64,000 nt of DNA, taken from NCBI GenBank assembly GCA_028015205.1, contig JAPWFG010000069.1, positions 61,001 to 125,000 on the forward strand. The letters run 5' to 3'. This DNA comes from Mytilisepta virgata. Its lineage: Eukaryota > Mollusca > Bivalvia > Mytilida > Mytilidae. The notes beneath the pieces are model-generated. The model was not told where the DNA came from. It saw only the letters and a program-made list of their open reading frames with translations, and ran no database searches. Within the stretch, counting starts at the first letter, position 1. Each line of letters starts with the position of its first letter. Below are positions 1-64,000 of the stretch, in pieces. Both the position numbers and the translations under genes were made by a program.

Positions 1-476
1 AAAATTGAACACTGACTATTTACAAATAAAATATTAACGACAGTATAAACAATAAAACAAATATTAGACAAAACCTTACGAAACATTTTATAATATCACA
101 GACTTGAAAACTATCACAGAAACGCAACAAGAAAAATATAATCAATAAAATAACATCATTCAAAACATATAACAATTCTGGATCAGGACTATAACCAGGA
201 ATACAGCCAGACAGACTATATTCTCGAGTATAGTCCCACGTCCTTTAAATATTGTAATATACGGTTGCCAGCAACCTTTGTAAATAAATCTTTCATATTG
301 TTGACTGTATAGTATCGACTAATAATGTCGGATTTATCTACAGAGTCAATTAAAAGATGTTTAATACTATGTCGACATTGGCACGAAATACACTCAGGAG
401 GCGGCTCATTCTCTAAAATAAAAGAATGAATCGTCCTGGTGTGGCCAATGCGACATCTAGTTAAAACAACTTGGTC

Positions 477-1110
477 TCAAACATTCTTGCAAACAGTTGG
501 CTCTATAAAATGTAATTTATTGTCTGTAAGCAGATCCCACTGGGACTGCCCCAGACGTAAAACATATTTGTATATTAAAGGTTTAAAATGAGAGTATGGC
601 ACTAACATATTAGTTATGGGGTCTTCTAAAGCATCCTTCGCTATTCTATCGACGACTGTGTTTCCCTTAATACCAATATGACTTGGTATCCAGACAAAAA
701 TGATTTCTTTGCCCATTTGGACAAGTCTTTTATAAAATTCAATAATATGGGCAATTAATGGATTTTTATATTTCTGACCTTCGATAGCCAATAAACATGA
801 AAGTGAATCTGAACAAATAAAAAATTTAAGTTTTTCAGATGTTCTTGCAAACTTTAAAGCAAGAATTATAGCTCTGGCTTCAGCAGTAAAAATGAAACTG
901 GAGGGTGGAAGACGGAGAGTTGCTGCTTGCTGTCCAAAGACAACAGCGGCAGCCACTTTATCCCCGTCCTTGGACCCATCAGTATAAATAGAGTCATGAA
1001 ATTCAAACTTTGATTTTATTTCAGCAAAGTGTTGCTGAATAAGAATAGGGTTTGTTTCGGACTTTTGATGTTTTCTAAGGTCAAAAATAAACATAGGTTT
1101 GGGTACAAGC
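477..1110 (-). pseudogene. LINE RNase H domain (copy 1)
   Basis: The minus-strand frame holds the four RNase H acidic positions in order: the D of YTDGSKDG, the E of TAEARAIILAL, the D of CSDSLSCL, and the His/Asp stretch WIPSHIGIKGN...VDRIAK. In the LINE life cycle RNase H removes RNA from the RNA-DNA hybrid. It belongs to the same polyprotein as the RT upstream but is now in another frame. An older relative at 4841-5260 keeps the linking peptide in frame, which places a small deletion near 1170 as the cause. Confidence 0.85.
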
Positions 1111-1169
1111 CAAGGTGGTGATTGAGGTATATTAATGGGGGCAATTTCATCAAGGTTGATGTTAGAACC

Positions 1170-2633
1170 CGTGGTTTCATCCGGATACCGAATGGAGGAA
1201 TTTTATTTTCATGTTGTTCAAATATATCCTCATAGAGCGGATTGAAAACACAGTCGTAGGCAGGATTTGAAGGATATGCTTTTAGCTTCGTTACGTATTG
1301 TAAACCAAGTTTTACCCGACGATTATAAAGAGACGGCTCGTTCGCCTCTACATATAAACTCTCCACAGGAGACGTTCTGAACGTCCCCAAGGGCAAACGA
1401 AGACCTTGGTGGTGAACAGTATCTAAAATTTTTATATAGGATTTGCGAGCAGATCCATATATAATGGAACCATAATCAAGTTTAGATCGTACAATTGATC
1501 GATATAGATTTAACAAAATGTTTTTGTCAGCACCCCAGTCAGTGCTGGAAACAACTTTTAAAATATCCAATGCCTTCAAGCATTTAGATATGGGGTAGAA
1601 AGGTAAGTTTATTGTCAAATAGAATACCAAGAAATTTGGTTTCTTTGACGACCTTAATGGGAGAATTATAAATTTTAAGTTCGGGGTCTAAATGTAGTTT
1701 TCGTTTATTACAAAAATGCATACACACTGTTTTGGAGTTGGAAAATTTAAAACCATTTTCCATAGCCCATTTTTCAATTTTATTCAAAGATAATTGTAGT
1801 TGTCTTTCTATGTTGTTCATATTTTTACCTCTATAGCATATAAGAAAATCATCAACATAAAGCGAGCCTTCAACATTCGTTTGTAATGTTTTAGCCAAAC
1901 TATTTATTTTAATACTGAATAGAGTAACAGAGAGGATACTTCCCTGAGGGACACCCATCTCTTGTTCAAAAGGTTCAGACATAGTAGTATTAACCTTGAC
2001 TTTAAACTGTCTGTCTGACAAAAAGTTATCAATAAATGAGGGTAATCTACCTTTCAACTCCATATCATTTAAATCTTTTAAAATTCCATATTTCCAGGTG
2101 GTGTCGTATGCTTTTTCAAGGTCGAAAAACACCGACACCACATGTTCACCTTTAGCAAACCCGTTGCGTATGAAAGACTCGAAGCGAACAAGATGATCCA
2201 ACGTGCTTCTGCCCTGCCGGAATCCACACTGTATATTGGACAGGAGACCATTGGTCTGAAGGAACCAGACAAGGCGGTCGTTGATCATCCGCTCCATTGT
2301 CTTGCATACGCAGCTTGTGAGGGCAATTGGCCGATAATTCGACGATTCAAAATGATCTTTCCCAGGTTTGGGAATAGGGATAACTGTAGCTTGCTTCCAG
2401 ATGGAAGGCAAGTTACCAGATACCCATACTTTATTGAGGAGATCCAAAAGAGTTTCTAAAGAGGTATCTGGAAGGTGTTTCAGAAGTTTATATGTTGTAG
2501 TCTTCTGAATTATTTGATCGAAAGTTGAGTTTAGTTTTTTCGGTTCGGTTTTTAATACGTTGAAATTCCTGAGAGTAATTTTGAGAAGAAGAATTTTTAG
2601 AGAAAGTTTCACCAAGTTTTTGAGAGATCTCAT
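1170..2633 (-). pseudogene. LINE reverse transcriptase (copy 1, frameshifted)
   Basis: Motifs in order on the minus strand are a palm start VIPIPKPGKD, NYRPIALTSC, GFRQGRSTLDHLV, FFDLEKAYDTTW, MGVPQGSILSVTLF and the catalytic LYVDD box near 1848-1862, followed by the thumb region. Two open pieces (2633-1584 and 1630-1016) are separated by a 14-bp deletion relative to the copy at 60433-62058. This enzyme would copy LINE RNA at the nicked target site. It cannot make a full protein here. Confidence 0.88.
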
Positions 2634-3505
2634 TTTCTGATGTTAAAAGTGTCTGGCCATCTTTTAGATGATAAAGATTGGCTTTCCTGTTTTTACCGTC
2701 AACTTTTTGTATAAAGTTCTTTTGTTTGAATGTTCTGCGTGCTTTTGCACGGAATATACGGATGTTACTTAAATTATCTTGGGTTGGGTGCATATTGAAT
2801 CGTCGTTCGGCCTTCTTCCTATTTTTCTTCGCCTCCTCACATTCATCGTCAAACCATGGTTTGCTAGGTTGTTTTGGATTTGTCGAGGTTTTAGGAATGG
2901 TTCTCTCAGCTATCGATACTAAAAGGACTGGATCACTAACATTGTAGAAAAGCTCATTTGTAAGTTCGTCCCGACTGAGCTGCTCAAACAAAGGCCAGTT
3001 TGCCTTATCAAATTTCCAGCGAGGAGCTCTCTCAGATGACGAGGGAAACAAATTTTCCAAAATAATTGGAAAGTGATCACTTCCGCAAAGATCATCATGT
3101 ACCCGCCATGAGTAATCAAGCAAAACAGAAGGGTCACAAATAGTTAAATCGATAGCCGTGTAAGAACCATTTCCCGGATGAAGGTAAGTATCTGTCCCAT
3201 CATTAAATATACACAATCCTTCCTGGGTTAAAATATCTTCAATTTTTTTGCCTTTATCATTTACTGAGTTACTACCCCAAATTGGATTATGAGCATTGAA
3301 ATCACCCATAATTAAAAATGGGGCTGGTAATTGATCTATTAAATGTCTAAGCTGACACATTTCTAAATTTGTATAGGGAGGAATATAAATAGAGCATAGC
3401 GTGATAGTTTTATCAAGAGAAAGACGTACAGCGACTGCTTGAAGATCTGTATTTAATGTTATTCTACTGTGAATAATGTTATTTTTAACTAGGATCGAGG
3501 AGCCG
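2488..3505 (-). pseudogene. LINE apurinic-type endonuclease domain, N-terminus lost (copy 1)
   Basis: The minus-strand frame shows exonuclease-endonuclease-phosphatase motifs: MGDFNAHNPIWGS (catalytic Asp/Asn region), TAIDLTICDPS and GSDHFPI (catalytic SDH). The domain normally cuts the target DNA for target-primed reverse transcription. The first part, with the catalytic Glu, is missing because an internal deletion joins it to ORF1 near 3520. The frame ends at 2488 while the RT runs in another frame, so ORF2 is broken here too. The copy at 61916-62930 has the same breaks. Confidence 0.85.
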
Positions 3506-3758
3506 CCCGCAGCTCTTTCGTCCTTTGCATTTTAGAAACTTTTTGAACGGTGCCTGCACAACCTTGTATTGACTTTTGAAGAACGAAAGGTGAAATTTTG
3601 GTTAGTGGTTTTTCCGGATGTAAACTTGTCAACACTAAATATTTTGCAAATGTATCTGATGAAGTATTTGGAGGTTTAGTGGTGTGTTCCTCGTCATCTC
3701 TGGATTCTAATTTCCGTTTAGAACATGTTGGTGTTTGGGGGTTTTGTAGAGAAGCCAT
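3489..3758 (-). pseudogene. LINE ORF1 (gag-like) N-terminal remnant fused into endonuclease
   Basis: An 89-codon minus-strand frame starts MASLQNPQTPTC and contains KYLVLTSLHPEKPLTKISPF, which resembles the start of the RNA-binding ORF1 domain of I/Jockey-type LINEs (inference). After VQKVSKMQRT the sequence switches to the middle of the endonuclease (ELRAA). An internal deletion therefore removed most of ORF1 and the front of ORF2. The sister copy (62914-63183) has the same deletion point. Confidence 0.6.
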
Positions 3759-4829
3759 GGTAATTTATATTGTTTCATTGCCCTTATTCCCCGCCCGCCT
3801 CGGAGCAGCACCAATACGATGTATACATGCCGCATTTGCGACAGGCACTAGGGCTACAAGGGCAAGATACTCGCATAGAGTACTTTTATATAGACACAAG
3901 CTTCGTGCCGGGGGTTACCCGACGAAACAACTGTCCAAAGTGGCGTCTACACGATTGACCCATAAGCCACCCCTTCTTGAACTCAACCTACATAAATGGT
4001 ACTATTGTTGTACATTTTGGAAACAGTTCAAGTTCAAGGGTTTGGCGTGACCAGCCGATTGATCAGGACCGGGCCCATCCGACCGCCCGTTTAAGATAAA
4101 GTAAGGGCCAAAGTGGCGTGTTTCAGCCACCAGGATCCCGTTCTCTATCCTTACGGGTATCCACACACGGCAAACATCAATCTCATACGATACCTGCACA
4201 CCACCCTAACCCGACCCATGGTATCAAGGTGTCATAAAAGGTTCATATGGGTCTCTTCAAACAACCACGAGAAAACAGCAGAGGGCTAGACATGACCAGA
4301 CCGGGGCAATCCAGCCAATTTTTGAGCTGCTTGTTCAAATATGTCAGAAATTGTGAAACCAAAAATTGTGACCAAGACATTTTAAACAGTTGATTCAAAT
4401 GACAGGTATAATTTAGAATTGAATATTAAGAAAATAATAAAACAAAAATAATGGACATAAATAAAGATCCAATTCAAAAGTAAAGAAATTTTGAGCTTGT
4501 TAAAGTTTGTGACCCATTAGCCAACACCAATCCCGCCAAACAGCAATTTGGAATTCGATTAATCAATTTGGGGAGAAAAAAAATATATATACGCGTTACA
4601 AAAAGGGACTGATGTGACCAGCCGATTGACCGAATCGGGTGCATCCGGCCTCCCGTCTAGGAAAAGATTGTGCCCCAGATGATGATCGGAACCGTTTTTC
4701 CGGCCATCCAGGAACACTCCCTTTTATCGACACTGGTTTGCGACACACGGCAAACATGTCGCCTCTTTAGGGGCCTCTTACGCCAAGCTGTGGGCCTATT
4801 CTATTGTGTCCCCGGGATCCACACGGGGC
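3759..4829 (-). promoter_or_regulatory. LINE 5' leader with two diverged promoter-like monomers
   Basis: The motif gaccagccgattga recurs at about 4047 and 4617, each time followed by a GC-richer stretch (ccgaccgcccgt / ccggcctcccgt) and acacacggcaaacat. This gives a monomer of about 565 bp, repeated once and cut at the 5' end. LINE leaders made of tandem monomers often carry the internal promoter; that role is inferred. The sister copy keeps only the inner edge of this leader, up to 63487. Confidence 0.5.
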
Positions 4830-6050
4830 TATACTTTTGACTTTCTATAGCCAATAAACATGAAAAAGAATCGGAACAAATTAGAAAGTTTTGTTTTATC
4901 AGAAGATCTAACGAATTTCAAGGCAAGAATAATAGCTCTTGCTTCAGCTGTAAATATAGAACTGGAAGGTGGAAGACGAAGAGTCGCTGCCCGTTGTCCA
5001 TAAACAGCAGCAGCAGCAGCGACTTTATCTCCGTCTTTTGATCCATCAGTATACCAGTAAATGGTATCAAACCCTTGAAAATGTGATTTAATTTCAGCAA
5101 ACTGTTGCTGAATTTCAATCAGATTTGTTTCCGACTTTTTATGTTTTCTGATGTCAAAAATGAATTTGGGTTTTGGTACAAGCCAAGGTGGCGATTGCGG
5201 TACATCAATAAGAGCTATGTCATCAAGATTGATGTTACAACCAAAAATATGTGGTTTCACGCGAATACCAAATGGAGGAATTTTATTTTCATGTTGTTCA
5301 AATATATCCTCATAGAGCGGATTGAAAACACAGTCGTAGACAGGATTTGAAAGATATGCTTTTAGCTTGGTTACGTATTGTAAACCAGTTTTATCCTACG
5401 GTTATAAAGAGACGGATCGTTCGCCTCTACATATAAACTCTCCACAGGAGATGTTCTGAACGCCACAAAGGCCAAACGTAGGCCTTGGTGGTGAACAGTG
5501 TCTAAAATTTTTTATATAGGATTTGCGAGCAGATCCATATATAATGGAACCATAATCAAGTGTAGATCGTAAATATCCTCATAGAGCGGATTGAAAACAC
5601 AGTCGTAGACAGGATTTGAAGGATATGCTTTTAGCTTGGTTACGTATTGTAAACCAAGTTTTATCCTACGGTTATAGAGGCGGATCGTTCGCCTCTACAT
5701 ATAAACTCTCCATAGGAAATGTTCTGAACGCCCCCAAGGCCAAACGAAGGCCTTGGTGGTGAACAGTATATAGGATTTGCGAGCAGATCAATATATAATG
5801 GAACCATAATCAAGTTTAGATCGTACAAGTGATCGATATAGATTTAACAAAATGTTTTTGTCAGCACCCCAGTCAGTGCTGGAAACAACTTTTAAAATAT
5901 CCAATGCGTTCAAGCATTTTGATATGGGGCAGAAAGGTTTATTGTCAAAGACTTACGTCTCTTTTGTTTGAATGTTCTGCGTGCTTTTGCGCGGAATATA
6001 CGGATGTTACTTAAATTACCTTGGGTTGGATGCATATTAAAACGTCGATA
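4830..6050 (-). mobile_element. Older LINE fragment: RNase H, duplicated RT tail, endonuclease linker
   Basis: This diverged relative of the neighbouring LINE was split by its insertion. Minus-strand pieces are RNase H with linker (5260-4841, YTDGSKDG present), RT C-terminus (about 5560-5260), a second copy of the same RT tail (5950-5573, offset about 271 bp) and a short endonuclease-RT linker (6050-5955, peptide NLSNIRIFRAKARRTFKQK). The RT core is deleted. The 3' half of the same old element is seen in the other nest at 58456-59333. At 6050 it abuts LTR-unit sequence starting gaaattacagaatac. Confidence 0.8.
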
Positions 6051-7727
6051 TGAAATTACAGAATACATTAAACATGTTGAATTTTCGATCAGCACTAAAC
6101 ATACGTCTTGTAGAGGATCATACAACACACATGCTTGCTGAGTTGGTACCATTTGACCTTCTGGTCTCAGAGAAGATGAAAATGTAAATGTGGACGGACG
6201 ACAGACGATTAATCTGTGGGTCAGATGTGTTAAAATGCGTCAAGTTTATTGTTTTGAAAAATAGCTCGATACAACCTTTCTTTTTGAATGGGTTACATTT
6301 TAGGTTTTATTATGTAGTTACTTACACATTACAGGTATCTACTGGAGCAAAACAAAATACAGGAAGAAGAGGAGTGGGAAATAGATGAAGGAGTATTCCG
6401 AGGTGCCGTCATGTCGCCCACCACAACGTACGCACGACTCAAGCGGAGAGACAAATATCGAAAATGGTGCCCGGCGTGCATGAGAAGCTGTGGCCAACAT
6501 TAGGTGAGTAACACTTTGCAGAAATTTTTATGTAAAATAATATGTTACATTTAAGCAATTTAAGAGTTCCAATAAAAATAAATTAAAGAAATCCCAATAG
6601 AGTAACAAAAAGGATATGGGAAAATAGAATAGGACCAGTTAACAAACTCAATCAACAAGATACCAAATTACAAACTCAATCAACAAGATACCAAATTCAA
6701 ACAGGACAATCAAAAATATTTGAATAAGGACCATAAAAAACCAAGATAGACTCAAATGGTCGAAAAGAATGATACCTCTCGACACAAAGCAGAAAAGAAG
6801 ATAGAATATGTTGAATTAGTTTTCAGTACGTACTAATACATTGTACACATGTTCAATGTACGACTAATTACTTGTCCATGCATTGACTTTTTTCCGTCAT
6901 ATCAAATTCTTTCCGTGCTTAGCATCAGACTATTTTAATACTTGTTTGAACCTGTACGTGTATGGGTTCAACTTAATCTATGATTTGAGGGCACGTACAT
7001 TTTTTCATTCTCACAGTTTTGCGCTGCGAGCAAGTACACTGTAGGTAACAAGTGCATAGTTTCTATAATATTCGAGTTCTTGGAACATATATTCCTGAAA
7101 TTTCCTACTATTTGTAGATAAGTGCTTAAAACAGTCGCACTAATTTTTATCTTACAAACCGACGATTTTTTCTTTTATATCCTGTAAAAGTAAAATATCA
7201 CGTTATTCTAAAATACTTAACCGAGATGTGTAACACAATTTCTATTTCAGGTTATGTACGGGAATCCATTCACAAAAGTTCAAAGAAAGTGCAAATGAAC
7301 CAATCTCCGTCGCAGAGGAAGACATTAAAGACAACACAGTGTTCTATACATAATATACAATTTCATGCCTGGATTTTCTATAATTTGAGTGCCATTTTTT
7401 GTGGTGCCCGGGTGCTCTGCCGAGGGAATGTTCTTTGTAAGCCAAACTCTTTCAATTTCAACCGGCTTCGAGATCTCACGAGGTGGAATTTTCTCTCTTT
7501 CCGTGTCATCATGTCAGTTTTCTAGTCAGCATGTTCTGTAAATGTTTGTCCTTTTTGATGATAAATTTTTGGGAAACTCAGAACTTGGCTGGCTGAGGTT
7601 CTGAGTAGGACTAGGGACAGGCTTTGTACCTGTTTTTAAGGTTAATTAAGGGCTTGATACGTACCGATAAGATTTAAGATTTCTACATAGTTAACATTCC
7701 TTGTAACACCATCCTTTTTGAAATACA
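6051..7727 (+). mobile_element. LTR-retroelement array, unit A (internal part, no LTR)
   Basis: This is homologous to 55223-56830 of the intact unit D. It contains the exon-like block 6335-6503 (after ttacacattacag, before gtgagtaac), an intron-like stretch, the exon-like block from 7251 (after tctatttcag) and the 3' region with aacattccttgtaacacc. It then joins unit B at gaaatacag, so the LTR and leader between A and B are deleted. Start and end are junctions, not element ends. Confidence 0.75.
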
Positions 7728-9071
7728 GAAAGAAGATGAGTGGGAAATAGATGGAGTATTCCGAGGTGCCATCATGCCGCCCACCACAACTTACGCACGA
7801 CTCAAGCGGAGAGACAAATATCGAAAATAGTTCCCTGCGTGCATGGGAAGCTGTGGCCAACATAAGGTTAGTAACACTTTGCCGACATTTCCATGTAAAA
7901 TAATATGTTACATTCAAGCAATTTAAGAGTTCCAATAAAAAAAAAAAAAAATTAAAGAAATCCTAATGGGGTAACAAAAACGGTATGGGAAAATAAAATA
8001 TGACCAGTTAACAAACTCAATCAACAAGATACAAAATTCAAACACGACAATCAAAAATATTTTAATATGGACCATAAAAAACCAAGGTAGACTCAAATGG
8101 TCGAAAAGAATAATACCTCTCGACACGAAGCACAAAAAAGATAGAATATGTTGAATTAGTTTTCAGTACGTATTAATACATTGTACACTTGTGCAATGTA
8201 CGACTGTAATTACTTGTCCATGCATTGACTTTTTTCCGTCATATTAAATTCTTTCCATGCTTAGCAATCAGTTCTTCATCAGATAATTTTAATACTTGTT
8301 TGAACCTGTACGTGTATGGGTTTGACTTAATCTATGATTTGAGGGCACGTACATTTTTTCATTCTCAGTTTTGCGCTGCGAGCAAATACACTGTAGCTAA
8401 CAAGTGCATAGTTTATATAATATTGGAATTCTTGGAACATATATTCCTAAAATTTCCTACTATTTGTAGATGAGTGCTTAAAACAGTTGCACTAATTTTT
8501 ATCTTACAAACCGACTAATTTTTTTTTTATATCCTGTAAAAGTAAAATATCATGTTATTCTAAAATACTTACCCGACATGTGTAACAAAATTTCTATTCC
8601 AGGTTATGTACAGGAATCCATTCACAAAAGTTCAAAGAAAGTGCAAATGAACCAATCTCCGTCGCAGAGGAAGACGTTAAAGACAACACAGTGTTCTATA
8701 CAATTTCATGCCGGGATTTTCTAGAATTTGAGTGCCCTTTTTTGTGGTGCCCCGGTGCTTTGCCGGGGGAATGTTCTTTGTAAGCCAAACTCTTTCAATT
8801 TCAACCGGCCTCGAGATCTCAGGAGGTGAAATTTTCTCTTTCCGTGTCATCATGTCAGTTTTCTAGTCCAGCATGTTCTATAAATGTTTGTCCTTTTTGA
8901 TGATAAATGTTAGGGAAACTCATAATTTGGCTGGCTGAGATTCTCAGTAGGACTAGGGACAGGCTTTGTACCTGTTTTTAAGGTTAATTAAGGACTTGAT
9001 ACGTACCGATAACTTTTAAGATTTCTACATAGTTAACATTCCTTGTAACACCCATCCTTTTTGAAATACAG
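7728..9071 (+). mobile_element. LTR-retroelement array, unit B (internal part, no LTR)
   Basis: This tandem copy of the 3' two thirds of the unit starts in the exon-like block (7728-7866, peptide EWEIDGVFRGA), has the second exon-like block from 8603 after ctattccag, and ends again at ctttttgaaatacag. The A/B and B/C junctions are the same, which points to unequal exchange between short units about 1.35 kb long. Confidence 0.72.
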
Positions 9072-9232
9072 GAAGAAGAGGAGTGGGAAATAGATGGAGT
9101 ATTCCGAGGTGCCGTCATGCCGCCCACCACAACTTACGCACGACTCAAGCGGAGAGACAAATATCGAAAATGATGCCCTGCGTGCATGGGAAGCTGTGGC
9201 CAACACAAGGTGAGTAACACTTTGCAGAAAGT
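9072..9232 (+). mobile_element. LTR-retroelement array, unit C, left part (host of the giant insertion)
   Basis: The exon-like block ends at cacaag|gtgagtaac, followed by actttgcagaaagt, where the unit stops abruptly. The missing continuation, gaaagttccatgtaaaataatg, begins at 51475. Uninterrupted units (6504 onward and 55669 onward) show the two halves belong together. GAAAGT at 9227-9232 is repeated at 51475-51480. Confidence 0.85.
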
Positions 9233-9690
9233 TACGATGGCCGATAGCAGCCGGCAGAAAATAAAAGTAAAAAAAAAATTTGCCCCTAAAAACTGCTGCA
9301 GCAAATTTAGAGGCAGAAAAGAAAAAAGAAAAAGAAAATTTGCCTCTAAAAACTGCTGCAGCAAATTTAGAGGCAGAAAATAAAAATAAAAAATAAAATT
9401 TTCCCCTAAAAACTGCTGCAGCAAATTTAGAGGCAGAAAATAAAAATAGGAAATAAAATTTGCCCCTAAAAACTGCTGCAGCATATTTAGAGGCAGAAAA
9501 TAAAAATAGAAAATAAAATTTGCCCCTAAAAACTGCTGCAGCATATTTAGAGGCAGAAAATAAAAATAGAAAATAAGATTTGCCCCTAAAAACTGCTGCA
9601 GCAAATTTAGAGGCAGAAAATAAAAATAAAAAATAAAATTTGCCCCTAAAAACTGCTGCAGCAAATTTAGAGGCAGAAAAATAGATTCTC
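9233..9690 (+). repeat. Left terminal inverted repeat with about seven 60-bp subterminal repeats
   Basis: After the terminal 35 bases, a 60-bp unit repeats: aaactgctgcagcaaattta, then gaggcagaaaataaaaata, then an A-rich spacer and tttgcccct. Each unit contains the 12-bp palindrome CTGCTGCAGCAG. The first three units match those of the right end (51474 inward) even in single-unit variants. Regular palindromes near a transposon end are plausible transposase binding sites (inference). Long minus-strand open frames here are a by-product of the 60-bp (20-codon) period. Confidence 0.85.
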
Positions 9691-10124
9691 CTCATATGAT
9701 TAATGACGAATGTCTTTCTTCTTTATGCTTCCCATAAATTTTTGCTTGTATGTGTACAGTTGAATTCCCACAGAGGGAATATGTAAAATTTGTAAAATTG
9801 TATATCAGCATTTCGCAAGAAGAAGTGAAAATGTAAGTATTATTTTATAATACGATGGCCGATACCGCACAACATAAAATACTTTGTAAAGACAAAAATT
9901 TGCGACACTTTAAACTGCAGTGGAAAAAAGGTATAAATCTCTGTCAACTTTGTAACTGAGATGTCTGGAAAAGAGATTAAGAGTCGTGAAACGAAACAGA
10001 ATGTTATCTACAATCATAAAAAACGCTCTAGGTCAACATCTTAGATAAAACCGTGTGTATTCTCATTCATTTTGACTGTTAAATTCCAGAGGAAGGAGGT
10101 GAAAATGTAAGTTTATTTTATTAC
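9691..10124. other. No recognisable gene; two short exon-like blocks
   Basis: The sequence just inside the left end (ctcctcatatgattaatg ... tctttatgcttccca) recurs beside the decayed array at 37911-38010. Two blocks with consensus splice borders, 9774-9832 (cccacag ... gaaaat|gtaagt) and 10090-10106 (ttccag ... gaaaat|gtaagt), could be untranslated leader exons. Both end in AT before the donor, as does the first HECT exon. Nothing else can be named. Confidence 0.35.
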
Positions 10125-10315
10125 ATTATCTTTTTGTATAAGATATTTTCAACAAATTCATTTAAAATCTTGTCTGTTCCAGGAGCCTTGTAATTTTTTA
10201 AATCCCTTATCCCATCTAATATTTCCTGTTCAGTGGTAACATCATAAACAGGATTGTCACATATTTCATTAATATCTATTTCAGTCTCACCCAAACAAGT
10301 TTTACCAATTATTTA
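10125..10315 (-). pseudogene. LINE reverse-transcriptase fragment (finger/palm start)
   Basis: The minus-strand translation gives EIDINEICDNPVYDVTTEQE, then ILDGIRDLKNYKAPGTDKI and LNEF. The 'I..LKN.KAPG.D.I.NE' box is the start of the RT domain in CR1/L2/Jockey-type LINEs. Only about 60 codons remain, with no downstream catalytic motifs. It is a dead relic inside the giant element. Confidence 0.75.
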
Positions 10316-12337
10316 GAATTTTCAAAACAAGTCCGTTTTTCAATCAACATCAAAGGGGGATTAATAGAATAATGGGTTAGCATTTGCCTTTAAAACGATT
10401 GGTTGATAATTTCAAAAGGTGTCGGCATTTTAAATGACCTTGTGAATTCATATCTTTGATCGCCATTTTCCCACGCTGCTTATATATAAGGCATACAGAC
10501 TTGAACGGCCCTGGATGCTGGACGTTAAGAAAACGTAAGTGTTTTCGGTACGACTTTTCCCGATTGTTTTAAGTTTGTACCTTTTCCAGAACCACCAGTA
10601 CAATTCCCCTTCTTCCCTTCTTAACCCACCTAGACCGTCTAGGTGAGTTATATCTGAAAAACATTAAATCAAACCATTTATCCGCCAATAAACACTAATT
10701 TTGTGACAAAAATACATTCATATATACAAGGGGATATAACGCCCAAACTCCCTTGAGTGCCGAGTACTCTCTAAAATGAGATCAAAGGACCGAATACTGA
10801 ATAGTTTTCGCACAGAGTACCAAATTTTTTTCGATCTTACATGTAAGTACCAAGTACCAAATATTCAAACTCCGAAGTACCATACTCAAAGGTCAAAATA
10901 CCAAGCACTGCCTTAAAAAAGGCCAAAGTACCGAGTACTAAAAGGGGGGTTATACCCACATACAAGTACATAACACGCGTCGAAATCACTACCAAACGAC
11001 GGGAAGAAGGGTCACTAAACGTCTGGTGACTGTAAAACTTGTATTCTCCGTATGGGAAACTTTGTGAGCAAAGAAACAAAAGAAAATACAAATGTAAAGA
11101 CTATGCCTAAAAATATATTCTATGGGGATTTTCTGTTCAGCCGGTGTTCAAAATATTCCAGTTATAAACAAGAGGTACCATGGCTGTATTTTCGCAAAAC
11201 TATTTTCAATATCTTCAACCAAATATAAAATAAACCCGTATAATTCTAAATATAAATATTGGAAAATTAAGTTTTTCTATTCCTACTGTATTTCATGAAT
11301 TAATGAAATATGTCATATTTTGCCAGTTGGACTTGACCTTTTCAACTTTACAAAACTGTAAGCAACAGCAAAAAAGTGGCTTATCCCCCAACTTCAGTTT
11401 AAAAGACTGCTTTAAAAGCGAGCATTTTAGGAGCGTAGCCAGAAATTCCAGAAGAGGGTGCGATTTTCCAAACAGGGTGTGCGAACTGGAGATCTCCAAA
11501 AGTGACAAGCGAGAAAAAAAAACAAAAACAAAAACAAAAAACAAAACAAAACAAAAACAAAAAACACAAAAAAATGATATGAAAATGCAGTGTGGCAACT
11601 TTGTTCTTCCTAAGGGAGGAAGGGAAACTCAAATTTTGTATAGTAGGACCTTCTTGGTACAAAACTATGCCTTATTTTTTTTTAAAGTCTTGTAAAACAC
11701 GTCTAACTTCATCGGTACATATTTTTTGCAACATTTTGTTATTTGTAGCAATTTCCATAAAAATACACTACAACAGCGAGGAAGTTTATAAATAGTTCTA
11801 CTAACACTGTTTATACTCAGCTTGTGTGGACAAAGGATTCTGAAAGCTAAAAAAGCAAGCAAAACATTATTTCCCTCCTCTTTATTTCTAACCAAATACA
11901 TGTATATAATTATGTATACCCCCATAAAAAGGCTATCACTCGACATGTGGGGACACAATAAACGGGATATAATACCCTAAGTGGGAAATTAACTTTCAGT
12001 GAAAAATAAAGAGAGAGAATTTGGAGCCAAAATATTAACAACTATCTAGCAACAACTTTTGGTTGGCAAGTATTCTAGAAATTGTATCGTTTAATAATAA
12101 GATTTTTTGGGGGATCAATCTCAGAAACGATACTAGTAAAATTTCGTAACAATGATAATAATATAACGTGAGTGTGATTTAAAATTGATGGTATTTTGTA
12201 ATAATTGTTTCGATGATTTCAGTAGTAAATTATAAAAATAAAACAAATACTGACGATCCTCTTAATATGTTGAATTTTCAGGAAAATGTCTTGAATTTTG
12301 AACTTAATTTTAAAATTTGAATGATCTATAAAGTTCA
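10316..12337. other. No gene seen
   Basis: AT-rich sequence. At 10740-10960 short imperfect repeats of 'agtaccaagta/gagtacc' occur. Around 11510-11575 there is an A-rich aaaacaaaaac stretch that creates spurious frames on both strands. No domain, RNA gene or complete repeat could be recognised. Confidence 0.5.
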
Positions 12338-12339
12338 TA

Positions 12340-12643
12340 GTCCGAATTTCCTCTGACCCTGCACCCCTCCTTGCTTTTTTTTTTGGTGGGGGGGAGTTAT
12401 TGATATGTCGGGGTGAGGTCGGAACGATAGTGCTATTTGAAAAGTTGACAAATCACACATGACTTGATTTCACCAAGATGGGTGTCCATGATAAGAAATT
12501 AAAAGTACACGAAGTGTTAGAAGCACGCTATCAGCTGGTAGCGCTGAAATCCCATTTGTCAAAAAGCATATCGTTCTGACCCTACCCCGAAATCAATATC
12601 CTAGAAAAGCAAGGAGGGGCGCAGGGTCACAGGAAATTCGGAC
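12340..12643. mobile_element. MITE, about 304 bp, TA target duplication
   Basis: GTCCGAATTTCCTCTGACCC at the left is mirrored by a near-perfect inverted copy ending at 12643, flanked by TA on both sides (12338-12339, 12644-12645). The inverted repeats run about 35 bp with a few mismatches. There is no coding capacity. A TA duplication suits mobilisation by a Tc1/mariner- or related transposase (inference). Confidence 0.75.
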
Positions 12644-12857
12644 TACAAACTTTTTTTGAATTTCAGTACAGTTTCTGGGATTTTCAAGGAGAATTATTTT
12701 TATTTTCTAGTCTAGATAAAAACTAGAAAATTGAAAAAAAAAAATGAAAAAAAGTCTTTAATTTTCAACATGAATTGAAATTGACTCTAGAAGAGAACCA
12801 AATTTACGGGAAGTTGGTCTTCATCCTTAAATTGAGAAATATTATCTTCAATTTCAG

Positions 12858-12970
12858 ATGGTGTTAGATATCAGTGAGACTGTAATCACCATTATAAAGT
12901 TATTTTTCCTATTTCTGTTGGCTGTTGCATTAATTATTGTATATATTTTGAATACTTTCACCAATATCAG
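12858..12970 (+). CDS. Possible exon: transmembrane segment of unknown membrane protein
   Basis: After the acceptor tcttcaatttcag, the open frame reads MVLDISETVITIIKLFF, then LFLLAVALIIVYILNTF, and ends TNI before the donor AG|GTACAC. About 25 hydrophobic residues in a row make one clear membrane helix. The exon ends in phase 2. The block at 14150-14399 continues the frame and ends in a stop, giving 120 codons together. No upstream exon was found, so this may be the tail of a larger gene or a chance pairing. I do not recognise the family. Confidence 0.4.
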
Positions 12971-13078
12971 GTACACATTTTTCTTTTTGGTAATCAGATG
13001 GTTATGTTACATTTCAGGTTCATCTGTTGTTCATTAATTGATATATCAAAGGTATTAGTACATTTCTGGTTGTATTAT

Positions 13079-13615
13079 GGTCCGGATACCTTAAGTAACA
13101 GGTTCGTAAATAGGCGTTCTCTCTGATTTTTATGAAATTTTGCATGCGACTGGGTTTTAAGGCATTGTATACGAATATCGAGAAAATAATAAATTTAACT
13201 TTTATATTTTCGAATTATGACCAGTAAGAATTTCATCGAATTTGAATATATTTGTATAGAATGCAACTAAAAATCACTAAGAAAGTTCCGAATTTTCACT
13301 TTAAATTGCGATTTCTTCCAAACGTGTCCAAGGAATTTCCTTGAAAAATGATATGTTATTACGATAGAAATTTCCGTTTTATTGATGTAAAATTTTGATA
13401 GGGTCACCGAATTCGTTTCCGGTGTTATATAACCATTTTTCCCCCATGCCAGTTTTTCCCCCGGGGGAAAAACTGGCAAGATCTCATTTTTCCCCCGGAG
13501 AAATTTTGGATCATTGCCATTCTTCCCCCGCGGAAAGTTGACAATACGTATACATATAGCCACTTTTCCCCATGCCCATATTTCCCCCACAATATGGATT
13601 TCACTATATATATAC
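13079..13615 (+). repeat. Repeat copy, inverted relative to 18945-19500
   Basis: Starting ggtccggataccttaagtaa, this block matches the reverse complement of about 18945-19500. Shared pieces include tttttatgaaattt, aaagttccgaattttcactt, tccgttttattgat, gggtcaccgaattcgttt and ccatttttcccc. The pair flanks about 5.3 kb including the 15-17 kb minisatellite. They may be ends of one element or two independent insertions. Confidence 0.6.
13448..13477. repeat. Perfect 30-bp palindrome
   Basis: GCCAGTTTTTCCCCC is followed immediately by its exact reverse complement with no spacer, ending at 13477. It lies in the 'cccc/tttt' portion of the inverted repeat. Confidence 0.9.
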
Positions 13616-14149
13616 ATCAAAATTGCACGGCCATTTATTGCATATATATTTTCCATATTTTCTTAAGAAATGATTGATCTCTGGAATGCTAAAATAATAT
13701 GTTTTTCGGCTTGGGTTGCATAGAAGAAATGATAGGTACAAATTGTGTTCGTTTTGTCGACACGCGTGTCACTTAAAAGGTCTGGGGTCAGGGAGTGGGG
13801 GTGGGGCACCTATATTTTGTTACAGGGGTGCCGTTTGCATTCGAAAAAATACCCCCATTCATATATTGACTCTGTCCAAAAATCTGACCTATTCGTATGG
13901 CTGACATGAAAATGTGTTCCTATTAACATCCTGAAAAACGGACATCGGTATATAACTTATTTATAGGAAGTGACCCCCGTGGTTGCAACAAAACTCATTA
14001 CGCGGGGTACACATTGTAGTTGCTGAATATTTAGTAACACGTTTATATAGGGCATGCCAAACAAAATCCTCTTTGATGAGATTAAATTTTAATTTGATTT
14101 TTCTCAACTAAAAGGTATTTTTGCACTTATATTTCATGGCGTCATTCAG

Positions 14150-14399
14150 TCATGTTACGCTGATTTCAATTCCATTTTCTTGCGGGTCAAATCTGAAATG
14201 GAGCGGATATGGTACGAAGACAGCACAAAATTACCCAATGCAACACGCAAACAAGACATCAGTTCCCTCCTACAATAAGCAGTCATCTCCGGGCGGTCCC
14301 GAAAAATATATAAAGAAATCATATCCAAGCGCACAGCCGAATGAACAGATAAAAAGATCAGATATAGGAGGCATGCCCGTCGAACTCGAAGACCGATAA
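14150..14399 (+). CDS. Possible last exon: hydrophilic tail paired with 12858-12970
   Basis: Starting after cgtcattcag, the frame (phase 2) runs through a short hydrophobic stretch (HVTLISIPFSCG) into a polar, Ser/Pro/Gln-rich tail (SSPGGPEKY, SYPSAQPNEQIKRSDIGG) and stops at 14397-14399. Composition and length suit a cytoplasmic tail. The acceptor has only a moderate pyrimidine tract. Function is unknown; it could be an accessory gene of the giant element or a captured host fragment. Confidence 0.35.
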
Positions 14400-14586
14400 C
14401 ATATTTTATATCAAAAGTTCCTCTATTATTCGTCTACTAAAATGTATCTTATAGTCTACGTGTCTCCACTAGATCTGATTTTCATGGCAATGTCTGCATG
14501 TTCACCCGTCGGTTTGCCTGTCTAAATATCCTCCTGTATTTCAATATTATTCCACTAATCAATCTCAGGGACAGCCTCAAAGATCG

Positions 14587-14787
14587 ATGTAGGATAAAAA
14601 AAACTTAATTCACATAGTTTGGGGGGGTGGGGGAATAGCTGCATGTTTAATTATCCTACATTGATTTTCTGGTTGTAGAAATACGTATCATATCGATCAA
14701 TAATTTTTTCAAATTAAGTAAAGGGGGGGGGGGGATCGTGATGTCAATGAACAAAAACTATGTGAATTAAGTTTTTTATCCTACATT
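14587..14787. mobile_element. MITE, about 200 bp
   Basis: ATGTAGGATAAAAAAAACTT and onward to cacatag is mirrored at the other end by ctatgtgaattaag...atcctacat. The arms are about 32 bp. Two G-runs (gggggggtggggg and a longer one at 14724-14736) lie inside. It is non-coding. Confidence 0.7.
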
Positions 14788-15059
14788 GAACTTTTGATGT
14801 GGTGCCTTAAACTTAACCTATCTAATATTTGCGAGTATCAACTGGCTCTACTGTTCTGTGTGCACCTGTATATGTTGATGTCTCCAATAGTTTGTTCATT
14901 GTCCATTAACCTGTCTACCTAAATAATATCTCATTGTCTACTAGATATTTCATTTTGCATTGGCTTTACCTATTCTATACTCTGTTTATATCTCTATGTT
15001 TGTGCAGCTGTCTGTGTCCACTAGCGTATGCATGCCAGATAATATGGTGACTTCATCAC

Positions 15060-17115
15060 ATATCCACAAATCTGAGTTCATGTCTACATGGCCATTCGTC
15101 TGTCTAAATGTCCATTAGTCTGTCTTCATGTCCAGCAGTCTGTTAACATGTTCACCAATCTGTGTACATGTCCACAAATCTGTCTACATGTTCACCAGGT
15201 TGTGTGTATACTCACCAGTCTGTCGACATGCCCACAAGTCTGTCTGCATGTCCACCAGTCTGTCTGTGTGTGTCCACAAGTCTCTCTACATGTTCACCAG
15301 TCTGTCTACGTGTCCACTAGTAATTCGACATGTTCAACAGTCTGTCTATGTGTCCACTAGTCTGTCTACATGTCCACCATGTAAACATGTTTACGTGTCG
15401 ACCAATCTGTCACCAGTCTGTCACCATGTCCACCAGTTTACGTGTCCACTAGTCATTCGACATGTTCACCAGTCTGTCTATGTGTCCACTAGTCTGTCTA
15501 CATGTCCATCAGTCTGTTTACATGTCCACCAGTCTGTCTATGTGTCCACTAGTCCGTCTACATGTCCACCAGTCTGTCTATGTGTTCACAAGTCTGTCTA
15601 CATGTTCACCAGTCTGTCTACGTGTCCACCAGTCTGTCTATGTGTCCACTAGTCTGTCTACATGTCCATGTAAACATGTTTACGTGTCGACCAGTCTGTC
15701 ACCATGTCCACCAGCCTGTCTATGTGTCCACTAGTCTGTCTACATGTCCACCAGGTTCACCAGTCTAACATCGTGTCCACCAGTCTGTCTACGTATCCAC
15801 CAGTCATTCGACATGTTCACCAGTCTGTCTATGTGTCCATTAGTCTGTTTACATGTCCACCAATCTGTTTACGTGTCCACCAGTCTGTCTACATGTCCAC
15901 CAGTCTGTCTATATGTCCACTAGTCTGTCTACATGTCCACCAGTCTGTTTACGTGTCCACCAATCTGTCTACACGTCCACCAGTCTGTCTATGTGTCCAC
16001 AAGTCTGTCTACATGTTCACCAGTCTGTCTATGTCCACCAGTCATTCGACATGTTCACCAGTCTGTCTATGTGTCCACTAGTCTGTCTACATGTCCACCA
16101 GTCTGTCTACATGTTCACCAGGTTCACCAGTCTATCTACGTGTCCACCAGTCAGTCAACATGTTCACCGGTCTGTTTATGTGTCCACTAGTCTGTCTACA
16201 TGTCCACCAGTCTGTCTATGTGTCCACTAGTCTGTCTACATGTCCACCAGTCTGTCTATGTGTCCACCAGTATGTCTACATGTTCACCAGGTTCACCAGT
16301 CTATCTACGTGTCCACCAGTCAGTCAATATCTTCACCGGTCTGTTTATGTGTCCACTAGTCTGTCGACATGTCAAAAGGTCTGTTTACATATCCACCAGT
16401 CTGTCGAGGTGTCCACAAGTTTGTCTACATATTCACCAGTCTGTCTACGTGTCCACCAGTCATTCGACATGTCTACCAGTCTGTTTACGTGTTCACCAGT
16501 CAGTCGACTTGATAACCAGTCTGTCTTCATGTTCACCAGTCTATCTACGTGTCCACCAGTCTGTCTACGTGTCCACCAGTCAGTTAACATGTTCACCCAC
16601 CGGTCTGGCTTTGTGTCCACTAGTCTGTCGACATGTCCACAAGTCTGTCTATGTGTCCACTAGTCTGTTTACATGTCCACCAGTCTGTTTACGTGTCCAC
16701 CAGCCTATCTACATGTCCACCAGTCTGTCTACATGTCCACCAGTCTGTCAACATGTTCACCGGTCTGTTTATGTGTCCACTAGTCTGTCGACATGTCCAC
16801 CATTCTATCTACGTGTCGACCAGTCAGTCAACATGTTCACCGGTCTGTCCATGTGTCAACTAGTCTGTCTACATGTCCACAAGTCTGTCTACATGTCCAC
16901 AAGTCTGTCTATGTGTCCACAAGTCTGTCCATTGTCCACCTGCCTGTCTACATCTCCACTTGTTTGTATTCACCGTCCATTTGAATGTCTACATGTCCAA
17001 CAGTCTGTCTATATGTTCACCAGTCTTGTCCACCAGTATGTCGACATATCCACCAGTCTGTCTTACTGTCCACAAGTCTGTCTACATGTCCTCCAGTCTG
17101 TCAATCAGTTTGTCG
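15060..17115 (+). repeat. 2-kb minisatellite, 20-bp unit
   Basis: The unit is approximately GTCTGTCTACATGTCCACCA, repeated about 100 times with point variants (acatg/atgtg/acgtg; ccacca/ccacta/tcacca) and occasional 9-12-bp insertions such as aggttcacc. Because 20 is not a multiple of 3, one strand reads a 20-residue repeat in every frame, which creates long overlapping open frames (STSLSTCPPVCLHVHQ-like). Variants alternate in places, suggesting 40- or 60-bp higher-order units. It is not a gene. Confidence 0.95.
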
Positions 17116-18180
17116 GTTAGTTCTGGTTTTTTTCTGATGAGCTGTATTGAGTATCTCTATTAGATTTACCCGTCTGTAATTCTATTTTGTTGTGTTGTTT
17201 TGTCTACTCGTCCAAATCTTCAATATGCTGACATTTCTTTTGTTTCAAAAGTTTGTATTTATTTCAAACCGTGTATTTCTTTCTCTTTCAGATAATCTCA
17301 TTGATTTCAGAGTATTTCATTTCTTGTAGACATTTCTATTGTTTTTGGATTATCATATTTTTCTTAAGATGTTTTTTTCTCTTTTGGATACGTCAGATAT
17401 CATATAATACACGACTACAAAAGTCATTTTAGGGTGGAAAACCACACATAATGCAATTAATTATAGGTAATATTTATGACTGGAAAAGTATGCAACCCTG
17501 CATTAAGGAATATACATTTTGTACCAGATCATGTGATCAGTGTCAATATTTTGGATTCATCAAACAAGACAGCATGAGCTTAGTAACGCTATACCAGTTG
17601 TGTCGCATTTAGATCACAGGCCAAACACTATTAAGTATGGACTTTGTAAAAAAAATGCCAAACTCTTCGGAAGGAAACGTTTATCTGTTAACAGGGGTAG
17701 ATTTTTCGTTTAGAAATGGCCCGAGGTAATACCCAATATAAACAAATCTGTCAAAACAATTGATTCAGATCGCTGGAACGTTATAAATGAAAGGGATAGG
17801 ACAAGAACACAAGAGGTTCATAGAATTATTCAACATTGTTCCCGACAGTAAATGTTACATCGAAGTCACAATACTTATTGGTGCAAATATTTTGAAAGGA
17901 CTTTGTACTTGAATGAAACAGAATTATGGACCTATATATCTACAGGAGACAGAATTTTACACTAAAGGGTGCTTAGAATTTCGCTGTATACCATTTAGGA
18001 ATGTGGAGCTTGATGGCAGACAGAACTATTCCAGCAAATACTGAGATTATCAATCAAAGATAGAAAATGGACAATGTGTGTCATGATTTATTCAAAAGCA
18101 AACACAGTTAAACAAGTAGACCTTAATATATTTCTAAGATGTCATCAAATTTGATACACAAGAGAGAGGTTATTAACTAT
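17116..18180. other. No intact gene; possible coding relic
   Basis: Around 17740-17850 a short plus frame (SVKTIDSDRWNVINERD, then RTRTQEVHRIIQHC) looks protein-like but stops soon after. Further protein-like pieces in shifting frames follow to 18050. I cannot name a family. The rest is AT-rich. Confidence 0.3.
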
Positions 18181-18616
18181 CATATCGTCGGTGTTCTGCA
18201 AAAACCTCGTAAGTCGGATTTTTTTGCGGGAGACTTTTTTCGATTTTTGGAATCTACATACACGAATACATATTCTATCAAAACAGGGTACGTCTAGACC
18301 AATCAAAACATAATTTTTTAGTCACATGTTAGAACCTCGTATTTCGATTTGACAATTTTTTTTGTGCAAAAACCTCGTAACTCAAATGGAAAATAATGGT
18401 TGTTGTAAAGGATTGTTACTAAAAAAATATTTTTTGATTGGTTTAGACGTACCCTGTTTTGATAGAATATGTATTCGTGTTAGAAGATTCCAAAAATCGA
18501 AAAAAGTCTCTTACGAGGTTTTTGCAGAGCACCGACGATATAATTCAGTTTTTTTGCTCTCCTGACAAATTTACAAAACTCGACTTACGAGGTTTTTGTA
18601 TATCACCGACGATATG
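18181..18616. mobile_element. Fold-back MITE with duplicated end
   Basis: CATATCGTCGGTG...aaaacctcgtaag at the left is mirrored by cttacgaggtttttgcagag...caccgacgata near 18540, and the terminal motif is repeated once more to 18616. The internal motif aaaacctcgta also recurs. The long inverted arms include ggtacgtctagaccaatc. No coding sequence. Confidence 0.7.
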
Positions 18617-18944
18617 TTTCAAACATTCCTACAACAACTGTTACCATCCCACCAAATCCCTTCTTCGTGTGGGCTTCAACTAGAACATGGGTTTGACCAT
18701 TGGGCCTTACGACCTACTACAGAAAGTCACGTAACACATACATGTACCAAGGGTTCACGGAGGAGAATGGATGTGATCACCACATCAGACTATGCTTCAT
18801 ATATATATAAATAAATCATCTGATATTGAATGTATAATGATACGATGATGGTGTGGTAACGCTAAACTTATTAAAAGAAGGTTACCTATCCTTTAATGGA
18901 TAATTAATTTCCAACTGACGTCGCCGACGTTACTACAAGCTTTC

Positions 18945-19500
18945 GTGCTACTAGGGGAGAAAAATAGGCCTGATCCTGGTCCCCCCCCATCACGCTGAGG
19001 GGAAAAATTGGCATGGGGAAAAATGGCTATAGGACACCGGCGTATAAATCGTTGAGTACGTATGTGTTCAATACGCAAAATACGTCTAAAAATGCGATTT
19101 TATCGACGACGTCGTTGGCTTGCCGTAGCGTCGATAAAAACTTACTTTTGGACGTTTTCACACTCAAACAAAACATTTCAACGACTTGTAACTCGAAAAC
19201 GAATTCGGTGACCCTATAAAAATTTTATATCAATAAAACGGATATATATCATTTTGATAGAAAATTACCTGGAAACAGTTGGAAGAAATTGCGAGTTAAA
19301 GTGAAAATTCGGAACTTTTTCATTGATTTTTACGTGCATTCTATATAACACACCCGAATTCGATAAGATTTTAACTAATCATATCTCAAAAATATAAGAA
19401 GTTGCGTAAATTATTTTTTTGGCTGCATACCAAATTTCATAAAAATCCGAGATATTGCATATTTATGAACCTCTTCCCTTAACAGGGATTTCAAGTAACC
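18945..19500 (-). repeat. Repeat copy, inverted partner of 13079-13615
   Basis: The reverse complement shares an ordered set of blocks with 13079-13615, from gttacttgaaatccctgtta through the gggtcaccgaattcg block to the cccc-rich stretch. Identity is visibly below that of the LINE copies, so the pair is old. Confidence 0.6.
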
Positions 19501-19829
19501 TGAAGAAAGAACATGCAAAATATTGCAGATTTTTAACTCCGAATGCTACAGATAGATTTTCCTTGCTTCAGAAAAATTACAAAATGAATCTTTAGAATTT
19601 TTAGAAAAATAGGGGAAAATCTGTGCAATACTTTCCTACGGCACATTCCATATAACAGCTAGGATAATATGCAAATTTTAATTTTAAAATTTCTCTTGCC
19701 ACTTAAAATGTATTTTTTTTAAACGAAATAATGCCTTTATATATCAGATTTCATGGTTCAAAAGTTGAACTAACATGTAGTTTGTTGGTTTTTTTTTGTT
19801 GTTGTCATGGCAGTTGAATAAATGCAACC

Positions 19830-19958
19830 GTGTTTACATTAGCAGATTTAGGTCGATCTTCGGGAAGATCGTCTTCATAAAGATCGATCGTACTCCAATG
19901 TAAACACTTTAAATCGATCTTCAATCGGACTAACTTAGACTACCTCCAGAGGTAGTCT
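19830..19958. repeat. Cluster of perfect hairpins
   Basis: GTGTTTACATT (19830-19840) pairs with AATGTAAACAC (19897-19907). Inside it CGATCTTC-gg-GAAGATCG (19854-19871) is a perfect stem. Just downstream AGACTACCTC-ca-GAGGTAGTCT (19937-19958) is a 10-bp perfect stem. Most likely a small fold-back element. Confidence 0.7.
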
Positions 19959-20129
19959 TAACTCCTTATATTGCAGTGACGGATATATCCGCTCTTCGAT
20001 AGGGCTTCATGTTTATGTCCAATATGGCACTCCATACATTGAATAAATGCTACCTAGAGGGCTCATTGTGTAGCTGCGTGGCTGTTGATTATATTTACCA
20101 CCATTATGTCTGTTTTTTAATCAGTTACA

Positions 20130-20985
20130 GCAAAACCTGAGCTTTCAAAGTGCCTCCGTGGTAGTCAAAATGGGATAAAATGATAAAAATGCCTGACTTT
20201 TGCTGGGGGTGGGGACATATAAACTTCCAACCCAAGAACGCTCTTGCTCAAAATTCCTGTCAGTTGGCACGAATGTAACAGCAAATGGTTCTTAAAACCA
20301 AACAATCATTGATGGATCAAATACTCTCCCTTCTGAAGGAACTGGCATTTTCGACAACTCATCAGAAACAACTGGGCAAATTTGAACCAAACTTTGACGG
20401 AATGGTCCTTGGATGGTTCCCTATAAAAACTGTGTTCAACTCCTCAGAAACCACTTTGCCAATTTGAACCAAACTATGGCGGAATGGTTTTTGAATGGTC
20501 CCCTATAAAATTTGTTTTTGATTTCCCCGGGCACGATCCAATATGGATGCCATGGCCGGACTTAGTTATGGGAATTTGCATTTTCATCAACTCCTCAGAA
20601 ACTGCAGGGCCAATTTGAACCAAACTTTGGTGGAATGGTCCTTAGATGGTCTCCTATAAAATGTGTTCGGTTTTCTCGGGCGCCATCCAGTATGACTGCC
20701 ATGGCCGGACTTAGTTTAACGTAGGACCCAAGGTAATTTTCACATTTTCGTCAATTCCGCAGAAACTGTTTGGCCCATATGAACCAAACTTTGGTGGAAC
20801 GGTGTCTTTGATGGTCTCGTATAAAAGATGTGTTCGATTTTCCCAGGTCCATCCAATATGACCGAACTTCGTATAACATAGGACCCTAGGGAAATTTCAT
20901 ACCCTATTGGTAATAGTGATAGTTTATAGTGGGCAACTGTGAGCCAGGTGAGCGATTACAGGCTCATGGCGGCCTCTAGTTTCAT
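20130..20985 (+). mobile_element. 'agctcacctgg' family element, 5' end eroded
   Basis: Three internal repeats of 'aactcctcagaaac...ccaatttgaaccaaacttt...tggaatggtcctt' are followed by the family 3' end gagccaggtgagcgattaca and an aggctc/ggcctctag hairpin ending near 20979. Related copies lie at 35663, 38139 and 42336. The family is common in bivalves; its class is discussed under 42336. Confidence 0.6.
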
Positions 20986-21129
20986 AACTTTAACCGTTTT
21001 TGAAAATGAGGGGTGTGGGGGTTGCAAAATTGGCTTATAAGTATCGTTCGTACCGGCCCTTTAAAGAACCGTGAATCGAACCGTCGAAAAAAAACGCGAT
21101 TCGGTTCAATTCGGTGAATCGTTACACCC

Positions 21130-21890
21130 CATGACATATGGCCCCTTTTGGCCCTTGTTGCTAAACTGATAAGGTCAGGTCCTTTTTTATTACCAATATT
21201 AAAGTTATAAAGGCTTATACAAGTCCGTTGCTATATCGGAAGCTATATTTCACATTAATATAAAATCTGGTCCCTTTTTTCACAATTGTTAGGGTCAGAC
21301 CACTTTTCAGTGTTTTTGTTCACAGTAAATTACAAATCATTTGACATATTTTACACAAATTTATAATTTGGCCCCTTTTTGGCCCAGTTCTCAACTGATA
21401 AGTTAAGGCCCTTTTTGTATTATCGCCATTAAATTTCAACAGATTAATGCAAGTCATATGATATATTACAACATATATTTCATGATAATTTGAAATTGGC
21501 CCCTTTTTGTCCATTTTTCTCAACTGTAAGGATCAAGCCCCTTTTTATTATCACCGTTAATGTCCATAGTCAAATACAAGTCATTTGATATATTACAATC
21601 TATATTTCACTCTAATTTGTAATTTGGCCCCTTTTGTCCCTTTTAATGCAACTGCTAGGGTCAGGCCCCCTTTTTTTTTATTAACATCATTAATTTCTGC
21701 AGTCTAATACGATTCTTATGATGTATTACAATCTATATTTTACACTAATTTATAATTTGGCCCCTTTTTAGCCCTTTTAACTCAACTGATAGGGTCAGGC
21801 CCTTTTTAATTATCACCATTAATTTCTACAGTCTGATACGATTCATATGATATATTACAACCTATATTTTAATAAAAAAAATTTTAAATC
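21130..21890. repeat. Tandem array, about 115-120-bp unit
   Basis: The repeating block is aatttggccccttttt-ggcccttttaactcaactg-atagggtcaggcccttttt, followed by attatcaccattaatttc and atatgatatattacaacc. About six to seven diverged units. Non-coding. Confidence 0.8.
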
Positions 21891-22283
21891 CCTTTTTGTC
21901 CTCTTTTTCGGACCAAGACCCTCAATTAAAAATTCAAAGACCGTATTGCATATCTCCAAATCATAAGTAATTATTTAAAACCAGAACAAAACACCTGGAA
22001 CAAAAAATGTAGGAGGAGTTCAAGTTACAAGCTATAAACTGCCATATGAAGATGTTTTACCCTTAAAGGGCCGCGACCCTAAAATTCAAAATCCAAGATC
22101 TTGTTGCACATCTACAGATGATGAGCAACAATTGTAAACCAAATTAAAACACAAAAAACAAAAATGTAGGAGGAGCTTACGTCACATGCCAATTTGGTGA
22201 TTTTGACCCTTTTCAGACCCTTAGTGAACCCCGATAGTGAAAAATCAAAATTTGCAGACCTTATTGAGTAAACCACAATATCA
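21891..22283. repeat. Second tandem motif (aaaattcaaagacc / aggaggagttca), about two units
   Basis: Units contain 'aaaattcaaa..ccttattgcatatct', 'aacaaaaaatgtaggaggagtt' and 'cacatgcc'. The array is interrupted at 22284 by a TIR element and resumes at 23168-23330. The array at 41670-42110 contains related words. Confidence 0.65.
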
Positions 22284-23167
22284 CATGTGGGAATCGATCG
22301 TCTGGTTCTCGTTTGAACATCTGGTTCTCGGATTTGCAACGCGGTTCTCGGTTCTTGGTCAGTTTAAAAAAAAAATAGGCATTAAACGTAAAAAATTGCA
22401 AGGTAGGTATATGTTTTATTATAGATGAACTATTTTATTAGTTAAAAGAACAAATAACGGTTACGTTGAACAAGTTTGCATGTGGCTAGCATAAGAAAAC
22501 AATAACGAAAAACTCCACAGTTTCGCCCATGTGTCTCAATAGACTGCAAAGTTGATGTAAAACATCTTTTGTCGGCAATTCGTGTTCTATACTCAGAAGT
22601 CAGAACAGGATACATTTAAACGGCTAATATATGCTGGAGCCTTTACTATATATTTCCGTGCTCAAAATCCATTAAAAATTAAAATAAAGACGATTTGCTG
22701 TTGACAGTGATACAAATATCTTGACAACGCTTGTTCTCCGATCAGAGAACCAAAGTTGCAAAGAAAAACCATATATCTGTCTAAAGTCATGGAATAAATG
22801 CAAAATAGCAATAACAAATTTTGAAATAAATCACACCCTTTCTACAAAATATTGAACTTTGTATTTTGTGAAACATTTATAGCAGCAAACGGTCTTTTAA
22901 CTTCAAAAACATGTATGAAAACGGCATATTGTCAAACTGTCGACTTTTATGATATTTTACCGGTGATTGTGGCTTTCATGCCACATGTAAATAACGAAAT
23001 AATACATTGTTTTAACTAATAAAGTTGGTCTTAATATTCAATATGTACATATACCAATCCATTTTCGTAATTTTGGAGTGGAAATAGCGTTTCAATTCCG
23101 AGAACCAGCGTTTCAAAACCGAGAATCGGGGTTTCACGCCGAGAACCAGACGATCGATTCCCACATG
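22284..23167. mobile_element. Non-autonomous TIR DNA element, 884 bp, nested in tandem array
   Basis: CATGTGGGAATCGATCGTCT and ggttctcg at the left are matched exactly in inverse orientation by the right end (cgagaaccagac...cccacatg). Subterminal 'ggttctcg/cgagaacc' motifs repeat at both ends. No transposase-like frame inside. No clear target duplication could be read. Confidence 0.75.
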
Positions 23168-23429
23168 AAACGAAAAAAAAAACCTAATACCAAAATTCAA
23201 AAATGTGGGAGGAGTTCACGTCACAAGAAAGCGTGACGGACAGACGAACGGAGGGACAGACGGGAAGGACGGACGGGGGTAACGACAATATCCTCGAACT
23301 TTCATTCGAAAGTGCAGGGATAAAAATCACCTGCCCTTTGCTATCCATTTTCTTTCCGTTTCTGCACAGCATCCAAAATAAACGGAGTCCGACATTTTAT
23401 ATGACACTTTCCCCTGAAGTAGGTAATAC

Positions 23430-23830
23430 AATTATTCTATTGTTGAAATAGATCTAGAGAAAGGAAGATATACAAAAATACCTAGAACACTCCGACTTTG
23501 TAAAACATGTAATAAAATCGAGGATGAAGAACACTTTATATTGGAATGTATTATAAACCGTAAATTGAGAACTGATCTATTTGAAATTCTTACTAACGAA
23601 AACCCAAATTTTATGCAATTTTCCAATGAACAAAAACTAATTTATCTTCTTAATCCTAAATCTACAGCTCATGTCAAAATTATTGGCTTCTACTTAATAA
23701 AGTCATTAGAACTGAGGACAGAAGTCTCTTAATTTGTACATGATGATTTCAGTTAACTAAATGTTTACATTGTCTTTTTTTTCCTGTCAGAAACATGTAT
23801 GAATGTTTATTTGACAATAAAGTTATAGAT
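23430..23830 (+). pseudogene. LINE ORF2 C-terminal fragment with 3' UTR
   Basis: The plus-strand peptide EIDLEKGRYTKIPRTLRLC is followed by KTCNKIEDEEHFILEC and a short tail ending at a stop near 23732. The 'RxLRLCxxC..IEDEEHFxLxC' zinc-knuckle-like C-terminus is typical of CR1/RTE-like LINE ORF2 proteins. The 3' sequence ends with tgacaataaagttatag. Only the last 100 codons remain. Confidence 0.75.
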
Positions 23831-24082
23831 ATACTTTCTATTGTCATCAGAAATTGTCAACAATTTACATGTAGGGAACATCTCATAACTTTCACTTAGC
23901 TGTACAGAATTAAAAATAAAATGCACAGCAAAAACTAAAATTGATTTTTTATTACTTTTTGAAAAAAATGCATACAGTTATTCCATATCTAGGTGCTGCC
24001 AGCCGTTAGAATTAGAAAAATTCTGTAGTTTTGCCTGCACTCAGAAGAAAAACATTGCTAAATGAGGTCCATTTTACACAAA

Positions 24083-24264
24083 GTGGAGTTTGCTTTCACC
24101 TCTTGATCTTATCGTAGATAAATCACGCCCACTTCAATTACCGAATAACGACAGTATAGCCATCAGGTGAAGGCGTGACGCTTACTATCATTGTTCGGTA
24201 ATTGAAGTGGGCGTGATTTATCTACGATCGTGCCAGTCGATCAAGACGTGAAAGCAAACTCCAC
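24083..24264. mobile_element. Fold-back MITE, 182 bp
   Basis: GTGGAGTTTGCTTTCAC at the left mirrors gtgaaagcaaactccac at the right. The arms continue through tatcgtagataaatcacgcc and cacttcaattaccgaa, so about 75 bp of each side is paired around a short loop. Confidence 0.85.
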
Positions 24265-24300
24265 ACTTAATGTGGATTGATTGTAGTAATGATGAACCTT

Positions 24301-27300
24301 TATGGAAGGGAATTACCGCCATAATGATAACGATATATTCTTGTTGTATTATTCATATTCTTATTCCTATTATTGTAATTGTCAGCTGTATTATGATAAA
24401 TCTTATTTTCTAATTTCATAAACATCTAATTTCTATTTTATATTATTAAATTTCTAAATTGTTACAGGCCGATTATTAATTTTTTATTGTAACTTTTCTA
24501 CTTTCATGCCTAAATTTTTTAATTTTATTTTCCAAAATTGTACCTGTAAACTTTACACCTTCAAGCTTGTCAAACTCCTGAAATGATAAAAATCAAATAT
24601 CCCGTTTCCATAAAAATACATGAATAAGATCTTAGAACTTAGACGAATAGCAATCAGCATATTGGAATTTAGAACTTAGAACTTAGAACTTAGACGAATG
24701 CGAGTTAGCATAATTTAATGTCACATTATGACGATCAGTGGCGCTGTCGTCTGATGAATCTCCCCCATCACGTGACCTTGTTTACGTAGAACGATATATG
24801 AGGGTCCTAAAGAGGGGGTATGAGAAAGGACAACGTGAAATAAAACATCTTCGCTGAAACCTAATCACGAATAATAAGCAACGTTCTGAGGAAAAGAAAG
24901 GGGACATATACATTGTTTTAGATAATATTCACTTCTTAATTACACTGAATAATGATGGTACTAAATATTGATATAATTTACATATGTATTTCTAAAATTA
25001 ACGTATATCAAAATTTTCCGTATCTTCAATACCGTAACACGTAAAATAAGGAATCACGGCCAATAAAAAGAACTGGAAACGCACAAAGACCGAAAACACG
25101 AGAAATAAAATGGGGGAAAACGCAGCACGATAAATAAAAAAGTTCAAACACGCTGTACGTTACCTCCCTCATAACTGGTGCGCTGCGGTTGACTGTTTAC
25201 ACAAGGTAAGTTTTAAAAGAAATATTGGATGGACACTGGTGGATTTAGAGAAGAGGAAAGGCCCGCCCCTTTTAAGCCGAGACCATATATAAAATTATGT
25301 ATAAAAGTCACATTAAATTATCCCGGGTCTCCTGTTGTCTTCGGGGTCTGTATACGATATTAACTGTGGGCAGGCCTACTCACAATAACTATCGTATTTT
25401 ACAGGCCCTACGCTTTTTCACTAAAAATTGTCAGATGCCGTGTCCCAACGTTTCGAAAACGTAGATCTGACACTGATCACAGGGGCTCGTACCAATATAG
25501 TCTTTCGATCGCCAATCATTACTGGTTGATACTGGGGAAAGGGGAGGGGGCTCTCCATAAAACTTTTCATATTGAATCCTTGAAGTCCTCAGTTGGTCCA
25601 GGGCGAAGCCGTTTTGGATATCCAAGATGTGAAGCCCCCGGAATTTCCTGGATTTTCTGAGATAAATTTTGACAAAAAAAAATGGGTGTGGGGGGGGGGG
25701 GGGGATATGCCGCTTTGTTCGTCCGTCTGTCTGTCTGTCCCATTTCCAGATGATTATTCAAGTTTCCTTTGACCAATCCTTCTGATATTTGAACACAATG
25801 TTACTTATAAAAAAACACAGGTCAATTTCTGTTATAAAAATGCTATGAGAAAACAGGGGTGAGGTTTAAATTTTGGGATCCTTGCTCCTCCCATAATAGA
25901 ACTTGACCTGTATTTTAATATAAGCCAGTAACGTTGTGTTCAAATATCAGAATGATTGGTTAAAGGAAACTTGAGTAATCATCTGGAAACGATTTGCTTT
26001 GGGTCAGACAGACAGACGGACGAACAAAGCGGCATATACACCCACCCCACCCCCAATTTTTTGTCAGGGGGCATAAAACTTTTATTTTTATGCTAAAATT
26101 TATCTCAGAAAATCCAGGAAATTCCGGGGGCTTCACATCACCCACTGAGGACTTCAAGGATTCAATATGAAAAGTTTTATGAAAAGCCTCCCCTTTCCCT
26201 CGTATCAACCAGTAATGATTGGTGATCGAAAGACTATATTGATACGAGCCCTGTGATCAGTGTCGGATCCGGGTCACGGCATCTGACAATTCTTTAGTGA
26301 AAAAGCATAGGGCCTGTAAAATACGATAGTTATTGTGAGTAGGCCTACCCACAATAAATATCGTATACAGGCCCCGAAGACAACAGGAGACCCGGGATAA
26401 TTTTATGGGACTTTTATACATAATATATGGTCTCGGCTAAAAAGGGGCGGGCCCTTCCACTTCTCTAAATCCACCAGTGTCCATCCAATATTTCTTTTAA
26501 AACTTACTGGGTAAACAGTGAACCACAGCCGTAAATCTGACGGCCCCAGAGTTATGAGGGAGGTAACGTACAGCGTGTTTATCGTGCTGCGTTTTCCCCA
26601 TTTCATTTCTCGTGTTTTCGATCTTTGGGCGTTTCCAGTTCTTTTTATTGCCCGCGATTCGTTATTTTACGTGTTACGGTATTGAAGATACGGGAAATTC
26701 TGATATAGGCTAATCAGTTCCATCAATATTCAATTTAATAAAGAAGTGAATATTAAAAAAAAAAAATTGTATATGTCCGTTTTCTTTTCCTTAGAACGTT
26801 GCTTATTATTCGTGATTCGATTTCAGCGAAAATGTTTTTATTTCACGTTGTTCGTTCTCATACCCCCTCTTTAAGACCCTCAGCTATCGTTCTAGTTGTC
26901 GTAAACAAGGTCACATGATGAGGGAGATTCATTGTACAGACGACAGCGCCACTGATCGTCATAATGTGACATTAAATTATGCCAACTCAATTATGCTAAC
27001 TCGCATTCGTCTAAATTCCAATTCGTAAGTTCTAAATTCCAATATGCTGATTGCTATTCGTCTAAGTTCTAAGTTCTAAATTCTAATTCGTGTATTTTTT
27101 ATGGAAACGGGATATTTGATCTTTTTCATTTCAGGATTTGACAAGCTTGAGGTTGTAAAGTTTAAAAGTATAATTTTGGAAAATAAAATTTAAAAATTTA
27201 TGCATGAAAGTAGAAAAGTTACAATAAAAAATTAATAATCGGCCTGTAACAATTTAGAAATTTAATAATATAAAATAGAAATTAGATGTTTATGAAATTA

Positions 27301-27410
27301 GAAAATAAGATTTATCATAATACAGCTGACAATTACAATAATAGGAATAAGAATAGTAATAATACAACAAGAATATATCGTTATCATTATGGCGGTAATT
27401 CCCTTCCATA
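24301..27410. mobile_element. 3.1-kb fold-back element with about 1.5-kb inverted arms and 6-bp target duplication
   Basis: The left arm 24301-25835 and right arm 25893-27410 are inverted copies meeting at a short loop. Ends are TATGGAAGGG...CCCTTCCATA, flanked by AACCTT on both sides (24295-24300 and 27411-27416). Arms carry G-runs, a gtccgtctgtctgtctgtcc motif and no recognisable coding region. Arm identity is high but not perfect (small indels), so this is a real palindrome rather than an exact assembly mirror. The TAT terminus with a 6-bp duplication recalls the giant element, so mobilisation by the same kind of transposase is possible (inference). Confidence 0.85.
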
Positions 27411-27474
27411 AACCTTAACCTATTCAAATGATCTGTAAGGCCTAATTGAGAATTTTTTAATTTATTTTCCTTGT

Positions 27475-27700
27475 AGATTATATTTTTATAAAAGGTAGGG
27501 TGTTAAATGTCTTGTTTAATAAGCGTCCAACATGTACAGCCAAATTTCCATAATAAATCAATGTAACGATAGTAAAACTTAGAAACGTTTTGGTTAACCT
27601 ATGATACCGGTATCCTTGATGTAAAAGTTTTTCTGTCAGATACAGATTTCGTTCACTGAAGTCAGACACCTTACTACAATACTTTATGGGTCTGCATTAC
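27475..27700 (-). pseudogene. Retroelement RT C-terminal fragment, frameshifted
   Basis: The minus-strand peptide FSERNLYLTEKLLHQGYRYH is followed by RLTKTFL and, in the next frame, KFYYRYIDLLWKFG to a stop. The 'LT.KLL.QGYRYH.L.KTF.KFY.R...L' pattern is one I associate with the last part of a common invertebrate retroelement RT/maturase-like protein (inference). It lies just upstream of the HECT gene and is a relic. Confidence 0.5.
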
Positions 27701-27983
27701 GTGGATTAACCCATTAGGAATGCTCAATTTCGAAGGATGAGAAGACAAATCTTTCGGTTAGGCTAAAATCCTTACTTACATAGGAATATTTGTACATAAA
27801 GGCGGGCCTAGTTGATATGTCGTGCGATCAAGATAATATCCAAATTTATAGCATCTATGGCAGATATTTCTGGGATAAAGAAAAACGTGTACAAATTTTC
27901 AAAAGATCCAAAATCATCTCATTATTCAGTTGGTACATATTTAATATATTTTAGTCCTAAATATCTGTGTATTTTTTTACTAG

Positions 27984-30638
27984 TTTAACAACAAGGAAGA
28001 GGCGAAAGTAGAGGAAACAATGTAAGTAGAGTGACATTACTGGACATGCATGTATTTTTAAGGTAAATGTGTTTTTTTTTTTTTACATAATAAAGACAAA
28101 GATCTGAAGTTATATAATTCCTTTTAACACGCAAAATTTAAAAAAAAAAAATTTATGCAATTGTTAAGGGACCGACCATCCAGTTTTAAGGGGGAGGCTG
28201 TATGGACGTGGATGGCAAAAAAGTTTGTCATTTTTTCAACCAACCACAATATTTCTTTTAATATTTTAAATAATCTATAATTACTATTAAACTCCGAGTC
28301 AGAATATTTTTTTCACTGACTCTCCATGATAATATTTTTTCTTCTAAATTCAGAAAAAAAAGTTTTTAGTGAAAAACCATAGCCATCCCCTTCAAGTTGA
28401 ATGATAGATCCCTAAACGATTCAATCTAGTCAGGATGTAAGTTGGTTATTGGGATCAATATGAAGCCCGAATTCTTGTTTCACTTTCGACCAAAATAGGA
28501 CGTATGATACTTCCTACTTAGGAAACAGATGAACTGGTGGACTCAAAAATAAATCTTTATGTGTCTATACAAAATTGTATGGGTGGGCATTGGCGGATCC
28601 CCTTCCCAACCAAACGGGTTAGCCTGGCTAAAAGGAACTCCTGCCTCAATTTTTGTTCAAATGGTATTCTGTATTGTAGGGGTAATGACATATACAAATA
28701 TATATTATTAAATATACATTGGTTATTTTATACTATTTTTGATAGGCGATGCCTTTTGAATAGAGCAATAATTAGTTTATGCTTTGTACTGTTAATAAAA
28801 ATGTTGAATTTGTAGTATATGCATTAGTATTAGATACTTAATTTTAGCGAAAATATTAATGGCCCATAATTAATCTAGTACTTTGTGTAAAATCGTTTGG
28901 CTTTAAGGCCACATAAAATTAATTTTTAGATTTTCCTCCTCCTCGAGGAAAAACTATGGGGAGGGATGGAGGGAGGAATTTATAATTTGAAATTTGTTGA
29001 TTTAGGCTAAAAATTGTAGGAAATTTGTAAATTTAAAAATAAATTGGTTGAAAATGGAAAATAAATTATGAATGTGATGCTCATGAAGCAGGGGAGGGAG
29101 TAGATGAGAATCTAAAAAATTATATTTATGCGGCCTAAAGTTAACTCAATAGATGTTTTTTTCGTAGGCCGATGATCGTTATAAAGCAAACTGGAAATGA
29201 TACGACAGGAATACTATTCCCAGTGGTAGGACATGATTTAACCATGTCTGACCTGCGTAAGTAGTTGGCATTTTATTGTTTAAGTTAAAAAAACAAAAAT
29301 TGAAATTTAAATTGTTAAAACGACAAAATCTTTAATGTATAGAATTTACGTGGCATTCATTCAACTTACTATGTATGCAATTATGTATATGGTTTCCATA
29401 ATAAATGTTTATAAAACTTGCACTAGGTCGTTATTACATTTAGTATATTGATCATTTATCATTGGAGCTGCAAATAATATAATGGTCAGTGCAATGCATT
29501 GATAATGCCATGGTATAAGAATATGTTATCAAGGCATGCTCTAGAATTTTATTTAAATTCTACTATGCCTTTACATTGTCATTATTGGTCAAATTTTGAG
29601 GGGGATTAATATGTACACGAGAATTCTCCCCCATTACCAGTGTTTGAGAGAGCCATGATATCGTTGTTCCATTGACCCAAAGAACATAACTTTGTTCATG
29701 ACTAAAAAGAGGAACAAAAATTCCAAACTGTTCCAGAGTATCTTTACAGATATGTTTTGAACAAATATGTAGCGGATAAATAATGGAACTTCTCGAGGTA
29801 AACAATTTCTAGGAACATGCAAGACAGATGACACAGAGACAAAATACGATATGCAGGACTTAAAATAAAGAAAAGAAAACAAATGGTTTAAACAAAACTG
29901 ACCAATGGCCACCATTAGCCAAATTTTAACTACTTAGTTGCATTGATACATCTTTTTACATGGCACTCCCTTCCCGTGTGGCTCATGTGAAGTGCAGAAA
30001 AAACAGCACTAAAACTGTATAACAGAAAAAGAAAAGAAATCTTTTCATTTATTATGAACATGTCATTTGATAACGGTATACATGTACCATGTCGTTTACA
30101 GAGATGACTTACACTAATACTCACTGTATTCCTTACCATTTGAGAAAGGCTCATCTTGCCTTCTACTAATTTATTTGTTTATTTACATACAATTTTTTTT
30201 TATCATAAAATTGAGAAAAAAAATGGTAAAAGAAACATTGACCCATGGCCAACATTTGTTGCATTGATAATTTAAGCAACATCATCTTTTAACATTGCAC
30301 CCGCTTTTTTCAGTCACAAGTGCATTGAGGGAATGACACTAAACTGTATAAAAAATCATTTCATAACAGCAAACCATGATTCATTTCTTTACATTTATTT
30401 CTTATGGAACTCCACAATTTATTTCACATGATTCCAACATTAAACATAACTCCACACATATTTTTTTCAGGTAGTGCATTTCCAACAGCCATGTCACTCC
30501 AATATCAAAATGAAAGTACAGAGAATGCAGAAATGTATCATGTACTGTGTCGAGACGGAGTTTTTATACAACCAGAGGGTGGATGGTTTGCAGAAGATCG
30601 AGTTTACCTAGTTATTACTGGTTCTGGAAACACACCAT
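27984..30638 (+). CDS. HECT gene exons 1-3: TDP-43 N-terminal-like domain
   Basis: Exons 2-3 encode MIVIKQTGNDTTGILFPV, then SAFPTAMSLQYQNES and EGGWFAEDRVYLVI. The spacing and key residues follow the N-terminal domain of TDP-43: a short beta-rich start, a 'FP.A..L.YRN'-like turn, then 'D/EGGW....VYVV'. In TDP-43 this ubiquitin/DIX-like fold mediates head-to-tail self-assembly. The match is from memory and by eye. Exon 1 is only 38 nt and could be untranslated. A weak alternative start at 27857 (MADISGIKKN) would need a poor donor. Confidence 0.6.
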
Positions 30639-33600
30639 GTAGGTACTGATATGTATACAGAAGTTATCTGCTGTAAATTGATAAACATTACCACAGTTAT
30701 GCGCATATATATATATATATATATGGCTATGTTGTCTAATTATTTTACAAGTGAGTAATTAATAAACAATGAAGGATAATTATAAATCACATTTTGGAAC
30801 TAGCATGAAAAGACACGAAGCGAATGTCGAGTACATATATATTTTCCTGAATTATTTTGAAACAATTTCATAATCTAAGAAGACAATTTTTTTCATACTT
30901 TTAGCCCCTGGAACCTCCAGATTCCAAAACTTCATGACATTCAGACAAAGGCTGCAAGAAACTCCAACCAAGAGTCGGTCAGTATCCGACTTTGCTATGA
31001 GAACGGTCGAACATCCATTTACTTCTGTAAGTTTTGTACATGAGGTATATTGTCTTCATGCACGTATATATATATAATAGAAAAAAGAACGTCCCTTAAA
31101 AGTTATGTATAGTACAATAACAGACTTTCGATTGATATCTGTAAACACGAGAAATGCTTAACAATCACACGAGAAGTATTCTTAACTTCAGTCGTTGGCT
31201 TCAGTGAAAATAATTACGGTTTGGTTGGTCATTCTCTGAGTTAACTCGTCCAATTAAAATCAATAATTGCAAGAATGTGAAGAACATTCAGTATATTTTA
31301 GGGACAAATTAGACATGAATCGTTGCTCCAAACTATATAAATCAGTGAGAACTGAAATCCTTTACATTAATAATTTTATAATCTCTTTCTGTTTAAGATT
31401 TATGTTGGAATTGGACGGTTCGACGGAAAGAAGTTTTCTAAATCCTCTTCGAACAACTCTGCAGGGTTTGGAGGAAAAGTCCTTGTCAGTCCTATTCCCA
31501 AGGAAGGAAACACGGTTTCCTTGATCATAGAGGAGGCATACAAAAAGTTTACTTATTCGTTCAGAAATTTCAACGAGAAATATTCTAGCAAGGACCAATT
31601 CGTGCTTGTATATCCAGATGGGGCAAAAGTTGAAACACTTCCGGACAAAAGTAAAGAGTTTTCAATCGTAGGGTACAGAAATTTTGTGGATCCCAGGATG
31701 AAATTTGATCGACTTAGACTGTATCTCTGTGAAAAAAGTATGTCTGACTAATATTTTATCTAACACTAGCATTCACATTTACACTGTACAAAATTTCACG
31801 CACATCATGCACAATCAATATAGCTTTGCTGCGAAAGGATCAGTATGATGTTTTTTACGATTATGCATGTACACTTCCATGTATACTTTTATCTCTAACC
31901 TTCCTGATCATAAAACATTCAAATTTAAATGAATGCAACAATTGATATCTTCATGTTTATAGCTTTCATTCAGAATTTATCATATTTCTGTTCCCTACAC
32001 GATTGGTCCGCATATGGTATATTTTACCCCTCTCGATAGGATGGGAATATAAATAATGATGCACATGTCCATCCGTTTGTCTTGTTTAAAGTTTCTCGAT
32101 GATAACTGGTTTTTGCCTAAATCAATTTTCAAAACATTTTCACACAAGTTGTATATCCATAAACCTGGGGGCAAGTTTGATATTGCCTACTACTGCAGTC
32201 GTTCCAGAGTTATTTGCATTTATTTTTGTACAAAGAAATAAAGATTAAAAAACAAAGAGAAAAAAATAATATGACGAAGGTAGAAAAATACTGATTGGTT
32301 TCCTGTTATTTTAATCCACTTGCTTTTCATCAGGGCCATCTACAGCTTGCTGCATGGTGTGGGGATTCCACTGCATTGAAGGTCATGGGGAGACAGCTAG
32401 ATGTTTATTTTTGGTAGTTTATTCTTCGAAGATGGGATGTTGCATCTTTGACTTAATTCCATATCCGTTATTTTTCATAAATGCGAAAAAAAGGACAAAG
32501 GTGATTTGCTGATCACAGATGTATATCCCTGCACATCCCCCACCAAAAAAGCATTGGGATATGATCGGCAGATCAACTTCACCTACTTATCTTTACTTCA
32601 CTAACATTGTGCATCAGAAATTACACATGTTTTTTTTTCTCCAGGAAATTTTGACTTGTATAATACAGTCTCAATTGTGACAGACTCTTCTTCATCCGAT
32701 GATGAATTACCATCGCTACATTATTCACAACCGTCAGGGAACAAAGATACTAATCTGGATGACACTATTCCACTGGTGATAACTATCCATTTCCAAGTGA
32801 AAGATAATACCCATACTGAATCCTTCCCTAACAATGCCATAGCAAAGGTATATATATATATATATATCGGTCTTTAAGGTAAATATTGTATACAGTTTAT
32901 ATATTGGTCAAATAAAGATCCAACACAACCAGAAGTTCCATAATTATGATTCACTAGTACTTTCACGTCTTCATAGACGATCTTCAGGTGAATAAATACA
33001 GCAGTAACTAAGTACTAAGTCGTTCTTTGTCTGTAACGTCACTTAAACGTTACTTAGTTACTGCTGTATTTATTCACCTGAAGATCGTCTATGAAGACGT
33101 GAAAGTACTAGTGAATCATAAATATGGAACTTCTGGTTGCGTTGGATCTTTATTTGACATATATATATATATATATATTTGAAAATTAACCTAACAGTGT
33201 TAAGGATGAATTTTATACCTGCAAATTTTGTCCTTCCCTCAGGGGGATTCGAACTCACGCTGTTGTGACATCTCTGGCACCATCACCTGCACTGTTTCCA
33301 GCGCCCCAGACCATTCGGCCACCTAGGCTGTATAAAAATATAGCTTTCGGTGACAGGGTGATGCCTTTCCTCGTCAGCATATCTAGAGATAGAGCACAGT
33401 ACATGATTCCTTCTTTTCAGCATGTTCAGTTCATTTGTAGAGTAATAGGTAAAGAATCAAAATTTTATTTCTGGGATCAGGAAAACTTCACATCATTGAT
33501 TTACATATCTCCAAGTCGAGTAGTTCTCTTCATGGAAGTATTATATTGACAATATAATACTTCCATGTTCTCTTCAAATGCATTTGTATGGTAAGAATAT

Positions 33601-36600
33601 TCTTCATATGAACGAGATCTGATGTCCAATGAAAATTACTACATGTATGAAAAAGAACGGATATGGAGCAAATGTCAAGGAGACAACCTTCCATCTCCAA
33701 AGTGACTGGCTACATTTGTATTTACAAATGTGGTATAGAAGATGAATAATAATCAGTGTTAAATACATGTACATGAGAGTTAATATAAATTCCATCAAAC
33801 AACATAACATAACATTTTTAGTGCCTACTCATATACATTCCATTTTTTTATGTTATTGAATTCATATTTTCTATTTTTGGGTGTAAATTCCGAGCTATTG
33901 CACCGATGCTTTAAATTTTGCATCTTTCAGGCCATTCCAAGTACATGACTTATCCCGGTCCATTTCATTACTGAAAATAATATTAATAAATGTATTTCAG
34001 TATATTTGAATTCATCACTCCGTGTACACTCATGTCATGAAGAACTTTCTTTTCATTAACATCATGAAAAAGCAGAAAGAGACTTAAATATTTATAATTT
34101 CAGGAAATGGAAACCTACATAAGAGACAGAACTGGTCTTGTCGAGTTCAATCTAATTTTTCGAGGAGAGATCATCGATGAGGGCAAAAGATTGAACGATT
34201 TGTTTGGCAATAGCCAAGAACCTGTCTTCATCAGGGTTGAAGAACAGAGGTGAGATTAAAAATGTCACAGTTTTACGTGAATAATAGTTCAATAACACTG
34301 TTAGAATCAATAGCATTGTAAGAACCTTAAAGACCTTGAGTTTCCCGTATACTTAAAATGATTCAAAAAAGAATTTTCACGAATCATTCATTGCATATGT
34401 AACACTTATCCGAGGCCCTAGAAGGAACAATGTGTATTTTGTAAAAGCAGATCATCTCAGCTGATATAATGACGTGTAACATCAAACTTTAACTTGGTTT
34501 TACAATACAATAGATTGGTAGCGTTATTTTCAGCGATACCGACTTTCAATGAAATTATATCATTTTTCTTTTAGTTCATCTGAAGTATCCAAGCCAGTTT
34601 CATCTTATTACGACAACAAATCAAGTCCCGAGGCCGTCTTAAGAGTGGCCCTAAAAGAATTGTGAGTAATTTCCTTCTAAACAAATAAAAAAGTACATAT
34701 TGGAGGCACTACATGGGTGTGTCTACAGAATCACATAATCACAAATTATTTTCCTCTATATGTAAAGATGATATGTGAAAATGATTTTTGGAAATTAATC
34801 AAACGCGGTTGTAATTTCCACTCTTTCTCTTATGTGTGTGTGTGTGCGGCCGTGCATGCATGCGTGCATAAAATGAAATGAAAATCACATTAAACTAAAG
34901 GGATTACTTTTGTAATATCAGATTTGGCACTAATTTTTGTCAAGCAAGATCTCTTGAGATTTTCTTGACTATGTTGTCGCAGAAATTTCATCGAATACCG
35001 GATGCGTGTTGCTCGACAGATTCCATGCGCAATCATACCATATCAAACCATAGAATCAGTCTATTATTATTTATGCGGTTTGAAGAATAACTTGTATGAT
35101 TTGAACAATATATTATTATAATCACTTGAATTCAAGATATACTTAACAAAACAATTATTTCTTTTGAAATATTTTGGTTGAGTCGGACTATTTTGTAAGG
35201 TACCATCAGTTACAGAAAACAGCGCTGATTAATAGGTTGATAAGGTACACACCGTACTTTAAGTTGCACTAAATGAACAGGTAGATCGTCAAATCGTACG
35301 ATATTATAGACCTACTGTACAGTAAATTTGCAAACAATTAAATGACTTGTTTCATGTATATAAAATGAGAAATAATCATTCTTTGCAGTAATGATATACA
35401 TGTATCGATGAATAATTAACTGATCAGGGGTTTGGTTTACAACGGGAAGAGCCTGTCGTTTTAAAGTTTATCAAAGTAATTATTGTGATTATGTTTCAGC
35501 TGCAGTAACGCTTATCATAACAGACCTCGTGACCTATTTAACTTGATAAGCGTAAACAATTTTCTCTGATAAAGCTAAAGTAATAAGAAAAACTCTGAAA
35601 ATATCGTTTTTGAATCAAAGTTATGAATGGTACATGTATTACAATAACAACAGTCCATTTTAGGTCACCTGGCCCAAAGGGCCATGTGAGCTGTTGCTAT
35701 CACTTGGCATTGTCGTCGTATTAACTTTTTCAAAAAGCTTCTGCTCTGAAACTACTGGGCCAATTTGAACGAAAGTTAGTTAGCCTGAGTGATGCATAGG
35801 ATGTCTACTTTCAAGATTGTATTCGATGACCCCGCGGACCAATTAAACATGGCCGCTGTTATTATAAATAGAACATGGATGGAAAAAACACAAAGATCTT
35901 CTCTTGTGAAACTACTTGGCCATTTAGAATCAAACTTTGAATGAACGGTCCCCGGGCTTTTCCTGACCAGGTATGTCCTGGAGGTGGTCCTTTATGTTTT
36001 TGGTGCCGATGAGAAATTGAACATAGTTACTAGGCCAACAATGTGTTTTGATTAGCTGAAATTTCAAAGAACTTGTAAGAAACTACACAACCATTATAAT
36101 TCTGCTATGGTATGAATGATCCTTAAGTGGTTGTCTAAGAAAGAATGTGTTTGGTCCAGATTGGAAATCCAAGATTTCTTTCATCCTGGAAGAAAGTTAA
36201 ACATTAGGCCCTTTGGGAAATGCATTTAAAGATCTTACAAATAATTAGAACAGTTGAAATTTACATACTCATAAATGATTATAGGTGAGTGATACAAGTT
36301 CAGGTGAGCCTCTAGATTCGTTTTGCCTCAGGAAATAGGGAAATGCATTTGAAGATCTAACAAATGACTAGAACAGTTGAAATTTACATAGTCGTGATAC
36401 AGACTAAGGTGAACCTCAAGATTTGTTTTGCCTCAGTAAGCCTTTGTTTACCCCTTGCTTCAATGAATTACATAAAGATTTGCTCCATAGAATTGGTTTT
36501 TGTCCATATACTTATATACTTGCATTCCTTTGAAGTCAGCCTTTATTTCAAACGCAGAATCATAAGGCTTTAGAGCTATAGTTCATGTGTATTATCCATT

Positions 36601-39600
36601 AACTTATTTCCCATGATGATCTTACTTGACACTCAGTATTTCAGTAGTTTGATTATTTTAGGGAAGGCGTTGAAGAACCAACAGAAATTCTGAAAACATA
36701 TTGCAAGCATTTTCTGATGGGACGTCCGTTAGATGTTACGGATGAATCACTAGAAACAGAGGGTCAAACGTCAGAAATATTTGTTGGTCGGGATACCGTA
36801 TTCCATGATGCCTTGTCTGAGATGACACAATTGGAAAACATCAGATATCCACTCAAGGTGACTTTTTATGGTGAAGAGTGTGAAGACTTAGGAGGCCCTC
36901 GTAAAGAGTTTTTCTACATTTTGATGAGAGAAATTCAAGAGAAGATGATTGATGAAGAAAATCTGAAAATGGTGAAAAATTGTGTCTACATATCAGAAAG
37001 ATACTACTATGGTGCAGGATTAGCAGTTGGTATGTGAAGTTCCATGGGATTATATTAATATAAAGACAGGAATTTATTTCTTGCTTGAAGGATTTTCGAA
37101 GAAAATCTGTTCCATGTTGCAATAAATTCAGAAAATTTTTTCTCTACTACAAGAGAATAATGTATATAATGTAGGGTGCCATAAGGTTTCAATGTAATCT
37201 TCTGACGTCTGTTGGTAGGCCATATTAAAATTCAAGTTAGCAGCAAAATACATGTACGGACCTCAGTAGGAATGCATCTCTGTAAAGTTTCATTCCATTC
37301 TGTTCTGTAGTTCTTTAGGTTCTTTAGAAGAAGTTTTCCTCGATAAGTCAATCAGCAATTAGAATAGGCCGGTATGAGCCGAAGGAAAGAAAGAAAATTA
37401 AAATTGTCTTTCAATAATGCTGCCGCAAATTTTAGAGGCAAAAAAAAATTAAAAATGAGACTAAAAATTGCAATAGCAAATTTTACAGGTAGAAAGAAAA
37501 TAAAATAAGCAAAGCACTTATAAATTGCTGCAAAAATTTTTGGAGGCAGAAAAAGAAACAAAATAAAAATTGCCATTAAAATACTGCAGTAATTTCTAGA
37601 GACAGAACGAAAAACAAAATAAAAATTTACTTTAAAAACTGCTGCAGCAACTTTTAGAGGCCAAAAAAAAAAATTGCCCTTAAAAACTGCTGGACCAATT
37701 TTTAGAGGCAGAAAAGATAATAAAAATTGCCTTTAAAAAATTATGCAATAATTTTTAGAGGCAGATTAAAAACAAAATAAAAATTGCCCTTAAAGCTGCT
37801 GCAGCAAATTTAGAGGCATAAAAAAACCAAAATAAAATATGCCACTAAATGTAACACGCAGGAAAAATAAAATAAAAATTGTTCTTAAAAACTGCTGCAG
37901 CAGTATAAACTCTCCTCGTATGGTAAATAAATTAAAGAAACTAGATTTTTCTAATAAAGTATCACATCAAACTTGATTAAGTCTTTCTTTTTTATGCTTC
38001 CCAATTATTCCTTTTTGCATCATTACAAACTGAAAGTACACAACTAAATACAAACAAATCCGATGTATGGCCCAACAAACTCTGAACAATACACAAAAGC
38101 AAAATATTTAAAATTAAACAAATTCCAAATGACTTTTTAGCTCACCTGGCCAAAAGGGCCATGTAAGCTATTGTCACCACTTTGCGTCTGTCGTGGTAGT
38201 CGTCGTATGTCGTCTTTGTTAACTTTTCACATTTTCATCATCTCCTCTGAAATGGCTGGGCCTATTTGAACCAAATTTTGGTGTAATGGTCCTTGGCTGG
38301 TCCTCTTTCAAATGTCCACCTCCAACCAACATGGCTGCAGTTACTAAAAATTAAAACATTTCGACAAGAAAATGCTAAAAAATTCTTCTCTGGAACCATT
38401 TGACCAATTGAGACCAAACGTTGGTGGAATGGTCCTTAGGTGGTACCCTTTCAAAATTTTGTCTGGTAGTCCCGACCTCTTACCGACATGGCCGCCGCTA
38501 CTAAAAATAGAAAATTTAACAAAAAATATACTTAAAAATCTTCTCTGAAACCACTTGGCCAATTTGGACCAAACTTTCTTGGAATGGTCCTTGGTTGGCC
38601 CCCTTCCAATATGCTATCCGATGGTCCCGACCTTGGACCACGATGGGTGCCATTACTAAAAATAGAGCTTAATGCAAACATAGGGTTGTGACTCGAAATT
38701 GCAAAAGCTGTTAAAATGTGATGCCTTTTGTTCATTTTAGCCTACTACTAATAAATACTTTCACCATGCCCAAAGCAAGATGGCCATGGTTACTAAAAAT
38801 AGAACCTAATGCAAATATAGGGTTGTAACATATCAGAAAACTTGAGATTGCACATGCTGCTTAAATGTGATGTTTTTTGTTCATTTTAGCCAGCTGCTAA
38901 CAAATTCTTTCATCATGCTCAGAGCAATATGGAGATTGTTACAAAAAAAAATGCAAATATTTGGTTGTGACATATCAAAGGACACTTATAAACAGGTAAT
39001 ATCATGGTTCTCAGACCATGATGGCCCATTGCTACTTGAAATAGAACTTGTGAAATATCAGAAGACCAAAACTACAAATGCTGCTTAGATGTGATGTATT
39101 TTCTTCATTTCAGCTTATTAGTTCTCGGACCAAGATGGCCACTGCTACTGAAATTAGAACTTAATGCATAATAATATAGAGTTTTGATACATCAGAAGAC
39201 TTGAAATTGAAATTGCAAATGCTACTTACGCATGATCTTCATGATAAATCATAGATTTGAAGAAGATTTGAGTTGTAAAGCTAATTAAATGCGATTAGGG
39301 TCCTTTTGGTAATATTGGCCACTGAAACACAGTCAACTTCGGTCAGGTGAGGTAAGCACTGAGCAAGTTCAATAGTGAGGTGTTGTAACCTTTAACAGAA
39401 TTACATATTGAAATTAGTCTTATTTGCTATTATGTTGAACATTAAATGTGCATCTGTAGCAATTATTCTCTTTGTAGGACTCAGTATATTAGAGGGTGGA
39501 GAATGCCCAAAATTTTTACACGTAATGACGGTAGACAAAGAGGCAGAGGAATACGAGCAGTTTAGAAAGGGGTTGTCCAAAACTGGAGTTTTACAGGTTT

Positions 39601-41436
39601 ATATCGAGTATACCACACTTACATACAATTAAAGACTTCTAATGTTTCGAATTCCATTGCAAAAAACTTACTGTAAGACTTCGCTATTATGTCTTGTTCT
39701 TACGATTTTAGAAATATAATTTTCAAGCTCAAACTATACAAGTTTATTGAAGAATTTTCTTCTATGGCAAGAGTACTGTCAAGCTAAATATCACTATAAT
39801 TATTACACCTGAACAAATAGTTCCTTACAAAATTGGTGTTGATATCATTGCTGTAAGTCATGTTTCTTGAGCTACACAAGTTTGAGGGTTGCTACACCGA
39901 CTTGCACATTAAGATGAAAACTAATAAAAAAATGAAACATATTCAAATTTACATAACATTAGTGTATTAACATGTTACCATGGTAACCCATGTCATCTAT
40001 AGTTATTACAGGTAAATTATCAATACAGGCCTTGTTGTAATAGACTACAATTGCAATTAAATACACCGTTCGAGAAGAAGAGACTGTACACATAAATGGG
40101 ATAGGAAAATACGTGATAGGATAATTTGATGCAGTGAAAATTCTAGGTATGCTGATGTGTTACATAAATCTTAAAATCAGACAAGAAGTATTTGGAATTA
40201 TTCAAAATGAAAATTCTTCAGCAGCACTAGAAGTGCAATGTTTTCTGGCCGTAAGGGTGATCTTAATGTTTTGGAATATTTCATTCCAGATTGCCATGCT
40301 TTTCTTTCAGTGAGGAAATATGTGGTCAATTATTTTTTTTCCCTAAGCAATAACACTGAAATGCTCGTTTATATCTTAATGCAGCTGTTAAAGGAGAAAC
40401 CGTCCTTCACCTTTCTGTTCCAACCCAATACAGGGAGAGTAACTGTCACCAAATTGCTTCATTTTCTTAAGCCAGTCTTCTCAGAGCTTGGAAGTAACAG
40501 AAGAAATGCCGAGGAAAGGATTTATAGCGCCTTTGTAAGATATGTCAGGCAAACTGCAGGTAATGTAATGATATATGTATATATATATTTTTATGGAATA
40601 TATGCCATTTTTTTTGTTTCTGGTGATAACTTTATGACGGCAAGTATCAGGCAAGCCAACTTTTTCGTAACTCTGTCAGGTTTTTTTTTGTCTTTTAAAG
40701 TACACTTTTAATGTTCTCTATTATCTAATAAAGACCTTTTTGAAAAGGTGCAAAGGTTTTTTTTTCGGTGAGGGTCCCACCATTACTTGCAGATGAAACG
40801 GAGATGAAAAAGAATACATCACATCCTTACATCTGGTAAATGCTAATTTCTGTCTAAAATTAATTCTATACCAGTGCATGATTAGTTCCCAATTTTACGG
40901 ACTATTCAATGATAATGTGGAAATTAATAAGAGTCGTGAATACATGTAATATTTTTAAATTTTGTGTTAATATTATTAAAATTCTACATTTGTCCTAATG
41001 TATATGCAAATTGTTGCAAGATATTATTATTTTATTAAATTACAAGGGCAATTACTTTACAGATATCTAAAACAAAGCACTTGATTTATAATGTCTTCTA
41101 GCCATAACGACATTCAGTGAATACTTTTACCTTTTGTGTGGTTAATTAAAGTTGTTATGCATGTACTACAGAATTTGCATCTTTTTTCTTACAGCTGGGC
41201 GACGTGGTAATGTAACAATAGAGAAAATTCTCCAGTTTTCAACTGGAGCAGCAGAAGAGCCGGTACTGGGGTTTTCTGTGGACCCAAAGGCCACTTTTGC
41301 CGAACTAGAAGGGATTTTTCCCACTGCATCTACCTGTATCAATCAACTGACCTTGCCACTGACTACGTTGAGTGAAGATCAGCTATTTGATAAGTTCGAT
41401 CTCGCATTTATGAACAGTTTCTTTGGGCTCAGATAA
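27984..41436 (+). CDS. HECT-type E3 ubiquitin ligase with TDP-43-N-like and ubiquitin-like domains (12 exons)
   Basis: Exons are 27984-28021, 29168-29256, 30471-30638, 30905-31026, 31398-31737, 32645-32847, 34104-34249, 34575-34661, 36662-37029, 39478-39596, 40385-40559 and 41195-41436. All junctions are GT-AG and all phases agree, giving one 2,097-nt frame. The first Met is formed across the first junction (AT|G), giving about 686 residues unless an upstream exon exists. The order is TDP-43-N-like (1-85), unknown middle (87-240), Ser/acidic linker, ubiquitin-like (about 281-356), HECT (386-686). HECT ligases take ubiquitin from an E2 onto their Cys and pass it to a substrate. The HECT resembles the short G2E3-like proteins expanded in bivalves. 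It lies in the giant element and converges on the transposase gene. Confidence 0.88.
28164..28415. mobile_element. MITE, about 250 bp, in HECT intron 1
   Basis: TTAAGGGACCGACCATCCAG...gggggaggctgtatgg at the left is an imperfect inverted match to ccatagccatccccttcaag...atgatagatccctaa at the right. Short, non-coding and diverged. Confidence 0.6.
28416..30470. other. HECT introns 1-2 remainder; imperfect 300-bp duplication
   Basis: Apart from exon 2 there is no gene. A diverged tandem duplication pairs about 29885-30085 with 30215-30370 (shared words: 'tgaccaatggccac/tgacccatggccaac', 'ttgcattgata', 'acatcttttaacattgcac'). Short open frames on the minus strand here show no domain. Confidence 0.45.
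30905..31737 (+). CDS. HECT gene exons 4-5: middle region of unknown fold
   Basis: Exon 4 encodes a basic, Ser/Thr-rich segment (FQNFMTFRQRLQETPTKSRS). Exon 5 (340 nt) encodes IYVGIGRFDGKKFSK, VSLIIEEAYKKFTYSFRNF, FVLVYPDGAKVETLP and MKFDRLRLYLCEK. The alternation of beta-like strands with one helix, and the 'LVYPDG' and 'L.LYL' elements, suggests another small ubiquitin- or PB1-like fold, but I do not recognise it. Both exons keep the frame with their neighbours. Confidence 0.75.
32645..34249 (+). CDS. HECT gene exons 6-7: Ser/Asp linker and ubiquitin-like domain
   Basis: Exon 6 begins with an acidic, serine-rich stretch (VTDSSSSDDELPS, a candidate casein-kinase or SUMO-interaction-like site). 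It then enters a ubiquitin-like pattern that exon 7 completes: LVITIHFQVKD, FPNNAIAKEMETYIRDRTGL, FNLIFRGEIIDEGKRLNDLF and PVFIRV. The 'F.GE.I.E...L.DL' turn is the equivalent of the ubiquitin 'FAGKQLEDGRTLSDY' region. The intron between them holds an MITE and a SINE. Confidence 0.65.
32848..33178. mobile_element. Fold-back MITE flanked by (TA)n, in HECT intron 6
   Basis: Between two TA-dinucleotide runs (32848-32868 and 33157-33178), arms of about 110 bp pair: caaataaagatccaacacaa...cacgtcttcatagacgatct...aatacagcagtaacta is repeated inverted from 33045 to 33157. The loop is about 50 bp. The (TA)n borders suggest a TA target. Confidence 0.8.
33179..33331 (-). mobile_element. tRNA-derived SINE
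   Basis: On the minus strand the 5' head GCCTAGGTGGCCGAATGG (33328-33311) contains an RNA polymerase III A box, and GTTCGAATCCC (33254-33244) a B box. The spacing suits a long-variable-arm tRNA such as Leu or Ser. A 60-nt tail follows to the (TA)n run. It is not a functional tRNA gene: the acceptor stem is not closed and a non-tRNA tail follows directly. Confidence 0.75.
33531..33567. repeat. Perfect 17-bp hairpin in HECT intron
   Basis: CATGGAAGTATTATATT, loop gac, then the exact reverse complement. No T-run follows, so there is no sign of a terminator. Probably the core of a small fold-back repeat. Confidence 0.8.
34662..35662. other. HECT intron 8, left part; nothing recognised
   Basis: AT-rich intron with a (TG)n run and gcatgcatgcgtgcat near 34838-34868. 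No coding or RNA feature seen. Confidence 0.5.
35663..36350 (+). mobile_element. 'agctcacctgg' family element in HECT intron 8
   Basis: It starts with a strong stem (ggtcacctggccc-aaa-gggccatgtgagct), has two internal blocks with 'ctgaaactactgggccaatttgaa', and ends near 36315 with ttcaggtgagcctctag. Related copies: 20130, 38139, 42336. Confidence 0.65.
36662..40559 (+). CDS. HECT gene exons 9-11: HECT N-lobe
   Basis: Exon 9 carries the HECT start: PLKVTFYGEECEDLGGPRKE and FFYILMREI, then RYYYGAGLAVG. Exon 10 continues LSILEGGECPKFL. Exon 11 holds TGRVTVTKLLHFLKPVFSEL and ERIYSAFVRYVRQTAG. The GGPRKEFF and Y..G.A.G..L..G motifs are the standard HECT N-lobe elements. The lobe is shorter than in NEDD4-type enzymes, as in G2E3-like proteins. 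The intron 37030-39477 holds a decayed terminal-repeat array (37395-37905) and an 'agctcacctgg' element. Confidence 0.88.
37395..38010 (+). repeat. Decayed copy of the giant element's left terminal array
   Basis: Eight or so diverged units of 'taaaaactgctgcagcaaattttagaggcagaaa' end at 37905 and are followed by ctctcctcgtatggtaaat and tctttcttttttatgcttcc, which also follow the left terminal array at 9690-9745. It is in the same orientation as the left end and lies inside HECT intron 9. Confidence 0.75.
38139..39375 (+). mobile_element. 'agctcacctgg' family element, long, in HECT intron 9
   Basis: The 5' stem agctcacctggccaaaagggccatgtaagct is followed by about five internal blocks (ctgaaac...ggccaatttg.accaaacttt...tggaatggtcctt; then 'ccaagatggcc.ttactaaaaatagaa'). 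The last recognisable piece is cggtcaggtgagg near 39345. Non-coding. Confidence 0.65.
41195..41436 (+). CDS. HECT gene last exon: C-lobe with catalytic Cys
   Basis: After cttttttcttacag the frame reads GRRGNVTIEKILQFSTGA, VLGFSVDPKATF, FPTASTCINQLTLP and ends FFGLR-stop. The Cys of PTASTC (codon 41335-41337, residue about 654) is the ubiquitin-accepting residue and is intact. The terminal hydrophobic tail typical of HECT enzymes is also present. The coding context predicts an active ligase. Confidence 0.93.
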
Positions 41437-41599
41437 ACTGTATACAATGTATTGATAATGCAAGAACCTATTGCAGTTTTCTATATATTGGTAATAATTA
41501 CTGTTGTCATATGTCAGTTTTTTTTGTAAATAGTCAATAGTAAATGTCAGACATGCTTACAGAGACGCATACTTGTCACTGATTAACATTTTATATCAA

Positions 41600-41605
41600 A
41601 ATAAA
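41600..41605 (+). terminator. Polyadenylation signal AATAAA of the HECT gene
   Basis: The first AATAAA after the stop codon is 164 nt downstream, in AT-rich sequence and followed by T-rich stretches (gttctttctatttg). Its use is inferred from position. Confidence 0.55.
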
Positions 41606-41639
41606 TCTAAATAGTAGTTTATGTTCTTTCTATTTGATT

Positions 41640-42114
41640 TCCAAAAAGCCTTTTAGTTGGTTTATGCTTATACATGAATCAAAAATCCAAAACCTTAATG
41701 CACAACTGCACATAATAAGGAACAATACTATGCACAAAAAAAACCCTGCAATAAAAAGTGAATGAGGAGTTCCACTGACAAGGTTTTTCACATGTGAAAT
41801 CAATTTTGGCCCCCTATTCGGCCCTAGTCCAGTCACTCAAAAATCCAAAACCTTACTGCACATCTACATATAGTAAGGAACAATACTATATACAAATAAA
41901 AGACCTGCAGCAAAAAATGAATGAGGAGTTCCAATGACGAGCTATTTAACATGAAAAGTCCCTTTTTGGCCCCTTATTCGGCCCTAGTCCAGTCACTCAA
42001 AAATCCAAAGCCTTACTGCACATCTATATATAGTAAGGAACAATACTATATATAAATAAAAGACATGTAAAAAAAATGAACGAGGAGTTCCACTGATACG
42101 CACTTAGCCCCCTT
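41640..42114. repeat. Tandem array, about 155-160-bp unit, three units
   Basis: The unit contains ttggccccctattcggccct, agtccagtcactcaaaaatc, caaaaccttactgcacatct, tagtaaggaacaatacta and aatgaggagttccact. The last unit runs directly into the HECT-tail fragment at 42115. Confidence 0.8.
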
Positions 42115-42264
42115 GTTACTTTTGCGGACCTGCCTGGGAATTTGCCTACAGCCTCTACATTCATCAACAGATTAACCCTTCCAATAGATGCTAAAGTGAA
42201 TGATGAGAAACTGTTTGACATATTTGACCTAGCATTTTGCAATACATATTTTGGTTTAAAATAA
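42115..42264 (+). pseudogene. Second HECT C-lobe tail, catalytic Cys replaced by Phe
   Basis: The frame reads VTFADLPGNLPTASTFINRL, TLPIDAKVNDEKLFDIFDLA and FCNTYFGLK-stop. It aligns with the last 50 residues of the exon at 41195-41436, including the tail (FFGLR/YFGLK), but is clearly diverged. Codon 42160-42162 (TTC) replaces the active-site Cys. No acceptor or first half of the exon is visible; the upstream side is the tandem array. Probably a relic of a second HECT copy rather than an alternative last exon. Confidence 0.8.
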
Positions 42265-42335
42265 ATTGTACACTAGCAGAATTCTAGAACTAGCTAATAT
42301 CTATATATTCATATGTAATCGTTATATAATGTTTT

Positions 42336-42863
42336 AGCTCACCTGGTCTAAAGGCCATGTGAGCTGTTGTCATCTCTGGGCGTCCAACTCCTAGTGAGTC
42401 GTAGACTTTCCACATTTAAATCTTCTTCTCTGAAATTATTAGGCAAGTGGGACCTAACTTTGGTGGAATGGTCCTTGGGTGGTGATCTTTTCAAAATTAT
42501 GTCCAATGACTCCGGCTACCAAATAATTTGGCCATCAGTGTTAAAAATATAAAATCCACTGTACCAATTAGAACTAAACCTCGCTTGAAGATTCATAATA
42601 TGGTTCAGAATTATGTCCAGTGACAACGCCTGCCAACCAAGATGGTAGCTGTTATTAAAAATAGAAAGTAATGCAAACATAGTGTTGTGATATATCATAA
42701 GACTTGAAAAGGCAAGTACTGTTTAGTCGTGTTTTCATTTGACAATAATTCACTATTGCCAAAATTTGTTTCGTTTTTAAAGTTGTCTCACATGTATAAA
42801 TTCAGCTTTATTCTTTACAACTGTGAACCAGGCGAGCGATTACAGGCTCTTCGGAGCCTCTGG
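42336..42863 (+). mobile_element. Complete-looking 'agctcacctgg' family element (Helitron-like ends?)
   Basis: The 5' stem AGCTCAC...GTGAGCT (42336-42366) and the 3' end accaggcgagcgattacagg are followed by a hairpin AGGCTC-ttcg-GAGCCT (42844-42859) and CTGG|T. A short terminal hairpin followed by CTRR and T is what Helitrons show, but the exact 5' boundary and empty site are not available, so the class is inference. The body has the family blocks 'tttggtggaatggtccttgg' and 'aagatggtagctg'. Confidence 0.6.
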
Positions 42864-43033
42864 TTTCATTTATGCCTTTAACATATTGTGTATAGCTAAT
42901 GCCTATATATTCATATGTATTATCTTTAGTAAAGACACAATACATAGCATATTAATCGTTAGAATATATTGTTTTATGATATTTGCCTCATAATATCATT
43001 TTATGTGCCCTCCAAAAAAGGAGATATATGTTT

Positions 43034-44687
43034 TTAGATATTGTTATACTGAAGGTGCTCTTGGATATGAAAATATTGTTTGAGAGCATCATGCCAATGT
43101 TTGGCATCCTGCCAACCAAATCTGCGAAATTCTGCGGAGGCTAACTGATCAAACTGGGAAGAACCACTTCTTGTAGGTGTTCGGCAATACTGAAAAGCAA
43201 AGTGTAGATCATCTTCATCCAACTTTTGAATGCAGTTATGACCACCTACAAAGACCACCAAGGAAAAAAATTAAATTACATATTTTACAGAAAACGGTTC
43301 TTTGGCAAAGCAGTTTGTGATATATAGTTAATTTTTTTTTTGTTTCTTCTAAAGTACTTGATTTCACAACTGGTTCATGTAAAGAAAACTATGATAAAGG
43401 TTGCACAATTCAGAGTTGAAATATATTAACACATAAACTCCTGTGTTACCAATACACATTGATATTTATTTCAGAGCTCCCAACTTTATACTGTATGCTG
43501 TATGAGAGGTTGATGTTCAGTTGAAGGGACTGAATCGCCTTATTAAACATGACTCAAATCCTAACTTTGGAATTCACTCAGTGTTCATATTATTTCATGG
43601 CTAATAGTGAAGGGAGAGTTTTACTGTATGCTAATTTTTATCTGTTGATTTTTATCCTCTTATTATTTCTGTAATAAATTCTAGCACTATGCATTATTCT
43701 TCACCTGCTATTTTAAATGCACTTTGATTTTTGTCTGTACAATTGTTGTGAAATTTTAATTTTCGTGTGACAAGGCTGAGTGAGTTTTACCGTCATTGCT
43801 TTAGTTTTCAGTGTTTTCAATGTTTGTGTTTCATGTTTCTTTGTTTTCTTGTCCTCGTCTGTTTTCCTGGTTTTTCCTTGTCCTTTGATTGTACGAATTT
43901 TGACTATGACTTTGGTATGCTTCTTGCTTTTCTTTTACAAGCAAAATTATACAATCATGCTGAATGAGGTAATCTGATACCCATCAATTGTCTACTTACT
44001 GCTTGTTGGATGCAACATGGATACAAAATATAAAGAAATTAGTTTTGTCCCGCAAGGGTGTATCATGTCGATAAAATTGTATAAACCTACCGCTTAGTTC
44101 AGGAACAGTAAAGAGAATTGTAGGTCGTCCGTTTGGACAAGCAGCATTCCTACTGTGTGAAATATGGTGATTATTCCAACGATCCTTAAGGTCATCTAAT
44201 TCACTTTGAAGAAGTGACATGAAACAGAATCTGGCACATCTCCTAATAACAATAGATAAGAATATATGATAGGTTTTATTTTCAAGAATCTTTCCGAAAC
44301 GGATTAAAGACCCCTTTAAACGGAAGAAAATATGAAGTTAAAGTGTGGAGTTTTTCGTTGTTCAAACATATTATGATAACATTAAACAGCTAGAAAGCGT
44401 TAACAAAGTAAAACAACTATTATAGTACTGAAAATGTGATTGCTAAACAAAACCAAAATTAAAAATAATTAATTGGTTTTTTGGCACTATGAAACCCATC
44501 GATATAACTCTCAACGCAATTAATGTAAATTGATTTCTACAGTAATGTACAATGCAGAAGGAAAATATATTTACTTGTCATGATCGTTCCCTCTTCGAAA
44601 TCCACCAAATGCCGCAAGATCTTTAAAGAAAGAGATCCACCATTCGCTTTCTTGCCTTCTAAGCATACTCCACCAAGCTTCTATCCT
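43034..44687 (-). CDS. Transposase exons 7-9: catalytic Glu and C-terminal region
   Basis: Exon 7 (44687-44575) starts RIEAWWSMLRRQESEWW and reads ISFFKDLAAFGGFRRG, with the catalytic Glu at its start. Exon 8 (44242-44091) reads RCARFCFMSLLQSELDDL and HISHSRNAACPNGRPTIL. Exon 9 (43245-43034) encodes a 70-residue tail (KLDEDDLHFAFQYCR, WQDAKHWHDALKQYF) ending at a TAA. The last two exons follow the pattern of the animal integrase-core family beyond the DDE fold. Confidence 0.88.
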
Positions 44688-47600
44688 CTGCAAAATGGCA
44701 CAAGAAATATGCAAAGAAAAGCCTACGATAAGATAAATAGATCCTCAAACCGATAAAACAATCCACAGTCGGTTGAAAAAAAAAAACTCAGTAAAAGTCA
44801 GTAATAATGTATTTACAAAAACGATATTTTGCAGTTTGCATATTGGAAATAATAAAAAAAATAACATATACAATATACAAGGTATAAGTACACGCAGGCA
44901 ATTCTATTAACATAGTCTTTTTTGCACACCGTACGAATCTTAAATTTTAAGGCAGTCAGATGAACAATTTCTGACTATTCCTAACAATGGAATAGTCTGT
45001 AACTCAGATTTTTGCAGAATGCGTCTAATGGTTCTCCCCTTCTCCTAAGAAACCACAGCCGTCCATTATCCTACCGATAACTATAAATAACTAGTCATTG
45101 TAGTTCAAATCTTTAGAACTGACTACACATTTATTATTTTTCAAGTTATGCCAACTTCGGCCAATTTACCTGATTTAGTTTAGATTCACTGACACGGTAG
45201 CTATTTATTCCTGAAAAATAGTCAACGGCATCATTTCTTAATGTGCACTGTATTGTTCCAGAGGTTGTATTTTCGGTACCAGGATCCGACTGAAGAATCA
45301 ATGGACAACCTGAATTAAATTTGAACATATTTTGAACATCGAATGCAAATAGTGAAATAGTCCACACAAGGGTTGTTATGAGACAGTAATTTTCTTTCTT
45401 TTCCCCCAATTCCTGAATACCTGCTTACGCAAATTAGAATTTGACAATCTACATATTTTCAACGTTGATCGAAGATTATAAATTTTAAAATATGGCAAAT
45501 ATTGATCAGTATGGTTTTGTTTTTTATATAACGACCAAAATATTGCATGCATGGAGGCAAGAATTTCTTCTACAAGTAAGAAAAATATGAACCACTGCAT
45601 GTCATACCTTTTGCAATATTGTCAACCTTACCTTGGTGTTCAGCCATGCAGCATACGAAATTGTATGCTGTAAGTGACGGATCATTGTTTGAGGGTCCTA
45701 CAGTTAACCACAATATCTTCCTTGAGTACCTGTAAAAAAAGTTTACAAACGTTATCGCAACACAATCCTTAAGCATGCAATAAGACAATATTTGATTGAT
45801 AACAATAAATTAAGCACCGTTTTTAATGATCAAATATAATCAAATTAAAAAGAGAGAACTAATATTGTTTAATATGAAGATGGGGGTGCTTTGAAAACAT
45901 ATGCTATAACCATTATTCCATGCCAAGAAGAAAGAAAAACGTGATATATCATCAGTTTCAATTTTGCAATTTTAAAACAATAATGACTAATGTTTAATGC
46001 ATTATGGAAACATCATTTGGGGTATAAATTCAACAGACTTGAATTCCCTATACGTACCCATCAATGCACCCATGAATCGGAAAACCATAAGGCTTTAATT
46101 TGTCATACCTGAAACACATATATGTACATATGTAGATTATATTTTCAATTAATATATACGTGTTGTTTAACATACTGTCATTTTTAGTTTTACTATCAAA
46201 TTCAACAGTGGGCTAATCTCTAATCGTGACAATACTTTGTTCTGTACAATTGACACACCAAAGGCCTACGATAAACAAGCCAATAAAAATTTCAACCTGT
46301 GTTTTTGTTTGTGTAATGACTATACTACGGATTCATTGACACAATTACTATCACACTCCAGCGCATTTGTAGACATTATTTGAAGCAATTATTGTCTGCA
46401 TACACTTATAAAGTATTTGATCGAAACGCATAGGAGTTTCGAATTTGACAGTGAATTCAAAACTATATGAAAAGTAGATATGATATAGTAGCAGTCATTG
46501 AAACGCCGAGAGGAAAGATCATATCATGTAAATGCTCTACCCAAGAAATGCTATTTTTTTTTCAAAAAGGCAGTGAATATTCTATGCGGTCCAACTGTGG
46601 CCAAGTGGTCTAGATAGCGAATGGACAATTTTATGTACAGATAACTTGTAGCCATCTAAACTCTAGATTTGAGGCTGAATTACTATGATATTGTCAGTTA
46701 CTTGCCATGAGTTATTACGGATTTCACCGTTAGTAGGAAAAGCTATGAAATGGTAAAATCTGGTTAAACTCCATTCAATCAATTGATCAAGTCGGGTTTT
46801 TTTTTAATTATTACTAAAAAGATAAAAAAAAATATGGACAGTTAACTGTCTCATAGGAAGAGTACTACAAACCCGTCTATATGCCACACATGATTTGGAC
46901 CAATTGAACGGTACACTTTTCGATTTAATCTCCTTCTACGTCTGAGCATGCTACTTGCTGGATCTATTTCTCGCATCAACTCCATAACAGTATCTCTATT
47001 AGAATCAAAAAACATAGAAATCACTAAGTTACAGTACTTCGCTGACTGGATATAGGGAGCTTAATATCTTGCAAATACTAATCCCATAGTCAACATATAC
47101 ATGAACTTAATATGTCTAATAAATTCCTCGTGAACTAAAGGTTCACTGGGAATTTATAATGAGGTGGTTTTCGTATACATGTATAGGAAATCCACCTCAT
47201 GGATTTCATATTTATCTTTATGGGTCGACTAGTGGAAATCAATTGATAAAGTTCTTCCTGTCTTGTCCCGATGTAGATGGCTGTCATAAAAAAATTACAT
47301 CTCGATCGATAAAACTGTTAATCCGTAAGTTTTATGTAAATGTCGTCACATTAAATGTTTGTTATCAACTGTGAGACCTTCAAGATTAAAACAATTATAT
47401 GACAAGAAGTTTCGTTGATTTTCTTATCAGTGACAGATTGAGTCTACAATTCATTGGCTACATATTGGTTTTACTGATGAGCACACACCCATGGTATAAG
47501 TCAACTATACTTATCTTATATTCTTATATACAACTGACCTCCGAACATGAATGTTTTTCTGTCTTAAAATATCTGTCATGTTTCGATATCCAATACTCCA

Positions 47601-50477
47601 AGGCAAATCTTGCAGCAAAAGCTAGAGGAGAGAAAAATCCAACATTGTACAAGTAGCTTAAAATTGTACAAGTAGCTTAAAATTTACATTTTGCCTGTGT
47701 AATATCTGTGGAACCATATAAGGTGTACACAAATTAAACTAGGAGACCCTGTTTTAGTGGACTAAAACATTTGTCGCCCCTTCTCCTCACCATGGGACAA
47801 CCAAAATTAGAACTGAAATAATCCCTTCTTATCATCAGCAATATAAAAACACGTCGTTTTGGTGATCCCAACAAATTTGGAGATAAATAAAGATCACTAG
47901 GATGTTGGGAGAGGAAAAACCCCAGGGTCTAGACATACACTGAAATGAACTCGTCTTACAAACAGAGTTGAACAAATGTATGGTTTTGGGATGGGATCTT
48001 AACCGATTTAGAAATAATCAAAGTTCACTATATAGAGGGGGTGGATATGATCCCTTGGGATCCAACCTTACACTGAAATATAAACCTGTTTTATCACCAT
48101 GAATATAAAAATGAATGGTTTCGAGGGTGGGGTTGCAACTGAAACAACTGATTAACAAATAATCAAAGTTCACTATATAGAGGGGGTGGGGATGACCCCT
48201 GGGGACCAAAACTTACACTGAAATAAACCCTTTTTATCATCAGGAATATAAAAACGTATGGTTATATTGGTTGGGGATCTCAACCAATTTGATAATTGAA
48301 ATCACTTGGGTGGTTAGGGGAGGGGGACAACCCCAGGAGTTTAGACATACACTGAAATGATTTCGTCCTACAACGGGAATGACAAAATCTATGGTTTTGG
48401 GGTAGGGATCTCCACCGATTTAGAAATAATCAAAGTTCACTAAATGGATATGAGGATCCAATAAAGGGTAATTATAGTACGCCACACTTCACCATGCCAT
48501 AGTGAACACTATATACCAAATGAATAAAGAAGTTCTGCCCCGGACACGCTACCAATGGAAAAAATCATTTATTTGACCTTGACCACATATGAAGGTCATT
48601 TTTGTATGCGACACTTCGCCTCGACCTAATACAAGTATGAACCAAACTCAAAAGACAAAAAAGTTCTGGCCCGGACAAGGTAATTTGAGAAGACATAGTA
48701 AAACAATATGTCTGATCCCTTCGATGTAGGGGAGACATAATTTCGGGAGCAGGTGCACGTGTGTGAACGTGTGAAAGTATGGCGCGGGATCTATTATTCA
48801 CATACTTGTATTTTTATATTCTGCCTCTAAATTTGCTGCAGCAGTTTTTAGGGGCAAATTTTATTTTTTATTTTTATTTTCTGCCTCTAAATTTGCTGCA
48901 GCAGTTTTTAGGGCATTTTTTTTTTTATTTTTATTTTCTGCCTCTAAATTTGCTGCAGCAGTTTTTAGGGGCAAATTTTATTTTTTATTTTTATTTTCTG
49001 CCTCTAAATTTGCTGCAGCAGTTTTTAGAGGCAAATTTTATTTTTAATTTTTTCTTTTCTGCCTCTAAATTTGCTGCAGCAGTTTTTAGGGGCAAATTTT
49101 TATTTTTACTTTTATTTGTGTTAACGTCCGAATTTATATGATACTTTCGACACCAGTGATTTAATTTATTTGTACCAGTACTAATAAAACATTAAATAAC
49201 TGGATGAACCAAGGCATGTTCCTTAGAGTGCTCGTGTTGAAAAACTACAACTTAAAAAAATCATTGCTTTTATTAAATAGTCATTTGACTGAGGATTGGG
49301 GACTGTTTTTATCGTGCGTGTTATTATTTTTTTTTAAATTATTTATAATAATTTATATTCTACTAGTGTATCTTTTCTCCTTTATGTGTCAGTTTTTTTC
49401 TTCTAGTGGTGATAAAAATTGCATTTCTACTGACAAATTTATACAATATAGATAAGTATGGAACTCAACGTAGAACTTTTATATTAAAGAAAATGTGTAC
49501 CTCCATAGATGTTTTGACTTCATTTCTGGTATGGATAGTCGGCCCTCTTTTACATGGACTACCAGCCTTCTTCAATCTTTTTCCTATTGCGTTTGAACTG
49601 ATTAAAAGAATGAAACAGAAACTTTTGAGCCATAAATTTATACAAATAGCATCTCATCTGATGTTCAATTTAAGAATACTTCACTCCATAGTGTGACCTA
49701 CGAGGATTAATGGATAATGAGAATTTGCAAAGCATTTTTCATATGAGGGCGACATTGTGTTTTCCATATTGTTTAATATATAAAGTTTACATTAGAATAT
49801 TAAAAATATTAAAAATATTATCCATTAATCTATGAAATCGTACCTAAGATTTATTCCCTTCGTCTTTTGTAGTAATGCTGAAATTTCTCGATATTTCAAT
49901 CCATTCTTGCTATGCTTCGTTATAAATTCAGTCACTGAAACCAAACAAAATAAATACAAATCTTTGATTCGTACGAAGGCAACTAAACGAATATGTAAAG
50001 GACTTTGATATCAAAATGCAAATGAATCAAAATTGTGCCGAGACAATTTTTGGAGCAAATTTTACATCTTAAACGGTATCGGAGTGGTTAAATTTCCTCA
50101 AAATATTTTCATTGATAAAACCTTTTCCTACAAATGAAAAATGACTAGTACTGTAGCATAACAAATTTTGTAAACATCGCACCTTATATATTCATGTATC
50201 GCATGTAATCGGCATATGCAACCAAATTCCCTGCAATATTCTCAAACAACTACACAATATGAAAGACGTGAATATCTCTAAATACGTTTGGTGACAGTGT
50301 TTAGGAATTATTTAGAATATCCACATAAACAACATTCGAAAAATACTTTCTACATTTAAAATATTTAGGTTATCTAGAAAACAAAGTGTGAGGTACAACA
50401 CACTGTAGTGAAACAAGTGAAATCGAATGAATACAAATGTTAACTCTTATCTTACCTGTTTCATGTGCGTCGGTCAT
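43034..50477 (-). CDS. DDE integrase-type transposase gene (9 exons), IS3EU-like
   Basis: Exons in transcription order: 50477-50456, 49934-49844, 46995-46873, 46108-46058, 45729-45632, 45309-45170, 44687-44575, 44242-44091, 43245-43034. All junctions are GT-AG and phases agree, giving 1,002 nt and about 333 residues from MTDAHET. The core is retroviral/IS3-like: D78 in NHVWHIDG, D137 in LQSDPGTEN, E178 in RIEAWW, with 40 residues between the last two. A C-terminal part (WNNHHISHSRNAACPNGRP) is typical of the intron-rich 'integrase core' family of animals. It would cut and join the ends of the giant element that encloses it (inference). A helix-turn-helix exon expected between exons 2 and 3 was not found. 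Confidence 0.85.
45170..46995 (-). CDS. Transposase exons 3-6: catalytic core with both Asp residues
   Basis: Exon 3 (46995-46873) ends in RKVYRSIGPNHVWHIDG. Exon 4 (46108-46058) reads YDKLKPYGFPIHGCID. Exon 5 (45729-45632) reads GYSRKILWLTVGPSNNDPSL. Exon 6 (45309-45170) reads CPLILQSDPGTENTTSGTI. This is the RNase H-fold integrase order: D1 strand, 'H.C.D..SR...W' strand, then D2 in SDPGTEN. The small exon sizes and consistent phases show this is a spliced gene and not a retrocopy. Confidence 0.9.
47750..48470. repeat. Tandem array, about 130-bp unit, four to five units
   Basis: The unit includes agaaataatcaaagttcact, atatagagggggtgg, ccttacactgaaataaac, ttatcaccatgaatataaaa and tggttttggggtggggat. 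Units differ by about 10-20%. Confidence 0.75.
48771..49120 (-). repeat. Internal copy of the right terminal array
   Basis: Starting gtgaaagtatggcgcgggat, it continues with five 60-bp units (ctgcctctaaatttgctgca, gcagtttttaggggcaaat) and ends in tttatttgtgttaacg. The inner flank is the same as that of the right end at 51164, but the terminal 25 bases (GCCGGCTGC...CGTA) are missing. It is a duplicated, end-less terminal repeat 2.4 kb inside the element. Confidence 0.85.
49844..50477 (-). CDS. Transposase exons 1-2: start and N-terminal helix
   Basis: The start ATG at 50477-50475 follows gcaggaaa. Exon 1 encodes MTDAHET and ends at AAACAG|gtaag. Exon 2 reads TEFITKHSKNGLKYREISAL and LQKTKGIN, resembling the first helices of a DNA-binding helix-turn-helix (compare 'Y..I...L...I.LS'). 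The second half of that domain is not found in 47.0-49.8 kb. Exon 2 can splice straight to exon 3 in frame. Confidence 0.72.
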
Positions 50478-51163
50478 TTTCCTGCTTTTGTTTTCTTTGC
50501 TGTATTAATCATTGACAATCTTAAAAATAGTACGCTTTTCACCTTTTTCTAATCGGTCGCTAATTTTGAAAATGTTAATAAATCTGAGAAGTACCTGCTG
50601 CAAAATTTCCAGACAAAGGGTATGACCTATTTATAGGTTCTTCAATTCTGTAATATAGACTTTCAAAACAAATTGTTAATTTAACTATCTAGACACTTTT
50701 TTTTCGTGACAAAAAAAAATGTCAATTAAATTTTCTTGACAATTTTTTTCTGAACATCTAACATTTCTTACCTGAATAATCCATGCTGCAATCGAAAAGA
50801 TATCAGACAACACGAAAGTAACTCGACTCGATTTCATCTTGATGATTACCACATGGTTTATATTAACCTATTTTCCACATGAAAAAAACATCTTTTAAAA
50901 ATGTCAGTTTATTACGATGGCCGTGTTAGTACTTTTACACTAAGTAAATAGTACATCTTAACTGCAACTTTAACTGTACAATTTGATGCTATAAGCAAGA
51001 TATACAAACCAGTGATTAAACTTTTATTAGCATATGAAAAATGTCTATATAGAAAATAACATATCGACGGCATTCTGTTTCATCAGAAAACATAAACCAT
51101 TATTTAAAAAAAAACCAGGACATCCTTAAAGGTGACACTGTAAATAACACTGAGGTGTCAATG
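50478..51163. other. Upstream of the transposase; nothing recognised
   Basis: AT-rich, with several homopolymer runs. It should contain the transposase promoter. One tacgatggccgtgttagt at about 50923 repeats the first ten bases of the element end. Confidence 0.4.
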
Positions 51164-51474
51164 TGAAAGTATGGCGCGGGATCTATTATTCACATACTTG
51201 TATTTTTATTTTCTGCCTCTAAATTTGCTGCAGCAGTTTTTAGGGCAATTTTTTTTTTATTTTTATTTTCTGCCTCTAAATTTGCTGCAGCAGTTTTTAG
51301 GGGAAAATTTTATTTTTTATTTTTATTTTCTGCCTCTAAATTTGCTGCAGCAGTTTTTAGAGGCAAATTTTCTTTTTCTTTTTTCTTTTCTGCCTCTAAA
51401 TTTGCTGCAGCAGTTTTTAGGGGCAAATTTTTTTTTTTACTTTTATTTTCTGCCGGCTGCTATCGGCCATCGTA
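51164..51474 (-). repeat. Right terminal inverted repeat with four to five 60-bp subterminal repeats
   Basis: The reverse complement from 51474 inward reads TACGATGGCCGATAGCAGCC, then the same sequence of units as the left end: a long A-run spacer, then the 'gaaaagaaaaaagaaaaag' unit, then the 'aaaattttcccct' unit. This shared order of variants over more than 230 bp marks true terminal repeats rather than independent minisatellites. The inner boundary is at gtgaaagtatggcgcggg. Confidence 0.88.
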
Positions 51475-53336
51475 GAAAGTTCCATGTAAAATAATGTTAC
51501 ATTCAAGCAATTTAAGAGTTCCAATAAAAAAAATTAAAGAAATCCTAATAGGGTAACAAAAACGGTATGGGAAAATAAAATAGGACCAGTTAACAAACTC
51601 AATCAACAAGATACAAAATCTAAACACGACAATCAAAAATATTTTAATATGGACCATTAAAAACCAAGGTAGACTCAAATGGTCGAAAAGAATAATACCT
51701 CTCGACACGAAGCACAAAAAAGATAGAATATGTTGAATTAGTTTTCAGTACGTATTAATACATTGTACACATGTGCAATGTACGACTGTAATTACTTGTC
51801 CATGCGTTGACCATTTTCCGTTATATTAAATTCTTTCCATGCTTAGCAATCAGTTCTGCATCAGCTTATTTTAATACTTGTTTGAAACTGTACGTGTATG
51901 AGTTCGACTTAATCTAGGATTTGAGGGCACGTACATTTTTTCATTCTCAGTTTTGCGCTGCGAGCAAATACAATGTAGCTAACAAGTGCATAGTTTATAT
52001 AATATTGGAATTCTTGGAACATATCTATAATACTAAATTTACGATTTAGCCGAATAGGCGGCAAAACGCGTGGTTCAAAATAAACGATGTATGGTTCAGA
52101 TTATAAATGTTATTATCGGATTTGACAATCTGCATTTATAAATTTCAACTGCAGTTTTGTTTATGTGCAAATGGAATTTGTATGCACTTTTCCTATATGA
52201 ATTCTCCCAACATATCCCTTAGAAGGTTCTCGACTGCATCATTTTAACACATTCATTTAAATAAACAAGTATGCACATATTTTAAATGTATTTCTGTTTG
52301 AAATTACGGAAGAATAAAACTAATTAAAAACATTCTCCTTCGAATGGGATGTTTCCGCTTCATGTATTCAGGATTGTTTTTCTACAATAACGCAATTTCT
52401 CCTAACTGTAAAGGCTATGAACTTTCAAGATTATATGAAGAAGTAAGGTAAAGTTCAGAGGAATTCCTTAACTTAGTTGTTTTTTTTTGGATTGCTCGGA
52501 TGTTTACATTGCACAAAGTGATTAAGCCAACAATTATCTATTTTTACATTATTTGTCATGTGACCTGTCTAAATATATCTCTACCATACAATTCCCTGTA
52601 AGCCCTAGATAAAACTATTTTTAACAAATGGTCATCTTTATCATTAATGACGAAATTTATCTCGGACATCTTTGATAAATATAAACGTGGACAGCACACG
52701 CATCCACACACTAAAATGCTTTTATCGTCTGATTATTGGATATATTTGTAAAATTAAGCATCGCATGCCCTGCCCATGATGACAATGGAACAATTATTTT
52801 CCAAACATATGCTCTACCTAACTCATGGCATATTTTGAAAAATTCATCCGTCACTAAGGAAGTGGTTACATCTACAATTTCATTTTCATATTTATTCTGA
52901 AGGAAAAATGTAATGCATTATGAAATGTGTATTTAATGAAAGCTTTTCATCAAGTTCCAGTTCAGAATTGTAACAATAAAAATATTGACAATTTATGTGG
53001 TTGTGTTTTCGTCATAGATTTTGACTTTGATGGAACCTCAAGGTCCATTTTGGTAATTCTACGTGGCATACAGTCTACTTCATCAGCGGATACATCTTCG
53101 GTAGTAACGAACAGCCATATGACAATTGGGTCACGTTGACCTACATTTCACGCTTCATTGACTTTGGTTAAAGTTTGCATTAACATCCATTTCTGGAATA
53201 CTACAGCATATATAGACATGAAACTATCAGTTGATACCACCTACTTGACAGGAAAGCCTGCTACAACATCCATATTGAGTCACTGTTCTATGAATGACAT
53301 GGCCGCAACAACTTTTTTTAGTCAACATGGCCACCA

Positions 53337-53369
<33 letters not shown>

Positions 53370-54052
53370 CTTATTTTCCCGCGCTCGCGCGGGTTAAATG
53401 TCTTGTATTCCTAAAATTTCCTATTATTTGTAGATGAGTGCTTAAAACAGTTGCACTAATTTTTATCTTACAAACCGACTAATTTTTCTTTTATATCCTG
53501 TAAAAGTAAAATATCATGTTATTCTAAAATACTTAAACAACATGTGTAACAAAATTTCTATTCCAGGTTATATACGGGAATCCATACACAACAGTTCAAA
53601 GAAAGTGCAAATGAACCAATCTCCGTCGCAGAGGAAGACGTTAAAGACAACACAGTGTTCTATACATAATATACAATTTCATGCCGGGATTTTCTAGAAT
53701 TTGAGTGCCCTTTTTTGTGGTGCCCGTGTGCTCTGCCGGGGGCATGTTCTTTGTAAGCCAAACTCTCAATTTCAACCGGATTCGAGATGTCAGGAGGTAG
53801 AGTTTTCTCTCTCTTTCCGTGTCATCATGTCAGAGTTTTCTAGTCCAGCATGTTCTATAAATGTTTGTCCTTTTTGGTGATAAATTTTTGGGAAACTCAG
53901 AATTTGGCTGGCTGAGGTTCTGAGTAGGACTAGGGACTGGCTTTGTACCTGTTTTTACGGTTAATTAAGGGCTTGATAGGTACCGACAAGTTTTATGATA
54001 TCTACATAGTAAACATTCCTTGCAACACCCATCCTTTTTGAAATGGGGAGAG
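51475..54052 (+). mobile_element. LTR-retroelement array, unit C, right part (contains a Helitron)
   Basis: It begins with the second GAAAGT and continues the unit broken at 9232. It is itself interrupted at 52024-53405 by a Helitron. The second exon-like block starts at 53566 after ctattccag. The unit ends in the polypurine tract gaaatggggagag just before the LTR at 54053. Confidence 0.82.
52024..53405 (+). mobile_element. Non-autonomous Helitron, 1,382 bp
   Basis: The 5' end is TCTATAATACTAAATTTACG. The 3' end has a hairpin CCCGCGC-tc-GCGCGGG (53378-53393) followed by ttaaatgtCTTG. It lies exactly between A and T: flanks ...ggaacata|tattcctaaaatttcc... rejoin into the uninterrupted sequence seen at 8436 and 56215, with no target duplication. 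This is the rolling-circle signature. The last four bases are CTTG rather than the usual CTRR. There is no Rep/helicase frame inside. A 27-base A-run sits at 53340-53366. Confidence 0.9.
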
Positions 54053-54324
54053 TGTTGTGAAATTACCCGATGGGTATCGGGGGTTCCCGGTAAGTTTCAG
54101 ATTTATCCGTGTGACGTCACCATGCGGAATGCATCCCGACTCTTGGTGGGGCAGCTGGGAGGAAGATAGAAGAGCCAAGCCTCTTTCTGACGCTCTACGC
54201 CCATTAAGTACGAAGCACGTCTAGAGACCGACCACACTTGTGTAATATGGAAGTGTTGCAGGGGAAACCTCACAATTGGCACGCAAGTAATACTTACTAT
54301 CATCTATATAACACCAATTATACA
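54053..54324 (+). mobile_element. Long terminal repeat (LTR), 272 bp
   Basis: TGTTGTGAAATTACC...ccaattataca starts with TG and ends with CA. It is preceded by the purine tract gaaatggggagag and followed by a primer-binding-site candidate TGGCGACGAGGATC (from 54329). A near-identical copy is at 56842-57115. It contains TGACGTCA at 54112-54119 and a TATATAA near its 3' end. Confidence 0.85.
54112..54119. promoter_or_regulatory. CRE-type site TGACGTCA in the LTR
   Basis: Perfect 8-bp cAMP-response-element palindrome. It is also present in the second LTR (56901-56908) and in the leader at 54566-54573. Binding by CREB/ATF factors is inferred. Confidence 0.6.
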
Positions 54325-54565
54325 ATGCTGGCGACGAGGATCTTTGTATTTATTGCAAAATTTCAAACTGAAGTGGTCGATCGCCATTGAGGCATATCGG
54401 GCATTGACTCGATTGAATTTTTATAATTCACGAAATACGTGACAATATTTATTGTTGTATTTGATGGCCCGGAGTGCTTTGGGATAGTTTTCAACACTTT
54501 GTTGAACTTTTTGGCGAATTTTTGTGTGTTAAAGTAAAGTTTGTAAACTTTGAGCATTTTTGCTG

Positions 54566-54582
54566 TGACGTCATCTTATATA
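54566..54582 (+). promoter_or_regulatory. CRE followed by TATA in the leader
   Basis: TGACGTCA (54566-54573), three bases, then TATATA (54577-54582) and a GC-containing tttcccgcc stretch. The arrangement is the same in unit E (about 57358-57375). It could be an internal promoter upstream of the helix-hairpin-helix frame. Confidence 0.45.
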
Positions 54583-54754
54583 TTTCCCGCCATAAACAGT
54601 TGGCGAGAGTTATTTTTAGACGTCGGGGAAGCCAATACACAAAACCGGAAATTGTCTCCGCAGTTTCCACATAAACAAACGGAAGTGTATTAACACTTGA
54701 TTTCTTGTCTTCAAACATCTTGAGCTGGTTAATTTAATTGTTAAGTGAATTAAA

Positions 54755-54931
54755 ATGGACAAGACAAAGATAGTTCTTCCCCGTGTACAAATAAACACGT
54801 GTAATAAGGTAGAATTACTGAAACTACCGGGGATAGGACCTCAGATAGCTGAAAAAATTGTGCAGTTTAGGGCATTTGGTCCGCTTAACTGGGAGAAATT
54901 AATCAAGATACCATATCTGAAATCATCATGA
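54755..54931 (+). pseudogene. Gag-start reading frame with helix-hairpin-helix motif (unit D)
   Basis: The frame encodes MDKTKIVLPRVQINTCN, then KVELLKLPGIGPQIAEKIVQ and FRAFGPLNWEKL, and stops after 58 residues. 'L..LPGIG...A..I...R' is a classic helix-hairpin-helix DNA-binding motif. The next frame continues with EWFESVDFSVPTQVFTDVD and a Pro/Gln-rich region to 55169, so a single frameshift at about 54925 splits a longer protein. Unit E (57546-57722) has the same break. Confidence 0.7.
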
Positions 54932-55222
54932 GTGGTTTGAGTCAGTAGATTTCTCCGTACCTACACAAGTGTTTACGGATGTAGACCCATTCAAGTCTAA
55001 CGTAGGTACAGCAATGTTGACCCCTACCCCATTTCACATACCTGTCAGAAGCCCAACCCCTGCACAGGAAATTCAGGCAGGTCAGACACTTGAACAGTCG
55101 ACAATGAGTGAAGCTACAGAGGGTATGTCATTACAAGGGCAAGGACAAGGAAAACAAGAATCTCAATAAGGCCAGACGAACTTGTTTGATCCTTTTCATA
55201 TACCACAAACGAATGTTAACTT
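54932..55222 (+). pseudogene. Continuation of the gag-like frame, Pro/Gln-rich (unit D)
   Basis: Open from the frameshift to a stop at 55169: FTDVDPFKSNVGTAML, TPTPFHIPV and a QGQGQGKQ stretch. After the stop the same frame goes on as GQTNLFDPFHIPQTNVN and TTEYIKHVEFSI. Low complexity; no catalytic motif. Confidence 0.5.
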
Positions 55223-55502
55223 AGAAACTACAGAATACATTAAACATGTTGAATTTTCGATCAGCACTAAACATACGTCTTGTAGAGAACCATACAACAC
55301 ACATGCCTGCTGAGTTGGGACCATTTGACCTTCTGGTCTCAGAGGATGAAAATGTAAAATGTGGACGGACGACAGACGATTAATCTGTGGGTCAGATGTG
55401 TTAAAATGCGTCAAGTTTATTGTTTTGAAAAATAGCTCGATACCTTTCTTTTTGAATGGGTTACATTTTTGGTTTTATTGTGTGTTTACTTACACATTAC
55501 AG

Positions 55503-55668
55503 GTATCTACTGGAGAAAAACAAAATACAGGAAGAAGAGGAGTGAGAAATAGATGAAGTATTCCGAGGTGCCGTCATGCCGCCCACCACAACGTACGCAC
55601 GACTCAAGCGGAGAGACAAATATCGAAAATGGTGCCCGGCGTGCATGGGAAGCTGTGGCCAACATTAG
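55503..55668 (+). other. Exon-like block alpha of the LTR unit (copy in D)
   Basis: Bordered by ttacacattacag and |gtgagtaac. Other copies: 6335-6503, 7728-7866, 9072-9211, 58294-58455. One frame encodes, with small differences between copies, EVFRGAVMPPTTTYARLKRR and DKYRKWCPACMGSCGQ, a basic and Cys-containing peptide. Most copies have a stop before or at the end. I do not recognise it. It may be a captured host exon or a late gag/accessory exon. Confidence 0.5.
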
Positions 55669-56380
55669 GTGAGTAACACTTTGCAGAAATTTCCATGTAA
55701 AATAATGTGTTACATTTTAAAAGCAATTTATGAGTTCCAATAAAAATAAATTAAAGAAATCCTAATAGGGTAACAAAAAGGGTATGGGAAAATAGAATAG
55801 GACCAGTTAACAAACTCAATCAATAAGATACCAAATTCAAACACGACAATCAAAAATATTTTAATAAGGACCATAAAAAACCAAGGTAGACTCAAATGGT
55901 CGAAAAGAATGATACCTCTCGACACGAAGCACAAAAAGATAGAATATGTTGATTAATACATTGTACACATGTTCAATGTACGACTGTAATTACTTGTCCA
56001 TGCATTGACTTTTTCCCGTCATATCAAATTCTTTCCATGCTTAGCAATCAGTTCTGCATCAGATTATTTTAATACTTGTTTGAACCTGTACGTGTATGGG
56101 TTCGACTTTATGATTTGAGGGCACGTACATTTTTTCATTCTCACAGTTTTGCGCTGCGAGCAAATACACTGTGGCTAACAAGTGCAAAGTTAATATAATA
56201 TTCGAGTTCTTGGAACATATATTCCTAAAATTTCCTACTATTTGTAGGTAAGTGCTTAAAACAGTCGCACTAATTTTTATCTTACAAACCGACTATTGTT
56301 TCTTTTATATCCTGTAAAAGTAAAATATCACGTTATTCTAAAATACTTAACCGACATGTGTAACACAATTTCTATTATAG

Positions 56381-56483
56381 GTTATGTACGGGAATCCATC
56401 CACAAAAGTTCAGAGAAAGTGCAAATGAACCAATGTCCGTCGCAGAGGAAGACGTTAAAGACAACACAGTGTTCTAAACATAA
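56381..56483 (+). other. Exon-like block beta of the LTR unit (copy in D)
   Basis: It follows the acceptor tctattatag (other copies: 7251, 8603, 53566, after tctatttcag/ctattccag). One frame reads LCTGIHPQKFRESANEPMSV and ends in DNTVF before a stop in most copies, like the C-terminus of a protein. With block alpha it defines an intron of about 700-750 bp inside a retroelement. Confidence 0.45.
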
Positions 56484-56841
56484 TACACAATTTTATGCCG
56501 GGATTTTCTAGAATTTGAGTGCCCTTTTTTGTGGTGCCCGGGTTCTCTGCCGGGGGCATGTTCTTTGTAAGCCAAACTCTCAATTTCAACCGGCCTCGAG
56601 ATGTCAGGAGGTGAAGTTTTCTCTCTCTTTCCGTGTCATCATGTTCTATAAATGTTTCTCCTTTTCGGTGATAAATTTTTGGGAAACTCAGAATTTGGCT
56701 GGCTGAGGTTCTGAGTAGGACTAGGGACTGGCTTTGTACCTGTTTTTAAGGTTAATTAAGGGCTTGATAGGTACCGACAAGTTTTAAGATATCTACATAG
56801 TAAACATTCCTTGCAACACCCATCCTTTTTGAAATGGGGAG

Positions 56842-57115
56842 TGTTGTGAAATTACCCGATGGGTATCTGGGGTTCCCGGTAAGTTTCAGATTTATCCGTG
56901 TGACGTCACCATGCGGAATGCATCCCGACTCTTGGTGGGGCAGCTGGGAGGAAGATAGAAGAGCCCAGCCTCTTTCTTACGCTCTACGCCTAATAAGTAT
57001 GAAACACGTTTAGAGAGACCGACCACACTTGTGTAATAAGGAAGTGTTCCAGGGGAAACCTCACAATTGGCACGCATGTTATACTTACTATCATCTATAC
57101 AACACCAATTATACA
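56842..57115 (+). mobile_element. Second LTR, 274 bp
   Basis: Copy of 54053-54324 with a few substitutions. It is both the 3' LTR of unit D and the 5' LTR of unit E. Preceded by gaaatgggga and followed by TGGCGACGAGGATC (from 57120). Confidence 0.85.
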
Positions 57116-58455
57116 ATGCTGGCGACGAGGATCTTTGTATTTATTGCAAAATTTCCAATTGAAGTGATCGATCGCCATTGAGGCCTATCGGGCATTGACT
57201 CGATTGAATTTTTATAATTAACGAAATACGTGACAATATTTATTGTTGTATTTGATGGCCCGGAGTGCTTTGGGATAGTTTTTAACACTTTATTGAACTT
57301 TTTGGCAAATTTTTGTGTGTTAATTTAAAGTTTGAAAACTTTGAGCATTTTTGCTGTGACGTCATCTTATATATTTCCCGCCATAAACAGTTGGCGAGAG
57401 TTATTTTTAGACGTCGGGGAAGCCAATACACAAAACTGGAAATTGGCTCCGCAGTTTGTACATAAACAAACGGAAGTGTATTAACACTTGATTTCTTGTC
57501 TTCAAACATCTTGAGCTGGTTTATTTAATTGTTAAGTGAATTAAAATGGACAAGACAAAGGTAGTTCGTCCCCGTGTACAAATAAACACGTGTAATAAGG
57601 TAGAATTACTGAAACTACCGGGGATAGGACCTCAGATAGCTGAAAAAATTGTGCAGTTTAGGGCATTTGGTCCCCTTTACTGGGAGAAATTAATCAAGAT
57701 ACCATATCGGAAATCATCATGAGTGGTTTGAGTCAGTAGATTTCTCCGTACCTACACAAGTGTTTACGGATGTAGACCCATTCAAGTCTAACGTAGGTAC
57801 AGCAATGTTGACCCCTACCCCATTCCACATTCCTGTCAGTAGCCCAACCCCTGAACAGGAAATTCAGGCAGGTCAGACACTTGAACAGTCGACATTGAGG
57901 GGGTATGTCATTAAAAGGGCAAGGACAAGGACAAGGACAAGGAAAACAAGAATCTCGATTAGGCCAGACGAACTTGTTTGATCCTTTTCATATGCCACAA
58001 ACGAATGTTAACTTAGAAATTACAGAATAGATTAAACATGTTGAATTTTCGATGAGCACTAAACATACGTCTTGTAGAGAACCATACAACACACATGCCT
58101 GCTGAGTTGGGACCATTTGACCTTCTGGTCTCAGAGAAGATGAAAATGTAAAATGTGGACGGACAATAGACGATTAATCTGTGGGTCAGATGTGTTAAAA
58201 ATGCGTCAAGTTTATTGTTTTGAAAAATAGCTCGATACAACCTTTCTTTTTGAATGGGTTACATTTTATTATGTATTTTGTTACACATTACAGGTATCTA
58301 CTGGAGCAAAACAAAATACAGGAAGAAGAGTGGGAAATAGATGGAGTATTCCGAGGTGCCGTCATTCCACCCACCACAACCTACGCATGACTCAAGCGGA
58401 GAGACAAATATCAAAAATGGTGTCCGGCGTGCACGGGAAAATGTGGCCAACATTT
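57116..58455 (+). mobile_element. LTR-retroelement array, unit E (truncated by LINE nest)
   Basis: It holds the leader, the helix-hairpin-helix frame (57546-57722, same frameshift), the Pro/Gln stretch with an expanded (aaggac)n run at 57917-57942, and block alpha to about 58455. It is then cut by the tail of an old LINE (tttgattgattaaatattg). Confidence 0.8.
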
Positions 58456-59322
58456 TTGATTGATTAAATATTGTTTAACGCCGACTTGGCGATATTACAG
58501 CCAATATCACGGCGAGAACTAATCTTGAATGGAATGGAGCTGATTAAAATTAATACAGCATCTAAAACCAATAGACTATTTACAAATAAAATAAATTCCA
58601 GTATAAACAATAAAATACATATGTGACAAAAAGTAACAAAACATTTCCAATATCACAGAAAAGCTATCAAACAAATACAATCAATAAATTAATACAAGAG
58701 AAAACAATAACAAATTAAAATTCTGGATAAAGACTATAATCAGGAATACAGCCAGACAGATTATATTCTCGAGTATAGTCCCACGTCCTTTAAATATTGT
58801 AATATACGGTTACCAGCAACCTTTGTAAATAAATCTTTCTCATCGTTGACTGTGTAGTACCGACAAATAATGTCGGATTTACCTTCACAGTCAATTAAAA
58901 GATGCTCAATACTATGTCGACATTGGCAAGGTATACACTCAGGGGGCGGCTCACTCTCTAAAATAAGAGTGGGTCATCCTGGTGTGACCAATGCGACATC
59001 TTGTTAAAACAACTTGATCTCTGCGGCTTTTGCCAGAGAAACAAACACTACTGCCAATAGTTGGCTCTATAGAATGAAGTTTATTGTCTGTAAGCAACTG
59101 CGATTGCCACAGACGTATAATATACTTAAAAAATCAAAGGTATAAAATCAGTATATGGCACTGACACATTAGTAATGGGGTCGTCTAAACCATCCTTCGC
59201 TATCCTATCTACAACTGTGTTTCCTCTTATACCAATATGACTTGGTATCCAGAAAAAAATTATTTGTTTACCCATATGGACAAGCCTTTCATAGAATTCA
59301 ATGTGTGCAATTATAAGGCTTT
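58456..59322 (-). mobile_element. Older LINE, 3' half (RNase H end and 3' UTR)
   Basis: On the minus strand it ends in an (AATC)n tail preceded by two stems, CGCC-aagt-GGCG-like and GATATT-acagcc-AATATC. It carries the C-terminus of RNase H (59050-59320) and is split at tatacttttga by the younger LINE. Its other half in the sister nest is 4830-6050. Confidence 0.8.
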
Positions 59323-59893
59323 TATACTTTTGATTGATTGATTGAATATTGTTTTACGCCGAGCTGGCGATATTTCAGCCAATATTAGGTCGAGAACTTA
59401 TCTAAACGGAGCTGGTTAAAATTGAACACTGACTATTTACAAATAAAATATTAACGACAGTATAAACAATAAAACAAATATTAGACAAAACCTTACGAAA
59501 CATTTTATAATATCACAGACTTGAAAACTATCACAGAAACGCAACAAGAAAAATATAATCAATAAAATAACATCATTCAAAACATATAACAATTCTGGAT
59601 CAGGACTATAACCAGGAATACAGCCAGACAGACTATATTCTCGAGTATAGTCCCACGTCCTTTAAATATTGTAATATACGGTTGCCAGCAACCTTTGTAA
59701 ATAAATCTTTCATATTGTTGACTGTATAGTATCGACTAATAATGTCGGATTTATCTACAGAGTCAATTAAAAGATGTTTAATACTATGTCGACATTGGCA
59801 CGAAATACACTCAGGAGGCGGCTCATTCTCTAAAATAAAAGAATGAATCGTCCTGGTGTGGCCAATGCGACATCTAGTTAAAACAACTTGGTC

Positions 59894-60511
59894 TCAAACA
59901 TTCTTGCAAACAGTTGGCTCTATAAAATGTAATTTATTGTCTGTAAGCAGATCCCACTGGGACTGCCACAGACGTAAAACATATTTGTATATTAAAGGTT
60001 TAAAATGAGAGTATGGCACTGACATATTAGTTATGGGGTCTTCTAAAGCATCCTTCGCTATTCTATCGACGACTGTGTTTCCCTTAATACCAATATGACT
60101 TGGTATCCAGACAAAAATGATTTCTTTGCCCATTTGGACAAGTCTTTTATAAAATTCAATAATATGGGCAATTAATGGATTTTTATATTTCTGACCTTCG
60201 ATAGCCAATAAACATGAATGTGAATCTGAACAAATAAAAAATTTAAGTTTTTCAGATGTTCTTGCAAACTTTAAAGCAAGAATTATAGCTCTGGCTTCAG
60301 CAGTAAAAATGAAACTGGAGGGTGGAAGACGGAGAGTTGCTGCTTGCTGTCCAAAGACAACAGCGGCAGCCACTTTATCCCCGTCCTTGGACCCATCAGT
60401 ATAAATAGAGTCATGAAATTCAAACTTTGATTTTATTTCAGCAAAGTGTTGCTGAATAAGAATAGGGTTTGTTTCGGACTTTTGATGTTTTCTAAGGTCA
60501 AAAATAAACAT
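59894..60511 (-). pseudogene. LINE RNase H domain (copy 2)
   Basis: The same four catalytic blocks as copy 1 (YTDGSKDG, TAEARAIILAL, CSDSHSCL, WIPSHIGIKGN), with a few substitutions. The frame is displaced from the RT frame near 60590. Confidence 0.85.
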
Positions 60512-62058
60512 AGGTTTGGGTACAAGCCAAGGTGGTGATTGAGGTATATTAATGGGGGCAATTTCATCAAGGTTGATGTTAGAACCCGTGGTTTCATCCG
60601 GATGCCGAATGGAGGAATTTTATTTTCATGTTGTTCAAATATATCCTCATAGAGCGGATTGAAAACACAGTCGTAGGCAGGATTTGAAGGATATGCTTTT
60701 AGCTTCGTTACGTATTGTAAACCAAGTTTTACCCGACGATTATAAAGAGACGGCTCGTTCGCCTCTACATATAAACTCTCCACAGGAGACGTTCTGAACG
60801 CCCCCAAGGGCAAACGTAGACCTTGGTGGTGAACAGTATCTAAAATTTTTATATAGGATTTGCGAGCAGATCCATATATAATGGAACCATAATCAAGTTT
60901 AGATCGTACAAGTGATCGATATAGATTTAACAAAATGTTTTTGTCAGCACCCCAGTCAGTGCTGGAAACAACTTTTAAAATATCCAATGCCTTCAAGCAT
61001 TTAGCTTTAAGCATTTTGATATGGGGTAGAAAGGTAAGTTTATTGTCAAATAGAATACCAAGAAATTTGGTTTCTTTGACGACCTTAATGGGAGAATTAT
61101 AAATTTTAAGTTCGGGGTCTAAATGTAGTTTTCGTTTATTACAAAAATGCATACACACATTGGAGTTGGAAAATTTAAAACCATTTTCCATAGCCCATTT
61201 TTCAATTTTATTCAAAGATAATTGTAGTTGTCTTTCTATGTTGTTCATATTTTTACCTCTATAGCATATAAGAAAATCATCAACATAAAGCGAGCCTTCA
61301 ACATTCGTTTGTAATGTTTTAGCCAAACTATTTATTTTAATACTGAATAGAGTAACAGAGAGGATACTTCCCTGAGGGACACCCATCTCTTGTTCAAAAG
61401 GGTCAGACATAGTAGTATTAACCTTGACTTTAAACTGTCTGTCTGACAAAAAGTTATCAATAAATGAGGGTAATCTACCTTTCAACTCCATATCATTTAA
61501 ATCTTTTAAAATTCCATATTTCCAGGTGGTGTCGTATGCTTTTTCAAGGTCGAAAAACACCGACACCACATGTTCACCTTTAGCAAACCCGTTGCGTATG
61601 AAAGACTCGAAGCGAACAAGATGATCCAACGTGCTTCTGCCCTGCCGGAATCCACACTGTATATTGGACAGGAGACCATTGGTCTGAAGGAACCAGACAA
61701 GGCGGTCGTTGATCATCCGCTCCATTGTCTTGCATACGCAGCTTGTGAGGGCAATTGGCCGATAATTCGACGATTCAAAATGATCTTTCCCAGGTTTGGG
61801 AATAGGGATAACTGTAGCTTGCTTCCAGATGGAAGGCAAGTTACCAGATACCCATACTTTATTGAGGAGATCCAAAAGAGTTTCTAAAGAGGTATCTGGA
61901 AGGTGTTTCAGAAGTTTATATGTTGTAGTCTTCTGAATTATTTGATCGAAAGTTGAGTTTAGTTTTTTCGGTTCGGTTTTTAATACGTTGAAATTCCTGA
62001 GAGTAATTTTGAGAAGAATTTTTAGAGAAAGTTTCACCAAGTTTTTGAGAGATCTCAT
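60433..62058 (-). pseudogene. LINE reverse transcriptase (copy 2, RT frame open)
   Basis: One open frame of 541 codons covers the entire RT: VIPIPKPGKD, GFRQGRSTLDHLV, FFDLEKAYDTTW, MGVPQGSILSV, LYVDDFLICYRG and a thumb with a CLKALDILKVVS helix. It is the best preserved part of the element. It is not connected in frame to the endonuclease upstream or the RNase H downstream, so no complete ORF2 product is possible. Confidence 0.88.
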
Positions 62059-62930
62059 TTTCTGATGTTAAAAGTGTCTGGCCATCTTTTAGATGATAAA
62101 GATTGGCTTTCCTGTTTTTACCGTCAACTTTTTGTATAAAGTTCTTTTGTTTGAATGTTCTGCGTGCTTTTGCACGGAATATACGGATGTTACTTAAATT
62201 ATCTTGGGTTGGGTGCATATTGAATCGTCGTTCGGCCTTCTTCCTATTTTTCTTCGCCTCCTCACATTCATCGTCAAACCATGGTTTGCTAGGTTGTTTT
62301 GGATTTGTCGAGGTTTTAGGAATGGTTCTCTCAGCTATCGATACTAAAAGGACTGGATCACTAACATTGTAGAAAAGCTCATTTGTAAGTTCGTCCCGAC
62401 TGAGCTGCTCAAACAAAGGCCAGTTTGCCTTATCAAATTTCCAGCGAGGAGCTCTCTCAGATGACGAGGGAAACAAATTTTCCAAAATAATTGGAAAGTG
62501 ATCACTTCCGCAAAGATCATCATGTACCCGCCATGAGTAATCAAGCAAATCAGAAGGGTCACAAATAGTTAAATCGATAGCCGTGTAAGAACCATTTCCC
62601 GAATGAAGGTAAGTATCTGTCCCATCATTAAATATACACAATCCTTCCTGGGTTAAAATATCTTCAATTTTTTTGCCTTTATCATTTACTGAGTTACTAC
62701 CCCAAATTGGATTATGAGCATTGAAATCACCCATAATTAAAAATGGGGCTGGTAATTGATCTATTAATTGTCTAAGCTGACACATTTCTAAATTTGTATA
62801 GGGAGGAATATAAATAGAGCATAGCGTGATAGTTTTATCAAGAGAAAGACGTACAGCGACTGCTTGAAGATCTGTATTTAATGTTATTCTACTGTGAATA
62901 ATGTTATTTTTAACTAGGATCGAGGAGCCG
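61916..62930 (-). pseudogene. LINE endonuclease domain (copy 2, N-terminus lost)
   Basis: MGDFNAHNPIWGS, TAIDLTICDPSDLL and GSDHFPI are present, as in copy 1. It is joined to the ORF1 remnant at 62945 by the same internal deletion. Confidence 0.83.
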
Positions 62931-63183
62931 CCCGCAGCTCTTTCGTCCTTTGCATTTTAGAAACTTTTTGAACGGTGCCCGCACAACCTTGTATTGACTT
63001 TTGAAGAACGAAAGGTGAAATTTTGGTTAGTGGTTTTCCCGGATGTAAACTTGTCAACACTAAATATTTTGAAAATGTATCTGATGAAGTATTTGGAGAT
63101 TTAGTGGTGTGTTCCTCGTCATCTCTGGATTCTAATTTCCGTTTAGAACATGTTGGTGTTTGGGGGTTTTGTAGAGAAGCCAT
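62914..63183 (-). pseudogene. LINE ORF1 remnant (copy 2)
   Basis: 89 codons, differing at a few residues from 3489-3758 (KYLVLTSLHPGKPLTKISPF). Same deletion junction. Confidence 0.6.
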
Positions 63184-63487
63184 GGTAATTTATATTGTTT
63201 CGTTGCCCTTGTTCCCCGCCCGCCTCGGAGCAGCACCAATACGATGTATACCTGCCGCATTTGCGACAGGCACTAGGGCTACAAGGGCAAGATACTCGCA
63301 TAGAGTACTTTTATATAGACACAAGCTTCGTGAAAGGGGGTTACCCGACGAAACAACTGTCCAAAGTGGCGTCTACACGATTGACCCATAAGCCACCCCC
63401 TTCTTGAACTCAACCTACATAAATGGTACTATTGTTGTACATTTTGGAAACAGGTCAAGTTCAAGGGCTTGGCGTGACCAGCCGATA

Positions 63488-63973
63488 TCCTCATAGAGCG
63501 GATTGAAAACACAGTCGTAGACAGGATTTGAAGGATATGCTTTTAGCTTGGTTACGTATTGTAAACCAAGTTTTATCCTACGGTTATAGAGGCGGATCGT
63601 TCGCCTCTACATATAAACTCTCAATAGGAAATGTTCTGAACGCCCCAATGGCCAAACGAAGGCCTTGGTGGTGAATCTTTATATAGGATTTGCGAGCAGA
63701 TCCATATATAATGGAACCATAATCAAGTTTAGATCGTACAAGTGATCGATATAGATTTAACAAAATGTTTTTGTCAGCACCCCAGTCAGTGCTGGAAACA
63801 ACTTTTAAAATATCCAATGCGTTTAAGCATTTAGCTTTAAGCATTTTGATATGGGGCAGAAAGGTTTATTGTCAAAGACTTACGTCTCTCTTGTTTGAAT
63901 GTTCTGCGTGCTTTTGCGCGGAATATACAGATGTTACTTAAATTACCTTGGGTTGGATGCATATTGAATCGTC
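63488..63973 (-). mobile_element. Older LINE fragment (RT tail and linker), second nest
   Basis: Matches 5575-6050: RT C-terminal peptide (CLNALDILKVVSSTDWGAD and onward), then the endonuclease-RT linker. It joins the LTR sequence gaaattacagaatac at the same base as the first nest. Confidence 0.8.
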
Positions 63974-64000
63974 GATATGAAATTACAGAATACATTAAAC
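63974..64000 (+). mobile_element. LTR-retroelement array, unit F, first bases
   Basis: gaaattacagaatacattaa matches the start of unit A at 6051. The window ends here. Confidence 0.65.

Follow-up and report, generated by a model that had tools for sequence, protein, structure and literature searches.

IS3EU/GingerRoot transposons are described as DNA transposons with 6-bp target duplications, TA..TA ends, and an integrase-like DDE transposase (PMC10045372), and fungal IS3EU elements carry extra genes beside the transposase, such as those for TET/JBP and alpha-kinase (PMC12730594). The longer terminal motif TAYGG..CCRTA is reported for fungal families only, and is not treated here as defining the superfamily. 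In bivalves, satellites labelled IS3EU are included in a table of an oyster genome study (PMC8268682), and the main text describing a curated bivalve DDE library contains no occurrence of IS3EU (PMC10294476). Eukaryotic transposable elements are generally shorter than 10 kb with few giant exceptions, which include Teratorn, a piggyBac-herpesvirus fusion of about 180 kb that multiplies in the medaka genome, and the fungal Starships, which carry a tyrosine-recombinase-like gene (PMC10175614). DNA transposition is said to fall above a cargo of 6 kb, although cargoes of 100 to 200 kb have been moved in artificial constructs (PMC6431247). A survey of Pack-TIRs in animals examined inserts shorter than 5 kb (PMC8277862). 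In a mussel, the account of presence-absence differences of whole genes leaves their link to transposable elements open (PMC7653742). Here we describe a 42-kb element in the window, a stretch of 64,000 nucleotides (C65:61001-125000) from the Mytilisepta virgata assembly (1,034,323,453 bp, 109 contigs).

Element boundaries and copies across the genome

An earlier note on this DNA had described a 42,242-bp insertion with inverted termini, flanked on both sides by GAAAGT and separating two repeat halves that are normally adjacent. These observations hold. The tips were located at both positions (TACGATGGCC at 9233 and GGCCATCGTA at 51474), each bordered by GAAAGT, and sister units of the flanking repeat at 6512 and 55677 run uninterrupted across the site with both flank halves adjoining. 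The designation of the 1.36-kb flanking units as LTR units is unsupported, as the coding neighbours tested in the flank are of the non-LTR type (endonuclease, RT, RNase H). A search for homologues of the flanking LINE yielded 3,079 matches. The terminal 216 bp of the left and right ends display no substitution and a single 1-bp gap, and the arrays diverge further in (Table 1). The terminal decamer, previously counted twice, is present four times in the window (9233, 9851, and 50913 on the plus strand and 51465 on the minus strand; 0.01 expected, and 0 of 100 shuffles reach four), and both ends therefore have an extra tip-like site within about 620 bp. Folding of the 60-bp unit gave a z value of -2.9 in one of the three unit frames tested, and of -0.1 and -0.5 in the two frames that cut the palindrome. 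No match was obtained in an Rfam search.

Table 1. Features of the 42-kb element (window positions)
Feature	Positions	Strand	Remark
Giant DNA transposon, 42,242 bp	9233..51474		Paired tips, 6-bp duplication, three further copies
Left target-site duplication	9227..9232	+	GAAAGT
Right target-site duplication	51475..51480	+	GAAAGT
Left terminal inverted repeat	9233..9448	+	Tip and first units, 0 substitutions vs right end
Right terminal inverted repeat	51258..51474	-	Inner limit approximate
Left subterminal array	9253..9680	+	About seven 60-bp units, palindromic core CTGCTGCAGCA
Right subterminal array	51201..51454	-	About four 60-bp units
Diverged internal tip copy	9851..9924	+	71% over 77 columns, with exact terminal decamer
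Exact terminal-decamer copy	50913..50922	+	TACGATGGCC
Old end within HECT intron	37367..37849	+	Diverged tip and degenerate array
Second right-type end	48770..49117	-	Without last 26 bp
Internal tandem array, 2 kb	15081..17102		Most variable stretch between copies
Older foldback insertion	24299..27412		70 differences between arms (1,222 positions aligned)
HECT exon 1	29172..29256	+	Predicted start; weakest exon by similarity
HECT exon 2	30471..30642	+	
HECT exon 3	30921..31026	+	
HECT exon 4	31398..31737	+	
HECT exon 5	32645..32847	+	
HECT exon 6	34104..34249	+	
HECT exon 7	34575..34661	+	
HECT exon 8	36662..37029	+	HECT domain start
HECT exon 9	39478..39596	+	
HECT exon 10	40385..40559	+	
HECT exon 11	41195..41436	+	Conserved cysteine (residue 648) and stop
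Second, similar last exon	42097..42261	+	Phe at conserved Cys position
Predicted transposase exon A	46873..46995	-	First D of DDE triad
Predicted transposase exon B	46058..46108	-	
Predicted transposase exon C	45632..45729	-	
Predicted transposase exon D	45170..45309	-	Second D
Predicted transposase exon E	44575..44687	-	Catalytic E, NQRIE motif
Predicted transposase exon F	44091..44242	-	

The 25-bp tip is found 21 times in the genome as exact matches (11 forward, 10 reverse; reversed control, 0). These correspond to ten facing pairs and one extra, duplicated end on C24, with pair spans of 68,684, 48,558, 17,536, 42,764, 1,334, 44,078, 1,138, 1,333, 42,864, and, for the window, 42,242 bp. The ends thus pair at a distance elsewhere in the genome, as the earlier note had anticipated, and the 6-bp duplications expected at other copies were also observed. 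The window by itself permits two readings of the duplication, 6 bp (GAAAGT) or 8 bp (AGAAAGTT). As seven of the nine other pairs carry perfect duplications of exactly 6 bp (CTTTTG, TATTAA, TTATTG, GATTAC, AATATC, GGTTTC, and GAAATT), the length is 6 bp and the 8-bp reading was dropped. Including GAAAGT, eight of the ten pairs are flanked by 6-bp duplications, all different. The 68.7-kb pair has no 6-bp duplication and four bases (taat) common to its flanks, and the 48.6-kb pair has no 6-bp duplication and no flank base in common. When up to two mismatches were allowed in the first 20 bp, 51 genome matches were obtained (control, 0), including the related tips TACGATGGCCGATAGCGGCC.

Four copies on C6 were compared in full with the window, E1 (30.21 Mb), E2 (30.55 Mb), E3 (32.40 Mb), and E4 (40.25 Mb), on the basis of blastn matches with a minimum length of 300 bp and a minimum identity of 97%, shorter or weaker ones being dropped; the pairs on C11 and C24 were covered by their ends and HECT matches only. 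The matches cover 42,242 (E1), 41,159 (E2), and 42,242 (E4) of the 42,242 window positions. Outside the array at 15081-17102, substitutions relative to the window number 87 in 40,220 positions (E1), 85 in 39,137 (E2), and 86 in 40,220 (E4), or about 0.2%. E1 is inverted, with roughly 26 kb of additional sequence at position 20110. E2 is devoid of about 0.6 kb and 0.3 kb of the interior, and holds a non-LTR retrotransposon with two open frames, whose flanks overlap by 13 bp at 31227-31239. E3 is the 17.5-kb pair, an internally deleted member in which 9,448 window positions are covered, and the pairs of 1.1 to 1.3 kb retain the ends and short interior pieces. These are shorter members of the family that keep the ends. 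The foldback insertion is present in E1 and E4 and partly deleted in E2, indicating that older features of this kind predate the spread of the element.

These results confirm that 9233-51474 is one copy of a multi-copy giant DNA transposon. The earlier proposal of a giant transposon of the cut-and-paste type agrees with the multiple copies, paired tips, distinct 6-bp duplications, and common 42-kb interior. If a short element had inserted first and host DNA had filled it later, the tips would be uninformative on the mobility of the 42-kb unit. We regard this as extremely improbable. Tips at different sites enclose one and the same interior, with E4 displaying its own duplication TATTAA and matches over the full length, and the tips are substitution-free over 216 bp, whereas the arms of the nested foldback have diverged (70/1,222). 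The interior shared at several sites, together with the older features that predate the spread, is therefore decisive against filling at one site. An assembly artefact or a segmental duplication might be considered in view of the two pairs without duplications. However, boundaries fall exactly at the inverted tips with distinct duplications at eight sites on six contigs, and the left flanks of the ten sites (100 to 120 bp) have only a single 20-bp match among them at an E value of 1e-3, making this explanation hardly credible. The large size is intrinsic to the element (introns, arrays, and older insertions) and not the result of one accidental capture.

The HECT gene and a second, 12-kb family

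The HECT gene model on the plus strand (29172-41436) consists of 11 exons whose GT-AG junctions keep the phase, giving a continuous frame of 680 aa. Exon 1 has a similarity score of 36, compared with at most 33 on the reversed strand. Pfam matches to the model are HECT (1.6e-6) and an N-terminal TDP-43_N (2.8e-5, slightly under the cut-off of that Pfam entry). The conserved cysteine, here taken as catalytic, is present as residue 648. The nearest HECT proteins are from Pinctada imbricata (43%), Argopecten irradians (42%), and Pecten maximus, with identities of 40 to 43% to those of Pinctada/Argopecten. The structure model of the Argopecten homologue had a mean pLDDT of 44, too poor for use.

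Of 159 candidate matches to the HECT protein from a first look across the genome, 65 were scored, and the counts are therefore lower bounds. Within the six long pairs, each of which holds the HECT gene, are 54 of the 65, with identities of 56 to 99%; those of low identity seem to reflect exons extended into intron sequence, or the damaged last exon of E1. The other 11 are found elsewhere and are 40 to 49% identical, so that the scored set of 65 includes no near-identical match beyond the elements. Two of the four copies read, those of the window and E4, have an intact frame; an 8-bp deletion interrupts it in E1, and a 2-bp deletion in E2. Between E4 and the window there are four non-synonymous and no synonymous changes. 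Over three copies, 9 changes are found in 6,129 exon positions and 61 in 30,186 intron positions, rates that are not clearly different. As exon and intron rates are alike and the changes in E4 are all non-synonymous, there is no sign of selection on the HECT gene since the spread began.

Five distant HECT matches are dispersed copies that are 99.2 to 99.98% identical over 4.26 kb. Ten probe pairs at distances of 5 to 40 kb from two of these five copies gave no match. Reading the gaps revealed a 12-kb family with copies at C6:47744143-47756038 (11,896 bp) and C2:20637939-20650145 (12,207 bp). Its ends are TATGGAACGCC..GGCGTTCCATA (TATGG..CCATA), accompanied by subterminal tandem arrays, and both copies are flanked by 6-bp duplications, ATTAAC and TATGCA, the latter lying within a similar repeat array and thus weaker. 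The family encodes a 416-aa frame containing the rva_4 integrase core (PF24764, 1.9e-72), together with frames for a SAM domain (5.1e-9) and for HECT (1.3e-7). Another two frames, without a Pfam match, are read as parts of the HECT gene, one of which resembles HECT exon 8 of the window (39%, E value of 0.003). Within 5 kb of three of the related tips, on the inner side, no partner element with a transposase like that of the 12-kb family was identified; one weak match (E value of 0.053) was found in L037, which holds retroelement-like frames.

A predicted transposase beside the HECT gene

A six-frame Pfam scan of 84 tiles (9233-51354, E values up to 0.05) produced no transposase match. The matches obtained were HECT, TDP-43_N at 0.021 (upheld by the full model), and two others (0.008 and 0.024). 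This outcome pointed to a non-autonomous element, a reading overturned once the transposase of the second family served as the query. This query gave weak matches on the minus strand of the window at 46982-46875 (E value of 0.021) and 45316-45227 (E value of 0.14). Splice sites, all AG/GT and with consistent phases, join six exons from 46995 to 44091 into 225 aa, a model of the part downstream of the N-terminal exons. The spliced sequence matches rva_4 at 9e-27 with D, D, and E in place, and is 34% identical to the transposase of the 12-kb family over 168 columns (E value of 3e-21). In E1, E2, and E4 together, only four substitutions and not a single gap are seen in these exons, compared over all but 25 bp of exons D and E. 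A coding-potential ranking trained on HECT and LINE frames did not reveal the transposase, as exons A to F were absent from its best 40 rows. Judging from the spliced sequence, the window copy likely encodes its own integrase-type (rva_4, DDE) transposase.

The coordinates place the transposase and HECT genes tail to tail in both families. As the 12-kb family carries both gene types in this arrangement, the pair is probably ancestral. The earlier view of two host genes turned into cargo must accordingly be revised, as one of the two is the predicted transposase of the element itself, and the other is near-identical only inside elements (65 of 159 candidates scored) and has a diverged homologue in the second family. 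Being near-identical only in the elements among the matches scored, and having a diverged homologue beside a related transposase, the HECT gene appears to belong to the transposon lineage rather than to be accidental host cargo.

The element might instead be a non-autonomous macrotransposon, in which a host segment with a HECT gene, bordered by two ends from a small element, is moved in trans by the transposase of another element. The absence of a transposase in the plain six-frame scans, several old end-like sequences inside the element, and the same ends on the pairs of 1.1 to 1.3 kb would be in line with this. We consider it unlikely, as a spliced rva_4 transposase with a DDE triad is predicted inside, HECT and transposase recur together in the second family, and the 65 scored matches include no near-identical HECT outside the elements. 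The idea of a composite element, raised by the internal end relics, was likewise weakened by the spliced transposase predicted within.

Proposed mechanism and comparison with known systems

We consider it very probable that this DNA transposon, present in multiple copies and predicted to encode its own transposase, likely moves by cut and paste, and that its HECT gene belongs to an IS3EU/GingerRoot-like lineage. The predicted rva_4 transposase would bind both the tip and the palindromic 60-bp units of the arrays, bring together ends that lie 42 kb from each other, and cleave at TA..TA; the excised unit would then be joined to a target cut with a 6-bp stagger. As an E3 ligase that retains the conserved cysteine, the predicted product of the 11-exon HECT gene may aid the element by marking host proteins or the transposase; removal of a host repressor or action on the transposase would both fit. 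The pairing of HECT and transposase probably goes back to a common ancestor of an IS3EU/GingerRoot-like lineage.

This raises the possibility, which we put forward tentatively, that an animal integrase-type lineage, with families of 12 and 42 kb in one genome, keeps a HECT ubiquitin ligase of its own next to the transposase. Such a transposon-encoded E3 would target host proteins of silencing or repair for destruction and let an intron-rich 42-kb unit multiply by cut and paste. An equally plausible reading is that the HECT gene was carried in the ancestor as a passenger only and takes no part in transposition. The gene is broken in two of the four copies read, all four changes between the two intact copies are non-synonymous, and exon and intron rates are alike, all in line with a passenger. 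On the other hand, HECT accompanies the transposase in two diverged families, and the window copy has a complete frame with the conserved cysteine. The association of HECT with the transposase suggests a ubiquitin ligase as part of the toolkit of a transposon.

A 42-kb unit with an 11-exon gene has arrived at no fewer than six sites, so recently that the compared copies differ by about 0.2%, and the element offers a concrete mechanism for presence-absence differences of whole genes. Among the literature matches listed, judged by title and the start of the abstract and with most subscription papers outside the scope, none described a member of IS3EU/GingerRoot that carries a HECT gene or reaches about 40 kb. 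We judge as new an intron-rich family of 42 kb that has a predicted transposase of its own and shares a HECT gene with a second family.

Like Teratorn, this is a giant animal DNA transposon multiplying in its genome. Unlike Teratorn, it has no viral gene among the Pfam matches of the 84 six-frame tiles, and its 6-bp duplications vary in sequence. The target site of piggyBac is TTAA, whereas the duplications here are eight different 6-mers. As in Starships, accessory genes are carried by a giant element, but no tyrosine recombinase is found among the Pfam matches of the 84 tiles, and an integrase-type DDE transposase is predicted instead. Pack-TIRs and Pack-MULEs similarly enclose genic sequence within inverted termini; in this element, an entire gene of 11 exons, introns included, accompanies the element's own predicted transposase and, unlike the case of a Pack-TIR or macrotransposon, no parental near-identical HECT copy is present outside the elements among the 65 scored. 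Polinton/Maverick elements, as described, share the 6-bp duplication, an integrase-type transposase, and a size of 10 to 40 kb. They differ in that no Pfam match to a protein-primed DNA polymerase or a capsid was found here in the 84 tiles, a scan that a heavily spliced gene could escape. Pattern scans of viral contigs gave 0 stretches each.

The closest resemblance is to IS3EU/GingerRoot, to which the element likely belongs on the basis of its ends, duplications, and predicted protein. The 6-bp duplications (8 of 10 pairs, and 2 of 2 copies of the 12-kb family), the TA..TA termini (TACGATGG..CCATCGTA here and TATGG..CCATA in the 12-kb family), and the integrase-like DDE transposase (rva_4, 9e-27 here and 1.9e-72 in the 12-kb family) are all in common. 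The window tips begin with TACGA (TACGATGG), unlike the TAYGG..CCRTA of fungal IS3EU, with which the 12-kb family agrees. Also unlike described IS3EU/GingerRoot elements, the window copy is 42 kb long and intron-rich, carries a HECT gene, and has long arrays of palindromic units at its ends, and this size sets it apart from typical eukaryotic transposable elements, which are usually far smaller.

Flanks of the insertion site and the internal tandem array

On each side of the 42-kb transposon's target lies a copy of a non-LTR retrotransposon; the two copies are nearly identical, and the DNA between them holds tandem units of approximately 1.36 kb. A domain test of the right-hand copy identified endonuclease, RT, and RNase H domains, which give no support to the label "LTR" that the earlier note had applied to the flanking repeat. 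Within the transposon itself, variability between copies in the internal 2-kb tandem array was far above that in the remainder of the element.

Features in the window and in stretches (L) of the same assembly
Feature	Position	Strand
Non-LTR retrotransposon, two nearly identical copies either side of the site	window 477-3531 and 59894-62956	minus
Tandem array, two kilobases, ~20-bp units	window 15081-17102	
Copy E1 with extra DNA	C6:30214703-30283386 (L012-L014)	
Non-LTR retrotransposon inside copy E2	L018 2726-7866	minus
Second transposon family, 12-kb, with HECT	L039-L043, L064-L067	

Insertions and a duplicated end in other copies

Copy E1 contains approximately 26 kb of additional DNA, whose flanks overlap by 8 bp (window 20110-20117); stretch L013 (10 kb) harbored just one frame of at least 150 aa. 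Among the copies read, only E2 has the non-LTR retrotransposon insertion listed above; its two open frames are 487 and 1,227 aa long. On contig C24, the right end together with a 100-bp flank is present twice, 3.7 kb apart (330011 and 333759), and this suggests that one end of that copy was duplicated locally.

Related families

The second family, which has a HECT gene too, carries an rva_4 transposase, a SAM-domain frame, and 21/41/62-bp subterminal arrays. One additional exact 20-bp tip of the 42-kb element was found at C3:16165292, without a partner. Elsewhere in the genome, C2, C5, C8, C10, C11, C12, C13, C14, C23, C37, C59, and C66 carry tips related to this one, and many of these have the sequence TACGATGGCCGATAGCGGCC or ..ATATCAGCC. 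They are marks of further families, and three pair up at distances of 0.7 to 1.2 kb.
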